A stretch of DNA of 64,000 nucleotides. Source: Tridacna crocea (lineage: Eukaryota > Mollusca > Bivalvia > Cardiida > Cardiidae). The stretch covers positions 66,987,277 through 67,051,276 of the forward strand of contig OX031056.1 in assembly GCA_943736015.1 (NCBI GenBank), written 5' to 3'. The position numbers were made by a program, and so were the translations under genes. Below are positions 1 through 64,000 of this stretch, piece by piece (the first letter of the stretch is position 1; each line of letters opens with the position of its first letter). Below the pieces are notes generated by a model that was not told where the DNA came from, made no database searches, and saw nothing but the letters and a program-made list of their open reading frames with translations.

Positions 1-473
1 ACACTTTCCCTCATTTCTATGTAATTATACACATATGCGGGAGCTGAATTTTTACAATAATATGACTAAAGGTAATATATTATAACCAGTGAGCACTCTC
101 CCCATTTGCACAACATTCTTTTTCACTTCATTCTAGAATTGCTTTTCTGCAACATTTCCAATTTTGAATGCTACATAAATATCAGCATGTCTTACAATTG
201 CATATCAGAAAAAAAGGTAAGATGGGGAGGAACCAATTCACTTTGTGGATCCTAAGAACAGTAAAACAGTAAAACAAATGAACATTGATTGACTGTAGTT
301 TACAAAGTAACTTTTCTGTCAGTACGAATTAGTAATGCTGTACATCTTTCGTCAGGTTATTTTAAGGAGATTTTACCACTAATTTCATTATGTCTGACAA
401 TGCTTGTGGTATGCAGCCTCTGACGTCGATGAGAGAATAATTGTGCTTGAACAGTTTGTATGGTGACGATGAG
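1..473. other. AT-rich non-coding stretch
   Basis: No convincing open frame, splice-bounded exon or recognisable repeat. It probably lies in an intron or intergenic DNA. Confidence 0.4.
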
Positions 474-656
474 TTAATTTCTAAATACCAGATTGCAAAA
501 TTTTAGACTTGTTCAGATTGATAGTGTTTGTAGACAAAAAATTAAAGATGGCTAAAAAAAAAAAATTGTCCTTGATAGAGGTGAAAAAAGTTTAGGAAAA
601 GGAGAAAATAATGTTTTCCGTCATTTTCTCCTTTACCATATTGTTTTTTTTCTTAA
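474..656 (-). mobile_element. decayed HP MITE (TTAA type)
   Basis: Begins at a TTAA. It keeps the Y-arm landmark TTAGACTTGTTCAGATTG, then a diverged core AGGAGAAAATAATG...CATTTTCTCC. Its right TTAA is shared with the next copy. Confidence 0.6.
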
Positions 657-862
657 CCCTTTACCAAATGACAAAATTTTGGACTGGTCCAAATTGAAGC
701 ACTTGCAGATGACAAAATAAATGTAACTCTACAATTGAAATTTGTTTCCAGTAGGGTAGAAAACATTGTGGGAAAAGGAGAAAATGCTGGTTACCAGCAT
801 TCTCTCCTTTTCTCGCGATGTTTTTAAAAGGCCTCTTTATTTCATGCTTTCTGGTAGGGTAT
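653..862 (-). mobile_element. HP MITE (TTAA type)
   Basis: Y arm on the left (TTAACCCTTTACCAAATGAC...GGACTGGTCCAAATTGAA), then the core AAGGAGAAAATGCTGGTTACCAGC. The right arm has decayed and has no clear terminal TTAA. Confidence 0.75.
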
Positions 863-1071
863 TGAGAAATAGCAGTGAAAATATTTATCAATCTTACACT
901 GGTACCACCAGTGAAAATACCGATTTTCAAGTTCTTGTTGCCTAGGTAAATTGCGCGTGCCTTACAACAGGTACATTTTTGTGTTTTCTATCACTAGGAT
1001 AAAGGAAATTATGATCAATGTTTGTTTCATGGGTGATTTTGGGTGGGAAAGGTTGTTGTCTGTTGTCACCT

Positions 1072-1131
1072 GAAATCGAGATGTTGCATTCCTTGTGTTT
1101 ATTTATTTTGGTTATAGAATGTCAAATTTTT
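1072..1131 (+). repeat. family C end, internally deleted
   Basis: ATCGAGATGTTGCATTCCTTG followed by TTATTTTGGTTATAGAATG matches the right terminal part of the 5212-5810 element, with about 30 bases missing between the two blocks. Confidence 0.5.
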
Positions 1132-1254
1132 GTGGATCTACACTGCCCAATTAGAATATATTATTGCCCAAAGCATATCTTTGAAATGAGCATATTTGGG
1201 GTGCTAATTGTATCGAACTGAAAATTTCATTCAAGTAACTTAGCAGGATAAGAG

Positions 1255-1483
1255 TTAACCCATCACCACACAATCCCTACTTTTGACAACCTTGAGAAAG
1301 AATTCTTTAGAAAACATTGTGGGAAAAGGAGAAAATGCTGGTAACCAGCATTTTCTCCTTTTCCCACAATGTTTTCTACCCTTCACTAAACAAATTGCAA
1401 ATTTTCAGTCACTTTTATTTTGTCGTCATCAAATGCTTTGGATTTGGACAAACCTAAAAATATGTTGTTTGGTAATGAGTTAA
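1255..1483 (+). mobile_element. HP MITE, reference full-length copy
   Basis: A complete 229-bp copy bounded by TTAA. The X arm starts TTAACCCATCACCACACAAT. The palindrome at 1310-1376 has 33-bp arms and a one-base loop. The Y arm ends TTGTTTGGTAATGAGTTAA. There is no transposase frame. TTAA boundaries with CCC-starting ends are typical of piggyBac-mobilised MITEs; the superfamily is inferred, since no transposase is in the window. Its right TTAA is also the left end of family B. Confidence 0.9.
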
Positions 1484-2027
1484 AGGTGGCCCTTCAGAAT
1501 TTGGGACGAAAATTTTTACAAAAATACAAAAATATCATCCTTATACTCCCAAAGCCTTATAAACGTCATTCATAAAATCCTAGTAGTCGAAAACCATCCG
1601 ACAACACGAGAAATTAGAGATTTACTACGGCCAAGGTCGACATCGACAGGGACCACGTTCTATTTTTACATGCACAACTCGCTCATTTACATACTGGAAA
1701 TACACAGACGAAGTTTCAAACATTGCATCCGAAGAAGATATTATGAGAAATAATTACATGTTGGTTATGTAATGGAATTAAAGCGTCATTAGTCATGTGC
1801 CAGTCACTTAACATTCCCACAATGCATTTTTTATTTTTGGCGCGAAATCTAAAAATCGCTTAAGAGGCTACGTAGCCTTTTAAGGGAATACCATCAAAAA
1901 AGTTATTTTTGTGTAATTTTATGATTATTAATTATTGATGACTTGTATTGTTTTTTCATATAAATTTCAGTGATATATATATTTTTTGATTTGGTGTGAT
2001 GTGAAATTTCTAAGTACCCACCTTTAA
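1480..2027 (+). mobile_element. family B MITE, ~550 bp, TTAA-bounded
   Basis: Starts TTAAAGGTGGCCCTTCAG and ends TACCCACCTTTAA, giving imperfect inverted ends of about 20 bp. A reverse-oriented copy at 53736-54284 is closely similar along its whole length. No coding capacity is seen. Both full copies abut an HP element at a shared TTAA. Confidence 0.8.
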
Positions 2028-2291
2028 GGAGTGTTTGTTGTCAGTTCTGAAGGCAATCAAATTTCTTTTAGGAAAAAAAGTGTAGATGAGGCTGTACATC
2101 ATAGATCATCAATGCCTCTGATCTATCAAGTTATTCTTGTGCTTGTAAACATGCTTTAAATGCAAACTTCTGGCACGGCATTGTAAGTTTCTGTCTCAAG
2201 AAAGCAATAAAAAAAGATATTTTTAGTCTTGGAATTAGTCATGTAGATGTTGCACTTATAAAAGGTAGAGATATGGATGGACTGCATAGAT

Positions 2292-2330
2292 CTGAGATCA
2301 GACTGTATATTTTGTATAATCTGATCTAAT
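2292..2330. repeat. N-family palindrome core
   Basis: GAGATCAGACTGTATATT is followed by its near inverse AATCTGATCT. It belongs to a recurrent hairpin family whose best copy is at 24451-24502. Confidence 0.5.
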
Positions 2331-2343
2331 ATCTTAATAACCT

Positions 2344-2572
2344 TTAATCATTACCACAAAAAACCTGCTTTGGATGACCTTGAGAAAGAAGCCTTTACAA
2401 AACATGGTGGGAAAAGGAGAAAATGCTGGTAACCAGCATTTTCTCCTTTTCCCACAATGTTTTCTAGCCTTCACAAAACAAATTTCAGATTTTCAGGTCA
2501 CTTTTATTTTGTCGTTTGTTAATGCTTTTAATTTGGACAAACCTAAAATTTTGTCCTTTGGAAATGAGTTAA
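2344..2572 (+). mobile_element. HP MITE, first of a chain of three
   Basis: The left end has drifted (TTAATCATTACCACA). The core is intact and the right arm ends GGAAATGAGTTAA. That TTAA at 2569-2572 also begins the next copy. Confidence 0.85.
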
Positions 2573-2796
2573 CCCATTACCACACAATGACGACTTTTGA
2601 GGCCAATGAGGAAGAAGCCTTCAGAAACATTGTGGGAAAAGGAGAAAATGCTGGTAATCAGCATTTTCTGCTTTTCTCACAAATTTTTCTGCCCTTTCAA
2701 AGTGAAATTGCTCCATTTGAGCCACCTTGAAATTGTCATCTGCAAATGCTTTCAATTTGGATAGGTTTAAAATTTTGTCGCTGGGAAATGAGTTAA
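2569..2796 (+). mobile_element. HP MITE, second of a chain of three
   Basis: The X arm reads TTAACCCATTACCACACAAT. The core has mutations on its right side. The Y arm ends GGGAAATGAGTTAA. It shares a TTAA with both neighbours. Confidence 0.85.
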
Positions 2797-3020
2797 CCCT
2801 TTCCCAAACAAGCCCTTGTTTTTATGTGTCTGCAGTACAAGTCTTTTGAAAACACTGTGAGAAAAGGAGAAATTGCTCGTAATGAGCAATATCTTCTTTT
2901 CCCACAGTGTTTTCTGCCCATTTAGATAATTTTCTGCCTTTGTTTTGAAAGTTAAAATTGTCGTCTGCAAACTCTTTCATGTTGGAAGAGTCTGAAATTT
3001 GTCGTTTGGGAAAGGCTTAA
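2793..3020 (+). mobile_element. HP MITE, GAAATTGCTCGTAA core variant
   Basis: Ends are TTAACCCTTTCCCAAACAAG and TTTGGGAAAGGCTTAA. The core centre is GAAATTGCTCGTAATGAGC rather than the ATGCTGG type. The same subfamily recurs at 17439-17666 and 44959-45186. Confidence 0.85.
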
Positions 3021-3593
3021 GGGTAAAGGAGACAACCTGAGGCACTGTGTACAGTCTGCTACAATTATTGAAGCACTAAGATATTTCTGGGAGGGAAAAA
3101 AAATAGAAGAAAAGCTTTCCAGTCAGTGATTATGAGGCAAATAGGACAGGATGGCAAACAAACCTGTTTGAACAGTATCGATGATAATTGGACTTTTACA
3201 TCATCGGCGGAGATTGAAACTTGCTTGATTGCTAGTGGATATTGTAATACGGGCGGGTGCTTCTTCCTCAAACTGGGAGTTAATTGATCTTTGATAGTTT
3301 TCGATTATCATTATCAGATTTTGGAATAAACAGGAGCTGGACTATACTTGTGGTTTTACCAATATGATAATCGTGCTAATAAATGAAAGTTTAAAGTGGT
3401 ATGATGTAGATGGAACTCTATAATTGAAGGAGATTAACACCAATGTCAAACATACTTTGTGCTTAGAAAACCCAAATGGAAGGCTATTTTATAAAGTACT
3501 GTGCTTTTAAAAGATATTAAGTTTTCCTGAACACCAGACAGGTTGGGACCTGTGTTGGAATTTATAAATTTTTGGTATTATTAACTTATCTTG
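3021..3593. other. non-coding stretch
   Basis: No repeat of the main families and no splice-bounded open frame recognised. Confidence 0.35.
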
Positions 3594-3743
3594 TTAACCC
3601 TTTGCCACACAGTCCTGAGCTTTAAAGTCCTTGGGAAAGAAGCCTTTCAAAAAGCATTGTGTGAAAAGGTGAAAATGCTAATAACCAGCATTTTCTCCCT
3701 ATACCACAATGTTTTCCTGTCCATCAAATACAGAAATCACCAG
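3594..3743 (+). mobile_element. HP MITE, right arm missing
   Basis: TTAACCCTTTGCCACACAGT leads into a diverged core, then breaks off where the next copy starts near 3744. This looks like a truncated or overwritten element. Confidence 0.7.
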
Positions 3744-3976
3744 TTTACCCTTCACCACACAATGTTGATGTTTGACAAGTTCTCTGATGTAGAACCCTTT
3801 TGAAATCATTGTGGGAAATGGAGAAAATGCTGGTTACCACCATTTTTTTTTCTCCTTTTCCCACAATGTTTTCTCCCCTTCCCAATTCAAATTTTGATTT
3901 TCAGTCACATTTATTTTGTCTGCAGATGCTTTCATTTTGGACCAGTCTATGAATTTGTCGTTTGGTAAAGAGTTAA
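3744..3976 (+). mobile_element. HP MITE
   Basis: The left end reads TTTACCCTTCACCACACAAT, so its TTAA has been lost. The core has an expanded T run. The right end TTGTCGTTTGGTAAAGAGTTAA is intact. Confidence 0.8.
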
Positions 3977-3990
3977 GTAAAACTTGATTG

Positions 3991-4076
3991 GACACACAGT
4001 CAATATGATTGCTGAACACACAGTCAACATGGATGCTGCCGTTGGTATGGATGCTGGGCACACAGTCAACCTGGAT
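3991..4076 (+). repeat. short tandem repeat (CACACAGTCAA-NATGNATG)
   Basis: Three copies of a roughly 25-40 bp unit containing CACACAGTCAA followed by ATGGATGCTG-like sequence, wedged between two HP fragments. Confidence 0.5.
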
Positions 4077-4100
4077 GATTCTAGAATCTTGATTGCAGTC

Positions 4101-4350
4101 CAGATCAAAATTTTGTTGTTTGGTAAAGAGTTAAGCAAAGTTTCAGCAGATGATTTTGAAATTGGGAATAATAAATAGGAAACAATTTGAAAGTCTGTAC
4201 CAAAAGACAATTTTAGACTTTCTATGTTATAAGAAAGCATTTGCAGTTGACAAAATTTTTGCTAAAGTTATGGAAATATGCTGGTTATCAGTATTTTTTT
4301 CTTTCCCCATAATAATTCAATCATTCAACGCCTCTCTCTCAGGGTTGTAA
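4101..4350. mobile_element. HP remnants
   Basis: 4101-4134 is a bare Y-arm end (AAAATTTTGTTGTTTGGTAAAGAGTTAA-like). 4196-4350 is a strongly decayed copy: GAAAGCATTTGCAGTTGACAA, then TGCTGGTTATCAG, then TCTCAGGGTTGTAAA. Confidence 0.5.
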
Positions 4351-4504
4351 ATTATGAGTATTATCTGATAAGTACATGTAATATATTGTGACAAAAAGAT
4401 AAGCATTGATTTTCTGTAGCAACATTTTTCCCCAATTGTAAATTAAAGTCAACTGCTTGTAGATAATGCATCAGCTAATTTGATACTTTGAACATCTGCT
4501 TTTT

Positions 4505-4731
4505 TTAACTGTTTACCAAATAACCAAATTTCAGACAGCTCCAAATTGAGAGCATTTGCAGACGACAAAATTAATGAGACCCACAAATTGAAATTTGTTT
4601 CCAGCAGGGTAGAAAACATTGCAGGAACAGGAGAAAATGCTGTTCCAGCATTTTCTCCTTTTCCAACAATGTTTTCCAAAGGCTTCTTTCTCAGGGTCGT
4701 CAAAAGTAGGGATTGTGTGGTAATGGGTTAA
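4505..4731 (-). mobile_element. HP MITE
   Basis: Y arm on the left, X arm on the right (AGGGATTGTGTGGTAATGGG then TTAA). The hairpin tip has lost four bases (ATGCTGTTCCAGCAT). Confidence 0.85.
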
Positions 4732-4930
4732 CTCTTAACCAAATAACCAAATCTTAGACTGGAGTAAACTGAAAGCATTTGCAGACAATAAATTAATTGT
4801 TACTAGAATGACGATTTCGCTTTTTGATAGAGTGGAAAACATTGTGGAAAAAGAAGAAAAAGCTACAATGTCGACAGCATTTCCCCCTTTTCAAACGCTT
4901 TCAAAAGCCTCCTTCTTTGGGGTCATTTGA
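4728..4930 (-). mobile_element. decayed HP MITE
   Basis: Shares its left TTAA with the previous copy. It keeps CTTAGACTGGAGTAAACTG and GAAAGCATTTGCAGAC, but its core is degraded and its right end is lost at the junction with the fold-back copy. Confidence 0.65.
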
Positions 4931-5104
4931 TTCATTACCACACAATCCCTACTTTTGACGACCCTGGGAAAGAAGCCTTTAGAAAACAATGTGGGAAAAG
5001 GAGAAAATGCTAGTTACCAGCGTTTTTCTTATTCCCCCATAATGTTTTCTAAAGGCTGCTTTCCCAGGGTCGTAAAAAGTAGGGATTGTGTGGTAATGAG
5101 TTAA
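4931..5104. mobile_element. fold-back HP element (X arm / X arm)
   Basis: Both halves are X arms in inverted orientation. ATTACCACACAATCCCTAC on the left mirrors GTAGGGATTGTGTGGTAAT on the right, so the ~174 bp element is palindromic along its length and lacks a Y arm. The only other such copy is 42913-43090. Confidence 0.75.
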
Positions 5105-5211
5105 AGTCAGGATCATCTTGATATAAAAGGGTATATGAATCTCTCTATTTTGCTCTTTACTTCTTCGTTATATAAATGATAAGCTTACCGAGAATTTACT
5201 TTGACCGAAGG

Positions 5212-5810
5212 AATTTGACATTCTGTAACCAAAATAAATGATCAAATATGAAAAAAAAATCTCACCTATATAATATTAATGCAAGGAATGCAACGTCTCG
5301 ATTGCTGGTGCTAGCACAAGACAGCCTTTCCAACCCAAAATCACCCGCGAAACAAACATTGATCATACTTTCCTTTACCCTAGCGATAGACAACAGAAAA
5401 ACATACCTGCAACATTTGGCAATTCCTCACTAGACACCTTTTAACCAGAGATATCTGTCATGTTTTACAATTTTTTGAAAATTTCTCTCCATCGAGGAGG
5501 CCATTCGCTGACATCACAGGAAGAGCCAGGAAGCGTAGTTTTGGATTACGTATTACTAGTATTTTTTTTGTTTTTAGATATATTTATGGACATCACATGA
5601 TACGTAAGATTTTTCTAGAAGTAAAAGTATTTGACCGTATTCTCTTTTAAAGAAAATATATTTGACTCTATACGTAATCCGAAAATACACTTCCTGGTCT
5701 TGTGCTAGCGCCGGCAATCGAGACGTTGCATTGCTTGTGTTTATATTATATAGGGGAGATTTATTTTTCATATTTGATCATTTATATTGGTTACAGAATG
5801 TCAAATTCCT
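5212..5810. mobile_element. family C element with ~110-bp inverted ends
   Basis: The left arm (5212-5322: TCTGTAACCAAAATAAATGA ... CAACGTCTCGATTGC) is repeated inverted at 5694-5810 (GCAATCGAGACGTTG ... TCATTTATATTGGTTACAGA). The ~370-bp interior has no convincing gene. Single ends recur at 1072 and 20677. The target duplication is not clear, so the superfamily is open. Confidence 0.65.
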
Positions 5811-5908
5811 GTGCTTTGACTTAACAAACTGGACTTTCTCCATTCGATTAATTGTTTGTTAGTGAAATTGAGTGATCTTTGGGACTTACACGAAACTTTT
5901 TTAGCAAA

Positions 5909-6039
5909 ATGAGTCTATTGTGGCAAAAGTTGTATAAAAAATGGAGAGATTTAAGGGGACGTGCCGAGAGAAAGAAAAAACTCAGTTTTGCAGATGCTGC
6001 GCTGATTTTGATCCAGAGCAATAAGAGGAAAAAAACAGG
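5909..6039 (+). CDS. candidate alternative first coding exon 1
   Basis: ATG opens 43 codons beginning MSLLWQKLYKKWRDLRGR, followed by a lysine-rich stretch and then a hydrophobic patch ADAALILI. The frame runs to ACAGG|GTAAGG, a good splice donor, and ends two bases into a codon. The exon at 58366 starts with one base, so joining them restores a codon (GGT, Gly). It has the same end phase as the candidate first exons at 27452 and 49166, as expected for alternative promoters feeding one downstream exon. The protein is short, basic and amphipathic in look, with no family recognised. The 5' UTR and promoter are not defined; the family C element lies just upstream. The alternative is a chance open frame next to a chance donor. 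Confidence 0.55.
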
Positions 6040-6097
6040 GTAAGGCTTTCCTATTGTGTTTTGTGCTTTGAATAACAAATAGTGGCTTTTCTCAGTA

Positions 6098-6325
6098 TTA
6101 ACCCTTACTACACAATCCCTCCTTTTGACGACCCTGAGAAAGAAGCCTTTAGAAAACATTGTGGAAAAAGGAGAAAATGCTGGTAACCAGCATTTTCTCC
6201 TTTTCCCACAGTGTTTTCTGCTCTTCACAAAACATATTTTTAATTTTCAGCCACTTTTATTTTGTCGTCTGCAATTGCTTTGGATTTGGACAAGCCTAAA
6301 ATATTGTAGTTTGGTAATGAGTTAA
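6098..6325 (+). mobile_element. HP MITE
   Basis: Complete 228-bp copy. X arm TTAACCCTTACTACACAATC, full core, Y arm ending TTTGGTAATGAGTTAA. It starts about 60 bp after the splice donor of the candidate exon, inside the putative intron. Confidence 0.9.
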
Positions 6326-6600
6326 CCCTTTAGATGCAAGCATGACTTACTGACTTGTTGCAGACACTGTATAGATCAAGAGAAGACTGCACAAGATTTG
6401 CAGTCTGATCTTGTCTTGACACTGTCCCTTTAGGAGATATTTTTCTCCAAAAAATAAGTTTGAAATAATATTATTCAGGTTATTACCATCACCTTGAAGA
6501 TTTATTTTCAACTTGTTGAACAGGATAAGGTTTAAGATCAAATTCTGATACTTTTGGATTTGTAACAGCTGTCTGTAAATGGTCCTAGATAACTTATATG
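6322..6600 (+). mobile_element. N-family MITE, probable
   Basis: Starts at the TTAA shared with the HP copy (TTAACCCTTTAGATGC). It holds the N palindrome at 6371-6420 (ACTGCACAAG / TTGCAGTCTGATCTTG). The right end is not clear, so the end coordinate is approximate. Confidence 0.5.
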
Positions 6601-6622
6601 GCATCACATTACATCATTCCTT

Positions 6623-6762
6623 GTATGATCAGGTGGCAGGGGACTTGGAAACTTGTTCACGACTGTGGTAAATCATGTCGCCTCAAGCCAAAGGAGGCTC
6701 TAGGCGATATGATTCACCACAGCCGTGAACAAGTTTCCAAGTCCCCTGCCACCTGACCGTAC
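6623..6762. repeat. long hairpin, ~55-bp arms
   Basis: TCAGGTGGCAGGGGACTTGG at 6629 is mirrored by CCAAGTCCCCTGCCACCTGA ending 6756. The arms run 6629-6683 and 6702-6756 with an 18-bp loop and few mismatches, and weaker pairing continues outward. It is unrelated to the HP and N hairpins. Confidence 0.8.
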
Positions 6763-6893
6763 CACGTATTTATTATATTGCAAAGTTTTCCCCTTTCAAA
6801 TAGCATTTAGCAAAATTTTCCTGTATTTTAATCTCATGAATCGAGTATGCTGACAATCAAATAGAATTTCCCTTCTGAGTGCCCAAATTCAAT

Positions 6894-6925
6894 GGAAACT
6901 GACGTCACTGGAAACTGACGTCACT
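6894..6925 (+). promoter_or_regulatory. tandem CRE-like motif, 2 x 16 bp
   Basis: GGAAACTGACGTCACT occurs twice head to tail. Each copy holds a full TGACGTCA, the consensus CREB/ATF site. No promoter or exon is seen next to it, so function is only possible. Confidence 0.4.
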
Positions 6926-7138
6926 AAAACATGCAGTTTGGTGCATAAAGGTGCAGTCTGGTGCAGTCAGCCGACATTTTGGATGTTGTGCTGCACATGT
7001 TGTGATGTTTACAGGGCACTCAAAAGGGAACCTGGTTTTACATGGATTTTGCCAGGGAACATGATATATATGTTCCCGGCATGTTAACAAATCAAATCAC
7101 AAGAAATTTGTTGCAGTATAAAAATACTTCTGATCTCC

Positions 7139-7353
7139 TTACCAAACTACAAAATTTAAAACTTGCCCATAGAAAGCGTTTGCAGACAATAAATTGGCAG
7201 CCACTCAAATGACTAGATTTGTTTTTGATAATGCAGAAAACATTGCAGGAAAAGAAAGAAATGTTGGTTAACAACATTTTTTCCTATTGTAACAATGTTT
7301 TCAAAACCTTTGTCATTGTCATCAAAGTCAGGATTGTGTGGTAAAGGGTTTAA
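7139..7353 (-). mobile_element. decayed HP MITE
   Basis: Y arm ACCAAACTACAAAATTT and GCGTTTGCAGACAATAAA, a degraded core GTTGGTTAACAAC, and an X arm ending GGATTGTGTGGTAAAGGG. Confidence 0.75.
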
Positions 7354-7560
7354 GAGACATCTGACCATATTTTGGTTTACAGGCTTTTCTAATATTTTTG
7401 ACAACAACTGGTAAATTTGAAATATCAACTTCATCCAGCCTGCCTCCACCCATTTTTGGGCCAAAAACTAGCTTTATGCAGCTTTATAGTGCAGAATGCT
7501 GGTTACCTGCATTTTCCATTTTTGCAGCTATGTTGTTGGATGCTGGTGTGCTTCTGTTCG

Positions 7561-7788
7561 TTAACCCATTCCCAAACAATCACTGGTTTTTACGGGTCTT
7601 GAATAGTAGTCTTTTGAAAACATTGTGGGAAAAGGAGAAAATGCTGGTAACAAGCATTTTCTCCTTTTCCCACGATGTTTTCTACCCTATCATAGACAGA
7701 AATCATCTTTTCAGCAAAAGTTAAATTGTCGTCTGCAAATGCTTTGAATTTGGTCTGTCCAAAAGCTTGTCGTTTGGGAAAGGGTTAA
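7561..7788 (+). mobile_element. HP MITE, CCCAAACAATC subfamily
   Basis: TTAACCCATTCCCAAACAAT to GTCGTTTGGGAAAGGGTTAA, with an intact core except one tip base. Close relatives are 30079-30308 and 61194-61416. Confidence 0.9.
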
Positions 7789-8186
7789 AACTTGGGAGTT
7801 TTTGGCCAAAGGTTACGGAAATCAGATGCCTGCAACAATATCCTCTGATGTTGACAGCAAACTTGAGGGTTTTGCAGAATTATTTGTTCCTAGATATTGG
7901 CAAAAAGGAAGGAAAGATGTGGTTTTGTAATTCGATCTGAAGTCCTCCCAGAACCAACTAATTTGTATAAATTGGAAAAACAAAACCTTTTCTGACTAAT
8001 TAGCACCTTTTATGGTGGGCAAGAAATTGTTTTAAACTGAAAATATAGTAGCAGTTTTCAATTGTTAAGCCAATTAAGTTTATCAGAAGTCGCCAACTAA
8101 ATGCCAGAGACAAGTTGAAATTTCTCCACATCCGTTTCCCCTCCTTAGGGATATATTGCAAAGCAGGCATGTGCAGCTGAACATGT
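7789..8186. other. non-coding stretch
   Basis: Contains a 48-codon open run directly after the MITE end, judged chance (see rejected list). Otherwise nothing recognised. Confidence 0.3.
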
Positions 8187-8262
8187 TTAACTCTTTACCA
8201 AACAATCCTGACTTTTAATGACACTGAAAAAAGAAAGCTTTTGAAAACATTATGGGAAAAGG
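8187..8262 (+). mobile_element. HP MITE left arm, truncated by HINE repeat
   Basis: TTAACTCTTTACCAAACAATCC leads to AAAACATTATGGGAAAAGGA and stops abruptly at the start of the 167-bp-unit repeat. The missing half is not found on the other side of that repeat. Confidence 0.7.
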
Positions 8263-8788
8263 AGATTGGCCATTTGATGCCCCTGGGGTCAAAACTAAGG
8301 CTCCTCCCTGGGGGTCACAAGTTTGAAACATCGAAACAAAGAAGAAAAACTTTAAAAATCTTCTCTGAAACTAGAAGGTGCAGAGCTTTGATATTTGGTA
8401 TGTAGCATCTCCTAGTGGACCTCTACCAAGTTTGTACATATGATGCCCCTGGGGTCAAAACTGGCCCTGCCCTGGGGGTCACAAGTTTTAAACATAGGAA
8501 CAAAGAAGGAAAACTATAAAATTCTTTTTCTCTGAAAGTAGAAGGTGCAGAGCTTTGATATTTGGTATGTAGCATCTCTTAGTGGACTTCTACCAAGATT
8601 GTTCATATGATGCCCCTTGGGTCAAAAACTGGCCCCTCCCTGGGGGTCACAATTTTGAAACATAGGAACAAAGAAGGAAATCAGAATTATTTGGCCTTGA
8701 ACTTTGATATTTGGTATTAATCTTCATTGTAGACCTTTACTGCTTAGTACTCAGGTGAGCGATATAGGACCATCATGGTCCTCATGTT
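8263..8788 (+). mobile_element. HINE-like element D, 5'-truncated, ~3 core units
   Basis: About three 167-bp units carrying GATGCCCCTGGGGTC and GAGCTTTGATATTTGGTATG. The 3' end is complete: CTCAGGTGAGC, then the hairpin AGGACCATCATGGTCCT. The head TAGCTCACC is missing. It is non-coding. Placement as a Helentron-type non-autonomous element rests on architecture (see findings). Confidence 0.75.
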
Positions 8789-9014
8789 TACTCATTAACA
8801 CAATATGATTATTAAATCTTGAGGGTGCTAGAGATAGTATGTAAAACTTGGATCAGATTCCTAATTTTGATCATGAACGACAAATAACCTGAAAGTTGTC
8901 CTGAGCATCTTAAAGGTTAAAACAGCAAACTGATAAGGTCAATGTCAATTAAAAAGATTACGCCACCTGAGTTAGAGGTATTTTTTTTCACTTAGGAAAT
9001 GACAATGGCTTGCT

Positions 9015-9290
9015 TTAAAGGTGGCCCTTCAGATTTTGGGACAATTCTTTTTACAAATATACAAGAAAATCCTCCTTATACTCCCAGAGCCTTTTAATTT
9101 TCATTCTTACAACCCCAGTAGCCAAAAACCATCTGACAACAAGAGAATAAATTCCATAACATAACAAACGTAATTATTTTCCTATGTCTTCTTGGGACGC
9201 TACGTTTGAAGCTTCTGTGTATTTCCTATTTGTAACTGAGTGAGTTGCTCATGTAAAAATAGACTGTGTTTCCTGTCGGTTTCCTGTCGG
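9015..9290 (+). mobile_element. family B copy, rearranged
   Basis: Begins TTAAAGGTGGCCCTTCAG as in the copy at 1480. From about 9145 it continues with the interior in reverse orientation (ACGCTACGTTTGAAGCTTC, as in the + strand of the 53736 copy). It therefore combines one proper end with an inverted internal piece and has no second end. Confidence 0.65.
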
Positions 9291-9321
9291 TGTAATCCAA
9301 CAGTAGTTCTGCTACAATTGT

Positions 9322-10850
9322 ATTAAAACTTTGCACATTCCTTTATTATATTTATCATTCATTAAAGGTTTGCAAAATGCAATTTTGAAGTCTCAACTCC
9401 TGGAATTATATCCCCTTTGACTTAAACATATATTTATTTCAGGGTCTCTCAAACATTACAAAGTCAAGGATGATATCGTGTACATGGATATCTGTATTGA
9501 AACTTTGCACATACATTGATCATCAATTGAAGGTTTACAAGACGCCAATTTTAAGTCTCCTTCTGGTTGAGAAATTATCTCCCCTTGGACTGAAACTTTT
9601 TTTTTTAGTTCAGGGTAGGGCTCCGTATCGGTCAGTTTGATCGATACGATATTTGTATCGATACAAAATGATCGATATTCGATATATCATATGATATTTC
9701 AATTTTCACGAAAAGAAAGAAAAAAATGCGAAAATTGTGTTTGTTCTTTTTTCAGCATACCTGAAAAACAAAATACCGCAAATTTAACACTTCTAGATTG
9801 TATTGAAATTTCATAATTATGTAGGCCTAAATTAATATGAATTCTAACTAGATCTACATTTACTACTCATTAAAAAGCTGAAAAGACAGTTTAAGAGGAC
9901 TCTGATCGGACAATGTCAAGGTGACATTTTGTCGTGTCATGGGTTTCCGTGTTTTTTTTTTTTCACCAAACAATTTTTCATGCGTGTTAATTTCTGGATA
10001 GGTATGTTCGCATGATTCGACATAGATTTCTCAATAAGGATTAGAACTAGCATCAAAACCTGTTATTTTACTCACAATAAACAGATAATGGCCTTTTTTG
10101 TCCATGTTTCTTCTTGCGTGAGGTCTCGCGTGTGATTAACATTTGTTATGCAAATTTCAAGTCTTTAAAATGATTTACACAATAATTTACGCGAGTCGGA
10201 ACACTGATTTAAGATAATCTAATGGAGAAAGAGATTTGATTTTCGAGCCACATTTTTCGGCAATATTAAAAGATCGACCTAATAAAATCTTCGGAAGGTT
10301 GAAAGGTCACGGCTTCAATTATTTCCATCGCTACCTCTCGATCACATCATGAGATGTTCATTACCTTTCTTTAATCAACTATATTGACCAATTATCAGCG
10401 TAAATTTGTCTGCAATCTGCTGATTGATGCATAATTTGCAGATTTCAAACAACATGACGGGGGAACGAGAATAGGGGTATTAGCTAATTGTCATCCATTG
10501 TGTAACGGGTACAGGGCGAATAATAAAGAATGACGCATTTCGATTGGTTGTAAGTTTCCCAGGTAGCCACACCTACCTCTACGACTACTTTAGAGATTAC
10601 CTAAAGTAAACTCGTAATGAATTTCGCCGTTGTAAACAACTAAACTGGGTATTTATATGCTTTACTTTTATTTTCTTTTGATGATCGATATTTTGTTCGA
10701 TACAGAAACGTTCGATCCGATATATCTATCGAACGTAAAATACCGGTTTTCGATATATATCGAGTACCGGTACGGAGCCCTAGTTCAGGGCCTCTCAAAT
10801 ACTACAAAATCAAGGAAAAAATTGGTCAATTACAGCTTTAGCAGGGTATT
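9322..10850 (+). repeat. two diverged ~178-bp tandem units, second split by hAT element
   Basis: Unit 1 (about 9322-9499) and unit 2 (about 9500-9615 plus 10783-10845) share AAACTTTGCACAT, AAGTCTC...CTCCCC-type and CAGGGNCTCTCAAA blocks. The hAT-like insertion interrupts unit 2 at GTTCAGGG. Confidence 0.6.
9616..10782. mobile_element. hAT-like non-autonomous element, 1167 bp
   Basis: Termini TAGGGCTCCG and CGGAGCCCTA are exact inverted repeats, flanked by the 8-bp duplication GTTCAGGG (9608-9615 and 10783-10790). Eight-base duplications with TAGGG-like ends define hAT. Both ends are rich in CGATA-type motifs (GATCGATAC, ATCGATATTCGATATAT), which may be subterminal binding sites. No transposase frame, so it needs a partner elsewhere. 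Confidence 0.85.
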
Positions 10851-11211
10851 AAGTCACATCCTTTGACAATTAAGTTCTAGTTGCACTTACAATGCTTTTC
10901 TATTAGTCTTTGCTTAACAAATGTGAACATATATATCAGACCAAATGGAAAGGAGTGTTCATTTCAAAATGACTGATGCACACCAACAAGTAGAGCTCCT
11001 GAATCACCAACAGCAACACTTTTGTGTGGACCCCATGATAAACTTTGTGAGCTTTCAAAGTAATGGATACTGTCACTGTAAGAATTAGAAGGACTGCAAA
11101 GATATTGAATATGTGTCTGATCCAAATATCACACAGGCAAAAGTACCCCATTTTTAAAAGCTGAATGTGACATTGATTTTACAGGCAAGTGTTTTTGTAA
11201 TTTCTTATTTG
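10851..11211. other. non-coding stretch
   Basis: Nothing recognised between the tandem duplication and the HINE head. Confidence 0.35.
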
Positions 11212-13244
11212 TAGCTCACCTAAGCACAAAGAGCTCAAGATGAGCTTTTGAGATCATGCTGTGTCCGGCGTCCAACATCAAGCTTTACCTTTTGTGTGCC
11301 TTAGAGGCCACATTTTCCATCCAAATCTTGTGTAACATGGTCAGAATAGTTTGTCTTGATATCTTGAACAAGTTTGATAATGGGTCATGTTCGGTCAAAA
11401 ACTAGGTCACAAAATCAAATCTTAGAAAAACCTTGTGTAAGCTGTAGAGGCCACATTTTCAGTATGATACTTGTGAAAGTTGGTCAGAATTTTTTTTCTT
11501 ATATCTCCGAAGAGTTTGTTAATGGGTCATTCGGGTCAAAAAAGTTGGTCACTAGGTCAATTCGTAGAAAAACCTTGTGTATGCTCTAGAAGTCACACGT
11601 TCAGTCCAAGACTCCTGGTCAGAATGTTTTTTTTGATATCTCAACCAAGTTTGTAAATAGGAAATGTAAGGTCAAAAAGGAGGTCACCAAGGTCAAACCT
11701 TAGAAAAACCTTGTGCACGCTCTACAAGCAACAGCTTTTTGTTCAAAACTTTTAAAAGTTGGTAGGAATGTTTGTCTTGATGATACCAGTTTGAAAATGT
11801 GTCATGTCCAGACAAAAACAAAGTCACTTGGCAAAATATAAGAAAAAAGCTCTAGAAGCCACATTTTCTGTCCAAAACTCTTTAAAAAGGGCCTTGATGA
11901 TACCTCAGGCCAGTTTGAAAATGAGTCTTGTTGGGCCAAAAACCTGGTCACTAGCTTAAATCTTCAAAAAAGCTAATATATGCTTTAGAGGCCACATTTT
12001 CAGTCCAAAGATCTTGAAAAATGGTCAGAATGTTTGTCTTGATTTTACCTTGCGCGAGTTTGAAAATGGGTAATGTCCGATCATTAACTCACTAGATCAT
12101 ATTTTGGAAAAACCCTCTAGAAGCCACAAGTTTCGTCCAAATCTCCTGAGGAAAGCTAGTGAGAATATTTGCCTTGAGTATATCTCATATGAGGAAAAAA
12201 AAAGGTCATATTGGGACAAAAACTAGGTCACTAGGTCATTTCATGGGAAAACCTTAATTACTGTCTAGAGGCAACATAATTAGTCCAAAACTCTTGAAAA
12301 TTGGTCAGAATGTTTGTCTTGATAATATCTCATAATACCTTAGGCAACTTTAAAAATGGATCATGTCAGGTTAAATCTAGGTTACTAGGTCAGATCTTTG
12401 AAAAACCTTGTGTATTTCTGAGAGGCTACACTTTTAAGGCAATTCCCATGAAACTTGGTCAGAATGTTTGTGTTGATGATTTCTTAAACCAGTTTCTTGA
12501 ACAAAATGGGTCATGTCGGATCAGTAACTAGGTCGCTGAGTCAAATCTTAGAAAGACTTTGTGTAAGCTCCAGAGTCCACATTTTCAATTAAAAACTCAT
12601 AAAAATCTTTTTATAATGTTTGTCAGTACATCTCAAAAGAGATTGAAAATGGGTCATATTTGGTCAAAAGACTCTGGTAAGCGACTTAACATCTTCGCAA
12701 GCCAAGGATACTAGGGTAGTACCCTTGGCCGCTCGCCTCTTTAAAAATCGAAGCTCCCGCTGCGCCTTTTCACTGGATGCGATCAAAACCCATCGCGTCC
12801 AATCAAACCATCCGTAACAAGAAATCTTTGGAAAACAGAAAACAATAATAGCGGCGCCCATCAAAAACGGAAGTTGTCGTGTTTGTGACAAAATTTGCCA
12901 CAAAAGAGTAGACGATCGATATTTAATGAGTTTTTTTTTGTTTACGATCAATTATGTGAAGTATTAGGACGGGTTCCATAGCCAAATGATTGCATCTGTT
13001 CGTCTTGTTTTGGTGTGACGAATCCGAACGCGCAGCCATATTTGATGCATAACCAACAAATTTTATTACGAGCATTTTGATTTGTCAGAAATAACATCAG
13101 CAAAGGTTACGCAACTCATGATATTCGACAGGTGGCGCAGTGGGAGTTTCGATTTTTAAAGAGGCGAGCGGCCAAGGTACGAAACGAACAAAGTGGAGTT
13201 CGTATCCTTGGTTTGCGAAGATGGCGACTTAAGGGCCCTCTTGT
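11212..13244 (+). mobile_element. HINE-like element E, ~10 core units, interrupted
   Basis: Head TAGCTCACCTAAGCAC is followed by a stem with GAGCTCAAGATGAGCTTTTG and a CGTCCAACATC stretch. About ten 130-155 bp units follow, each with GAGGCCACATTTTC, TTGGTCAGAATGTTTGTCTTG and ACTAGGTCACTAGGTCA blocks. The tail CTCTGGTAAGCGACTTAA...GGGCCCTCTTGT is split by the Mutator-like element 12690-13223. Similar repeats are common in bivalve genomes (general knowledge, not checked here). Confidence 0.75.
12690..13223 (+). mobile_element. Mutator-like MITE, type F1
   Basis: CATCTTCGCAAGCCAAGGAT at the left mirrors ATCCTTGGTTTGCGAAGATG at the right. The perfect 9-bp duplication GCGACTTAA lies at 12681-12689 and 13224-13232. 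The terminal inverted repeats extend about 90 bp with gaps. The second F1 copy is 42190-42725, in the opposite orientation. Nine-base duplications with long inverted ends are the hallmark of the Mutator (MULE) superfamily. Confidence 0.9.
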
Positions 13245-13245
13245 G

Positions 13246-14318
13246 TAGACTAACGAAGCTAACTGTTGCATCATGTGCTGTATAATCCAATTTAATCCTT
13301 AACCTGCTCATAATAATATGTTAAAAATCTTTTAAAGCTGAGTATAAAAACCTGAATATTGCTGTTTCAAAATTGTATTTGAGAAATATATCCCCTTTAA
13401 TCAGATGAAGTAGATCTATACATCTGTGCAGTCTAATCTTGACCTACACTGTCTGACTGTCAGTCTGTTTGGCCAAACATACATCTTTTAAAATCCTTGA
13501 TGAAATGGAACTTAATAGATTCCAAGTGAGGACATCTTAAATATATCGATCAAAAGAGGTCTTTTAAGGCTGGAGATACCATTTCAAGGAAATAACCTGT
13601 TTTAAAAGGAAAGTTATCTAACTGAAGTTATTCATGTATTTCTTGTCTTATTTAGTAAATAGTCAAGAGAGTTACGTAAAGTGATGGAAAATTATCAAAC
13701 TGAAATTATACATGTATTTCTTGTTTTGAGTAGTAAATATAGTCAAGGTGGGTTTGGTAAAGTCAGTGGATTGAACTGGATCTGTATTACATCAATTTGA
13801 ACTGATGGATCTGGAACAGACTCAATAACCAAACTTGACTGTTTTACTTCAATCTTGTACAAACCAAACAGGTTTTATCTTTCGAATAGCCACTTATTTC
13901 AGATCAAATTTGCTAGTCTGTCAGTACTTTCAGTACTTTGATTACACCCTATGGATTTGCATCTTATTACATCTTCAGGTACTTTTATAATCAAAGTACT
14001 GAAAGTACTGTTGGAAGGCGAGTTTAGAATATAGGCATAACATATTGTAATACATTTTCCTGTACTTAAATCGCCTCTCCTGATACAGCAAAGTCTATAG
14101 AGTTGTGCAATGTTCCTGTGCAATGAAGACCAGTTTACCATCCTGAGTTTTAGCAAACTTGAAGAAGGCTTGTGAAAATATGTTGAAAAAAATTAAAACG
14201 AATGGACTTTTCTGAAACTCCTTACCATTTCATTTGAAGGAAAAGTTTTATGTGATATCAAAGAGTTTTAATTTGCTGTTACCCGTATATGTTTTTACGT
14301 TGTATCAAAACTTAGATC
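13246..14318. other. non-coding stretch with N core, tandem duplication and hairpin
   Basis: Holds an N-family palindrome (13402-13455), two diverged ~75-bp tandem copies around CATGTATTTCTTGT (13610-13745), and a perfect 23-bp inverted repeat CAGTACTTTCAGTACTTTGA... (13922-13944 with 13988-14010). No exon seen. Confidence 0.5.
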
Positions 14319-14713
14319 TAACCCTCTATTAGCCCAATAATGAGTTTAAAAGGTCTAGGAAGAAGGCTTGAGAACTTTTGGTCTGAAAAGGAGAATACGG
14401 TGCTAATTGACATTTTTCCTTTTCCTAAAATGTCTTCCATCCTATTTCATACAGGTTCCATCGATGGTGCCAGATCAAAAAGTTGCTATCTGAAAATGCA
14501 TTCAATTTTGGAAAGTCTGAATTTTTATTCTTCGTATAAAGAGCCAAGAAAGTTTCTCCTTTTCAAAATTAAGTTTTTAAATGGCCTCTTTCTCAGGGTT
14601 GTTAAAACTGTACTTGATAGGGTATGGTAAAGGATTAAAGAATAGTTTTTGCTTGAAAATGCAATCAATTTTGATAGATCTAAAACTGTAACTCTGTAAT
14701 GAGATGATTAATT
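14319..14713. mobile_element. strongly decayed HP copies
   Basis: CCTCTATTAG...GAAGAAGGCTTGAGAAC, a core relic GAAAAGGAGAATACGGTGC, then TTTCTCAGGGTTGTTAAAAC and GGTAAAGGATTAA. A bare Y-arm relic follows at 14640-14713. Confidence 0.5.
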
Positions 14714-14825
14714 TCTTGAAAGCCTGTACCATTTTACTCCATGGATAATTTTATTGAGAGAGCAAAGAGTTTTTAGAAAGGTACATTTTAGAGTATAGAA
14801 ACTGAGATTCAGCCTTTCAGATCAC

Positions 14826-15174
14826 ATATACTGACTTTCAACAATGTTGAAGAATAGGCTTTTCAAAGCATTGTAGGAAAAGTAGAAAATAATGATAATC
14901 AACCTTTTGTTTGACTTTCCTACAATGTTTTCCATCTTAGTAACCCTTTACAAAATCCTTCAGAAAATAACCAAAAAAGGGCCGTCTACATTAAAGCAAT
15001 TAGCAGATAATAAGTTAAGAGCAGCTGAAAATGTGCCGTTTGGCTGGGAAAAAGTACAAAAAATAGTGGTAAAAAGAGAAAATACTCGTGACTAGCGTTT
15101 TTTCCTTTTCCAAAAGTATTTTGAAACTTTTTTTTCCCCCTTGAGGTTGTCAAAATTTCAGTGTCGTTTAGTTA
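14826..15174. mobile_element. two decayed HP copies
   Basis: Core relics GTAGGAAAAGTAGAAAATAATG near 14872 and GAGAAAATACTCGTGACTAGC near 15077, with flanking arm relics. The second ends at GTTTAGTTAAAAGG. Confidence 0.5.
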
Positions 15175-15299
15175 AAAGGTTTTTTTTTATTTGTTTACCA
15201 TTTTGTTTGAAATATACTTCATCAAGACTGAAAAAGACTTTCAAAACACACGACTTTCAATGTTCAAAACGGAGATTTAACATTTAGATTATAATACAT

Positions 15300-15440
15300 G
15301 TGCTGGGTTTTAATGACCTTAAAGAATGGGGGCTTTTTAGAAAGGGAAGGGTATTTTGAAAGCATGCAGGAACATGAGAAAATACTGGCAACGAACATTT
15401 TCTCCGTTTTGCGCAATGTTTACCATCCTATCAAGGATAA
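15300..15440 (+). mobile_element. HP remnant
   Basis: GAGAAAATACTGGCAACGAACATTTTCTCC-like core with TTTACCATCCTATCAAGG. No TTAA ends remain. Confidence 0.45.
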
Positions 15441-16142
15441 CCGACCAACATCATTTGACGGTTGACTTCTTGGGTCCTATAAGGAACATCCGAAAGTGTT
15501 CTTCCTTTATACGATTCTTGTAATCTATGACTCTGTTAACCCTTATACTAGAGTGCTAGATTGATGAAAATGGCATTTTACATCTCGGGCAAAATGCTTA
15601 ATTATTGCAACCTCACCCTGGGCTGTTTTGGTCGGGTTCAATGATTACAATATAGCTAATCCGACATAAGATTGCATATTCTGTGCAGACTAAAGAATCG
15701 TATGCCTTGTCTTCAAAAGAGACAGGCGTAATAAACGATCTAAGGGTTCATTGACATTAACGCTTGTCTTTCATCAGTCCCGCATAACCGGAATGTACGT
15801 TCAGCTTGTCGGCAAACATGAAAGCAAAAGGATTGCCAATTCGTCAATATTGAGATACACCCTATTCCTTTGTTCGACAAAAATATATCGTGCACAGTTA
15901 CACAGATACAGGCCCTTGGTCCGTATTCTTAGAAAATCACGAACACGTCCGATGCACTCTAGGACAGTGGGGATTCTCCCTGTCAAGTTAATTTATCATT
16001 GTGTTATTCAGTTTTGGAAAAAAGTGTATAGTTGAAGGAAATTCTTTTGAGGAAAATAAACGGGAATATATAAGGTAAAGATTTCAGTTCTAATAATGAC
16101 GGAGGTAAGTGATTATGATAACAATTCATTGCGATAAGCGTT
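15441..16142. other. non-repetitive stretch with possible start codon and donor
   Basis: Less AT-rich than its surroundings and free of the named repeats. Near its end, ATGACGGAG at 16096-16104 is followed at once by GTAAGTG, a textbook donor, and ATATATAAGG lies 30 bp upstream. The exon would end in phase 0 and so would not fit the common exon at 58366. No long open frame is convincing. Confidence 0.3.
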
Positions 16143-16381
16143 TATTCTTTACCTGACAAAGAAATTTCAGACTAAGTTGACATTGAAAGCACTGATTCAT
16201 ACAGATGACAAATTCAGGGTAGCCCAAATTAGCGACGAAATTTGTTCTTGATAGGGTAGAAACATTGTGATAAAATGAAAAAAAAAAAAATGCCGGTTTT
16301 CGATTGTAATTTCTCCTCTCCTCTCGATGTTTTTAAAAGCTTGATTTTCAGAGTCGTTTCAACTGAGAGGTAAAGAGTTAA
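16143..16381 (-). mobile_element. decayed HP MITE
   Basis: AATTTCAGACTAAGTTGACATTG and TTTGTTCTTGATAGGGTAGA are Y-arm relics. The core is disrupted by an A run. The right end reads GAGAGGTAAAGAGTTAA. Confidence 0.6.
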
Positions 16382-17438
16382 ATATTTATGAATAATTGCT
16401 GAACGTTAAGCAACGTGACGACCAAAAGAAGTTAAAATTCTTTGCATGTTAAGACGGTTACAGATCATGTTATTTTCATTTTCGACGTAGTAAAATCCGG
16501 TCATACTCGTATATAAGGAAAGAAGTGATCAGCCTGGAACCAAGGCTATATATATCGGTACATCATACTGACCAGAACTACTTCGAAATGACACATCTAT
16601 TGTGATTTCAACTGATTTACCTTTTTCTTTTCACGGGTCTCCGGAATCAAAACTCGGCCACGCCGATGCGTAACAATAACCTAGTCATTAATCATAAAGT
16701 CAAGCACAACTTTGATAAAAGAAAAATATTTCTTTGAAAGAGAAAATTTTTTTTTTAGCACTTGATGATTCAAAGGAATTTATTTCATTGAAATTTTACT
16801 CCTCCAATAGAAGGCGAGAATGAAAATCTTGCCTTCCAAAAACCATAGCCTGAGATCAGATGGCATATAATCCTTTTCTAAACTTGGTACCTTGTTAGTC
16901 ATCCATGCAAACTAATTAAAAAAAAATCTTTTCATCTGGCAACAAATAGCAGTTCAGTTATTGACATCACAAACTTCCAGACTAATCAATACAAAGCTTG
17001 ATGAATGATGGTATAATCAGCAAAGGAATGGCTTTATTTGTATTAATTTATTTTTTTAAATAAGTGAGACTTTGGAAAAAGTTGATTGAGGACAGTGAAC
17101 ATATTTGACCTCTGAACTTTATGTGCCCTGAATATGGTTGGGAATGGCAAATGATATGCATGGATTTCACATGACAGCTTTTTTAGTTTTGTCAAATATG
17201 ATTAAATTGTGGTCACATTTTGTCAGGTAATAAAATTCTGTTGCATCCAAAGTGAAAGATGGCTTTTCATTGGTATTTTTCTTTTAGAAGAAATATGACT
17301 GTGAAAATGACTCAGAAAAATAGAAGCAAGTGGTCATCAGCATTTTCTCTCTTCCCGATAAAGATTTCAGTGGCCCTCTTACTTTCGCTTATTAGAACAG
17401 GTGATTATTTGGTAGAGGGTTTATGCATCAGAACATGG
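16382..17438. other. non-coding stretch with HP remnant at the end
   Basis: 16382-17300 has no recognised feature. 17325-17420 carries an HP relic (GGTCATCAGCATTTTCTC ... GATTATTTGGTAGAGGG). Confidence 0.4.
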
Positions 17439-17666
17439 TTAACCCTTTCCCAAACAAGCCCTGGTTTTTACGTGTCTGCAGTAAAAGTCTTTTGAAAACA
17501 CTGTGGGAAAAGGAGAAATTGCTCGTAACCAGCAATTTCTCCTTTTCCCACAGTGTTTTCTACCCTTTTTGAGAACTTTCTGCCATTTTCTCAGAATCTA
17601 AAATTGTCGTCTGCAAACTCTTTTGGTTTGGAAGAGTCCAAAATTTGTCATTTGGAAAAGGGTTAA
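17439..17666 (+). mobile_element. HP MITE, GAAATTGCTCG core variant
   Basis: TTAACCCTTTCCCAAACAAG to TTTGGAAAAGGGTTAA. The core is GAAATTGCTCGTAACCAGC. A full copy related to 2793-3020. Confidence 0.9.
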
Positions 17667-18243
17667 TTGAACTGTAGAGGTAATGATAGTTATTCAGCTC
17701 TTTTGTCTTTGTTGAAAACAGTTGCTGCCGAGAAGTTGAGAGAACATCATAAAAAATGACACAATGAATTGACTTTTTCATTCTACAGATAGAAGATTCT
17801 GTAAAAGAAGGAGAAAATATGTTAAAAATGTTTTGAAAAGCTATCTTTGCTGGGGTCATGAAAACTTAGTATCAAGAGAGTGAAAAGGTATGAAACCATA
17901 GTAACTATTGAGTGATGTTCTATTGTAAATTCCAAACATGATTTCTGAAATAACCAGCTCTCATATTGATGGCTGATTGAATTATGCCAGATAATGAAAA
18001 ACCCTCTAGATGATTTCTTGGTGTTTTTCTGTAAATGGAAAAGTACGCATGGCCACTAAAAATGATTTTGTTTGTGTATATGTAAGTGCAGAAAGTTGAA
18101 TGCTTTATTTACATGTAAAGGTTTTTTACTGTTACATTATCAATGTTATGTTAGTCTTTGGTATTCTTGTGAAAATAAAAAAAATATTCATGGCCACTGT
18201 ATAAAGTTCATGGTTTACAAATTGCAGCTAGTTAAAGGCTGTA
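17667..18243. other. non-coding stretch with HP relic
   Basis: 17790-17890 holds a faint HP relic (AAGAAGGAGAAAATATG, TTTTGAAAAGC, GGGGTCATGAAAAC). The rest is unassigned. Confidence 0.4.
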
Positions 18244-18246
18244 TTA

Positions 18247-19240
18247 TGCCTCAGTCACAAATAACGAACTGCCGCCGGACGGCGAGTTTTTTAGGAGATT
18301 GTGACGCAATCGTCCGGGGACCGCACTGCGACCGTCCGGTGGCAGCTCAATTTGAACGGCGGCAGTTCAATTTTGAGACGCCGTCCGGCGCCCGTTCGAA
18401 TAATTGGACGGAGACCGGACGATTTTTTGGCCATCGGAGAGCCCGTTAACTCAGCGTCCGGGCACCGTCCAGGCACTGTGCGGTGACCAGACGACCGTCC
18501 AGCGACCGGACGGTCATCGGGGGGCGACCGGACAGTCTCCGTCTAGGCGCCGGGCAGAGCCCGGACGGGTACCGCCCGATTATGAATATTTGTACGGGCA
18601 CCGTCCGGTGACCGTCAGATCGCTGTGCGGCATTGATTTTGTCAAGTCTTTCCGGACGGCGACCGGACGGCAAATATATACTTTGGCGACATGAGAATAT
18701 CATAAAAGTGTATATGAATGTCTTACTTCATCATAATTGATCAGTTCTGAAGGGAAAATGGCACTTATACCGCCACAAAATCTGTTGAACCTTTTCCTTC
18801 ATTAAGATAGATTGCAAGCTACTCACTGATGGCAGAAAAATGTAATAGCAGCTGCTGCTGTTTACGATCTGTTTACGATCAGAAGCGTGCTAGGCGAGGC
18901 CGCAGAGTGAGGACTGTGTGGGTCAAAACGTGGCTACAGAGGCGTGTCATCCTGGGACAATATGACACGCCTCTGTAGCTAGCCAGACGGCGGCACAAAG
19001 TTTGAAAGATGTCCGTCCGATCGCCGTACGGTCGCCTTCTGGTCGCCGCCCGGTGCCTTTCTAAACTGAAAACTGCACGCATGGCATTTCCAAAGAAACT
19101 GCCGTCCGATGCCCGTTTGATTTGTGACTGCTTGGGCAAAATGTATGAAAATCGTACGGCGCCCGTACGATGTCCCAAAGTTTTGAATCGGCGAAGTTGG
19201 AAGAAATCGTCCGGCGCCTGTTTTATTTGTGACCTAGGCA
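18247..19240. mobile_element. GC-rich DNA element with TTA duplication (Harbinger-like?)
   Basis: Left end TGCCTCAGTCACAAATAACG mirrors the right end ATTTGTGACCTAGGCA. TTA flanks both sides (18244-18246, 19241-19243). Three-base TTA/TAA duplications are typical of PIF/Harbinger, so that class is inferred. The inside is far richer in GC than the neighbours and is dominated by variants of CGTCCGG and CCGGACGG in both orientations. It also holds an 18-bp inverted repeat (GCTACAGAGGCGTGTCAT, 18933-18980). Overlapping open frames on both strands reflect high GC, not genes. Confidence 0.7.
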
Positions 19241-19257
19241 TTAGCTTATGAGCATTC

Positions 19258-19441
19258 TTAAGCCCTTACCAGATAACAAAATATCACTCTTCCATATTGA
19301 AAGTTTGCAAACAACATATTGACTGTGGCTCAAGTCAAAGTGTTTACCTTTCATAATGGGAAAAGGAGAAAATGCTAGCAACCAGTATTTTCTACTTTTT
19401 CCATGATTTTTCAAGTGTTTTTCATTGGGGTCATAAAGGGG
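19258..19441 (-). mobile_element. HP MITE, right end lost
   Basis: TTAAGCCCTTACCAGATAAC, core GGAGAAAATGCTAGCAACCAG, X-arm start TTTTTCATTGGGGTCATAAA. The X arm breaks off where the 21-bp minisatellite begins. Confidence 0.75.
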
Positions 19442-19460
19442 TATTTTGATACAGGTATTT

Positions 19461-20335
19461 TGCCCTGTGTCTCTCTAGTCTTGTCCTGTGTCTCAGTGGT
19501 CCTACCATGTGTCTCATTGGTCTTGGCCTGTGTCACGTTGGTCTCTGTGGTCTTTTTCTGTGTCTCACTGGTCTTTTCTTGTGTCTCGCTGGACTTGTCC
19601 TGTGTCTCACTGGTCCTGTCCTGTGTCTCTCTGGTCCTGTCCTGTCCTATCCTGTGTCTCACTAGTCCTGCCTTTTGTCTCACTGGCTCTGACCTTTGTC
19701 TAACTGGCCTTGTCCTGTGTCTGGCTGGTCTTGTCCTATGTCTCCCTGATCTTTTCCTATGTCTTACTTACCCTGTCTCATTGGTCCTGTCTTGTGTCTC
19801 AGTGGTCCTGTCCTGTGTCTCAGTGGTCTTGTCCTGTGTCTCTGGTCCTGCCACGTGTCTCAGTGGTGTGTCTCAGTGGTCCTGCCCTGTGTCTCGCTGG
19901 TCCTGTCCTGTGTCTAGCTGGTCTTGTCCTGCGTCTCCCTGATCCTGTCCTGTATTCTTGCTGGTCCTGTCCTGTCTTGCATCTCGCTGGGCCTGCCCTT
20001 TGTCTCACTGGTCCCGTCCTGTGTCTGGCTGGTCCTGCCCTATGTCTCGCTGGTCCTGTCCTGTCCTGTGTCTCGCTGGTCCTGTCCTGTGTCTCGCTGG
20101 TCTTGCCCGGTGTCTCGCTGGTCTTGCCCTGTGTCTCGCTGGTCGTGTCCTGTGTCTCACTGGTCTTGTCTTGTGTCTCTGTGGTCCTGCCCTGTGTCTT
20201 GCTGGTCTTGTCTTGTCTCTCAGTGGTCCTGTCCTGTGTCTCACTGGTCTTGTTTTGCGTCTCACTGGTCTTGTCCTGTGTCTCACTGAACTCATCCCTT
20301 CTGGCTGCTATCCCACTAATCTTGTGTGGCATCTA
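19461..20335. repeat. 21-bp minisatellite (CTGGTCCTGTCCTGTGTCTCA)
   Basis: Around 40 copies of a 21-bp unit close to GGTCCTGTCCTGTGTCTCAC. The unit is a multiple of three and lacks stops in several frames, so long frames appear on both strands (SCVSLVL heptads on +, SETQDKT heptads on -). The unit drifts by small indels that shift frame, there is no conserved single frame, and no flanking splice sites stand out, so it is called non-coding. Confidence 0.85.
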
Positions 20336-20676
20336 ACTGATCTTGTCTGATGCCTCAGTGAATTTGTCTGGTATCTTTGTTGTCTTGCCGTATGTCTCAC
20401 CAATTTTGCCTAGAAAATGCTATGCGGATTTGCCAAACTTTCCGGTGCACAGTCAGGTCTTCCCAATTTCAATATAGAAAGATTTTGATTTTTTTTTAAG
20501 CATTTTATGAGATGTTTAAGAGACTTCAGCTTTTTTCACTCAATTTTGCCCCAGTGATCTTGCCCTGTATAAACGGGCTCATCATCATGGCAGAAGGGGA
20601 AATTGCCACAAGTTTCTCCAATAAAGGGGTGCAATATTATGGTAGAAGTTAGTATTAGGCAATTGGTTTAAACACA
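20336..20676. other. non-coding stretch
   Basis: The first ~70 bp are decayed minisatellite units (GATCTTGTCTGATGCCTCAG). The rest is unassigned. Confidence 0.4.
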
Positions 20677-20790
20677 GGAATTTGATTTCTATAACCAAAA
20701 TAAATGATAAAATATGAAAAAAAATCTCCCCTATACAATATAAAGAAAAGGAATGCAACGTCTCGATTGCCAGTGCCAGCTCAAAGCAAA
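20677..20790 (+). repeat. family C terminal repeat, single end
   Basis: TTTCTATAACCAAAATAAATGA ... GCAACGTCTCGATTGCCAG matches the left arm of 5212-5810. No second inverted arm lies nearby, so this may be one end of a longer family C element whose interior is the open segment that follows. Confidence 0.6.
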
Positions 20791-20958
20791 TGCAATTTTT
20801 TCTGAAATTCTTTCCAGATCATCTGATACAATATTAGGTCCCAGAGACCAACAATTTTGCCACGAGAAAGAACTCCGATAAGGCTGACCATATTTAGTAC
20901 CCATCAACTCTGGCAGAAATACATGCTTTAACTGCGTTATCAAATCATCAGAAAGCAA
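20731..20958 (-). pseudogene. unidentified open segment, possible gene fragment
   Basis: On the minus strand a 75-residue frame reads protein-like (LSDDLITQLKHVFLPELMG, then SSFSWQNCWSLGPNIVSDDL). It stays open upstream to about 20980, where the 1-kb palindrome begins. Its last ~20 codons run into the family C end. It may be part of an autonomous family C gene or a host exon fragment cut by the palindrome. No family is recognised, and chance remains possible at this length. Confidence 0.3.
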
Positions 20959-20980
20959 TTTGGAAAACAGCGTAATGTCA

Positions 20981-21993
20981 AGCTATGTTACAACGCATTT
21001 TGCAATAAACTTGCAAAATGTAATAACTATTACAAAATGCGTTGTGATTTCATGAAATGTAATAAAATGTTATTAAACGCATTTTGTAATAAACTTGCAA
21101 AATGTAATAATCTTTGTTCCCTGGGCCCCAGTTCTAAGATGTTGAATAGAAGGACAGACTTCTTTTAACTTTAATAGATTAAGGTTTTGTCAAATGCTTA
21201 ATAACTTCTTTCACATTAAAACGCCTTGAACATTTATTTTCTTTCATTATCATGTATACTAGCTATGATCGAATGAAGAATATCTAATATCATCATTTAG
21301 AATTATTACAAAATACGTTGCAATTATATGAATTGTTATAAATGCTTTCACGGCGCATTTTGTAATAAACTTGCAATTTGTAACAATCTTTTATCCCAGA
21401 ACCCCACTTCTTAATTCTTTTTATCAATCAGTTTTTTTGTCTTTCTATCAAAAATTTTAGAAGTGGGGTCCAGGGATAACAGATTATTACAAATGGCAGG
21501 TTTTATAAACATTTATAGCAATTTATGCAATTACAACGCATTTTGTAATAATTCTAAATCATGACTGATAGTAGATTGTCTTGTTTTGAGCATACATGCA
21601 ACTACTTAATATGGTAATGAAAAAAAATCAGTGTGTGTAAATGTGATAAAAGTTTAGAAGTTTATGACAAATCCTTAATGGATCAAAGTCTCTGTCTTCA
21701 ATAAAAAAATTTAGAAATTGAAGTTAAAGGAAGTCTGTCCTCCTATTAAACATCTTAGAACTGGGGCCCAGGAAACAAAGATTGTTACATTTTGCAAGTT
21801 TAGTACAAAACACGTTGCATAACTTTTTATTATTTCATGTAATCACATGCATTTTGTAATACTTATTACATTTTGCAAGTTTATTACAAAACATGTTGCA
21901 TATTTTTAAAATTACTTTTCATGTAATCAGAACACATTTTGTAATACTTATTACATTTTGCAGGTTTATTACAAAATGTGTTGTAACAAAGCT
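20981..21993. mobile_element. ~1-kb fold-back (palindromic) element
   Basis: AGCTATGTTACAACGCATTTT at the left mirrors AAAATGTGTTGTAACAAAGCT at the right, and the match continues inward through CTGGGCCCCAGTTCTAAGATG / CATCTTAGAACTGGGGCCCAG to a centre near 21450. Each arm repeats TTGCAAAATGTAATAA and ACAAAATGCGTTG motifs several times. There is no open frame. Arms of nearly 500 bp with almost no loop suggest a fold-back transposon or an inverted duplication. Confidence 0.75.
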
Positions 21994-22430
21994 ATATCAC
22001 TTTTGCTTTGGCAGCTGGTTGGGAGCCATTTAGAGGCTAGTATTCTACTTAACAAACAGCCTGCGTTGTTTATGAGTAAATACTGGGCAGTGCTTAGACT
22101 AGTGTACATAACTTGTGTAGTATATAAATGGTTAAATAAAGAGTTCAAATATGTTGCTTTTTAGATAAGACTGGTATAAACATTTGACTAACCAAAATAC
22201 CTTTTGCATCATCAATGCCATCAACAGAATGTTGATTAAACATTGTTTGTTGACTTTGTTTGAATCAACAATAACAGAAGTGCATTATCTCAATAGGCCA
22301 TCAAATTAATTACGCAGCTACCTAATGATTGAAATGGTGTTTTGTTTCTGTGAGAAATAGTGCTTTTAGATTGTTAATGACTATGAGAGTCATTAGTAAA
22401 GGCCAACAAACACTGTTTGATGTACTGAAT
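21994..22430. other. non-coding stretch
   Basis: Nothing recognised apart from ordinary AT-rich sequence. Confidence 0.35.
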
Positions 22431-22433
22431 TTA

Positions 22434-22553
22434 ACCCTTCTGGTATAAATAGGGATTTAATTACAAATGCGGACTGTATAGGCCAAGATCAGACTGCTGG
22501 TTACCGGCATTTTCTCCTATATTCGTATTGTTTTTTAAAGCCGTCTTCTTTAA
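22434..22553. mobile_element. N-family left part fused to HP right part
   Basis: TTAACCCTTCTGGTATAAAT and GGCCAAGATCAGACTGC are N sequence. From 22497 it switches to the HP core (CTGGTTACCGGCATTTTCTCC). The fusion happens inside the two palindromes. Confidence 0.55.
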
Positions 22554-22775
22554 TCCTTTACCAAATGACAACATTCTAGACTTGTTGGAATTAAAGACAC
22601 TTGCAGACAACAAAATAAATGGAACTCAAAAATTGAAATTTGGTTTTGGAAGGGTAGAAAACATTCTGGGAAAAGGAGAAAAGTTTGGTTACCAGCATTT
22701 TCTCCTTTTCCCACAGTTTTCGAAACCCTTCTTTCTTCGGGATTGTGAAAACCATGCAGTCATGCCACAATTTAA
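22550..22775 (-). mobile_element. HP MITE
   Basis: TTAATCCTTTACCAAATGAC, core AAGGAGAAAAGTTTGGTTACC. The right arm is decayed but TTAA persists. Confidence 0.75.
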
Positions 22776-22813
22776 CAGTTCATAAGATTGCTATCATTGC
22801 TAAAGATTTTACT

Positions 22814-23033
22814 TTAACCCATTACCACACAATCCCTACTTTTGACAACCCAGAGAAAGAAGCCTAAAGAAAACATTATGGAAAAAGGAGAAAATGCTGG
22901 TAACCAGCATTTTCTCCTTTTCCCACAGTGTTTTCTACTCTTCACAAAACCAATTTCAAGTTTTCATTCACTTTTATTTTGTTGCCTGCAGATCTGGACA
23001 AGCCTAAAATATTGTCGTTTGGTAATGAGTTCA
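22814..23033 (+). mobile_element. HP MITE
   Basis: TTAACCCATTACCACACAAT, intact core, Y arm ending GTCGTTTGGTAATGAGTTCAA. The right TTAA carries a one-base insertion. Confidence 0.88.
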
Positions 23034-23204
23034 AGGAAGACTGGTGATGAACTTTCTAAAGGATACCAAGACAGCAGGATTGGTAGCCTTGGAACATTTT
23101 TTGACATAGTTATACCCCTTTTTTGATGCAGGTTTTCACTTAAACTCAAAATATTTCTAAAAGGATTACTACAGAGCATAGGCACATGCATTTGGTACTC
23201 TTGT

Positions 23205-23523
23205 TTAACTCGTTACCAAAGGACAATACTCTACGCTTGTCAAAATTGAAAGTATGTTGCAGAGGACAAAATAAAACTTGCTGAAAATTTGAAATTCATT
23301 TTTTTGAAGAGTAGAAAACCTTGTGGGAAAAGGAGAAAATGCTGGCAGCCAATGTTAATGCTTTCAATCTGCTCAAAAATCAAGATTTATTTCCAGCTGG
23401 GTAGAAAACATCGAGGGAAAAGGAGAAAATGCTGGTTACCAGCATTTTCTCCTTTTCCCACAATGTTTTCAAAAGGCTTCTGTCTCAGGGTCGTAAAAAC
23501 CAGGGATTGTTTGGGAAAGGTTC
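23205..23523 (-). mobile_element. two HP copies joined, first one broken in the core
   Basis: The first copy runs from TTAACTCGTTACCAAAGGAC to half of the core (GAGAAAATGCTGGCAGCC). The second begins inside its own Y arm (AATGCTTTCAATCTGCTC), has a full core at about 23404-23470 and ends GGGATTGTTTGGGAAAGG. Confidence 0.75.
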
Positions 23524-23577
23524 AAGATGCTCTAAGCTTGGACAAGCCCAACATTTTGTTGTCTGGTAAAGGAGTAC

Positions 23578-23803
23578 ATTATTTTCCAAACAACAACATT
23601 TTACACTCCTTGGCATTGACAGCTTTTGCAGATGGCAAATTGAAGGTATTTCAAATTGTGAAACTTGTCCATGAAAAGGTAGAAAACATTGTGGAAAAAG
23701 GAGGAAATGCTGATTACCAGCATTTTCTCCATTTCCCACATTGTTTTTAAAAGGTAAAATTTTCAGGGTTGTTAAAATTGATAATGTGGTTACAAAGAGT
23801 TAA
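23578..23803 (-). mobile_element. HP MITE, diverged
   Basis: TTTTCCAAACAACAACATTTTAC to GGTTACAAAGAGTTAA with core GGAGGAAATGCTGATTACCAGC. A bare Y-arm end (CATTTTGTTGTCTGGTAAAG) sits just upstream at 23524-23572. Confidence 0.7.
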
Positions 23804-23929
23804 TCTAAAGTCTGAGGATCAAAGCTTTTGACAAACCTGTGTTGTCTCAGTCACTGGATGACGTGAACTTGACTCTTCAGTCAGTAACAAAGTTCCAAAC
23901 TCATCCATTTTGTTAAAGTTTTTGCACAC

Positions 23930-24105
23930 AATGAAACAAATGCTGTGTGAATTGCGTTTTTTGTTGTCGAAGGACAGATATAATTTTTTGGAGAGAAATG
24001 AAAATCATGGAGACTAGAATTTTCTTCTTTTTTTCCCAGCATTTTATTCTGAAGTCTTGTTCTCCAGGGTTGTAAAAATATGGGATTGTTCGGAAAAGGA
24101 TTTTA
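23930..24105 (-). mobile_element. HP remnant
   Basis: Relics of core and X arm (GTTCTCCAGGGTTGTAAAAA, GGGATTGTTCGGAAAAGG). No clean ends. Confidence 0.45.
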
Positions 24106-24841
24106 ACAGGAAATTAAAGTTATATTACATTTCCTAGTTCCCCTACTCCACAACCTGACGTCATAAGTCACACACGTCAGTGACTCTACGACAGTTCTTT
24201 GGCCACAACAAACTTCTGTGGAAAATGGAAAACAATGAAAGCCTCTATTTAATTTCAGTTGATTAAATGAGGGTGACATACTGCAGTTTACTCTCGATAA
24301 AGGTTTTATGGCTTGGTATAAAAGCTTCATTAATCAAATGTGGCTAGAGTTGAATGGATAACAATATTTCAAAACAGACAAGTGACTTTGTATGTGTGGT
24401 TCTGTTTTTACTCGGCTTCTAAACTGGTTCAAGGCCATGGTTGTGAATGTGTAGATTAAGATCAGACTGCACAATTTGTGCAGTCTGATCTTGGATCTAC
24501 ACTGCTTGATACAGTGAGATTTTTATGGCTAAAAGAACTTCCACATATTTGAAGTTAAGTTGTTAACGTAGGCTGGAAATTTTTGGTGCAATTTATTTAG
24601 CGTGCTTTTGGTTTGGCTTGATCTGTTTTATAAATCATACTTCACTATAATCATTGTTTGAATCACTGTATTCTGACAAAACTTAATTTTTGAATGTGTT
24701 GATCTTAGATTACCTGGGACTGTTATTTTTATACAAGACATTTGTTTTAATTGGCAGTTTAGATCAAAACCAGACTACATTATTTTGGTCTTTAATTTAG
24801 GCAGTCCACTTTAGGGGGGAGTACTGTGACCAAAACAATTC
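24106..24841. other. non-coding stretch with CRE-like site and best N palindrome
   Basis: TGACGTCATAAGTCACACACGTCA near 24157 holds a CRE/AP-1-like cluster, and TATAAAAG occurs at about 24317, but no exon follows. 24451-24502 is the best N palindrome: GTAGATTAAGATCAGACTGC paired with GCAGTCTGATCTTGGATCTAC. Confidence 0.45.
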
Positions 24842-24980
24842 TTTGTTTTCACACTTTAATTCATAATCCTGTCTTTTTAACGATTCAGAGAAAGAAGACC
24901 CTTCAAAACATTGTGGAAAAAGGAGATCATGCTGGTTACAAGTATTTTCTATTTTTCCTTAAATGTTTTCTATCCTTTAA
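24842..24980 (+). mobile_element. HP MITE, Y arm missing
   Basis: CAGAGAAAGAAGACCCTTC, CATTGTGGAAAAAGGAGATC, then the core to TTTTCTATCC, ending at the TTAA that starts the next copy. The Y arm is absent. Confidence 0.6.
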
Positions 24981-25205
24981 CCCTTTGCTAAACAACAAAA
25001 TTTTAGACTGGTACAAAATGAAAGCACTTGCAGACGACAACATTAACATTACTCAAAAAATTAGATTTGTTTCCGCTGTGGTAGAAAACATTGTGGGAAA
25101 CAGAGAAAATGCTGGTTGCCAGCATTTTCTCCTCTTCCCACAATGTTTTCAAAAGGCTTCTATCGCGGGGTCGTAAAAACCAGGGATTGTTTGGTAAAGA
25201 GTTAA
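24977..25205 (-). mobile_element. HP MITE
   Basis: TTAACCCTTTGCTAAACAAC to GGGATTGTTTGGTAAAGAGTTAA. The core is nearly perfect. Confidence 0.9.
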
Positions 25206-26599
25206 AGGGTAATTTTCACCATGGAGCCACATGTTTCATTTTCAAAGGCTATGGATTTTTGGATGTATGTTGCATTTTTGTTGTATGGTAAAAGTTAAAT
25301 AACTGAGCAGTTGTGACTGGTTTTACTTGGCTCCGAGTATGAGGATTCCTACCCAAGTTCATTATACTCTAAGGAGAATTGATCGAAAAATTTATATTGT
25401 AAATGCATTTCAGAATATTGTGACAACATTTTTGATTGCATGACTAGTACTTTTGGGCTGCTATTTTTGTTTGTTTTGTTGATTTATAGCAGATTAAAAT
25501 GCACAATTTACTACAAATAAGTAAGTCAGATAGCAATCTGGTTTTCCTGCATTTACCAAAAGGAGTATGGTAAATAAAACAGCAATTCAGCTTCCTTGTT
25601 AGTGCTTTTCTTGAGACACTTGTTAGCAAGAAAATGCTCATTTAACCCTCTCTGCTATACAACAAACAAACAGGCTCTTTCAGAATGATATAGATCAGTT
25701 TCAGACTGCACAGAAGGGGCAGCTTGATCTTGAATCTCTAATATCCCCGTATTACATCAAGCTGATTTATTTATGATCAGGAAATTTTCCTCAGTTTCAC
25801 TTTATTGTACATTTTGGTTGTTGAAAGGAATAAGTATATATTTTTGGCAGTGGAAGAGTTATGGCTTCCTTGAAACAACAAGTGTGCTCTAACAGCATTG
25901 GAAATTGGATTATTGAGTCCTGTGATTTCTGGTGGTGCTATAAAATGATGTCCGATTGTTCTCATATATTATGAAGAGATTGCACTGAGGTGTGTGTACA
26001 CTGTTATACAGAATTGCAAATGTGATATGTATTAATGCCTTTGTACAATCTTAAAGTATATCTTTTGGAATGTTTACATGCAGAAGAAAATGCTTTATAC
26101 ATTCAGTGGTGTTGGTGCATTAATTTTTCAACATAAGAGTTTAGGTTTACTTTTCCAAGAAAATGATGTCATCTTTATTGACAATTAGTATTTGATATGA
26201 TAAATGCTAGCTTATATGCAAGGGATACTGGTAATATTAAAGATTAATTCTACAGATAACGGAACATTGTGGACAGTATTTAGGTCAGATCAGACTATAC
26301 ATCAGGTTTCAAATCAATCTAAACCTACATTGTCCACTTTTATCTTAGATAGTACTACCAAAGCCTACACAGTGCCATATTTCAAACTTCACTATAGACT
26401 GAAAAGATCTTTATACATACTTAGCATAATTATAATAACTAAATGAATTTGGAACTTTATATATCTTTTGGAACAAAACTGAACAAGTTTATAAACTTCA
26501 AACTGGATGATATGCTGTAAGTAGCAGGCCAGCACACATGTGAACTAAAGACAAAATATTCATACGGAAAGGATAGAAGAAGAAAACAGTTAAGGAAGT
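25206..26599. other. non-coding stretch with two N-family copies
   Basis: N cores at 25690-25738 and 26283-26335; the first follows TTAACCCTCTCTGC at 25643. Otherwise no recognised feature and no exon. Confidence 0.45.
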
Positions 26600-27310
26600 G
26601 AGCAAATTTATCAATTATTATATACTTTGATATTGTCCCCATGTGCTTGCACTGGAGTATGCAAAACTTTTTCCATATTGCACACTTTCATTTTACATAG
26701 TTTAAAGCTTTTTTCATGTGCGTTGCTAAGTTAGGAACTATGTTAAAATTTGCCATTTCTCTAAAAATAGAAATATCAGCTGCCGCCATTATAAAAAAAA
26801 TTCAGTGTCAGACATCAAGATTTACAAACTTTTCAAAGCATTTTCTGTAAACAGAATACATGCTTCCTGACTATCAGTGACTACAAAGGTATGAAAAATT
26901 TGTCTATCGAACATGTTTATCAACGATGCAGTTAATAAGCGATGAAAAAAGATCCTCGGTTGCCATTTTGTTCATATACATACCATCAGCAATGGTGACA
27001 TCATCAAAAGTCAAAACTGAAAATTCTGCGAAAGCACAGTAGGGCAACGAAATAAATTTATCCTTGATTTTTGGATGAATAACCATGTTTTTAAAAAGAT
27101 ATATCCACAAATTTGATGAAAATGTTGTTAAATCACATGGAAATTACATATCTATACAATATCAAAGTATGTAATAAAAAGATTATTGCACTTGTATGGG
27201 AATATATTGTGTTGAACTCATTCTGTTGGTGTAGTTGCCCTCGCAAGCTCTCGCAACTTTACCAGAAGAACTTGTTCAACACAATATATGCTCGTATAAG
27301 TGCAATAACC
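26600..27310 (+). repeat. family M repeat, copy 1, hairpin at the end
   Basis: About 700 bp matching 34550-35260 in the same orientation. Shared blocks include GATCCTCGGTTGCCAT, GGTGACATCATCAAAAGT and GAAAATTCTGCGAAAGCACAG. It closes with a 35-bp-arm hairpin (27183-27217 with 27274-27308; TTATTGCACTTGTATGGGAA). Terminal sequences and target duplication are not resolved, so this is either a transposon family or a segmental duplication. Confidence 0.65.
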
Positions 27311-27451
27311 TTTAATACTCAATAGAACATACTAATATACAGTCATATTCTAGATATTTTAAGTCTAGAAACTAACATAATATCAATATAAGTCTTGTGT
27401 AAGGTGATAAAAATTGTGATTGGTGCTGTTTGTGTCTTCAAATTTATATAA

Positions 27452-27561
27452 ATGAACCCGACCACAATGCGTTTTCGGACAGCTTGCCGTGTGATAACTT
27501 ACATCCTGGGTATTTTCAAAAAACAACGAAGTCGTGGAAAGACAATTCCAAAATTTAAAAG
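27452..27561 (+). CDS. candidate alternative first coding exon 2
   Basis: ATG opens 36 codons beginning MNPTTMRFRTACRVITYILG and continuing with a basic stretch that includes KKQRSRGK. The frame runs to TTTAAAAG|GTAAGTTT, a near-consensus donor, and ends two bases into a codon. That is the same phase as the exon at 5909 and complements the one-base start of 58366 (junction codon AGT, Ser). The short hydrophobic stretch VITYILGIF flanked by arginine and lysine could be a membrane-associating or amphipathic N-terminus; this is inference. TTTATATAAATG overlaps the start codon, and no clear promoter is defined. The family is unknown. Confidence 0.55.
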
Positions 27562-27696
27562 GTAAGTTTTTACATGTGTTACAGGGGTCATGCAAGGAAA
27601 CGGAACATATTGCTCTTTTGACTTTTTTTTTCTACATAGCTTTCCAAAAACAACAATGAAAAGATTTGGATGAAAGAGAAAAATTTTAATTTTAAG

Positions 27697-27913
27697 GTGT
27701 TACAAAGCAATCCAGACTTGGCATTCACCCTGATCAAAGAAGCATTTGGAAGCTGTTGTGGAAAAAAACAACAGCTTTTCCTCCTTTCCTCCCAGTGCTT
27801 TTTACTGTTGCTGAAACAGATTCATTCATTTTAAGCCCTTATTGATTTGTCAGGTGCAAAATTAATGCGTTGATTTTCGCTCGTCTAAAATTTGGTCATT
27901 TGGTAAAGATTTA
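27697..27913 (+). mobile_element. decayed HP MITE
   Basis: AGCAATCCAGACTTGGCATTC, a disrupted core with GGAAGCTGTTGTGG, and a Y arm ending TTTGGTCATTTGGTAAAGATTTA. Confidence 0.65.
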
Positions 27914-28138
27914 GCTCTTTACCACACAATCCCGACTTTTGAAGACATTGAGAAAGAAGACTTTTGAAAAAAATGAGGAAAAAGAAGAAAATGCTGGTAA
28001 CCAGCATTTTCTCCTTTTCCCAGAATTTTTTGTACCCTTCCCGAAAGGAATTTCAATTTTTCAGTCACATCTATTTTGTCGTCTGCAAATTCTTTAATTT
28101 CGACAAGTCTTAAATTTTGTCGTTTGGTAAAGAGTTAA
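27910..28138 (+). mobile_element. HP MITE
   Basis: CTCTTTACCACACAATCCCG to TTGTCGTTTGGTAAAGAGTTAA with an ATGCTGG-type core. Confidence 0.85.
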
Positions 28139-29089
28139 GAAAAATTCGTCACAAATAAGAATGACAAAAAAAAAGAGAATAACAACTATTGCAGCAGTTT
28201 TAAGTTTCAAAAATGTTCAATATAGGGTTGAGTGCAGATTTTTGTGTTTTCATCGAGATATAAAATGCAATTGCCTTATTACATGGCAAATAAAGCCTAA
28301 AGGGCGGTGTCGCAGTGCTCTGTTAATTTTACAATATTTTGGTTTTCCAGTTCTAGGCGTGTTTCTAATATCGTCCCTATCATGCCAACATTTCTAAAAT
28401 CTTTAACACAGTGTATTTACTTCTTTTGGGCCTTTCTCCAACAGTTCTTTCACTATATACATTCCATCAAATCCACGATGACTTTTTTCTGGTTTATAGT
28501 CATCTAGATTCCATCATCTTTTTGCAATAAAAAAGTTTAAGAGTAACTCCGTGATGAAACGAATCAACTTCATTTATGCAAGAGTGATTTTTTCATTTAC
28601 ACAGTGCACTAAATTTAACTCGGTGACCTTGGCTTCGTAGAAATCGATCGCTGACGTATTGAATGATGTAACTGATGACATCGACCATTCATACTCTCCA
28701 TTCACTGTTGGCATAGTGTATCTTTTATTTTAGGTGCAAATAAAGATAAACACGCATCATTTTGTCAAGGTTTATTCGGTAGTTTCCTCTTTGCAAGTTT
28801 TTTAAAGAAAAAGAAATCGATCATTCTGCATTTGTCTGATTCAGCAATGGAACTCTAAATATAGCCCATAAACAGTTTGCATGAAATCTAAAATTAGATA
28901 CTACACAACAATTTGGAAAAACCGAAAGTAGTGCTATTGCGTTCATCGAAAAATAACATGCAGGTTTTTTCATCACATGACCCGATTCTGACCAATCAAA
29001 AAAACGATTTTACACCATGAGTGCAATTATTTGTGTATGAAACTGACAAATAATGTTATTGTTAATATTGAAAATAAATGGTCACACCA
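28139..29089. other. non-repetitive stretch
   Basis: None of the main repeat families is present. Some GC-bearing patches (AGGGCGGTGTCGCAGTG, ATCGATCGCTGACG), but no splice-bounded frame could be supported. Confidence 0.35.
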
Positions 29090-29260
29090 TATAAAACTAG
29101 GCTTTCATTATGCCCCTTAGGAGGAAGTCTTTTGAAAACTGGAATCCAAAAAATTAATCGGCATTTTGTCCTTTTCTTTCTGCGTTTTCTACCCAAATAC
29201 AAAATGTATTGTTTAGATTTTTGTCTTAATTTTTGTTGCTTGGTACAGAGATAACCCCAT
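29090..29260 (+). mobile_element. HP remnant
   Basis: TAGGAGGAAGTCTTTTGAAAAC, a broken core, and GTTGCTTGGTACAGAGATAA. Confidence 0.45.
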
Positions 29261-29359
29261 TTCCTAAACAAGTAAAATGAAACTTTAAAGCAGATTGTAA
29301 AACCCCAAATTTTGCATTCTCAAAAGCATTTTTATGGTAGAAAAAATTTCCTGATTGTA

Positions 29360-29410
29360 CAGATCATCGATTAGACTACATGGTCTGTGTAGTCTGATCT
29401 TGATCTTTAC
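29360..29410. repeat. N-family palindrome core
   Basis: GATCATCGATTAGACTACAT paired with GTGTAGTCTGATCTTGATC. A second, one-sided N fragment (GTGCAGTCTGATC) lies near 29872. Confidence 0.5.
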
Positions 29411-29729
29411 TGTCAGAAAAAGGTCAGTGAGTTGTGCTTAGCAGCCGACTTAAAGGATTACATAACTTTAGCTGTCTTGCAGAGAGAATTTGCTACCTTT
29501 TGCCAGTATGTTTTGTGTTGCTTTGATGCATGTGGACTATCCATTTTTCACTAGTTTATAGCAGAATTGTCTGCTTGCAGATTGTAATGGCAGATAATGA
29601 GCCATAAGTTGAAGCCATGGATAAGCTGAATCAGGATTTTGTTAAGTAACTTGTGCAATAAAAGTGCCCACTATATCCTGTATAAACACTTAAACCTGGA
29701 AACAGTTCTTCAAGAAAATGTTCAAGGTG

Positions 29730-29850
29730 TTAAATCTTATACCAGGCAATCCTGAATTTTTAACAACCCCAAGGAATTCTTTTCAAAATGTGGTAAGAAA
29801 TGGATAAAATGCTGGATCATTGTTTTTTTTACCAAATCAAAATCGGCAGA
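29730..29850 (+). mobile_element. HP MITE, truncated in the core
   Basis: TTAAATCTTATACCAGGCAATC to GGATAAAATGCTGG, then unrelated sequence. Confidence 0.55.
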
Positions 29851-30078
29851 AAGGTCAATTATGGGTGCTTGTGCAGTCTGATCTTTCTCTACACTCACAG
29901 GTGCTTTGTTAATGCATTCTGTCATGTTTATCTGATACAAATCTAATATACCTAACAAACTCTATTCTTGTTATAGTAAAGAATTCAAATTTAGCAGGGA
30001 AAGGGTTGGAATAGTCAACTGCAAATTTATGGACAAATTTGTATGTCCAGAGATAAATGTTGACTGTGTTTCATTTTC

Positions 30079-30308
30079 TTTAACCCTTTCCCAAACAATC
30101 CCTGGTTTTTATGGGTCTGGAATAGTAGCCCTTTGAAAACATTGTGGGAAAAGGAGAAAATGCTGGTAACCAGCATTTTCTCCTTTTCCCACAATGTTTT
30201 CTACCCCATCATAGACAGAAATAATTTTTTCAGCAAGAGTTGAATTGTCGTCTGCAAATGCTTTCAATATGGTCTATTCAAAAAGTTTGTCGTTTGGGAA
30301 AGGGTTAA
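30079..30308 (+). mobile_element. HP MITE, CCCAAACAATC subfamily
   Basis: TTAACCCTTTCCCAAACAAT to GTCGTTTGGGAAAGGGTTAA with an unbroken core. Among the best-preserved copies in the window. Confidence 0.92.
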
Positions 30309-30473
30309 AACGGTTTTCAACATCCATTATGTATTTGAGCCATGCTCTGTGAAAAGGGGGCTTAACATACTTGCGAAAAGTATCGACCAAGTGCAGTCCA
30401 GGCTGATGTTGGCCAAAACTTTTTGCTGGTGGTCAGTTTTCTGTATTTCAAGGGATAGTCTACCTCTTGATGA

Positions 30474-30640
30474 ACTCTTTACCAAATGACAGTATTTTAG
30501 GCTTGTCCAAAACAAAACCATTTGCAGACGACAAAATAAAAGTAACTGAAAATACAAAATTTGTTTTGTGAAGAATAGAAAACATTGTTGGAAATTTTTT
30601 ATCCCAAATTAGCAAGGATGTTTTTAAATACCTCTATGGC
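30474..30640 (-). mobile_element. HP MITE, core largely deleted
   Basis: CTCTTTACCAAATGACAGTATTTTAGG and GCAGACGACAAAATAAAAGT Y-arm blocks, then AACATTGTTGGAAATTTTTT in place of the hairpin. Confidence 0.6.
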
Positions 30641-31240
30641 TATTCTTAGCGAAATCAAATGCCAAGGGAGGTAAGCAATAATTCATACAAAGCAGGACTT
30701 TCCTTGGGTTATTTGACTTTAGTCCATAGAATGCTTTTCAGAATGTCTCTTTCATACTGAGTGCAATTACATTTGACAAATTTGACGAAACTGATGGGAT
30801 TTCTAGTTGAGAGTAAAAAATATGGCGGGTATTAAAGAGGTTGTTTATCTTTTTCTTCTTTTCCCACAGTTTTTTTTCACGAGCTTTCATTTTCAAGTTA
30901 GATTCAATGTTTGATGATAGATTAAAAAGCCTTTCGGCTTGGCTCTATAAATTATTTGCTTTTGTGCCAGTGTACATTAAATGAGGCTGCAGAGAGTTCA
31001 TAATCTGATCTTGTCCCTTAGTGCACATTTTACAAATATAGTTGCTTTTGCAATTAGTGTGGGTCAAGATCAGACTAGAAAACAGAGACTGGTCTCTGAT
31101 CTACACTGTCAGTTAGGCTATAGAGTACAACCATCCTAATGTTACAACTATTCTGCTTGTATTTCTTAATTAAAGTTATACTGGTGGCTCAAAGTAAACA
31201 GTGGGATGTTAAAATGCATCTAAATCCAATTCATACTGTT
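30641..31240. other. non-coding stretch with N core
   Basis: N palindrome at 31061-31110 (GGTCAAGATCAGACTAG / CTCTGATCTACACTGTC). A faint HP relic near 30840-30900. No exon. Confidence 0.4.
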
Positions 31241-31561
31241 TGAACCCATTACCAAACAATCCCTGGTTTTTACAACCTTGAGATAGAAGCCTTTTGAAAA
31301 CATGGTGGGAAAAGGAGAAAATGCTGGTAACCAGCATTTTCTCCTTTTCCCACCATGTTTTCTACCCTTCACAAAACAAATTTCAAATTTTCAGTCACTT
31401 TCATTTTGTCGTCTGCAAATGCTTTGAATTTGGACAAGTCTATAACATTGTCATTTGGTTATGAAACAAATTTCAGTTTTAGAGTTTCGTTTATTTTGTG
31501 GTCTGCAGGTGCTCTCAATTTGGATCTGTCTAAAACATTTTGTCGTTTGGTAAAGGGTTAA
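31241..31561 (+). mobile_element. HP MITE with duplicated Y arm
   Basis: A full copy (ATTACCAAACAATCCCTGG, perfect core, Y arm to about 31460) is followed at once by a second Y arm (ACAAATTTCAGTTTTAGAG ... GTCGTTTGGTAAAGGGTTAA). Confidence 0.8.
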
Positions 31562-31620
31562 AGCGTGAAAATTTTGGTGAAGATGACAAGCTGTATTTGT
31601 ATGGTAAATCTGCATATCAG

Positions 31621-31995
31621 CATCTTCGTGAGCAGTTTACGATCACTACGTGGATCTTACCTTGGCTGATTGAGCCCGATTTCGAGATTCCTGCGATGCG
31701 CCCTCTATTGGATGTTGGTTATTACCCCCCTTTACATCATATTTCTAAAAGCAAATGAAATATCGTTTTACAAGCCCCTTACGAATACACATGAAGCGAC
31801 AAGCACATCCACATTCGAAAGGTAGTGACCTTGTTCTATTTGTATCAAAGACGAAATGCTATAAGCGATTTCATTCATTGCAGCTAAAGCTGGCTGCATC
31901 CAATGAAAAGGCGTATCGAGTGAATGTAAAAATCAAGCTCGATTCGCCAAGGGTAGAGTTGCATAGTGAATTGTCAGCCTTGGCTTGCGAAGATG
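31621..31995 (+). mobile_element. Mutator-like MITE, type F2
   Basis: CATCTTCGTGAGC at the left, GGCTTGCGAAGATG at the right, and the perfect 9-bp duplication GCATATCAG at 31612-31620 and 31996-32004. It is the shortest of the three F2 copies, lacking a ~27-bp internal piece that the 57219 copy keeps. Confidence 0.9.
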
Positions 31996-32171
31996 GCATA
32001 TCAGTAATTAGAGGACAAATAAATTTCAAAAGCTGGTAAAAATTCAACAAAAGATAGAGAGACCCAAACTTCTACCTAGTTTTAAACTTTATTTTACTGC
32101 CAGCCACTTGAGGGGACTGTACAATAACAGATTGTCTTCTTCATGATGAAGATGAAAAGTCAGATTGTATA

Positions 32172-33962
32172 GAGTAAATTCACCGTATATCGACACCTTA
32201 AGCATATACCTCTATTGAAAGAATACTGAGGAATGTATTTTAGCCGTTCTTCTTGTGACTTTGAAAGACGACTTTTCATTGGCTTAATTTTCAGTACAGG
32301 GCTCTTATAGAAGCATGTTTAAACCAATCACTTAGTCTTTTATAGAAGTTGGTAAAGTCGGCGTTTTTACTACCATGCCCCTATAACCGACACCCCATTC
32401 CCATTTATCGACACCTCTTTTGGTTTTACGAAAAAACCTACAGAAACATTTACTGAATAATCTATATCTATTTCTGCTATCAAATATTTCATTAATCATA
32501 TATTAATTGTTTAAAATGAACACACTGGCGAAGAATGACAGTTGATTTTCTGGCATTTGATATAAAGTTATATTTCCAGGGGGAATGTTTCTGAATCCAT
32601 CTCTTCAACCAGATTTCGTAATATACATGTGTATAATGTACCTTGACTCTCTGAAACCACCTAGGCCAATATCTCGAGCATTTACCTTGGAAAAAGGGGC
32701 AAATAACTGCGGGATGCATTGAGCGGCACCATTCATTGTTAGATGTACATGAATGTTTGTTACCACATTGTACACGTGGCGTTATGTGAACTTTTTTTAA
32801 CATAAACAGTATACCTACTAGTCTATGCAGGCAGCAGAAAATTTGATTGAACAGTGTTGACATCGTCGAGATTTCTTCAGCAGACAATCAAAATCTGGAT
32901 CATTTTTTAGAACATACTTCGTAACTCATCAAACAAACCAAAAGTCACATAAATCATTTATTCTGGCTCGCCCAAGACTAGCTCTTGTATGAGTGTGCAT
33001 GGTCACGTAAGGGTTGTATTTACAGAACAAATCAACAATGAACCGGCGGATTGTTCTACATGGAGGTTTCCTTAATATGGATGATGGGGACTTGTTAAAA
33101 TAAGTCATAATTTTATGTTTTTAAAAGCAAAGAATAGCCAATAAGATAGATAATTATACACGAACTTTGCTCTGTGCAACGAAGTAGCCTCCTCAGTACA
33201 GGTAAGAGCAGCTTTTGGGCCAGATGGAGTTGCAAGGTCAAGCACTCTACCTACCTGCTACCAGTGTGTGAAACATCTAGAGCCTTTGCAGATGCCCTCA
33301 TACTAAATTACCCCTATCTTACAGCAGAACTTTAGTGTGTTATTTGCTCCACTGCACGTTTCACTTTTCTTTGATGATACCCGACCCAACATTTTACACT
33401 AGTTTTTTATTTCATAAAATTCTCCTCATTCATTTTACTTGTGATGGTGTTTGTTATGTCTTTCTATCTTCAGTGCTACAAAAATGCCTGATAGAACCAT
33501 AATATATGACCATGCATTCCCCATTGCGAATGTTGGAAAATTTTCAGCAAAAAGGACGTGTCGGTAATAGGGAACCTATCATCCACCCTTGCGCATTTTT
33601 GAGACTGCATTTCTTTGCTTACATAGATCAAAGTCTGTTGTTAAATCATTATTTTTACTTAAAGTTATCCTTTAAAATGCATGATTTTAACAAATATTCC
33701 TACTGTGAGTAAGAAAAATAGATTGAATCGTCATGTATATATTCCACCATCCTTAACTCGGAGGTTTATACATAGCCCCAAAAACATCAATTCAATCAAA
33801 TTTTAAAACGGGTGCTCTGTTTGGCACAAAAAGGTACAAAACATGTTAATTAAATAACAGACAAAGATATTTTCATACCCTTGGGCTAAAGCAAGTACGC
33901 ATTACTCCAAAACATTGGGGGTGTCGATAAATGGGGGGTGTCGGTGTTAGGTGAATTTACTC
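32172..33962. mobile_element. DNA element with 13-bp inverted ends and iterated CGACACC sites
   Basis: GAGTAAATTCACC at the left is exactly inverted at the right (GGTGAATTTACTC), with TA on both sides, compatible with a TA duplication. CGACACC or its inverse recurs subterminally three times per side (32191, 32388, 32409; 33558 diverged, 33920, 33937). The interior holds a 131-codon minus-strand frame (32492-32887, Cys-rich, unlike any family I recognise) and no recognisable transposase. The Tc1/mariner label is only suggested by TA. Confidence 0.65.
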
Positions 33963-34549
33963 TATTCCAAATGGAAATTTTTGCTTGCTGAGGTGAAAGG
34001 GTTGAGTAATGACTGAAATACTAGAAAGCTTCAACCAGAAACATGAAATGCGAAGGAGAGAGAGTAACTGTTGAAGAAAGAAAATTGTTTTTCTATAATT
34101 TTACAAAGAAAAAAAGTGAAGAAAAGCAATTTGTTGTCACAGTCACATCCAAACTCCATCCAACACCCCACCCACTTTCATTTCCCAAAACAGTGTCTAC
34201 TGCATGAGTTACTCCAGTCCATAATTACAAGAGAAACTGCGCACTGCGACTAACATAGTTATATGTTTTAGAGTAGTCTCCCGTTGTATTGGTGTGTAGT
34301 TGTTTAAATTGTCATTTCAAAGAATGAATAAAACTGTTTTTTTTTCAATCTTCTGTTATGGGACAACTCCTAGACTACCAAACACACGAGTATAACTATA
34401 CTTCTGGACAATAGACTGTGCAAAATATGCAGACTGGTTCTTGTCTGCACCATGTCAAACAGAGTGCACTAAAGGTCAGGGGATACAGAAATATTAATTT
34501 TACCAGACTTATTGATCTAAATGACCTGATTGACTCTGTGAACATAAGA
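33963..34549. other. non-coding stretch
   Basis: A decayed N core near 34405-34460 (TAGACTGTGCAAAATATGC). No exon recognised. Confidence 0.35.
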
Positions 34550-35260
34550 TATAAGATTTTATATACTTTGATAATTATTGTCCCATGTATTTGCACTGAA
34601 TGAAAGTATGCAATGATTTTTCATATTGCACAGTTTCATATTACATAGTTTAGAGCTTTTTCCACGTGTGAGTACGCAATTATTTTAAAACCTGCCATTT
34701 CTCTGAAAATCAAAATATGAAGGGCCACCATTATGAAAAAAAAATCAGCGTCAGACATAGATTTACAAACTTTTCAAAGCATCTTTCCTATCAAAAACAT
34801 GAAAAATAAATAGAATATTTGTTTCCGGAATGATAGTCACTACCAGGGTATGAAAAATTTGCCCATCGAACATACATTTTGACGATAAAATTTTTAAGCA
34901 TTGAAAAAGGATCCTCGGTCACCATCTTATTTGTTTACATACAGTTAGCAGTGGTGACATCATCAAAAGTGAAAATTGAAAATTCTGTGAAAGCACAGTG
35001 TGGCGATGAAACAAATTTCTTGTTGCTTTTTGAATAATTAAGACAAGATAAATCAATGAATTTGATAAAATTTTATTGTTAAATCATGGTAAATTATGTA
35101 AACAATATCATAGAAATTATAATAAAGAGGTTATTGCATTTGTATGGGAATATATTGTATTGAACTCGTTTTTTTGGTGTAGTTGCCCTTGCAAGCTCAG
35201 GCAACTCTCCCAGAAGAACTTGCTGAACACAATATATTCCCATACAAGTGCAATCATAAA
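34550..35260 (+). repeat. family M repeat, copy 2, hairpin at the end
   Basis: Collinear with 26600-27310, with several small indels. The terminal hairpin (TTGCATTTGTATGGGAATAT / ATATTCCCATACAAGTGCAA) is conserved, including its loop GTGTAGTTGCCCT. Confidence 0.65.
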
Positions 35261-35382
35261 CCTATAATATTGGGTTCCAATTTTGTCAAGTTTTACAGTT
35301 TACAATATTGACTCTAGGTGCATGTGTTTCTCTGTGCCCTTATTACCTCCTGTCTCTCATATTGGTCATTGATTAGCAGCAC

Positions 35383-35470
35383 TTAACTCTTCACCACACA
35401 ATCACCACTTTTAACAATATGGAAGAAAAATGGCTTTTGAAAACATAGTGGGAATAGACAAAGAGAGGAT
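35383..35470 (+). mobile_element. HP MITE left arm only
   Basis: TTAACTCTTCACCACACAATC to GAAAACATAGTGGGAATAG; the core is missing. Confidence 0.6.
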
Positions 35471-35548
35471 TTCGTAGTTCCATAAATGCTTAAACACTAG
35501 GGCACAAAACAGAAAAGAGCGCCAAAATAATACAATAGTGAAATTGAT

Positions 35549-35759
35549 TTAACCCATCACCACACAATCCCTACTTTTGACGACCCTGAGAAAGAAGCCT
35601 GTAGAAAACATTGTGGGAACTAACATTTTCCTCTCTTCCCACAATGTTTTCTAACCTTCGAAAAACGAATGTCAACTTTTCAGTCATTTTTATTTCTGTC
35701 GGCTGCAAATGTTTTTGATTTGGACAAGCCTAAAATATTATTGTTTGTTAATGAGTTAA
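35549..35759 (+). mobile_element. HP MITE, hairpin tip deleted
   Basis: TTAACCCATCACCACACAATC to TTTGTTAATGAGTTAA. About 20 bases around the core centre are missing (GTGGGAACTAACATTTTCC), as expected from slippage at a hairpin. Confidence 0.8.
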
Positions 35760-35807
35760 GTATGTACATAATGGCAGTAAGGTAGACTGAAAGTCAAGTT
35801 CACTTTC

Positions 35808-36041
35808 TTAACCCTTTACTCCGTAGATACTCATTTTGACGCATCAACAACAGAAAGCTTTTGAAAACATTGTGGGAAAAGGAGAAATTGCTCGTAACGA
35901 GCAATTTCTCTTTTTCCCACAATGTTTTCCACTCAATCAGATATTTGTATCCTCATTATTTTGTCCATACTTTTGACATAATATTTTTATTTGCTGCTGA
36001 AATGGAAGGGTCTCAAATTGACATAACAGGTAAAGGGTTAA
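35808..36041 (+). mobile_element. HP-A2 MITE (ACTCCATAGATACTCA type)
   Basis: TTAACCCTTTACTCCGTAGA to CAGGTAAAGGGTTAA, core GAAATTGCTCGTAACGAGC. It mixes an A2 left end with an HP-like core and a private right arm. Confidence 0.8.
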
Positions 36042-36073
36042 ACCTCTTACAAATCAACAAAATTGAAACTTGT

Positions 36074-36170
36074 TTAACCTTTTCCCAAACAACAAAATTT
36101 TTGGCTTGTCCAAATCGAAAGCATTTGCAGAAGACAAAATAAATGTGACTGAAAATTTGAATTTCTTTTT
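36074..36170 (-). mobile_element. HP MITE, left piece (split by HINE K)
   Basis: TTAACCTTTTCCCAAACAAC through GTGACTGAAAATTTGAATTT. It continues at 38895 after the 2.7-kb insertion. The two pieces sum to a normal full-length HP element. Confidence 0.85.
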
Positions 36171-38894
36171 TAGCTCTACAGGCTTTCAGCGTGGTTTCCA
36201 TCGTCCGTCCGTCCGTCCGTCCGTCCGTTAGTCTTTTTCTTGTTTACGCGATAAAGTCTGTATTTGTTATCCAATTTTCATGAAACTTGCACAGTTTGTT
36301 TATCTCATCAATAGCTTCAACCTTATCGATTTTGAGAAAAATCCAACAAACAGTATGGGAAAAGTAGCCATTTCAAGTTGAAAATTTCTAATTCTTGTTT
36401 ACGCGATAAAGTCTGCATTTGTGGTCAGTTTTTTGTGAGACTTGCACAGTTTGTTTATCTCATCAATATCTTCAACGCTATTGATATTGAGAAAAATCCA
36501 ACAAACAGTATGGGAAAAGTAGCCATTTCAAAATGAAAATTTCAAATTCTTGTTTACACGATAAAGTCTGCATTTGTGGTCAGATTTTTGTGAAACTTGC
36601 ACACTTTGTTTATCTCATCAATAGCTTCAATCCTATTGATATTGAGAAAAATCCAACAAATAGTATGGAAAAAGTAGCCATTTCAAGTTGAAAATTTCTA
36701 ATTATTGTTTACGCGATAAAGTCTGCATTTGTGGTCAGTTTTTTGTGAAACTTGCACAGTTTGTTTATCTCATCAATAGCTCCAACCCTTTTGATTTTGA
36801 GAAAAATTCAACAAATAGTATGGGAAAAGTAGCCATTTCCAAATGAAAATTTCCAATTCTTGTTTATGCGATAAAGTCTGCATTTGTGGTCAGATTTTTG
36901 TGAAACTTGCACACTTTGTTTATCTCATCAATAGCTTCAATCCTATTGATATTGAGAAAAATCCAACAAATAGTATGGAAAAAGTAGCCATTTCAAGTTG
37001 AAAATTTCTAATTATTGTTTACGCAATAAAGTCTGCATTTGTGGTCAGTTTTTTGTGAAACTTGCACAGTTTGTTTATCTCATCAATAGCTCCAACCCTT
37101 TTGATTTTGAGAAAAATTCAACAAATAGTATGGGAAAAGTAGCCATTTCCAAATGAAAATTTCTAATTCTTGTTTATGCGATAAAGTCTGCATTTGTGGT
37201 CAGTTTTTTGTAAAACTTGCACAGTTTGTTTATCTCATCAATAGCTTCAACCCTTTTGATTTTGAAAAAAAATATAACAAGCGGTATGGGAAAAGTATCC
37301 CTTTCAAGTTGAAAATTTCTAATTCATGTTTAAACAATAAAGTCGGTCTTTCTTGTCAGATTTTCATGAAAATCTCAGTTTTTTTTATATTATCAGTAGC
37401 TTCAACCTAATTTATTTTGAGAAAAATCCAACCAACAGTATGGGAAGAGTAGCCATTTCAAGTAAAAAATTTCAAATTTTTGTTTACGGGATAAAATGTG
37501 CATTTGTTATTAGATTTTTGTGAAACTTGCACAGTTTGTTTATCTCTCGCCAAAAGCTGTATCGATTTTGAAATAAATCCAACAAACAGTATGGGAAAAG
37601 TAGCCATTTCAAGTTAAAAATGACCAATTCTTGTTTATGCATTAAAATATGCATTTCTTGTTTATTTATTGTGTACGTCATAAAGTCTGCATTTGTTATC
37701 AGATTTTTGTGAAACTTGCAGAGTTTGTTTATCTTATCAATAGATTCAACCCTATCGATTTTGAAAAAAATCCAACAATCAGTATGGGAAAAGAAGCCAT
37801 TTCAAGTTGGAAATTTTGATTTCTTATTTAATCTGTTGAAGTCGGCATTTCTGGTTTTAATCATTGTATATTTTTTAGCTCTACTAGCTGAAAGCCAGCA
37901 GAGCTTCCGTCGTCCGTCTGTCCGTTAGTCTTTTTCTTGTTTACGCGATAAGGTCTTCATTTTTGGTAAGATTTTTATGAAACTTACACAGTTTGTTTAT
38001 CTCATCAATAGCTTTAATCCTATTGATTTTGAAAAAAATCCGACGAACAGTATGGGAAAAGTAGCCATTTAAAGTTAAAAATTTCCATTTCTTGTTTACG
38101 CGATAAAGTCTTCATTTTTGGTCAGATTTCTGTGAAACTTACACAGTTTGTTTATCACATCAATAGCTTTGACCCTATCAATTTTGAAAAAAACCTGACA
38201 AACGGTATGGGAAAAGTAGCCATTTCAAGTTTAAAATTTCCATTTCTTGTTTACACGATAAAGTCTGTATTTTTGGTCAGATTTCCATGAAACTTGCAGA
38301 GTTTGTTTATCTTATCAGTAGCTTCAACCCTATTGATTTTGAAAAAAATCCAACAAACAGTATGGGAAAAGTAGCCATTTCAAGTTGAAAACTTTCATTT
38401 CTTGTTTATGCGATAAAGTCTTCATTTTTGGTCAGATTTCCGTGAAACTCACACAGTTTGTTTATCTCATCAATAGCTTTAACCCTATCGATTTTGAAAA
38501 TAATCCGACAAACAGTATGGAAAAAGTAGCCATTTCAAATAGAACAATTTCATTGCCTGTTTACATTATAAAGTATCTATTTGTGATCAGATTTTTATGA
38601 ATTTTTCAGCTTGTTTAACCCATCAATAGCTTTTTAACCCTTTTGAGTTTGAAAAAATTCAAACAGTAATGGAAAAGTAGCCATTTTGAGTTGAAAATGT
38701 CAATTTTTTTGTCTTTTTGCATAATGAATTTCTATGTATGCCTTATGTAAAAGCAAACTCTCTGCCAGTAGAGCATATTCAGGCCCTTCAGGGCCTTCTA
38801 GTTTTCTTTTTGGATCATGAATTCATAGTGTATGCTAGAATAAAAGCAAAATCTCTGCCAGTAGAGCGATATCAGGCTCTTCAGGGCCTTCTAG
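36171..38894 (+). mobile_element. HINE-like element K with 155-bp tandem core
   Basis: Head TAGCTCTACAGGCTTTCAGC, then (CGTC)n, then about ten 155-bp units, each with TTTACGCGATAAAGTCTGCA, TGAAACTTGCACAGTTTGTT and TATGGGAAAAGTAGCCATTT. A second head (TAGCTCTACTAGCTGAAAGC, 37878) and a second array follow. There are two tails, each with GCCAGTAGAGC, a hairpin (AGGCCCTTCAGGGCCT at 38781; a variant at 38874) and CTAG. It is inserted in the T run of an HP element. No protein is encoded. Confidence 0.8.
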
Positions 38895-39031
38895 TTTTTT
38901 TGAAGGATAGAAAACATTGTGAGAAAAGGAGAAAATGCTGGTTACCAGCATTTTCTCCTTTTCCCACAATATTTTCGAAAGGCTTCTTTCTCAGGGTCGT
39001 CTAAAGTAGGGATTGTGTGGTGATGGGTTAA
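38895..39031 (-). mobile_element. HP MITE, right piece (split by HINE K)
   Basis: TTGAAGGATAGAAAACATTG, full core, X arm to GATTGTGTGGTGATGGGTTAA. Partner of 36074-36170. Confidence 0.85.
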
Positions 39032-39339
39032 GTTTTAAAATATCACCTCCTTAGATGGAGAGTAAAACATGCAGTTTTGCCTCTGTCTTAGAAAAACTGG
39101 GTAATACTGATGGAAAAAGGGTAAGAAATGAATATATGTATGAACTTGGCTTTGCTGTCCAGATGATGCCACCCATCTGACCTATATTATCTGATCTGTG
39201 TGGATTCTTCAGGGTAATCAAAACAATTAACATTTGAAATGATGGTGGATGCCAATTTCTGGACTATTTTTGATGGTCTCAGTGCACCAAAGGTCCGTCT
39301 GACCTGCAGAGTTGTTGGTCTGCCTTCTCAAGATTCCTT
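39032..39339. other. non-coding stretch, weak open frame
   Basis: A 64-codon plus-strand frame starts at 39239 (MMVDANFWTIFDGLSAPK). It runs into decayed HP sequence and is not supported as an exon (see rejected list). Confidence 0.3.
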
Positions 39340-39545
39340 TACAAAACGGAAAAATAATGACTACAAAACAGAGCATCAACAAATGACATCCGAACTTATA
39401 ACAAATGAACTGAAGAAGCTTACAGGGTAGAAACATTGTGGAAGAAAGAGATAATGGTGGTTACCAGAATTTCCCCTTTTTCCCACAATATTTTGTATAA
39501 GAGTTTCCCAAGAGGCCATTACAATACAGGATTGTTTTGTAAAAG
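39340..39545 (-). mobile_element. decayed HP MITE
   Basis: GGGTAGAAACATTGTGGAAG, core GATAATGGTGGTTACCAG, and GGATTGTTTTGTAAAAGATG. The left part is only loosely alignable to a Y arm. Confidence 0.55.
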
Positions 39546-39591
39546 ATGAAGTTATGGCTGAAGATCTGAGTTTTACTCCTGTAATGTTCTA

Positions 39592-39688
39592 ACCTTTTAC
39601 CCCATAAGATTTTTGACTTTTGAGTCATATTTTGTCATCTTCAAAATGCTTTTAATTTGATCTTTTCTAACATTTTTTGTAGAGTTTA
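39592..39688 (+). mobile_element. HP Y-arm remnant
   Basis: CCTTTTACCCCATAAG followed by TGAGTCATATTTTGTCATC and GCTTTTAATTTGATC. The hairpin is absent. Confidence 0.4.
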
Positions 39689-39725
39689 ACTACAGCTTTC
39701 ATATTCTTGTCTGCTATGATTGTCA

Positions 39726-39892
39726 GGGACCTATGTGGCTCAGTGATAATGTAAAGGACTTAAGGCCTGGAGGCCCAGGGTTAGACCCTCACTTGGTCCA
39801 CTGAGTTTTTTGTTCTTGGCCGATAACGCTTCAGAACCAGAATAGTGTTGAAAGTGACATAAAACACAATGCAGTCAGTCAAGCTATTCTGC
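39726..39892 (+). mobile_element. tRNA-derived SINE
   Basis: The head resembles a tRNA gene: A-box TGGCTCAGTGA, and a diverged B-box GGTTAGACCCT about 45 bp later. The body ends GACATAAAACACAATGCAGTC. It lacks tRNA folding strong enough for a real tRNA call. Clear target duplications are not seen. Confidence 0.55.
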
Positions 39893-39922
39893 CAAACTGT
39901 ACAGGATTCCCTATTTACATAT

Positions 39923-40173
39923 TTAACTCATTACCAAATGACAATATTTTAGGCGTGTCCAAATTGAAAGCATTTGCATACGACAAAATAAAAGTGACTG
40001 AAAATTTGAAATTTGTCTTGTGAAGGGTAGAAAACACTGTAGTGAAGGGTAGAAAACACTGTAGGATAAGGAGAAAATGCTGGTTACCAGCATTTTCTAC
40101 TTTTCCCACAATGTTTTCTAAAGACTTCTTTCTCAGGGTCATCAAAAGTAGGGATTGTGTTGTAATGGGTTAA
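39923..40173 (-). mobile_element. HP MITE with internal 22-bp duplication
   Basis: TTAACTCATTACCAAATGAC to GATTGTGTTGTAATGGGTTAA. GTGAAGGGTAGAAAACACTG is tandemly repeated just left of the core. Confidence 0.85.
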
Positions 40174-41487
40174 TACACACAGGATTCCTATCTAGAATAA
40201 ACTAATTTTAATTTCAATAGACAGGTTCGCCTTTTCCCACCATGTTTTCAACAGCAACTGAATATTGCTGGATCATAACCTGATGTTATATAAGGAATGA
40301 AAAGAATTTTGTTTTCATGGAGGTATGGGAAAAGAAATTATCTCCCTGTATGAAATACATTCAGTGATGTCATTATAGTTTAAAACATTTGCAGGTTTGG
40401 TAGATTTACAATTAGATGTTCATTACGCCAGAACTAAGTTGAAAATAAGATTGTTAGAACCCAGCAAGTGACAATGACTTTTCAGCTCTCTCTTTTCGAG
40501 TTCACTGTTGGATATTTTTTCAATATTTAGAGAGAATAAATTTAGCTAGCAACTTGAACTTTAGACTCAATAAAAATCTAAAATCAGAAAAACATATTAA
40601 AACCTTGTATACAATTGTTTGGTTTACATTACTTCGTCTGCAAAATAGTTCCGACACTGCTGATTTTTTTTCATAGAGCTATAAAAAGAATTCAGCCAAT
40701 CAGAACTCGCCAATGTTCGTGAAAAAAACTAATATTGAATTATTCGTTGTCTGCGCATGTCATATTCTTCGAAGATTCGACTGTTATATGACGCATCACT
40801 ACTAGCCCCGAAAGCGGGCTGACTGTAATATTACGCTCTACAAAGTAGCAATGTTGAAAATAGCTTTTACAATCATATCAATTCGTTTGAGGAGAAATGA
40901 GACTTGCTTTAGCAACAGATTTCTCTAAACTGGTGATCATAGTTGAGTGAATTGCACGAGGTGGCGTTTTATTGGGTAAACCTTTTTTTGTTTTAAATTC
41001 AAAGTAACGGTTGTCGCGTAGGAAAGTGGTTCAGCTCTGTACCCAGCATGAACTGGCCACCGTTGTATACCGTGTATTACCTTTACACGAAGTTGTATCA
41101 GAGGCGGTAACCAGTCTGTACCCAGCATGCTCATATCAGATAGATGAGTATTTATAGACTGCCATCTAGCTGGAGATAATGTGAATTATTTGAACTTGTC
41201 CAGAACTTGTCCAGATTTTTCTGTCCAGATTGCTGATATTATAATGACATGCATGCACCATTGCATTATAACCTGGGGTCTTTTTATAACATAGTGCACA
41301 TTTCCTTTTTGAAGACTCTTTTGAAATTGATTCTATGATTGAAGAAAAAATAAAGCATTCAATAGACAAAGTTGTCATCAGAGACAGACACCAAAATATT
41401 GTAGTGAATTGAGACATTGCTTTGTTTCCTTGAATTTTAGTTAAATGTTTCCTGTTCCAGTGTGTTAAAGTTCTAAAACCTATGAGA
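40174..41487. other. non-repetitive stretch
   Basis: Apart from a core half (CCTTTTCCCACCATGTTTTC, 40231), no named repeat. It has more GC around 40740-41130 and repeats TCTGTACCCAGCATG twice (41037, 41117). CTATAAAAAG at 40679 lies near CAATCAG, but no exon with a donor follows. Confidence 0.35.
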
Positions 41488-41715
41488 TTTACACCCTTTA
41501 CAGAACAATCCCTTGATTTTATAGCCCTGAGATAGAAGCCTTTTGAAAACATTGTGCGAATAAAATAAAATGCTGCTAATCAGCATTTTCTCATTTTTCC
41601 ATATTGTTTTTTACCCTGCTGGAAACCAATTCCTATTTTTGAGTTTATTTATTTTGTCATCTGCGATTGCTTTCAATTTGGACCAGTCTAAAATTTTGTT
41701 GTTTGGTAAAAACTT
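41488..41715 (+). mobile_element. HP MITE, diverged
   Basis: TTACACCCTTTACAGAACAATC, core AAATGCTGCTAATCAGC, Y arm TTTTGTTGTTTGGTAAAAACTTA. Both TTAA ends are eroded. Confidence 0.75.
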
Positions 41716-41899
41716 ACAGCCTTTTGGTAAGTTGTAGGTAGTTTATATAAAGAATCCTGAATTATAATGTATGTAAATATAGCTACATACATTTACTTCA
41801 TATGCATTTTATTGTTACTCCATAATGCTTTTTATTAAATCGCATAAAATTGGGGAGTAAGAGATTGTGAAAAGACACACAGGTAATAAAACAATCACG

Positions 41900-42010
41900 T
41901 CCTTCAGAGACTGTTATTGCAGGTGCCTTTGGAAAGATCATGGCAAAATGAGAAATCGCCTATCATATGCAATTTCTCCTTTTGCCAAAATGTTCTCAGA
42001 TACATTAATT
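41900..42010 (+). mobile_element. HP-A2 remnant
   Basis: GGTGCCTTTGGAAAGATCATGGCAAA and GCAATTTCTCCTTTTGCCAAAATG resemble the A2 core. No ends. Confidence 0.45.
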
Positions 42011-42189
42011 TTGTATATTAGAGCATAATTATGATCATTATCCGCTGTTTACAAAGATGTTAGCTAAGGTCTTTGACAGGTCTTGATCAACTGTGCCCTG
42101 TCAGTTCACATTATATGGTCCGTCGGGTTACTTCATTGTCAAGTTAGATAAATGAGTCTACTGCACAGGTCGGCAAACAACAGGAAAGG

Positions 42190-42725
42190 CATCTTCGCAG
42201 ACCAAGGATACTAACTCCACTTTGTTCGTTATGTACCTTGGCCGCTCACCTCTTTAAAAATTGAAACACCCGCTGCGCCACCTGTCGAATATCACGAGTT
42301 GCGTAACCTTTGCTGATGTTATTTCTGACAAATCAAAATGCTCGTAATAAAATTGGTTGGTTATGCATCAAATATGGCTGCGCTTTCGGATTCATCACAC
42401 CAAAACAAGACGAACAGACGCAATCATTTGGCTATGGAACCCGTCCTAATACTTCACATAATTGATCATAAACAAAAAAAAAACTCACTAAATATCGATC
42501 GTCTACTCTTATTTGGCAAATTTCGTCACAAACACGACAACTTTCGTTTTTGATGGGCGCCGCCATTATTGTTTTCTGTTTTGCGAAAGATTTCTTGTTA
42601 CGGATGGTTTGATTGGACGCGATGGGTTTTGATCGCATCCAATGAAAAGGCGCAGCGGGAGCTTCGATTTTTAAAGAGGCGAGCGGCCAAGGGTACTACC
42701 CTAGTATCCTTGGCTTGCGAAGATG
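42190..42725 (-). mobile_element. Mutator-like MITE, type F1
   Basis: CATCTTCGCAGACCAAGGAT to GGCTTGCGAAGATG with the perfect 9-bp duplication CAGGAAAGG at 42181-42189 and 42726-42734. Inverted relative to the copy at 12690, with nearly the same length (536 against 534) and high similarity throughout. The high identity implies recent movement. It carries matching open frames that are shadows of shared sequence, not a transposase. Confidence 0.9.
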
Positions 42726-42912
42726 CAGGAAAGGTGGAGGGAGGGATTTGTTAGTTTTGTACAAAAGAAGTCTGCCTGTCAGAACATTGTATGTTATATG
42801 TATATGAAATTCTTTTATTGTATTTTTTTGTGACAAACTACCTTTGTCAAACAGACATTACTATAGAGGCAACCCCTCTCCTTGAAGGTTAAGTTAATTT
42901 TAATTTTGTTAC

Positions 42913-43090
42913 TCAACCCTCTTCCACACAATGACGACTTTTAAATGACCCTTAGGAAGAAGCCTTTTGAAAACATTGTGGGAAAAGGAGAAAATGCTGG
43001 TAACCAGCATTTTCTCCTTTTCCCACAATGTTTTCAAAAGGCTTCTTTCTCAGGGTTGTCAAAAGTAGTGATTGTGTGGTAATGGGTTAA
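42913..43090. mobile_element. fold-back HP element (X arm / X arm)
   Basis: CCACACAATGACGACTTTTA at the left is mirrored by AAAAGTAGTGATTGTGTGG at the right around a perfect core, so the whole 178 bp is an inverted repeat. The left TTAA has become TCAA. Confidence 0.8.
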
Positions 43091-43169
43091 TTCATCTCTG
43101 TGAAGTATGATACCATGTGAGACAACACAGAAGCATGGATCCATAAAATTCATTGTGCTTAACATGCAG

Positions 43170-43564
43170 CATCTTTGCAAGCCAAGGCTGACGATTCACT
43201 ACGCTACTCTAGTCCCTTGGCCGATCGAGCTTGCTTTGTACATTCCCCCGATACGCTTTTTCATTGGATGCAGCCGGCTGTTATTGCAACGAATGAAATC
43301 ACTCATAGCATTTCATCTTTGATAACAATAGAATAGAAGGTAAACATGGAAACCCACGTGGATGTCTGCTTATCGCTTCATTTTGAATAATTGTATTCGT
43401 AAGTGGTTTGTAAAAACGATATTTCATTGGCTTTCAGAAATATGATCTGAAGGGGGGGTAATAACCAGCATCCAATTGAAGGAGCATCACAGGAATCTCA
43501 AAATCAGGCTTAATCAGCCAAGGTAAGATCCACGAAGTGATCGCAACCTTAGCTCACGAAGATG
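43170..43564 (-). mobile_element. Mutator-like MITE, type F2
   Basis: CATCTTTGCAAGCCAAGGCT to TTAGCTCACGAAGATG with the perfect 9-bp duplication AACATGCAG at 43161-43169 and 43565-43573. Opposite in orientation to the F2 copies at 31621 and 57219. Confidence 0.9.
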
Positions 43565-43703
43565 AACATGCAGAGGATTGACCAGTAGCAAATTTTTTTA
43601 CCCATGTTGGAAAACACAGGCTGAATGGGTTAAAACTGTTTGCAGATACTTTAAGCCCCATTTTCACAGGGCTTGGCTCAGTTATATAGTTCAGCATCCA
43701 ATA

Positions 43704-43792
43704 CCATATCATCAGTGTACTTCCAAAACCTCGTAACTACAGCTTGTAACAAGCTGTAGTTACGAGGTTTTGGAAGTACACTGACGATATGG
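43704..43792. repeat. near-perfect 89-bp palindrome
   Basis: Arms 43704-43747 and 43749-43792, one-base loop, one mismatched pair (TCATCAG against CTGACGA). Central sequence CTACAGCTTGTAACAAGCTGTAG. It is unlike the HP and N cores and has no flanking TTAA. Confidence 0.9.
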
Positions 43793-43888
43793 ATTGTACC
43801 ATGTTAAACTGATTTAGATCAGTATCTTGAGGGATTTTGCCTGTTTCTTCATTATGATACCAATCCCGCACTGAATATTCTCATAATT

Positions 43889-44048
43889 TTGCTACGCTGT
43901 TGGAAGACAACTTTTGAAGAGATTGTGGAAAAAGGAGAATATGCTGGAAATCAACATTCATACCTTTTTCCCAAAATGTCTGCGACCTTTTCACTAAGAC
44001 AAATCTTTTCATGTGAGTCATGTTTTATCATATTGTTTGGAATTGCTC
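43889..44048 (+). mobile_element. HP MITE, decayed
   Basis: GGAAGACAACTTTTGAAGAG, core relic GGAGAATATGCTGGAAATC, and TCATATTGTTTGGAATTG. Ends at the next copy's TTAA. Confidence 0.55.
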
Positions 44049-44277
44049 TTAACTCTTTTACCAAACGACAAAATTTCAGACTGGTCCAAATTGAAAGCAC
44101 TTGCAAATGATTCCTTAAATGTATTTCAATTATCGAAATTGTTTCCAGTAGGGTAGAAAACACTGTGGGAAAAGGAGAAAATGCTGGCTACCAGCATTTT
44201 CTCCTTTTCCTACAGTGTTTTCAAAAGGCTTCTATCTTCGGGTCGTAAAAGTCAGGGGTTGTTTGGGACAAGGTTAA
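44049..44277 (-). mobile_element. HP MITE
   Basis: TTAACTCTTTTACCAAACGAC to GGTTGTTTGGGACAAGGTTAA. The core is nearly perfect. Confidence 0.88.
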
Positions 44278-44304
44278 TTTGGATCGGTCTAAAAAAGCTG
44301 TCTT

Positions 44305-44702
44305 GTCTATACTATTCTAAACAACTTTTAGACCAGTCGATATTAAAAAGTATTTGGAAAAGTAAAAAAAGATATGACTCAAAAACTGATATTGTTATAT
44401 GAACGGTAGAAAAAATTTTTACAGAAAGGAGAAAATGATGATAGCCAGCATTTTTTCCTTTTTGCACAATGTTTACTAAACTTTTAAAAAGAAATACAAA
44501 CATTTGTGTGTATCAGTCGCTACTAGGACAGCTTTCATCAGTGACAAGTCTAAAATTTTGCTTGCTTTCTCGGGTTTGTTAAAAGTTGCGATTGTTTGGT
44601 AAAGGAGTAACTCTTACACCTTTAGAGCCACACTGAAATTGTCGTTTGCAAAAGCTTTCGAATTGGACAAGGCTAAAATTTTGTCGTTTGGTAGAGGGGT
44701 TA
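44305..44702 (-). mobile_element. HP MITE, decayed, plus extra Y-arm end
   Basis: TTTTAGACCAGTCGATATT, core GAGAAAATGATGATAGCCAGC, and GCGATTGTTTGGTAAAGGAG. A separate Y-arm end follows at 44630-44702 (GTCGTTTGGTAGAGGGGTTAA). Confidence 0.55.
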
Positions 44703-44744
44703 AACTCAGGTTGTGTGGTAAACCTGGAGTTCTATGTTAAAGGA

Positions 44745-44962
44745 TTAACTCGTTACCTAGCAACAAAATTGCAGACTGGTCCAAATTGAAAGCATTTGCA
44801 GACAACAAAATAAAAGTGACTGGAAAATTGAAATTTGAGTCGGGAAAGATATAAACCGTGGTGTGAAAAAAAGAAAATGCATTTTCTTCTTTGCCCACAA
44901 TGCCATCTAAAGGCTGCTTATACAGGGTCCTTAAAAGTGGGGATTTTGTGGTAAAGAGTTAA
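44745..44962 (-). mobile_element. HP MITE, tip deleted
   Basis: TTAACTCGTTACCTAGCAAC to GATTTTGTGGTAAAGAGTTAA. The core keeps only AAAGAAAATGCATTTTCTTC. Its right TTAA starts the next copy. Confidence 0.8.
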
Positions 44963-45186
44963 CCCTTTCCCAAACGACAATTTTTAGACTCTTCCAAACT
45001 GAAAGAGTTTGCAGACAACAATTTTAACTTTCATGACAATGGCAGAAAATTATCTGAAGGGGCAGAAAACATTGTGGGAAAAGGAGAAATTGCTCATTAG
45101 AAGCAATTTCTCCTTTTCCCACAGTGTTTTCAAAAGACTTGTACTGCAGACACGTAACAACAAGGGCTTGTTTGGGAAAGGGTTAA
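44959..45186 (-). mobile_element. HP MITE, GAAATTGCTC core variant
   Basis: TTAACCCTTTCCCAAACGAC to GGGCTTGTTTGGGAAAGGGTTAA. It is the reverse-oriented relative of 2793-3020 and 17439-17666. Confidence 0.9.
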
Positions 45187-46213
45187 ATGAGGCAAGGGTT
45201 CAACTGTTATATTGCTAATTATCCATTATATCTATTGAAGGTAGTGGGAAATTTTACAATCTAATGACAAAAGTGTGCCAGGCATTGCGGCACTGAAGTA
45301 ACAAAAGGTCATTGATTGCTTTAAAATGGTGCTCACTTACCAGCATTGTGTTTCCTGTTTGTCCTTCAATATTTTGTTCTATTTGATCTAGTTGTTGTGC
45401 ATAACAGATTCAAATCAGATGGTACCTTTTTAATGTGATACGTTTCAAAGGATTATTAAAATGAATTGTTTTTGAGAGGAATTGAAGGACTGTACAGTTA
45501 ATGGAGTAACTGTTTAGTGCAGACGAAATGTGGAATATTAGGATAAAGCCGGGCATTTACTTTATGTGTAATTATTACTGTTGATGATTAAAAGTCATTA
45601 ATTATGAATGTTTCATTGTTCAAATTTAGGAATAAGATAATTTACCAAACCAACCATAGAAAAGGTGAAAAGTTTAAATTTTGTAACAGGAATTATGTAA
45701 GATAAAAGTAAGTGTTGTGGTTTTAAAACAAAGTGCAAATAGTTGCAATCAACATTAAGGATGAAATTCTGCATAATTTTCTTCGGTCACTTTTTGATCA
45801 GTTTGTTCAACTTACCATTTGATCCTTCATAATGTTTTGGGTGAAAAACTGTAATTTGGAGCTACTGTGCTTTTTCAAGGTCGGCTGGACAGAGTTTAGG
45901 GAGAGCTTTTGCCTTTCTTGTTGGTGCTACTGTAGCATTGGCTTTGGCATCCATATTTACATTAATATTATTTCTTATAGAAAAAGCTCACATTTTCCTA
46001 ACTTAATGATGGATTTGATTCATATTTGTTATGATGACAGATAGAGGTCCAAAATTTCATTCAGTAGTACCCTTGCCAAAGGCTATGACCTTGATACCAA
46101 AGTTGTTGACATTGATATTTTATATGAAAGTCTAGGAGGTAATGTTTTCCAAACTAAATGATGGATTTGATTCATGTTTGCATTGATGGCTGATGCATGC
46201 TCAAAGCTCCATT
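45187..46213. other. non-coding stretch
   Basis: AATGATGGATTTGATTCAT occurs twice (46004, 46159) near GGCTATGACCTTGAT, suggesting an old tandem-core repeat. No supported exon. Confidence 0.4.
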
Positions 46214-46426
46214 GTTTCTTTACCAAACGTCAAAATTATGGACTGGTCCAAATTGAAAGCTTTTGCAGACGAAAAATTATATGTGACTGAAAAATCAAAA
46301 TTTGTGTTAGAAAGGGTAGAAAACATTGTGGGAAAAGGAGAAAATGCTGGTAACCAGCATTTTCTTCTTTTCCTACAATGTTTTCAAATGTCGTTAGAAG
46401 TCGGGATTGTGTGGTAAAGAGTAAAG
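46214..46426 (-). mobile_element. HP MITE
   Basis: CTTTACCAAACGTCAAAATT to GGGATTGTGTGGTAAAGAG. Both TTAA ends are eroded; the core is intact. Confidence 0.85.
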
Positions 46427-46740
46427 CAATACCTTCGCCACGCCCATCGCAGTAAACTTAAGTCAAGGTCACAGATTTTGAAATTTCATGTTCAAGATTT
46501 TCTGAAGTTCCTCTATTCTAGACTGAATAATTGATTTGGTCATATGTAGTATGATGTTTGATACAGGCCCAGTTTCATCCAGCTATACTTCTGCCCGTCT
46601 CTGCGGCCAAAAGGTCTGTTTGAAGGTCAAAGGTGATTTCTCGACAGAATCCAGAAAGGTCCATTACAATAACTGTGTTAGAATCTGTTTTGGGTTGTGT
46701 GTCCTTAGCTAAGGCCCTGTTGCTGTTTCAAGGCACTTCT

Positions 46741-47364
46741 ATGGTGACATGTTTCTGCCACAAGATACAAGATAGCATCACAATAATTTAAGAAAATTAT
46801 CGCTGTAAGTTAAAGTTTCCTGGAAAGTTTATCAAGACTGAAAAGTTTTCTTGAAAAAAAAAAACATGATAAACTCAATATTTCTATGGAAAATTTCTCA
46901 ATTATGAATGAAGTTGAGATTGAGATAAAATTGTCATGATACTTCTATCTGTTTCTCGAAATTCATCATTCTAATGAACTTGGTAGGTTTTTACTTCATA
47001 AGATGGCAGTGAGTAAAATTCGAACCATTTACAGTTACTGTAACCTAACAGATAAATTTTGGTAAGACTCGATATGAACAGAAGCCTTTGAAATCACAAA
47101 GACGACTCTAAATACAACCTACAAACACCTTTAAAACCATTCAGGGAAAAGGAAATCCATGTTCCAAAACCTTACCTAATTATCAGTAATGGGCACGAAA
47201 GCACAAAAGAATCATGATAACAGTTAAAATTATTGCATTCATTAATTTTTTTTTCATCTAGATAATATTTTCAGAAAACTTTGTTTTATCACAATAGTTC
47301 TCGTAAATTATTGATAAATTATTGCAAAAACTATCTCGTATCTCGTGGCAGAAATATGCCACCA
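46741..47364. mobile_element. inverted-repeat element, unclassified
   Basis: ATGGTGACATGTTTCTGCCA at the left mirrors TGGCAGAAATATGCCACCAT at the right, with imperfect pairing continuing over about 50 bp (AAGATACAAGATAG / CTATCTCGTATCT). The 500-bp interior is non-coding. The target duplication is unclear. Confidence 0.55.
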
Positions 47365-47610
47365 TACGCTGCTATCTCCAAAATTTAGGTTTGTCAAAAA
47401 GGAATAAAACCTTTGATATGGCAGATAGCTGGTATAAGATTTCTATGAATTTTTCTGGAGGATAAAGGAATGAAATAAGTATTTTCATTCATGATTATGC
47501 CACAGAAAATTTGGAGTTTGTAAATTTAAGGCAAACATGCAACTAAAAGACTATCTTTCTAAACATCACAAAATATAGTAGACAGCGTAGATCCTGAAGC
47601 TTCCAAACTG

Positions 47611-47638
47611 AAGTCTGATCTTGATCTTGATCTACACT
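47611..47638 (+). repeat. N-family half palindrome
   Basis: AAGTCTGATCTTGATCTTGA with TCTACACTTT; the left half is missing. Confidence 0.4.
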
Positions 47639-47702
47639 TTCCTATAAAAAGTGCAGACCAATTTTGAACAACTTTTTCCACAAAAGCATTTTTCAAGTTT
47701 CA

Positions 47703-47933
47703 TTAATTCATTACCAGACAACAATATTTTAGACTGGTCCAAATCAAAAGCATTTGCAGACGACAAAATAAAAGTGACTGAACATTTGAAATTTGTTTTG
47801 TGAAGGGTAGAAAACATTGTGAGAAAAGGAGAAAATGCTGGTTACCAGCATTTTTTCCTTTTCCCACAATGTTTTCTAAAGGCTTCTTTCTCAGAGACGT
47901 CAAAAGTAAGGATTATTTGGTAATGGGTTTTAA
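47703..47933 (-). mobile_element. HP MITE
   Basis: TTAATTCATTACCAGACAAC to GATTATTTGGTAATGGGTTTTAA. It shares its terminal TTAA with an A2 element. Confidence 0.88.
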
Positions 47934-48158
47934 CCCTTTACCCCATAAGGCATTTCTATGGTATCTCTAATTGACCCTAAATAACAGCTAGGATAAAGCA
48001 GTTTCTTATGTGTATATGGCACCTTTTGATAGCATAGAAAACATTGTGACAAAAGGTGAAATTGCTCTTCACGAGCAATTTCACCTTTTGCCACAATGTT
48101 TTCCAAATGCTCCTACAAGCAATGCGTAGAAATGAGTATCTGTGGAGTAAAGGGTTAA
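47930..48158 (-). mobile_element. HP-A2 MITE
   Basis: TTAACCCTTTACCCCATAAG to GAGTATCTGTGGAGTAAAGG plus TTAA. Core GGTGAAATTGCTCTTCACGA. Reverse-oriented relative of 57657-57884 and 59701-59926. Confidence 0.9.
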
Positions 48159-48529
48159 AGGCAAATTGAGGGTCAAGAGGTATAACAATTATTTATTGCA
48201 TGTTACTGAAGGTATTACAAAAAGGAATTGTTCACTTTTTGCCAGAGGTAAACCATTATTTATCATTCCATTACAATGTCCCTAGGGATTTGTCCCACTT
48301 GTTACCTCATAACCTTGTGAAACAAGATAAGTGTGTAGCTGAACAATAATTATTTAAAAACATCCTTGTAAAGTATGATATATCTGTAATCAACAAAATT
48401 TCATATGGAAATATTGTGACAAAATAAGAAATTGGTTGTGGTAAACTGAATGGCCTTATATCTGAGTATATTTTTATAGCTGGTCTAATAAAAGAGAAAG
48501 AAATTCATCAGTTTCAGGTGATGATTTAA
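48159..48529. other. non-coding stretch
   Basis: Nothing recognised. Confidence 0.35.
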
Positions 48530-48656
48530 TTAAACACGCAATCCCAGAAAACATTATGGTAAAAGGGAGAAAATGCTTCTTTCAAGCATTTCTTCATTTT
48601 CTTTTTGAGTTTTTCAAATGGCTTTTTCCAAAGGGGATTGTTGGATAAAGTGTTAA
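48530..48656. mobile_element. HP remnant
   Basis: AATCCCAGAAAACATTATGG, core AGAAAATGCTTCTTTCAAGC, and GGGGATTGTTGGATAAAGTG plus TTAA. Much of both arms is deleted. Confidence 0.55.
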
Positions 48657-48738
48657 ATGAAAATCAGGATATTAATGGATAGAAAAACATCTTTTTCTTT
48701 AAACAGACTTCTATGATTTTTTTTTTTGTAAAATAAAG

Positions 48739-48973
48739 TTTAATACTTTATTGCAAAATAAAATTTTGGCTTCGACCAAATTGAAAGCATTAATTTTGCA
48801 GTTAGCTATTCAAATGTGACAAGAATGATGGGATTTGTTTTAGATAGAGTAGAAAACATTGCGGGGAAAGGAGAAAATGCTGGTTACCAGCATTTTCTCC
48901 TTTTCCCACAAAGTTTTCGAAAGGCTTCTTTCTCAGGGTCATTAAAACTCGGGATGATGTGGTAAAGGGTTAA
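48739..48973 (-). mobile_element. HP MITE
   Basis: TTAATACTTTATTGCAAAAT to GATGATGTGGTAAAGGGTTAA. The left arm has drifted; the core is intact. Confidence 0.8.
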
Positions 48974-49165
48974 TCTAGCAAGTTGAATACAGGAAAAGAA
49001 AAGTAGCAGTTGCACAAAACAGTGATGCTAATTAAATGCTTTATTGTTAAATTGACAAAATGCATTCTTCAGTGTTTCATAGGAATGGGTGAAAGACTCA
49101 GTTATATATAAATTACTTTGAAGTGTTATAAGAATGGATGAAAGACTCAATGTTATATTATAATA

Positions 49166-49251
49166 ATGGCAATGCAAAAGCTAAAGCATAGTCTGCTTGT
49201 TGGATTTGGGTTTAAACGGTTAGAGGATGGTGAAGATGATGATGACAGCAG
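49166..49251 (+). CDS. candidate alternative first coding exon 3
   Basis: ATG opens 28 codons beginning MAMQKLKHSLLVGFGFKRLE and ending with an acidic run (DGEDDDDS). The frame reaches GACAGCAG|GTTTGT, a weaker donor than those at 6040 and 27562. It ends two bases into a codon, again compatible with the one-base start of 58366 (AGT, Ser). The frame is open upstream of the ATG for several codons, and a diverged ~45-bp tandem repeat (GAATGGATGAAAGACTCA) lies just upstream, so the 5' boundary is uncertain. It is the least secure of the three first-exon candidates. A HINE D element begins ~120 bp downstream. Confidence 0.4.
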
Positions 49252-49286
49252 GTTTGTGTCTCTTTTTTATTTTTCATCGTAATCAA

Positions 49287-49329
49287 TGTCATGTTTGATC
49301 CAAAGGCTCAGACTGGATCAAACATGACA
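49287..49329. repeat. 15-bp-arm hairpin
   Basis: TGTCATGTTTGATCC pairs exactly with GGATCAAACATGACA across a 13-base loop. It lies in the putative intron just after the donor at 49252 and could pair in the transcript. Confidence 0.7.
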
Positions 49330-49369
49330 GTGAATGACGTTATTAATAGCATCTTAAAAGAAGAACCCT

Positions 49370-50897
49370 AAGTGCTCATGGTGATCTTTTGTGATCGCCC
49401 AATGTCTGTCGTCCACAATCTTCTTCTCTTAAACCACTGGGTCCATCTTGATGAAACTTGGCAGAGATGTTCCTTGGGTAAAGCTCTATCAAAGTTGTTC
49501 AAGAGATTGAATTCCAGCCACATCTCTGGTTGCCATGGCAACCATAAGGGAAAAAACAGCAAAATCTTTGAAAATCTTCTCTAAAACTAGAAGGCGTAGA
49601 GCTTTGATATTTGGTATGTAGCATCTCCTAGTGGACCTCTTACCAAGATTGTTCATATGATGCCCCATGGGTCAAAACTGGACCTGCCCCGGGGGTCACA
49701 AGTTTGAAACATAGGAACAAAGAAGGAAAACTTGAAAAATCTACTTCTCTGAAACCGAAAGGTGCAGAGCTTTGGTATTTGGTATGTAGCATCTCCTAGT
49801 GAACCTCTTTCAAGATTGTTCATATGATGCCCCATGGGTCAAAACTGGCCCTGCCCCGGGGGTCACAAGTTTGAAACATAGGAACAAAGAAGGAAAACTT
49901 TAAAAATCTTCTTCTATGAAAGTTGAAGGTGCAGAGCTTTGATATTTCATATGTAATATCTCCTAGTGGACCTCTACGAAGATTGTCCATATGATGCCCC
50001 TGGGGTTAAAACTGGCACTGTCCCACGGGTCACAAGTTTGAAACATAGCAACAAAGAAGGAAAACTTTACAATTCTTCTCCTCTGAAACTAGAAGGTGCA
50101 GAGCTTTGATATTTGGTATGTAGCATTTCCAAGTGAACCTCTACCAAGATTGTTCATATGATGCCCCTGGGGTCAAAAGTAGCCTGGCCCTGGGGGTCAC
50201 AAGTTTGAAACATAGGAACAAAGAAAGAAAACTTTAAAAATCTTCTTCTCTGAAACTAGAAGGCGCAGAGCTTTGATATTTGGTATGAAGCATCTCCTAG
50301 TGGACCTCTACCAAGATTCTTCATATGATGCCCCTGGGGTCAAAACTGGCCATGCCCCATGGGTCACAAGTTTGAAACATAGGAACAAAGAAAGAAAACT
50401 TTAAAAAATCTTTTTCTCTGAAACTAGAAGGTGCAGAGCTTTGATATTTGGTATGTAGCATTTCCTAGTGGACCTCTACCAAGACTGTTCATATGATGCC
50501 TCTGGGGTCAAAAGTGGTCCTGCCCCAGGGGTCACAAGTTTAAAACATAGGAACAAAGAAGGAAAATTTTAAAATTCTTCTCTCTGAAACTAGAAGATGC
50601 ATAGTTTTGATATTTGGTATGTAGCATCTCTTAGTGGATCTCTACCAAGAGTGTACATATGATGCCCCTGGGGTCAAAACTAGCCCGGCCACGGGGGTCA
50701 CAAGTTTGAAACATAGGAACAAAAAAGGAAAACTTTAAAAATCTTCTCTAAAAGTAGAAGATGCATTTTGCACATTTATATACCTTGTCAGAATTTTTTG
50801 ACCTTGAACTTTGATATTTGGTATTTATCTTCATTGTAGACCTTTACTGCTTAGTACTCAGGTGAGCGATATAGGACCATCATGGTCTTCTTGTTTA
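49370..50897 (+). mobile_element. HINE-like element D, 5'-truncated, ~8 core units
   Basis: Starts inside the head (AGTGCTCATGGTGATCTTTT). About eight 167-bp units follow with GAGCTTTGATATTTGGTATG and GATGCCCCTGGGGTC, then the tail ACTCAGGTGAGCGATATAGG and hairpin GGACCATCATGGTC. Unit lengths are strikingly regular (166-168). Confidence 0.8.
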
Positions 50898-52244
50898 TTT
50901 TTCATGTGTTGATATAGATAAATTTTAAATGGGTCAGTATAAAATATTTTGATCTTTTATTGTATTTGTTAAGAGTCAATTGAAGGTGGAGATATGTTTA
51001 TCTATGGAAATGGATACAGTCCTTAGATTTCTTCTATTCTATATAATACAATTTTAAGTCTATATCGTAAAAGAAGGTGGCTGGTTGAGATATTTCGCCT
51101 TGCTAATCAAGCAGTTTGACTGACCAAGATATTCCACTTGGTTTATCAAGTAATTAAAATTAGCCATTTCATTCTGTTTTTCAAATTGGATAATCTGATT
51201 GATCCATTCTTTGTGGCTAATCAAGTAGTTTAAATTAGCAATCATAAACTTATATCTTGAGAATTGTTGGGCGTGGCTATTAGCAATTGTCTAACTTGTC
51301 GAGACATTAATTCTAATCTTGCCAAAATCCTAACTCATTCTGCTTAGCTTATCATTGTTAACTTACTTGAGACATTTTGATTGGCTTATTATTTAGTTGT
51401 ACTGCCAGTGACACTCTATCTTGGCAAACCATGCTGTCTTACTGCATGAGACATAAACTGCTTAATATCAAAATAGTATACATGGAAGAAATATTCTGGT
51501 TGGTAAATTTAAGGAATTTCGTTGTATATGAGCACTCAAGATCATGTTTTACATACATATTACACAATCTATACCAAAAAACATTGTCCTGATTTCAAAC
51601 AAATTCATATAAATATACATTTACCCCAGAGAATTACAAAACATGTAAATGTACATTGCCAGGCTCGGGATATAAAAAAGTAACATCAACCTCATTACAA
51701 ATCCATAGATTTGCCCCCTTTTCCTTCATAGTCCCCGCAAGTATTCACCTATTTCAGGTGCCTGGACACCAACATGCTAAATATTTCTCTTTACCAATCA
51801 CCAATAATGGTTTGAATTGCATCTCTTGTAGTACCAGGTAAAAGAGCTTCCCACTGTTCCTTATTTACCTTGTCACTCACACTACCAAATGTTGCACTAA
51901 TCTGCTGTCCTTCATGGGGATCATCTCCATGCAGTATTCACCCATAATCCTGAAATGCTCCTGACACTGATATTGTAGACAAGACTGGTGAGGTACAACA
52001 GAACTTGAAGCTGTTGACAGAGTATGTTGGCTAACCATGTACATCTAATCATAAAGTCTGACTCTGGACTGGTTAGAGTAGTCTGTCTGACAGTGCATTC
52101 ATAGGAGCAATCGAATTAAATCTTACTTGTCTTGGCATAAACATTTCAGAATCTGTCATACGACAGATAACTTGGGAATTTGATATACTTATCCTGAACT
52201 GCTGTTTTACAGTAAGAACAACTCTGAATTTATTCAGCACTTGC
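50898..52244. other. non-coding stretch
   Basis: Around 51095-51245 a motif near CTAATCAAGTAGTTT recurs several times. Elsewhere no repeat family or exon is supported. Confidence 0.35.
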
Positions 52245-52476
52245 TTAACTCTTTACCACACAATCCCGGCTACTTTTGACACCCCTGAGAAAGAAGCCTT
52301 AAGAAAACATTGTGGGTAAAGGAGAAAATGCTGGTAACCAGCATTTTCTCCTTTTCCCACAATGTTTTCCAGCCTTCACAAGTCAAATTTCAAATTTTTA
52401 GTCATTTTTATTTGGTCGACCGCAAATGCTTTCAATTTGGACAAACCTAAAATTTTGTCGTTTGGTAATGAGTTAA
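52245..52476 (+). mobile_element. HP MITE
   Basis: TTAACTCTTTACCACACAATC to TTGTCGTTTGGTAATGAGTTAA with an intact core. Well preserved. Confidence 0.9.
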
Positions 52477-53109
52477 TTTGTAACCAAGTGGTTTAACTTT
52501 CAGTGGGTAAAATTTTATTTTTGTTTGTATGTTGAAGCTCATAAAATGCTTATAGACCAGATCCAAAAACACCCTTGGTTCAGGGAGATTCATTTTGGAG
52601 TGAGCAAGATGATGCTACATGTAAATTTGTAATTTCTTGACTTTTTCGCCCTTGTAACCAAGTATTTGTGTTAAAATAAATCTATCTATAATTAAACAGT
52701 TATTAATACAGAGATTTGAATGGATAGTAGAAATAATTAATGACTGGAAAAGGGCATTGCTTGAAACATTGTATTGATATTGGACCAAGTTTTATATTTC
52801 CCCTGATGATCCCATAAATGTACTGAATATGGTTTGTTTGTGAGGTTGTAACGTTTAGGGTACCTTTCATAACTACAGTTATGAAAATCAAGCCATGTAA
52901 ATCAAGATCAGTCTGCTCATAGAGTGTACATTAAAAAGTGCACATAATGTGCGGACTGATCGTTGGTCAATGCTGTTAGCTTTTTAAAAGATTATGGCAG
53001 CCTGTAGCCTCAAAGTTTCAACAAAATGTGCTTGTTTTCCACATTGAAATTGACCATTTTGTTCTATTTCATAGCGCAAAGGTTTAATGTTCTTGAACAG
53101 CAGTTGCTG
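52477..53109. other. non-coding stretch with N core
   Basis: Expanded N hairpin at 52899-52968 (AAATCAAGATCAGTCTGC ... GCGGACTGATCGTTGG). No exon. Confidence 0.4.
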
Positions 53110-53262
53110 TTACACTTTACTGAAGAAAAACATTTTAGACTGTTACATTATGGGGAGCATTTGCAGATAACAAAAGTTACTTAGGTTATGAATTTTGTCC
53201 AGGAAAGAGCAAGAAATATAATGTAGAGTCGCTCAAAATGTGGATTTTCTGGTAAGGGGTTA
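53110..53262 (-). mobile_element. HP MITE, hairpin deleted
   Basis: TTTAGACTGTTACATTATGG and GGAGCATTTGCAGATAAC, then GTGGATTTTCTGGTAAGGGG. The core is missing. Confidence 0.5.
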
Positions 53263-53514
53263 GAAAGAAACAGTATGGTCCGAATTCATCACGAAATAAG
53301 AGACTAGGAAACAGGATTTTTAAACTGAAAAGTGAAGTTCATCAAACATGGCGCATGGAATTGTGTTCAATAATGGATTTAACTAGTTTTCTGGATAGTT
53401 CTATGTGATCTCAAATATCTGTGCCTGTTTCTAAATCAGCTGCTTAGGCTTAAGTTATAAAATGAGCTTATAACTGTGAAAAATAACTGGAAAGAAATAG
53501 AATCATAACTAACT

Positions 53515-53739
53515 TTAACTCATTACCAAACGACAATATTTTAGGTTTGTCCAAATCAAAAGCATTTGCATACGACAAAATAAAAGTGACTGAAAATTTG
53601 AAATTTGTTTTGTGAAAGGTAGAAAATGTTGAAAAAAGTAGAAAATGCTGGTAACCAGTATTTTCTCCTTTTCCCACATGTTTTCTAAAGGCTTTTTCTA
53701 AGGCTCATCAAAAATAGGGATTGTGTGGTAATGGGTTAA
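53515..53739 (-). mobile_element. HP MITE
   Basis: TTAACTCATTACCAAACGAC to GGGATTGTGTGGTAATGGGTTAA. Its right TTAA is also the left end of family B. Confidence 0.85.
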
Positions 53740-54284
53740 AGGTGGGTACTTAGAAATTTCACATCACACCAAATCAAAATAAATATATACAGTATCACTG
53801 AAATTCATATGAAAAAACAATATAAATCATCAATAATTAAGAATCATGAAATTACACAAAAATTTTTTTTGATGGTATTACCTTAAAAGGCTACGTAGCC
53901 TCTTAAGCTATTTTTAGATTTCGCGCCAAAGATTGAAAAAATGCATTGTGGGAATGTTAAGTGACTGGCACGTGACTAATGACGCTTAAATTCCATTACA
54001 TAACACACATGTAATTATTTTTCACAATATCTTCGGATGCTATGTTTGAAGCTTCGTCTGTGTATTTCCAGTATGTAAATGAGCGAGTTGTTCATGTAAA
54101 AATAGAACATGTGTCCCATCGATGTCGATCTTGGCCGTAGTAAATCTCTAATTTCTCATGTTGTCGGGTGGTTTTCGACTACTGGGGTTTTATGAATGAT
54201 GATCATAAGGCTTTGGGAGTATAAGGATGATATTTTTGTATTTTTGTAAAGTTTTCGTCCCAAATTCTGAAGGGCCACCTTTAA
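53736..54284 (-). mobile_element. family B MITE
   Basis: Reverse complement of 1480-2027 along its whole 549 bp. Ends TTAAAGGTGGGTACTTAG and GAAGGGCCACCTTTAA. Confidence 0.85.
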
Positions 54285-55263
54285 AAGATTGTATCAGCAC
54301 CTGTACAAGAAGACAAAATGTGCTGTTCACAGCTTTCTTATGTCAAAGCCATATAAATATGGGTTAGATTTATATGGATTTTCTTATTCCTGAATTTTTG
54401 GCATAAATTTTTTGGGTAAATGAATTGGGTTTTTGAAATTTAGAAATACAGAAATATGGTAGAGCAATTCCAGTTGTTCTTTTTTCTGACAGAATATGTG
54501 GCCATAGTGGACACTGTAGATGTATGTTTAGACTGTATGTTGTGTGAAGTCTTGGTATATTCTGTCAGCAGCAATTTACTATGGTCCCAGCAGACTAAGG
54601 GTTGAAGGACATTGTTGAAATTTTGTAAACATTACTTGACTTCTTGCTATAAATTCCTTGTTAATGTTAACATCAGCATTGAGTGTAACCTTTCTAGTTG
54701 ATCTTTAAGACATTAATAAATTTCAATCAGACTGAACAAAGGTTTCCCTTTTTTCTTTTACACTGGAAAAAAATGAATTCTAACTACAGAGAAAGTAAAC
54801 AATAGATAGAGCATAGGTTTAAAATTTGTTTTTGTTCAAGTGACAAATGCAACCCTACAATAATAAGAAGTTGTCTTCACAGTAACTTCTATACTTTATG
54901 ATTTAAATTTGAATGCATTTAAACTTACTATTTGAATGCATTTTAACCTATTTGACCTATGTTGTCTGAATATTGTTGAGCCCTTCATAGATACCTTCAG
55001 TTAAAAGTAGAGTAGAATTTAAATTTGCAACTTCAAATCTAGTTTTGCTCTTCATCTCAGAGGCATAGCACCCATTAGGTACTAAAAACATGTGTGTATA
55101 AAATATTCCACACCAAACTTGTAAATCACAATACCGTATATGTGACTTTTCACAAGATCTTTCTTTTTGAAAATAATAAGATGATTAAATAAGGGAATTT
55201 CACTAAAGTTTACAGTTAGCCACCCTCCAAGTCTCTCCCACTTTGTACCTCACTGTGCGTATA
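54285..55263. other. non-coding stretch
   Basis: Nothing recognised. Confidence 0.35.
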
Positions 55264-55402
55264 TTTATACCCCAGCAAAATGAATGTTTTCGGGGGTATA
55301 CTGGAATTTGCCTGTCTGTCTGTGTGTTCATCTGTGTGTCCCTCTGTGTACAAAATACTAGCAATTGTCTGTTTCTGCAAAGCACTGGTGGGGGTATAAA
55401 GT
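55264..55402 (+). mobile_element. short element with TATACCCC hairpin head
   Basis: TATACCCCAGCAAAATGAAT folds with TTTTCGGGGGTATA, then GCCTGTCTGTCTGTGTG, and a closing GGTGGGGGTATAAA. The head hairpin followed by a CTGTCTGT stretch resembles the heads of the HINE-like elements. It has no tandem core. Confidence 0.45.
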
Positions 55403-55713
55403 CACATTCAGTGACAGCTCTAGTTAAGTCTTGGCAACACCCATGCATTATTCTGTATATGACTTGAACTTTTACAGACCATACTGAACACGGTATCAGA
55501 CTCGTAACGGTATCCATACTCTTAAATGGTATAAAGTAAAAGTTTCTGCCATTTTACTTTAAATGGTTTACTCTAGGATGCTAGTGGGTCTTCAATGCCT
55601 TGAAATTTAGAAATAGTTGTCTTTGTGTCTAATTTTATTTAGTAATTCTGTTGAATTAATTTGCTAGCTGCTGCAAGAAGAAATATGATAATCCAGTATT
55701 AAAACAGTTTCTA

Positions 55714-55950
55714 TGTTACCATACAAAAAAATTTTAGACTGAATGTTCAAAGTGAAAGCATTAATTTTGTAGATGACATAATTATATAAAGGATGCTTAA
55801 TATATTGTTTGTGTCTCTGAGAAGGTGGAAAAAAAATGTGGAAAAAGGAGGAAATTGTGGGAGAAAATGCCGGTTACCACTATTTCTTGTGTTTATGGTT
55901 ACAATTTTACAAAGCTTCTTTTTCAAGGTCATAAAAACAGGGCCATCATT
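55714..55950 (-). mobile_element. decayed HP MITE
   Basis: TTACCATACAAAAAAATTTTAG, GAAAGCATTAATTTTGTAGATG, core relic GAGAAAATGCCGGTTACC. Confidence 0.55.
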
Positions 55951-56649
55951 CTAGGAAGGAATTTGCAATAGTATGTGTTCAAATTAAATGCCAGCATGGA
56001 TATTTTAGTATCTCTGCTATATGAACGGCGAAGTCGACTTCATTGACAACAACCTGGTAGTTAAGGTGGGATTCGAATTTCATATTCCAGAGTGTAGCTT
56101 TACAAAATGTCGTGGTTGTTTGCATGGAAACATTCTTCTGGAAAATATTATGTTAACAGGTAAATTGACAGATTTTCCTTGTCTTGTTTAAGCAGTATTG
56201 TACCTATTTGAATGAAAGAGGATACAGTCCATCAAATATCAAGCAAGCATATTAAGGAAACTCAAAATATTGCAGCTTTGAAGAGGTGTTTGTTGGCAGC
56301 AGGAACATTTCACATGTTAATTTCCTGTAGGTCTTAGTTTCACGTTTGCAGAGTACAGCTTGATAGCACAATAATTTCATGTTTGCAGAGTAGAGCTTGA
56401 TCGCGCAATAATAGAAGGACCTGAGGTTAGGTTAGGTTTGTTTCACAGTAGTTTTTACAACAACCATTATGGCTCTCTGCAGTGAATCAGTTTTCTGACA
56501 AAAGTCAACAGGTTTTGTCAAGGTTGTCTACTGTTTTTGTCTCCAGGAGCACCTAGAGCTGGGGATTTGTTTGAGAATGAACAAGTTTGAGAGAGAAAAT
56601 ACTGATAAAAAAACTTGAAAAGAAGGCTTTAAAAACAGAACCAATAAGG
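55951..56649. other. non-coding stretch
   Basis: GTTTGCAGAGTA(C/G)AGCTTGAT is duplicated in tandem (56345, 56382). Otherwise unassigned. Confidence 0.35.
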
Positions 56650-56747
56650 TTGAGCTGGTTACCAGCATTTTCTTCTTTTCCCGCAATGTTTTCTAAAGGC
56701 TTCTATCTCAGGGTCGTAAAAACTAGGGATTGTTTGGTAAAGTTTAA
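56650..56747 (-). mobile_element. HP MITE right half
   Basis: GAGCTGGTTACCAGCATTTT through AGGGATTGTTTGGTAAAGTTTAA. The left half is absent. The TTAA at 56744 joins directly to the 88-bp array. Confidence 0.7.
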
Positions 56748-57218
56748 AACCTGCAGACTGATAAAGATGTACTTTGTAGTGCCAAAAGGTTTGAGCAATG
56801 TGGGAGTTTGATAACAACAGACTGATAAAGATGTATTTTGAGACTGATGTAGATGTATCTCTTTGTAGTGCCAAAAGGTTTGAACATTGTGGGAGTTTGA
56901 TAACAGCAGACTGATAAAGATGTATTTGAGACTGATATAGATGTATCTATTTGTAGTGCCAAAAGGTTTGAGCATTGTGGGAGTTTGATAACAGCAGACT
57001 GATAAAGATGTATTTGAGACTGATACAGATGTATCTATTTGTAGTGCCAAAAGGTTTGAGCATTGTGGGAGTTTGATAACAGCAGACTGATAAAGATGTA
57101 TTTGAGACTGATATAGATGTATCTATTTGTAGTGCCAAAAGGTTTGAGCATTGTGAGAGTTTGATAACAGCAGACTGATAAGATGTATTTGAGACTGATG
57201 TAGATGTATCTATTTGTA

Positions 57219-57620
57219 CATCTTCGTGAGCCAAGGTTACGATCACTATGTGGATCTTACCTTGGCTGATTTAGCCCGATTTCGAGATTCCTGCGATGCC
57301 CCTTCTCTTGGATGCTGGTTTATACTCCCCTTTACATCATATTTCTAAAAGCCAATAAAATATCATTTTACAAACCGCTTACGAATACACATGAAGCATT
57401 AAGTAAACATCCACATTGGTTTCCATGTTTACCTTCTATTCGAAAGGTAGCGACCTTGTTCTATTTTTATCAAAGATGAAATGCTATGAGCGATTTCATT
57501 CATTGCTGTTAGAGTTGGCTGCAAATTATGAAAAAGCGTATAGAGGGAATGTAAAAATCAATCTCGATCCGCCAAGGGTAGAGTAGCGTAGTGAATCGTC
57601 AGCCTTGGCTTGCAGAGATG
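57219..57620 (+). mobile_element. Mutator-like MITE, type F2, inside the array
   Basis: CATCTTCGTGAGCCAAGG to CCTTGGCTTGCAGAGATG with the 9-bp duplication CTATTTGTA at 57210-57218 and 57621-57629. The duplicated bases are part of one array unit, so the insertion is younger than the array. Confidence 0.92.
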
Positions 57621-57656
57621 CTATTTGTAGTGCAAAAGGTTGAGCATTGTGGGAGT

Positions 57657-57884
57657 TTAACCCTTTACTCCATAGATACTCAATTCTACGCATTGCTTAT
57701 AGGAGCCTTTGAAAAACATTGTGGCAAAAGGTGAAATTGCTCGTGACGAGCAATTTCACCTGTGGTCACAATGTTTTCTATGCTATCAAAAGGTGTCATA
57801 TACACATAAGAAACGGCATCATCCTTGCTGTTATTTAGGGTCAATTAGAGATACAATAGATATGCCTTATGGGGTAAAGGTTAA
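57657..57884 (+). mobile_element. HP-A2 MITE inside the array
   Basis: TTAACCCTTTACTCCATAGA to CTTATGGGGTAAAGGTTAA. Core GAAATTGCTCGTGACGAGC. It occupies the TTAA of an array unit (GAGTTTAAAACCTGCAG), so the host site is known exactly. Confidence 0.92.
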
Positions 57885-57950
57885 AACCTGCAGACTGATA
57901 AAGATGTATTTGAGACTGATATAGATGTATCTATTTGTAGTGCCAAAAGG

Positions 57951-58215
57951 GGCCCCCATGGGTGGCTCAGTGGTGAGGGTGTTGGACTCGTGATCTTGTG
58001 GTTCTGAGTTCGATACCCGGTTGAGGCGAACTTTCTTTCTGGCATATTTTCGCCCCTCACCTCTGCAGAAGCATGTGAGAAAAGTAGTTGGTGGCTTTGG
58101 AAAGAAAGTTGTGTTAGCACCGGTGTGAGAAAGCTAGGAAGCACATGTGCGTCACCGACTGCCATGATATGACCATAGCTGTTAAAGTGGCATTAAACCC
58201 CAATACAACCAACAA
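57951..58215 (+). mobile_element. tRNA-derived SINE inside the array
   Basis: 265 bp flanked by the 12-bp duplication AGTGCCAAAAGG (57939-57950, 58216-58227). Pol III A-box TGGCTCAGTGG (57963-57973) and B-box GTTCGATACC (58008-58017). The tail reads GTGGCATTAAACCCCAATAC. It splits an acceptor-like motif of the array. A headless relative lies at 62935-63116 on the other strand. Confidence 0.88.
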
Positions 58216-58365
58216 AGTGCCAAAAGGGTGGTGCATTAATTGTGTGAGTTTAAAGCCTGCAGACTGATATATATGTCTTTTATTTATTTGTAGTGCCAAA
58301 AGGGTTGTGCATTGTTAGAGTTTAAAACCTGCAGACTGATATTTGTATCTTTGGTTTATTTGTAG

Positions 58366-58535
58366 TGCCAAAAAGGAACTCCACAGATCCAAAACACTGC
58401 CAATCATCAGAACTACTAAAGTTACTACATCTGAAATCAGCCCCGTTTTGCCGACAGAATCAGGTCCCCAATATGTGGGGAGGAAACAGTCTGTTCCTAC
58501 TATCAACATCCTAAAAAGGGGCAAGAATAGTCCAG
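58366..58535 (+). CDS. candidate common coding exon
   Basis: A 170-nt open segment is preceded by TTTATTTGTAG (pyrimidine-rich acceptor) and followed by CAG|GTAAGAG (strong donor). It starts with one base, holds 56 codons and ends with one base. The peptide begins AKKELHRSKTLPIIRTTK; later residues include PTESGPQYVGRK and NILKRGKNSP. It is Ser/Thr/Lys-rich, probably disordered, with basic stretches and SP/TP-like sites. It fits the 2-base ends of the candidate first exons at 5909, 27452 and 49166. No domain or family is recognised. The next exon must lie beyond the window or be unrecognised. A stop-free frame continues upstream only into array sequence. Confidence 0.6.
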
Positions 58536-58758
58536 GTAAGAGATTTCAGAAAGCAAAATAATTGTAACAGATATTTCTGAGCGATAGATAATTATTTGCC
58601 ATCACTATAATATATTGGATACTAAACTCATATTATACCAAATTAAGCCTTAGGGCGCCAAATAAAATCAGCACAAAATGTTTATCCTAGAAATTTTACC
58701 AAAATAACTACATTTTCATTGTTCCATTTGTCGACAGTGTTTCGTGAAAGCAGACAAT

Positions 58759-58812
58759 TGTAGATCAAAGACCAGCCGCTTCACATTTTGTGCAGCCTGA
58801 TCTTGATCTACA
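58759..58812. repeat. N-family palindrome core
   Basis: TTGTAGATCAAAGACCAGCC paired with GCAGCCTGATCTTGATCTAC. Confidence 0.55.
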
Positions 58813-58848
58813 TTAGCCACTAAGGCAGCGGTTAACATGAAAGGTGAT

Positions 58849-58938
58849 TTAACCCTTTTCCACACATTGACAACTTTTAATGACCCTGAGGAAGAAGCTT
58901 TTTGAAAACATTGAGGGAAAAGGAGAAAACGCTGGTCA
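58849..58938 (+). mobile_element. HP MITE left half, broken at hairpin centre
   Basis: TTAACCCTTTTCCACACATTG to GAGAAAACGCTGGT, then an abrupt switch to SINE-like sequence exactly at the tip of the hairpin. Confidence 0.75.
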
Positions 58939-59095
58939 CGGATGAGACATTAAAGCGAGGTCCCGTGTGACGGTGCTATACGCCAAGCATGTTAAAGAAC
59001 CAGGCGAAGCTCCCAGCAGTTTTGACCTGTATCCTTGCCCTATCCGCTGTAACAACTAGATACCAGATATCACTGTTTGTGATTTCTCTTAACTG
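58939..59095 (+). mobile_element. SINE body fragment, MetaSINE-like
   Basis: CGGATGAGACATTAAAGCGA and GGTCCCGTGTGACGG, then CATGTTAAAGAACC. This resembles the conserved central domain of invertebrate SINEs as I recall it (MetaSINE superfamily). The tRNA head is absent. Confidence 0.5.
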
Positions 59096-59149
59096 ATAGC
59101 TTTTGAAAACAAAAAAAATAAATCAGTCATCAATGATTGTATGTGTCTT

Positions 59150-59275
59150 TGAAAGTTTAGAAAACTTTGAGAAAATCCTGGTTTCCAGTAGACTAGTATC
59201 TACTTTTCTAACAATATTCTGTTCAATAGCCGTCCTCATCTAGGTTGCGAAACTTGAGAACGTCCGGTAGAATCA
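59150..59275 (-). mobile_element. HP remnant
   Basis: TTTAGAAAACTTTGAGAAAATCC, a core relic, and CGTCCTCATCTAGGTTGCG. No ends. Confidence 0.4.
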
Positions 59276-59467
59276 CCTGCTCGATTGCAAGTTGAGGGGG
59301 GGATAAAAGTTCTTTCTTTGTTCACCTGATACATTTATGATTTTGATGCATTATTATCATGCAGTATGACTTGTGTGACATTGTCATGACATTAAAAAGG
59401 GACTTCTTTTAATTTTCAATGGCTATATTAGGGTGTTTATCAGAACATTTATATATATATATAATTG

Positions 59468-59483
59468 TGTGGGGGGGGGGGGG
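59468..59483 (+). repeat. poly-G run
   Basis: An uninterrupted run of about 14 G after an (AT)n stretch. Too short for more to be said. Confidence 0.8.
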
Positions 59484-59574
59484 TGTTTGAGGAAGGATGG
59501 AGAATTAGAACTGTAGTTCCCTATTGAATTTGTATCTCTGTGAAATATTGAAATATTAAAAATTTGCTTAGCTG

Positions 59575-59700
59575 TTTGCCACGTGAGAAAATTGAAGACT
59601 TGTCCAAAATGAAAGGGTTTGCAGACGACAAAATAAAGGTGACCGAAAAATTGAAATTCGATTTGGGAAGGGTAGAAAACACTGTGGGAAAAGTAGAAAA
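59575..59700 (-). mobile_element. HP MITE, left portion, truncated
   Basis: GCTGTTTGCCACGTGAGAAA through GACTTGTCCAAAATGAAAGG to GTGGGAAAAGTAGAAAA, where an A2 element has inserted at TTAA. Confidence 0.75.
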
Positions 59701-59926
59701 TTAACCCTTTACTCCATAGATACTCATTTCTACACATTGCTTGTAGGAGCCTTTGGAAAACATTGTGGCAAAAGGTGAAATTGCTCGTGACGATCAATTT
59801 CACCTTTTGTCACAATGTTTTCTTCACTATCAAAAGGTGTCATATACACATAAGCAGCTTCATCCTTGCTGTTATTAAGGGTCAATTAGAGATACCATAA
59901 AAATGCCCTATGGAGTAAAGGGTTAA
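59701..59926 (+). mobile_element. HP-A2 MITE between two HP fragments
   Basis: TTAACCCTTTACTCCATAGA to CCTATGGAGTAAAGGGTTAA. Core GAAATTGCTCGTGACGATC with one tip mismatch. Near-identical to 57657-57884. Confidence 0.92.
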
Positions 59927-60137
59927 CTCAGAATTTTAGGTGTGTCCAAATCGAAAGCATTTGCAGAAAACATGATAAAAGTGACTGAAAAATTAAAATT
60001 TGTTTCGTGAAGGGCAGAAAACATTGTGGGAAAAGGAGAAAATGCTGGTTACCTGCATTTTCTCCTTTTCCCACAATGTTTTCTAAAGACTTTTTTCTCA
60101 GCGTCGTCAAAAGTAGGGATTGTGTGGTAATGGGTTA
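59923..60137 (-). mobile_element. HP MITE, left terminus shortened
   Basis: TTAACTCAGAATTTTAGGTG (about 12 bases of the usual terminus missing), full core, X arm to GATTGTGTGGTAATGGGTTAA. Confidence 0.85.
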
Positions 60138-60157
60138 AACACTGTTCAGTGAACCGG

Positions 60158-60758
60158 CCAAGCCCCCGTAGCTGAGTCAATAGCATGCAGGACTTGAGAA
60201 TAGGGATTTACTGTTTTGATTCTTGGCCCAGTCAATTTCTTTCCATAGACTGATGATAATGCCCTTTTTGCATACTTCTTAATTCAGTTCTGATCACTTA
60301 AAACTTTTGAGTATCCTATATATAGGGATTGCCCTGCAACTCAATAATGCCCTTTATGCATACTTCTCAATTCAATTCTTTTATTCTCATTAATGTTTTC
60401 AAACTTTATTCAGTTTAAACAACTCCACTTTTACTATCTTTTAACTCATAATACCACACGACAAATTTTTAGGTTTGCCCAAATTGAAATCATTGGCAGA
60501 AGGTAAAATAAAAGTGACCGAAAATTTGAAACCTGTTTTGTGAAGGGTAGAAAACATTGTGGGAAAAGGAGAAAATGCTGGTTACCAGCATTTTCTCCTT
60601 TTCACACAATGTTTTCTAAAGGCTTCTTTCTCAGGGTCGTCAAAAGTAGGGATTGTGTGGTAATGGGTTAATAAAGATATGCGCGCTAAATGACCGAAGC
60701 TGTTGATGCGCCATAAGACGATTTTAACATTCATTCATTCATTCATTCATTCATTCAG
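60158..60758 (+). mobile_element. probable SINE interrupted by HP MITE
   Basis: The 5' part is AAGCCCCCGTAGCTGAGTCAAT, a diverged A-box region. The 3' part, after the HP copy, is GAAGCTGTTGATGCGCCATAAG with a (CATT)n tail at 60728-60757. A 95-bp tandem duplication (ATAATGCCCTTTTTGCATAC) also lies between. Linking the two parts is inference. Confidence 0.45.
60441..60671 (-). mobile_element. HP MITE
   Basis: TTAACTCATAATACCACACG to GATTGTGTGGTAATGGGTTAA with a nearly perfect core. Confidence 0.9.
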
Positions 60759-61193
60759 ATGATAGCCATTGGGACAAGATTCATTGCTCTCTCACCACTG
60801 ATCATTATTTTGACGATGGTTATGTAGAAAAACAGACAGTTGCATGGAAAGATTATTGCGCAAAGTAATGGTTAAAAAAAAAACTTCCAAGAAAATGTGG
60901 ATAGGTGCCCCGGCCGCTACGAAATAACTGAAATATAGAAGAAAAATAGTGTTAAACTCTGTACAATCAGTCAGTGAACCAAAGAACCTGAAAGCTGGAT
61001 AGTTTGACCTATTTTTTAATGGCGCGGAGTTATACCATAGATCAAAACCTGTAAGATGTAACTGATATTGAATAGATATCATAGCCGATCATTGTCCCTC
61101 TGTATATTGATAATGTACAGTGATAACTTTGCATTATTGTATTTCTATAGAGTGTTGTCTATTGTAACTGATATTAATGGGAACGGATGACCC
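60759..61193. other. non-coding stretch
   Basis: A short basic frame begins at 60844 (MERLLRKVMVKKKTSKKMW) and ends at a weak donor. Not supported as an exon. Otherwise nothing. Confidence 0.3.
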
Positions 61194-61416
61194 TTAACCC
61201 TTTCCCAAACAATCCCGAGTTTTTACGGGTCGGGAATAGAAGCCTTTTGAAAACATTGTGGGAAAAGGAGAAAATGCTGGTAACCAGCATTTTCTCCTTT
61301 TCCCACAATGTTTTCTACCCTATCATATGGAAAAATCATCTTTTTTGCAACTGTTGTCATCTGCAGAATGCTTTCAGTTTGATGTGGTGCAAAATTTGCC
61401 GTTTGGGAAAGGGTTA
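61194..61416 (+). mobile_element. HP MITE, CCCAAACAATC subfamily
   Basis: TTAACCCTTTCCCAAACAATC to TTGCCGTTTGGGAAAGGGTTAA with a perfect core. First of a chain of three. Confidence 0.92.
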
Positions 61417-61626
61417 AACCTTTTTCCACACAATCACTAATATTAATAACATTTTAGAATAAGGCTTTTGAGAGCATTGTGGGAAAAAAGAGAAGATGGT
61501 GGGTGCCAGCATTTTCTCCTTGTTCCATAATGTTTCGTACCACATCAAATGCGGAGATCATTATTTTGAGCACATTTAATTTGTAATCTGCAAATGCTTT
61601 CATTTTGTCACGTGGTAAAGAGTTAA
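61413..61626 (+). mobile_element. HP MITE, second of chain
   Basis: TTAAACCTTTTTCCACACAAT to TTGTCACGTGGTAAAGAGTTAA. The core is diverged (GATGGTGGGTGCCAGC). Confidence 0.85.
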
Positions 61627-61760
61627 CTCAGTAACCCCTGCAGATGGATTTTATCCTCTTGCAGTTGTTTTCTTTTGAAAAATGCACTGGAGACAGGGAA
61701 ACTATAAAGAATTTCTCGTTTTGTCATAATGTTTTTTGCCCTTCTAATGGTGTGTTGTAA
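61623..61760 (+). mobile_element. HP remnant, third of chain
   Basis: TTAACTCAGTAACCCCTGC, TTCTTTTGAAAAATGC, and ATTTCTCGTTTTGTCATAATG. The right end is lost. Confidence 0.5.
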
Positions 61761-62790
61761 GGTAAACAAAGATGTCTGCACGGAGAGAAATACACCAAAC
61801 TGCATCGCTGTAAAAGCTAGCTCAACAGCAAGGCAGGTTTCAAGTGCTTATATATCTAACCTCTCTCCGTGACACCCCAGGACAACCCTAACATTCACGG
61901 ACGCATTATTAATCTGACCTGAAATAGGAAACATAAGCAGGCCAGCTTTGTTAGAATTTTTTTTTTCTGAAGTGTTTTAGCAAAATTTATGTCTTGTGAA
62001 GAAATTTCTAGTGAATGCAAACTGGTATTGGCAGAAAACTTGAACCCTGGCGGTGGAGTTAGTAGCATTCTGGTCCTGTGACCAGGGGTTTTCTAATCTT
62101 GCATTACATTCTACGAAAAATACATCTAAGGTCATGGACAGCAGGACATGATTTAAATGTATGATCCTTTGTAAATAAGAGAACCTTTAAGGGAAGAGCA
62201 GAAAAACCTGTTGTCGAGGAGGACATTTGAAGAAAATTTCGAGAGGTCATCCCCAAGATATTTGCACTTTTAAACCACAGTGACTGTTGCTCCCAAATAT
62301 AACAAGATTGGTTCTTTCTGGATGAAAGATGCCTATTATGCCTTAAGATAGTAAAACATAATAGAGTTGAAACTCTTATGGCTCAAGCATTACTTAATAG
62401 TTCCCTTTGAACACAGTGCAGACCTAGATCAGACTGCACAGGAGATGTAGTCTTATCTTAGATCTGCACTGCACCTGTTCCTAGATCCTGCACTGTAACC
62501 AAATAAACTAAGATGCTGCCTTTTACTTAAATAGTTAATGCTGAAAGGAAAAAAGTTTATTCCATATATCTAGGACACAGAAGAGTTTACTCATGGTCAG
62601 TGCTATTAACCCAGTTTTCAGATTTATTGCATCTTTATGTCATAAAAATGAGTCTCTGTGGACTTAAAAGCCATATATAACCTAGTTTAGTAATTGCTTT
62701 ATTTTCTGTGTACTTTATCTGTTTGGGACTCATCAGAACTAAACCTTCATTTAGACTTTTTCCTTCATAAAACTGTTTGTTGTTTGATTT
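61761..62790. other. non-coding stretch with N core
   Basis: N core at 62420-62470 (GACCTAGATCAGACTGCACA / GATCTGCACTG). No exon recognised. Confidence 0.4.
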
Positions 62791-62846
62791 GGGGGGGGGA
62801 GCGGGGGGGGGGGGGGGGGAGCGGGGGGGGGGGGGGGGGGGGGGGG
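62791..62846 (+). repeat. long G-rich tract (G-quadruplex-prone)
   Basis: 56 bp almost wholly G, broken only by AGC twice. The predicted poly-Pro or poly-Gly frames over it are artefacts. The length may be unreliable because sequencing homopolymers is error-prone. Confidence 0.85.
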
Positions 62847-62934
62847 CAGTCCTTGGATGAAAAGGCAGTTGAGGTATGTTAGGCAAGCATAATCACATCC
62901 CTATATTGAATGCAAAGCAAACTGGTTTGATTTG

Positions 62935-63116
62935 TATAGGAGTCCAATACCATTTTAACAGCTAAGGTCATGGTATGACGGTCAGTGGCACACCCATGTG
63001 TATCCTGGCCTTCTCACATTTGCACTGACATATAACTTTCTTTCCAAAGCCACTGACTGTTTTTCTCACATGCATCAGAGATGAGAAGCGACAAATCACA
63101 CGGAACCTGGTAGCCT
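62935..63116 (-). mobile_element. SINE body, head missing
   Basis: Read on the minus strand it matches the body of the SINE at 57951: GCATGTGAGAAAAACAGTCA, TGGCTTTGGAAAGAAAGTTA, CTTAGCTGTTAAAATGG. The tRNA-like head is lost at the junction with an HP fragment. Confidence 0.65.
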
Positions 63117-63197
63117 TCTCAAAACAAATTTCAAATTTTCAGTCACTTTTATTTTGTTGTCTGCAAATGCTTTTTTTTGCCGTTTGGTAATGAGTTA
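63117..63197 (+). mobile_element. HP Y-arm fragment
   Basis: CTCAAAACAAATTTCAAATTTTCAG to GCCGTTTGGTAATGAGTTAA. No core or X arm. Confidence 0.75.
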
Positions 63198-63304
63198 AGT
63201 AGAAAAATGTATATTTCGTAGAAATAACAACATAGTTCTTAGTATATATCTTGATAAAAACTTCTCATGTCCCAAACAGCAAGGCCTATAGATACTTGGA
63301 TTTT

Positions 63305-64000
63305 TAGCTCACCTGAGCACGAAGTGCTCATGGTGAGCTTTTGTGGTCGCCCAATGTCCGTCATCCGTCGTGCGTTGTCCACAATTTCTTTAAACATCTT
63401 CTCCTCCTAAACCACTGGGCCAATCTTTATGAAACTTGGCAGGGATGGGTAAAGCTCTAGCAAAATTGTTCAAGAGATTGAATTCCACCCATAACTGTGG
63501 TTGCCATGGCAACCAAAAGGAAAAAAACAGCAAAATCTTTGAAAATCTTCTTCTCTGAAACTAGAAGGTGCAGAGCTTTGATATTTGGTATGTAGCATCT
63601 CCAAGTGGACCTTTACTAAGATTGTTCATATGATGCCCCTTGGGTCAAAACTGGCCCTGCCCCGGGGGTCACAAGTTTGAAACATAGGAACAAAGAAGGA
63701 AAACTTTAAAATTCTTCTTCTCTAAAACTAGAAGGTGCAGAGCTTTGATATTTGGTATGTAGCATCTCATAGTGGACTTCTACCAAGATTGTTCATATGA
63801 TGTTCCTGGGGTCAAAACTGGCCCGGCCCCCGGGGTCACAAGTTTGAAACATAGGAACAAAAAAGGAAAATTTTAAATTTCTTGTTCTCTGAAACTAGAA
63901 GGCATAGAGCTTTGATATTTGGTATGTAGCATCTCCTAGTGGACCTCTACGAAGATTGTTCATTTGATGTCCTTTGGTTCAAAACTGGCCCTGCCGTGGG
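63305..64000 (+). mobile_element. HINE-like element D with intact head, runs off window
   Basis: Head TAGCTCACCTGAGCACGAAG with the stem GTGCTCATGGTGAGC, a CATCCGTCGTGCG stretch, then 167-bp units at 63572, 63739 and 63906 (position of AGAGCTTTG). The tail lies beyond the window. This copy supplies the head missing from the copies at 8263 and 49370. Confidence 0.85.

Follow-up and report, generated by a model that had tools for sequence, protein, structure and literature searches.

Tandemly repeated splice junctions, termed mirages, have been described in amphioxus; unit lengths are 10–72 bp in Adh3, 150–160 bp in BflGb6 and 157 bp in BflGb9, upstream copies are reported to be ignored by splicing, and such arrays have been suggested as a source of new introns (PMC3087553). 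Lancelet PGBD5 likewise has repeats that span splice sites, in an account that also cites Adh and TnC (PMC3902484). The locus considered here lies in a 64,000-nt stretch of bivalve DNA (Tridacna crocea; ‘the window’). It resembles the amphioxus cases in that tandem units, each with a splice-site-like junction, lead to an exon, unit length is of the same order (72–89 bp here), and the inner units are alike while the unit adjoining the exon is divergent. It differs from them in that only 8 exon bases (by eye up to 11) are repeated, the array is broken by three repeat insertions, the exon is a candidate and the source is a bivalve. Units carrying the junction of the neighbouring exon, which characterise a mirage, are present in nine copies, given that the exon is real. 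A narrow literature search for minisatellites at an intron–exon boundary or splice acceptor in molluscs returned nothing, which is no proof of absence.

The repeated junction upstream of position 58366

The minisatellite (56741–58376, + strand) contains nine copies of TTTGTAG/TGC(C)AAAAGG (slash, junction) and its uninterrupted units are 72–89 bp long. The acceptor before 58366, at the start of the candidate exon, is the ninth and final copy of the TTTGTAG/TGCCAAAAGG junction, an observation that is new here and goes beyond the first-pass annotation of this DNA. All nine copies fall within 1.6 kb, and 0 of 100 shuffles reach that number. Similarity to the array extends 8 bases into the exon, or 11 by eye when an additional A is tolerated. 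Units of 88 bp are ~95% alike, and the divergent unit adjoining the exon is 72 bp long. Upstream junction copies at 56869 and 58294 outscore the 58366 acceptor, and were an inner 88-bp copy used as acceptor in the phase of the exon, the transcript would run into a TGA after 14 whole codons (by eye).

Three insertions interrupt the array: a SINE-like element (57951–58216, + strand), a MITE-like element (57656–57885, no strand assigned; copies at 47929–48159 and 59701–59926) and a further repeat (57221–57625, no strand assigned; copies at 31623–31995 and 43168–43562). On either side of the SINE-like element stands a 13-bp duplicate of array sequence (AGTGCCAAAAGGG, at 57939–57951 and 58216–58228), and part of the element is 75% similar to 62932–63094; its tRNA-like head is apparent by eye only, and ARAGORN calls no tRNA.

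Other repeats are abundant in the window. The palindromic hairpin core of a short MITE-like repeat (GGAGAAAATGCTGGTNANCAGCATTTTCTCC, with at most 2 mismatches) occurs at 26 places between 777 and 61297, giving 51 strand-wise matches in 64 kb (mean of 0.00 in 100 shuffles); sought as a sign of host contamination, the hairpin-repeat pattern gave 0 matches in collections of prokaryote and viral contigs. A satellite-like unit of 167 bp forms three separate arrays (8263–8680, 49575–50747 and 63518–63995), and literature searches with repeat strings, pieces of this unit included, returned nothing relevant and one unrelated zebrafish match. A 155-bp tandem array (16 copies, 77% matches) occupies 36237–38705, and a 21/42-bp minisatellite at 19464–20288, with frames open for 100–210 codons on both strands, is a source of false open frames.

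The candidate exon at 58366–58535

Of the four open frames under consideration, 58366–58535 (+ strand) is the most credible. The splice-like signals given for it by the first-pass annotation are present: an AG precedes it, its frame is open from the second base on (the first belongs to a split codon), and it ends one base into a codon at a CAG/GTAAGA donor, which ranks 6th among the 3668 GTs of the + strand. The acceptor is mediocre (within the best 403 of 3631 AGs), and a better-scoring AG lies inside the exon, before 58458 (best 60 of 3631); by arithmetic, splicing there would call for a first exon in a different phase. No other AG-to-GT open frame of 90–400 nt on the + strand combines an acceptor that matches or beats the one before 58366 with a donor score of at least 6, the acceptor cut-off being set from this same exon; the minus strand has two, and shuffles contain a mean of 1.2 internal exons of such quality.

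Coding signals are equivocal. The Fickett value of 0.86 is ambiguous (12.2% of segments of the same length in the window score as high, as do 68 of 295 open stretches in a framed comparison), and the amino-acid log-odds are +0.7 bits. The predicted peptide is polar, basic and Pro/Ser/Thr-rich. Of the 295 open stretches that span 56 codons or more, 9 reach its polar composition, the exon itself counted; seven of the other eight lie at 18.3–20.3 kb (2-kb GC 0.482, a region that includes a minisatellite), and one at a poly-G tract. The peptide contains two R-x-x-S/T-x-P motifs, RSKTLP and RKQSVP, 32 residues apart, which are candidate sites of the 14-3-3/basophilic-kinase type. All six frames of the window hold 41 such motifs, and outside the array at 19.6–20.3 kb just one other pair occurs in the same frame within 45 residues (44.9 kb, minus strand). 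The mode I-type consensus for 14-3-3 binding is R-S-x-pS/pT-x-P; as motif matches, RSKTLP fits this strict form and RKQSVP the loose form R-x-x-S-x-P. The paired motifs are suggestive, in tests of motif and composition that were picked after the sequence had been seen.

Homology searches added no assignment. A search with this exon, one part of a check suggested in the first-pass annotation, gave no significant match in Pfam or PDB. The four peptides and three other frames had no Pfam match up to E 10, and phmmer against PDB found nothing below E 1.1 for the four peptides, with one non-significant row for the 58366 exon (E 1.4), nine for frame c (E 1.1–1.9) and none for frames a and b. Relatives of the exon were sought in prokaryote contigs (237 pattern matches, 0 confirmed) and viral contigs (25 pattern matches, 0 confirmed); Pfam, PDB and these contigs are no fair test for a disordered animal exon. 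A frame-wise Pfam scan of most of the window, limited to E 1 in one scan and E 0.1 in the others, yielded just three matches, all scoring below the respective curated thresholds: Gly_rich_2 (E 0.74), Mito_fiss_reg (E 0.14) and ColG_sub (E 0.017). It left out 19901–20200, 36301–38600 and 49601–50700 (inside tandem arrays) on the + strand, and 10001–20200, 36301–38600, 49601–50700, 57501–58535 and one of the three frames of 58536–64000 on the minus strand. A 56-base G-rich tract lies at 62791–62846, and to judge by its position it is the probable cause of the weak matches to Gly_rich_2 and Mito_fiss_reg. Searches against Rfam, at gathering scores, and for tRNAs gave 0 matches. In the literature, peptide strings of the window had no match, and neither a narrow search on alternative first exons in bivalves nor a wider one found anything relevant among the matches listed.

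Frames a, b and c and their shared splice phase

Three ATG-initiated frames on the + strand were proposed in the first-pass annotation as alternative first coding exons, and their coordinates, ATG starts, GT donors and ends two bases into a codon all proved correct. Frame a (5909–6039) has 131 nt, or 43 codons and 2 bases, and the donor AGG/GTAAGG; frame b (27452–27561) has 110 nt, or 36 codons and 2 bases, and AAG/GTAAGT; frame c (49166–49251) has 86 nt, or 28 codons and 2 bases, and CAG/GTTTGT. Among the 3668 GTs of the + strand the donor of b ranks 3rd, that of a 14th and that of c 149th, donor and acceptor scores alike being computed with generic splice matrices. Fickett values are 0.709 for a, 1.153 for b and 1.028 for c, equalled or beaten by 47%, 1.2% and 8.1%, respectively, of window segments of the same length, and amino-acid log-odds are 0, −4.6 and +6.2 bits, that of c being the highest of the four pieces. 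The two measures are mutually inconsistent across the four pieces, and both have little power because the sequences are short.

Repeated DNA starts about 100 and 135 bases upstream of the ATGs of a and b, and a short imperfect direct repeat (TGGRTGAAAGACTCA..., by eye) at 49070–49165 lies directly upstream of c. None of the four pieces is itself repeated in the window (exon-only queries matched only themselves at E 0.01), and their flanks are rich in repeats. As a cassette exon, frame a would have a poor acceptor before 5905 (1370 of 3631 AGs are as good). The N-termini of a, b and c have no significant similarity to one another in shuffle comparisons, and descent of the frames from one another by duplication was rejected, with 69, 431 and 331 of 500 shuffles scoring equally high.

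The agreement of the frames in phase and strand, which had been put forward as improbable by chance, turns out to be ordinary. Comparable frames were defined as running from ATG to donor over 80–400 nt with a donor score at least that of the weakest of a, b and c. The + strand has 29, of which 13 (those three counted) share the phase of a, b and c; on the minus strand there are 31, and the commonest phase there accounts for 12; the corresponding averages in shuffled sequence are 19.9 and 8.9. Since any seven or more frames force three into one phase, a shared phase alone is uninformative. Donors in one phase that fit a shared acceptor, as expected of alternative first exons, are indeed found, but the minus strand offers a similar set, and there is no excess of frames over chance (29 on + vs 31 on minus). 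This minus-strand set comprises 15710–15617 with nine phase-matched first exons, among which 63397–63313 and 19354–19270 have strong donors. A strict set was taken as an internal exon preceded by three or more first exons of matching phase, of which two had a donor score of at least 6, using acceptor and donor cut-offs derived from the 58366–58535 case itself; each strand has such a set, as do 2 of 60 shuffles, and 23 of 60 do when the condition of two strong donors is dropped. No other ATG frame of 80 nt or more on the + strand has a donor as good as those of a and b. When the minimum was lowered to 60 nt, four + strand frames had a donor score of at least 6, split evenly between phase 2 and phase 1, and the minus strand likewise had four. 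Together, the counts of strict and looser sets and of 60-nt frames lend slight support to a and b, and phase lends none to c. The case for three alternative first exons depends largely on selection. In genome scans, little should be read into a splice phase that a few frames picked by hand from 64 kb have in common.

Competing readings of the locus

Our preferred reading, with somewhat less than even confidence, is that the window contains one plausible internal exon, 58366–58535, behind a repeat-rich stretch. Most of the window would then be intergenic or intronic sequence full of repeats, lying within or before a gene with its body beyond 64000, and 58366–58535 would be an internal exon encoding a basic, Pro/Ser/Thr-rich stretch with two RxxS/TxP sites. 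Its 3′ splice site would have been multiplied upstream as the minisatellite, later split by the three repeat insertions, and the last junction copy would serve as the working acceptor, the other copies presumably being ignored, as in amphioxus mirages. Under this reading a and b are possible first exons, of which their shared phase is no proof, and c is unlikely to be one and is probably a chance frame. It is quite conceivable, on the other hand, that all four frames are open by chance in repeat-rich DNA that codes for nothing, and that the 58366 acceptor is no more than the final unit of a minisatellite in intergenic or intronic sequence. The lack of a + strand excess in candidate exons, whether initial (29 vs 31) or internal (1 vs 2), fits that reading, as do the shuffle averages (19.9 initial, 1.2 internal), log-odds near zero for a and the 58366 exon and negative for b, and the lack of a significant family or PDB match; it sits less easily with donors of b, 58535 and a that rank 3rd, 6th and 14th of 3668, the high Fickett value of b, the +6.2 bits of c, and the polar composition and paired motifs of the 58366–58535 peptide.

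A gene with two alternative promoters, at a (5909) and b (27452), yielding two N-termini joined to 58366 with c a chance frame, is unlikely. That these two best-donor frames are each in the phase that the best internal exon requires, that strict sets arise in just 2 of 60 shuffles and that b has a high Fickett value would agree with it; the fit of both phases is nevertheless a 1-in-9 event given the picks, the minus strand offers a comparable set (63397–63313 and 19354–19270 with 15710–15617), the 60-nt minimum adds two + strand frames with a donor of at least 6, both in the other phase, and repeated DNA begins close upstream of both ATGs (about 100 and 135 bases). The full model of the first-pass annotation, in which all three frames are spliced to 58366 and give differently targeted proteins, is highly improbable. 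All three are in the needed phase, and c has the best log-odds of the four pieces and a Fickett value of 1.028; against this, the donor of c is weak (149th of 3668), and with 13 same-phase + strand frames of its donor quality or better a third fitting frame is to be expected. As in known alternative-promoter genes, several ATG frames with donors in one phase lie upstream of a shared candidate acceptor, but here their number and phase are about at chance level.

Alternative first exons are common, so the present set, even if confirmed, would add one more example. Less ordinary is the repeated splice junction. We consider it improbable that a gene has two or three alternative first coding exons across 50 kb and splices them all to an exon with a nine-copied 3′ splice site; if it does, the locus would be a mirage outside the cephalochordates, in which competing acceptor copies could tune the choice of first exon or add stop-containing decoy exons. 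A case outside the phylum of amphioxus would show that the multiplication of splice junctions is a wider process.
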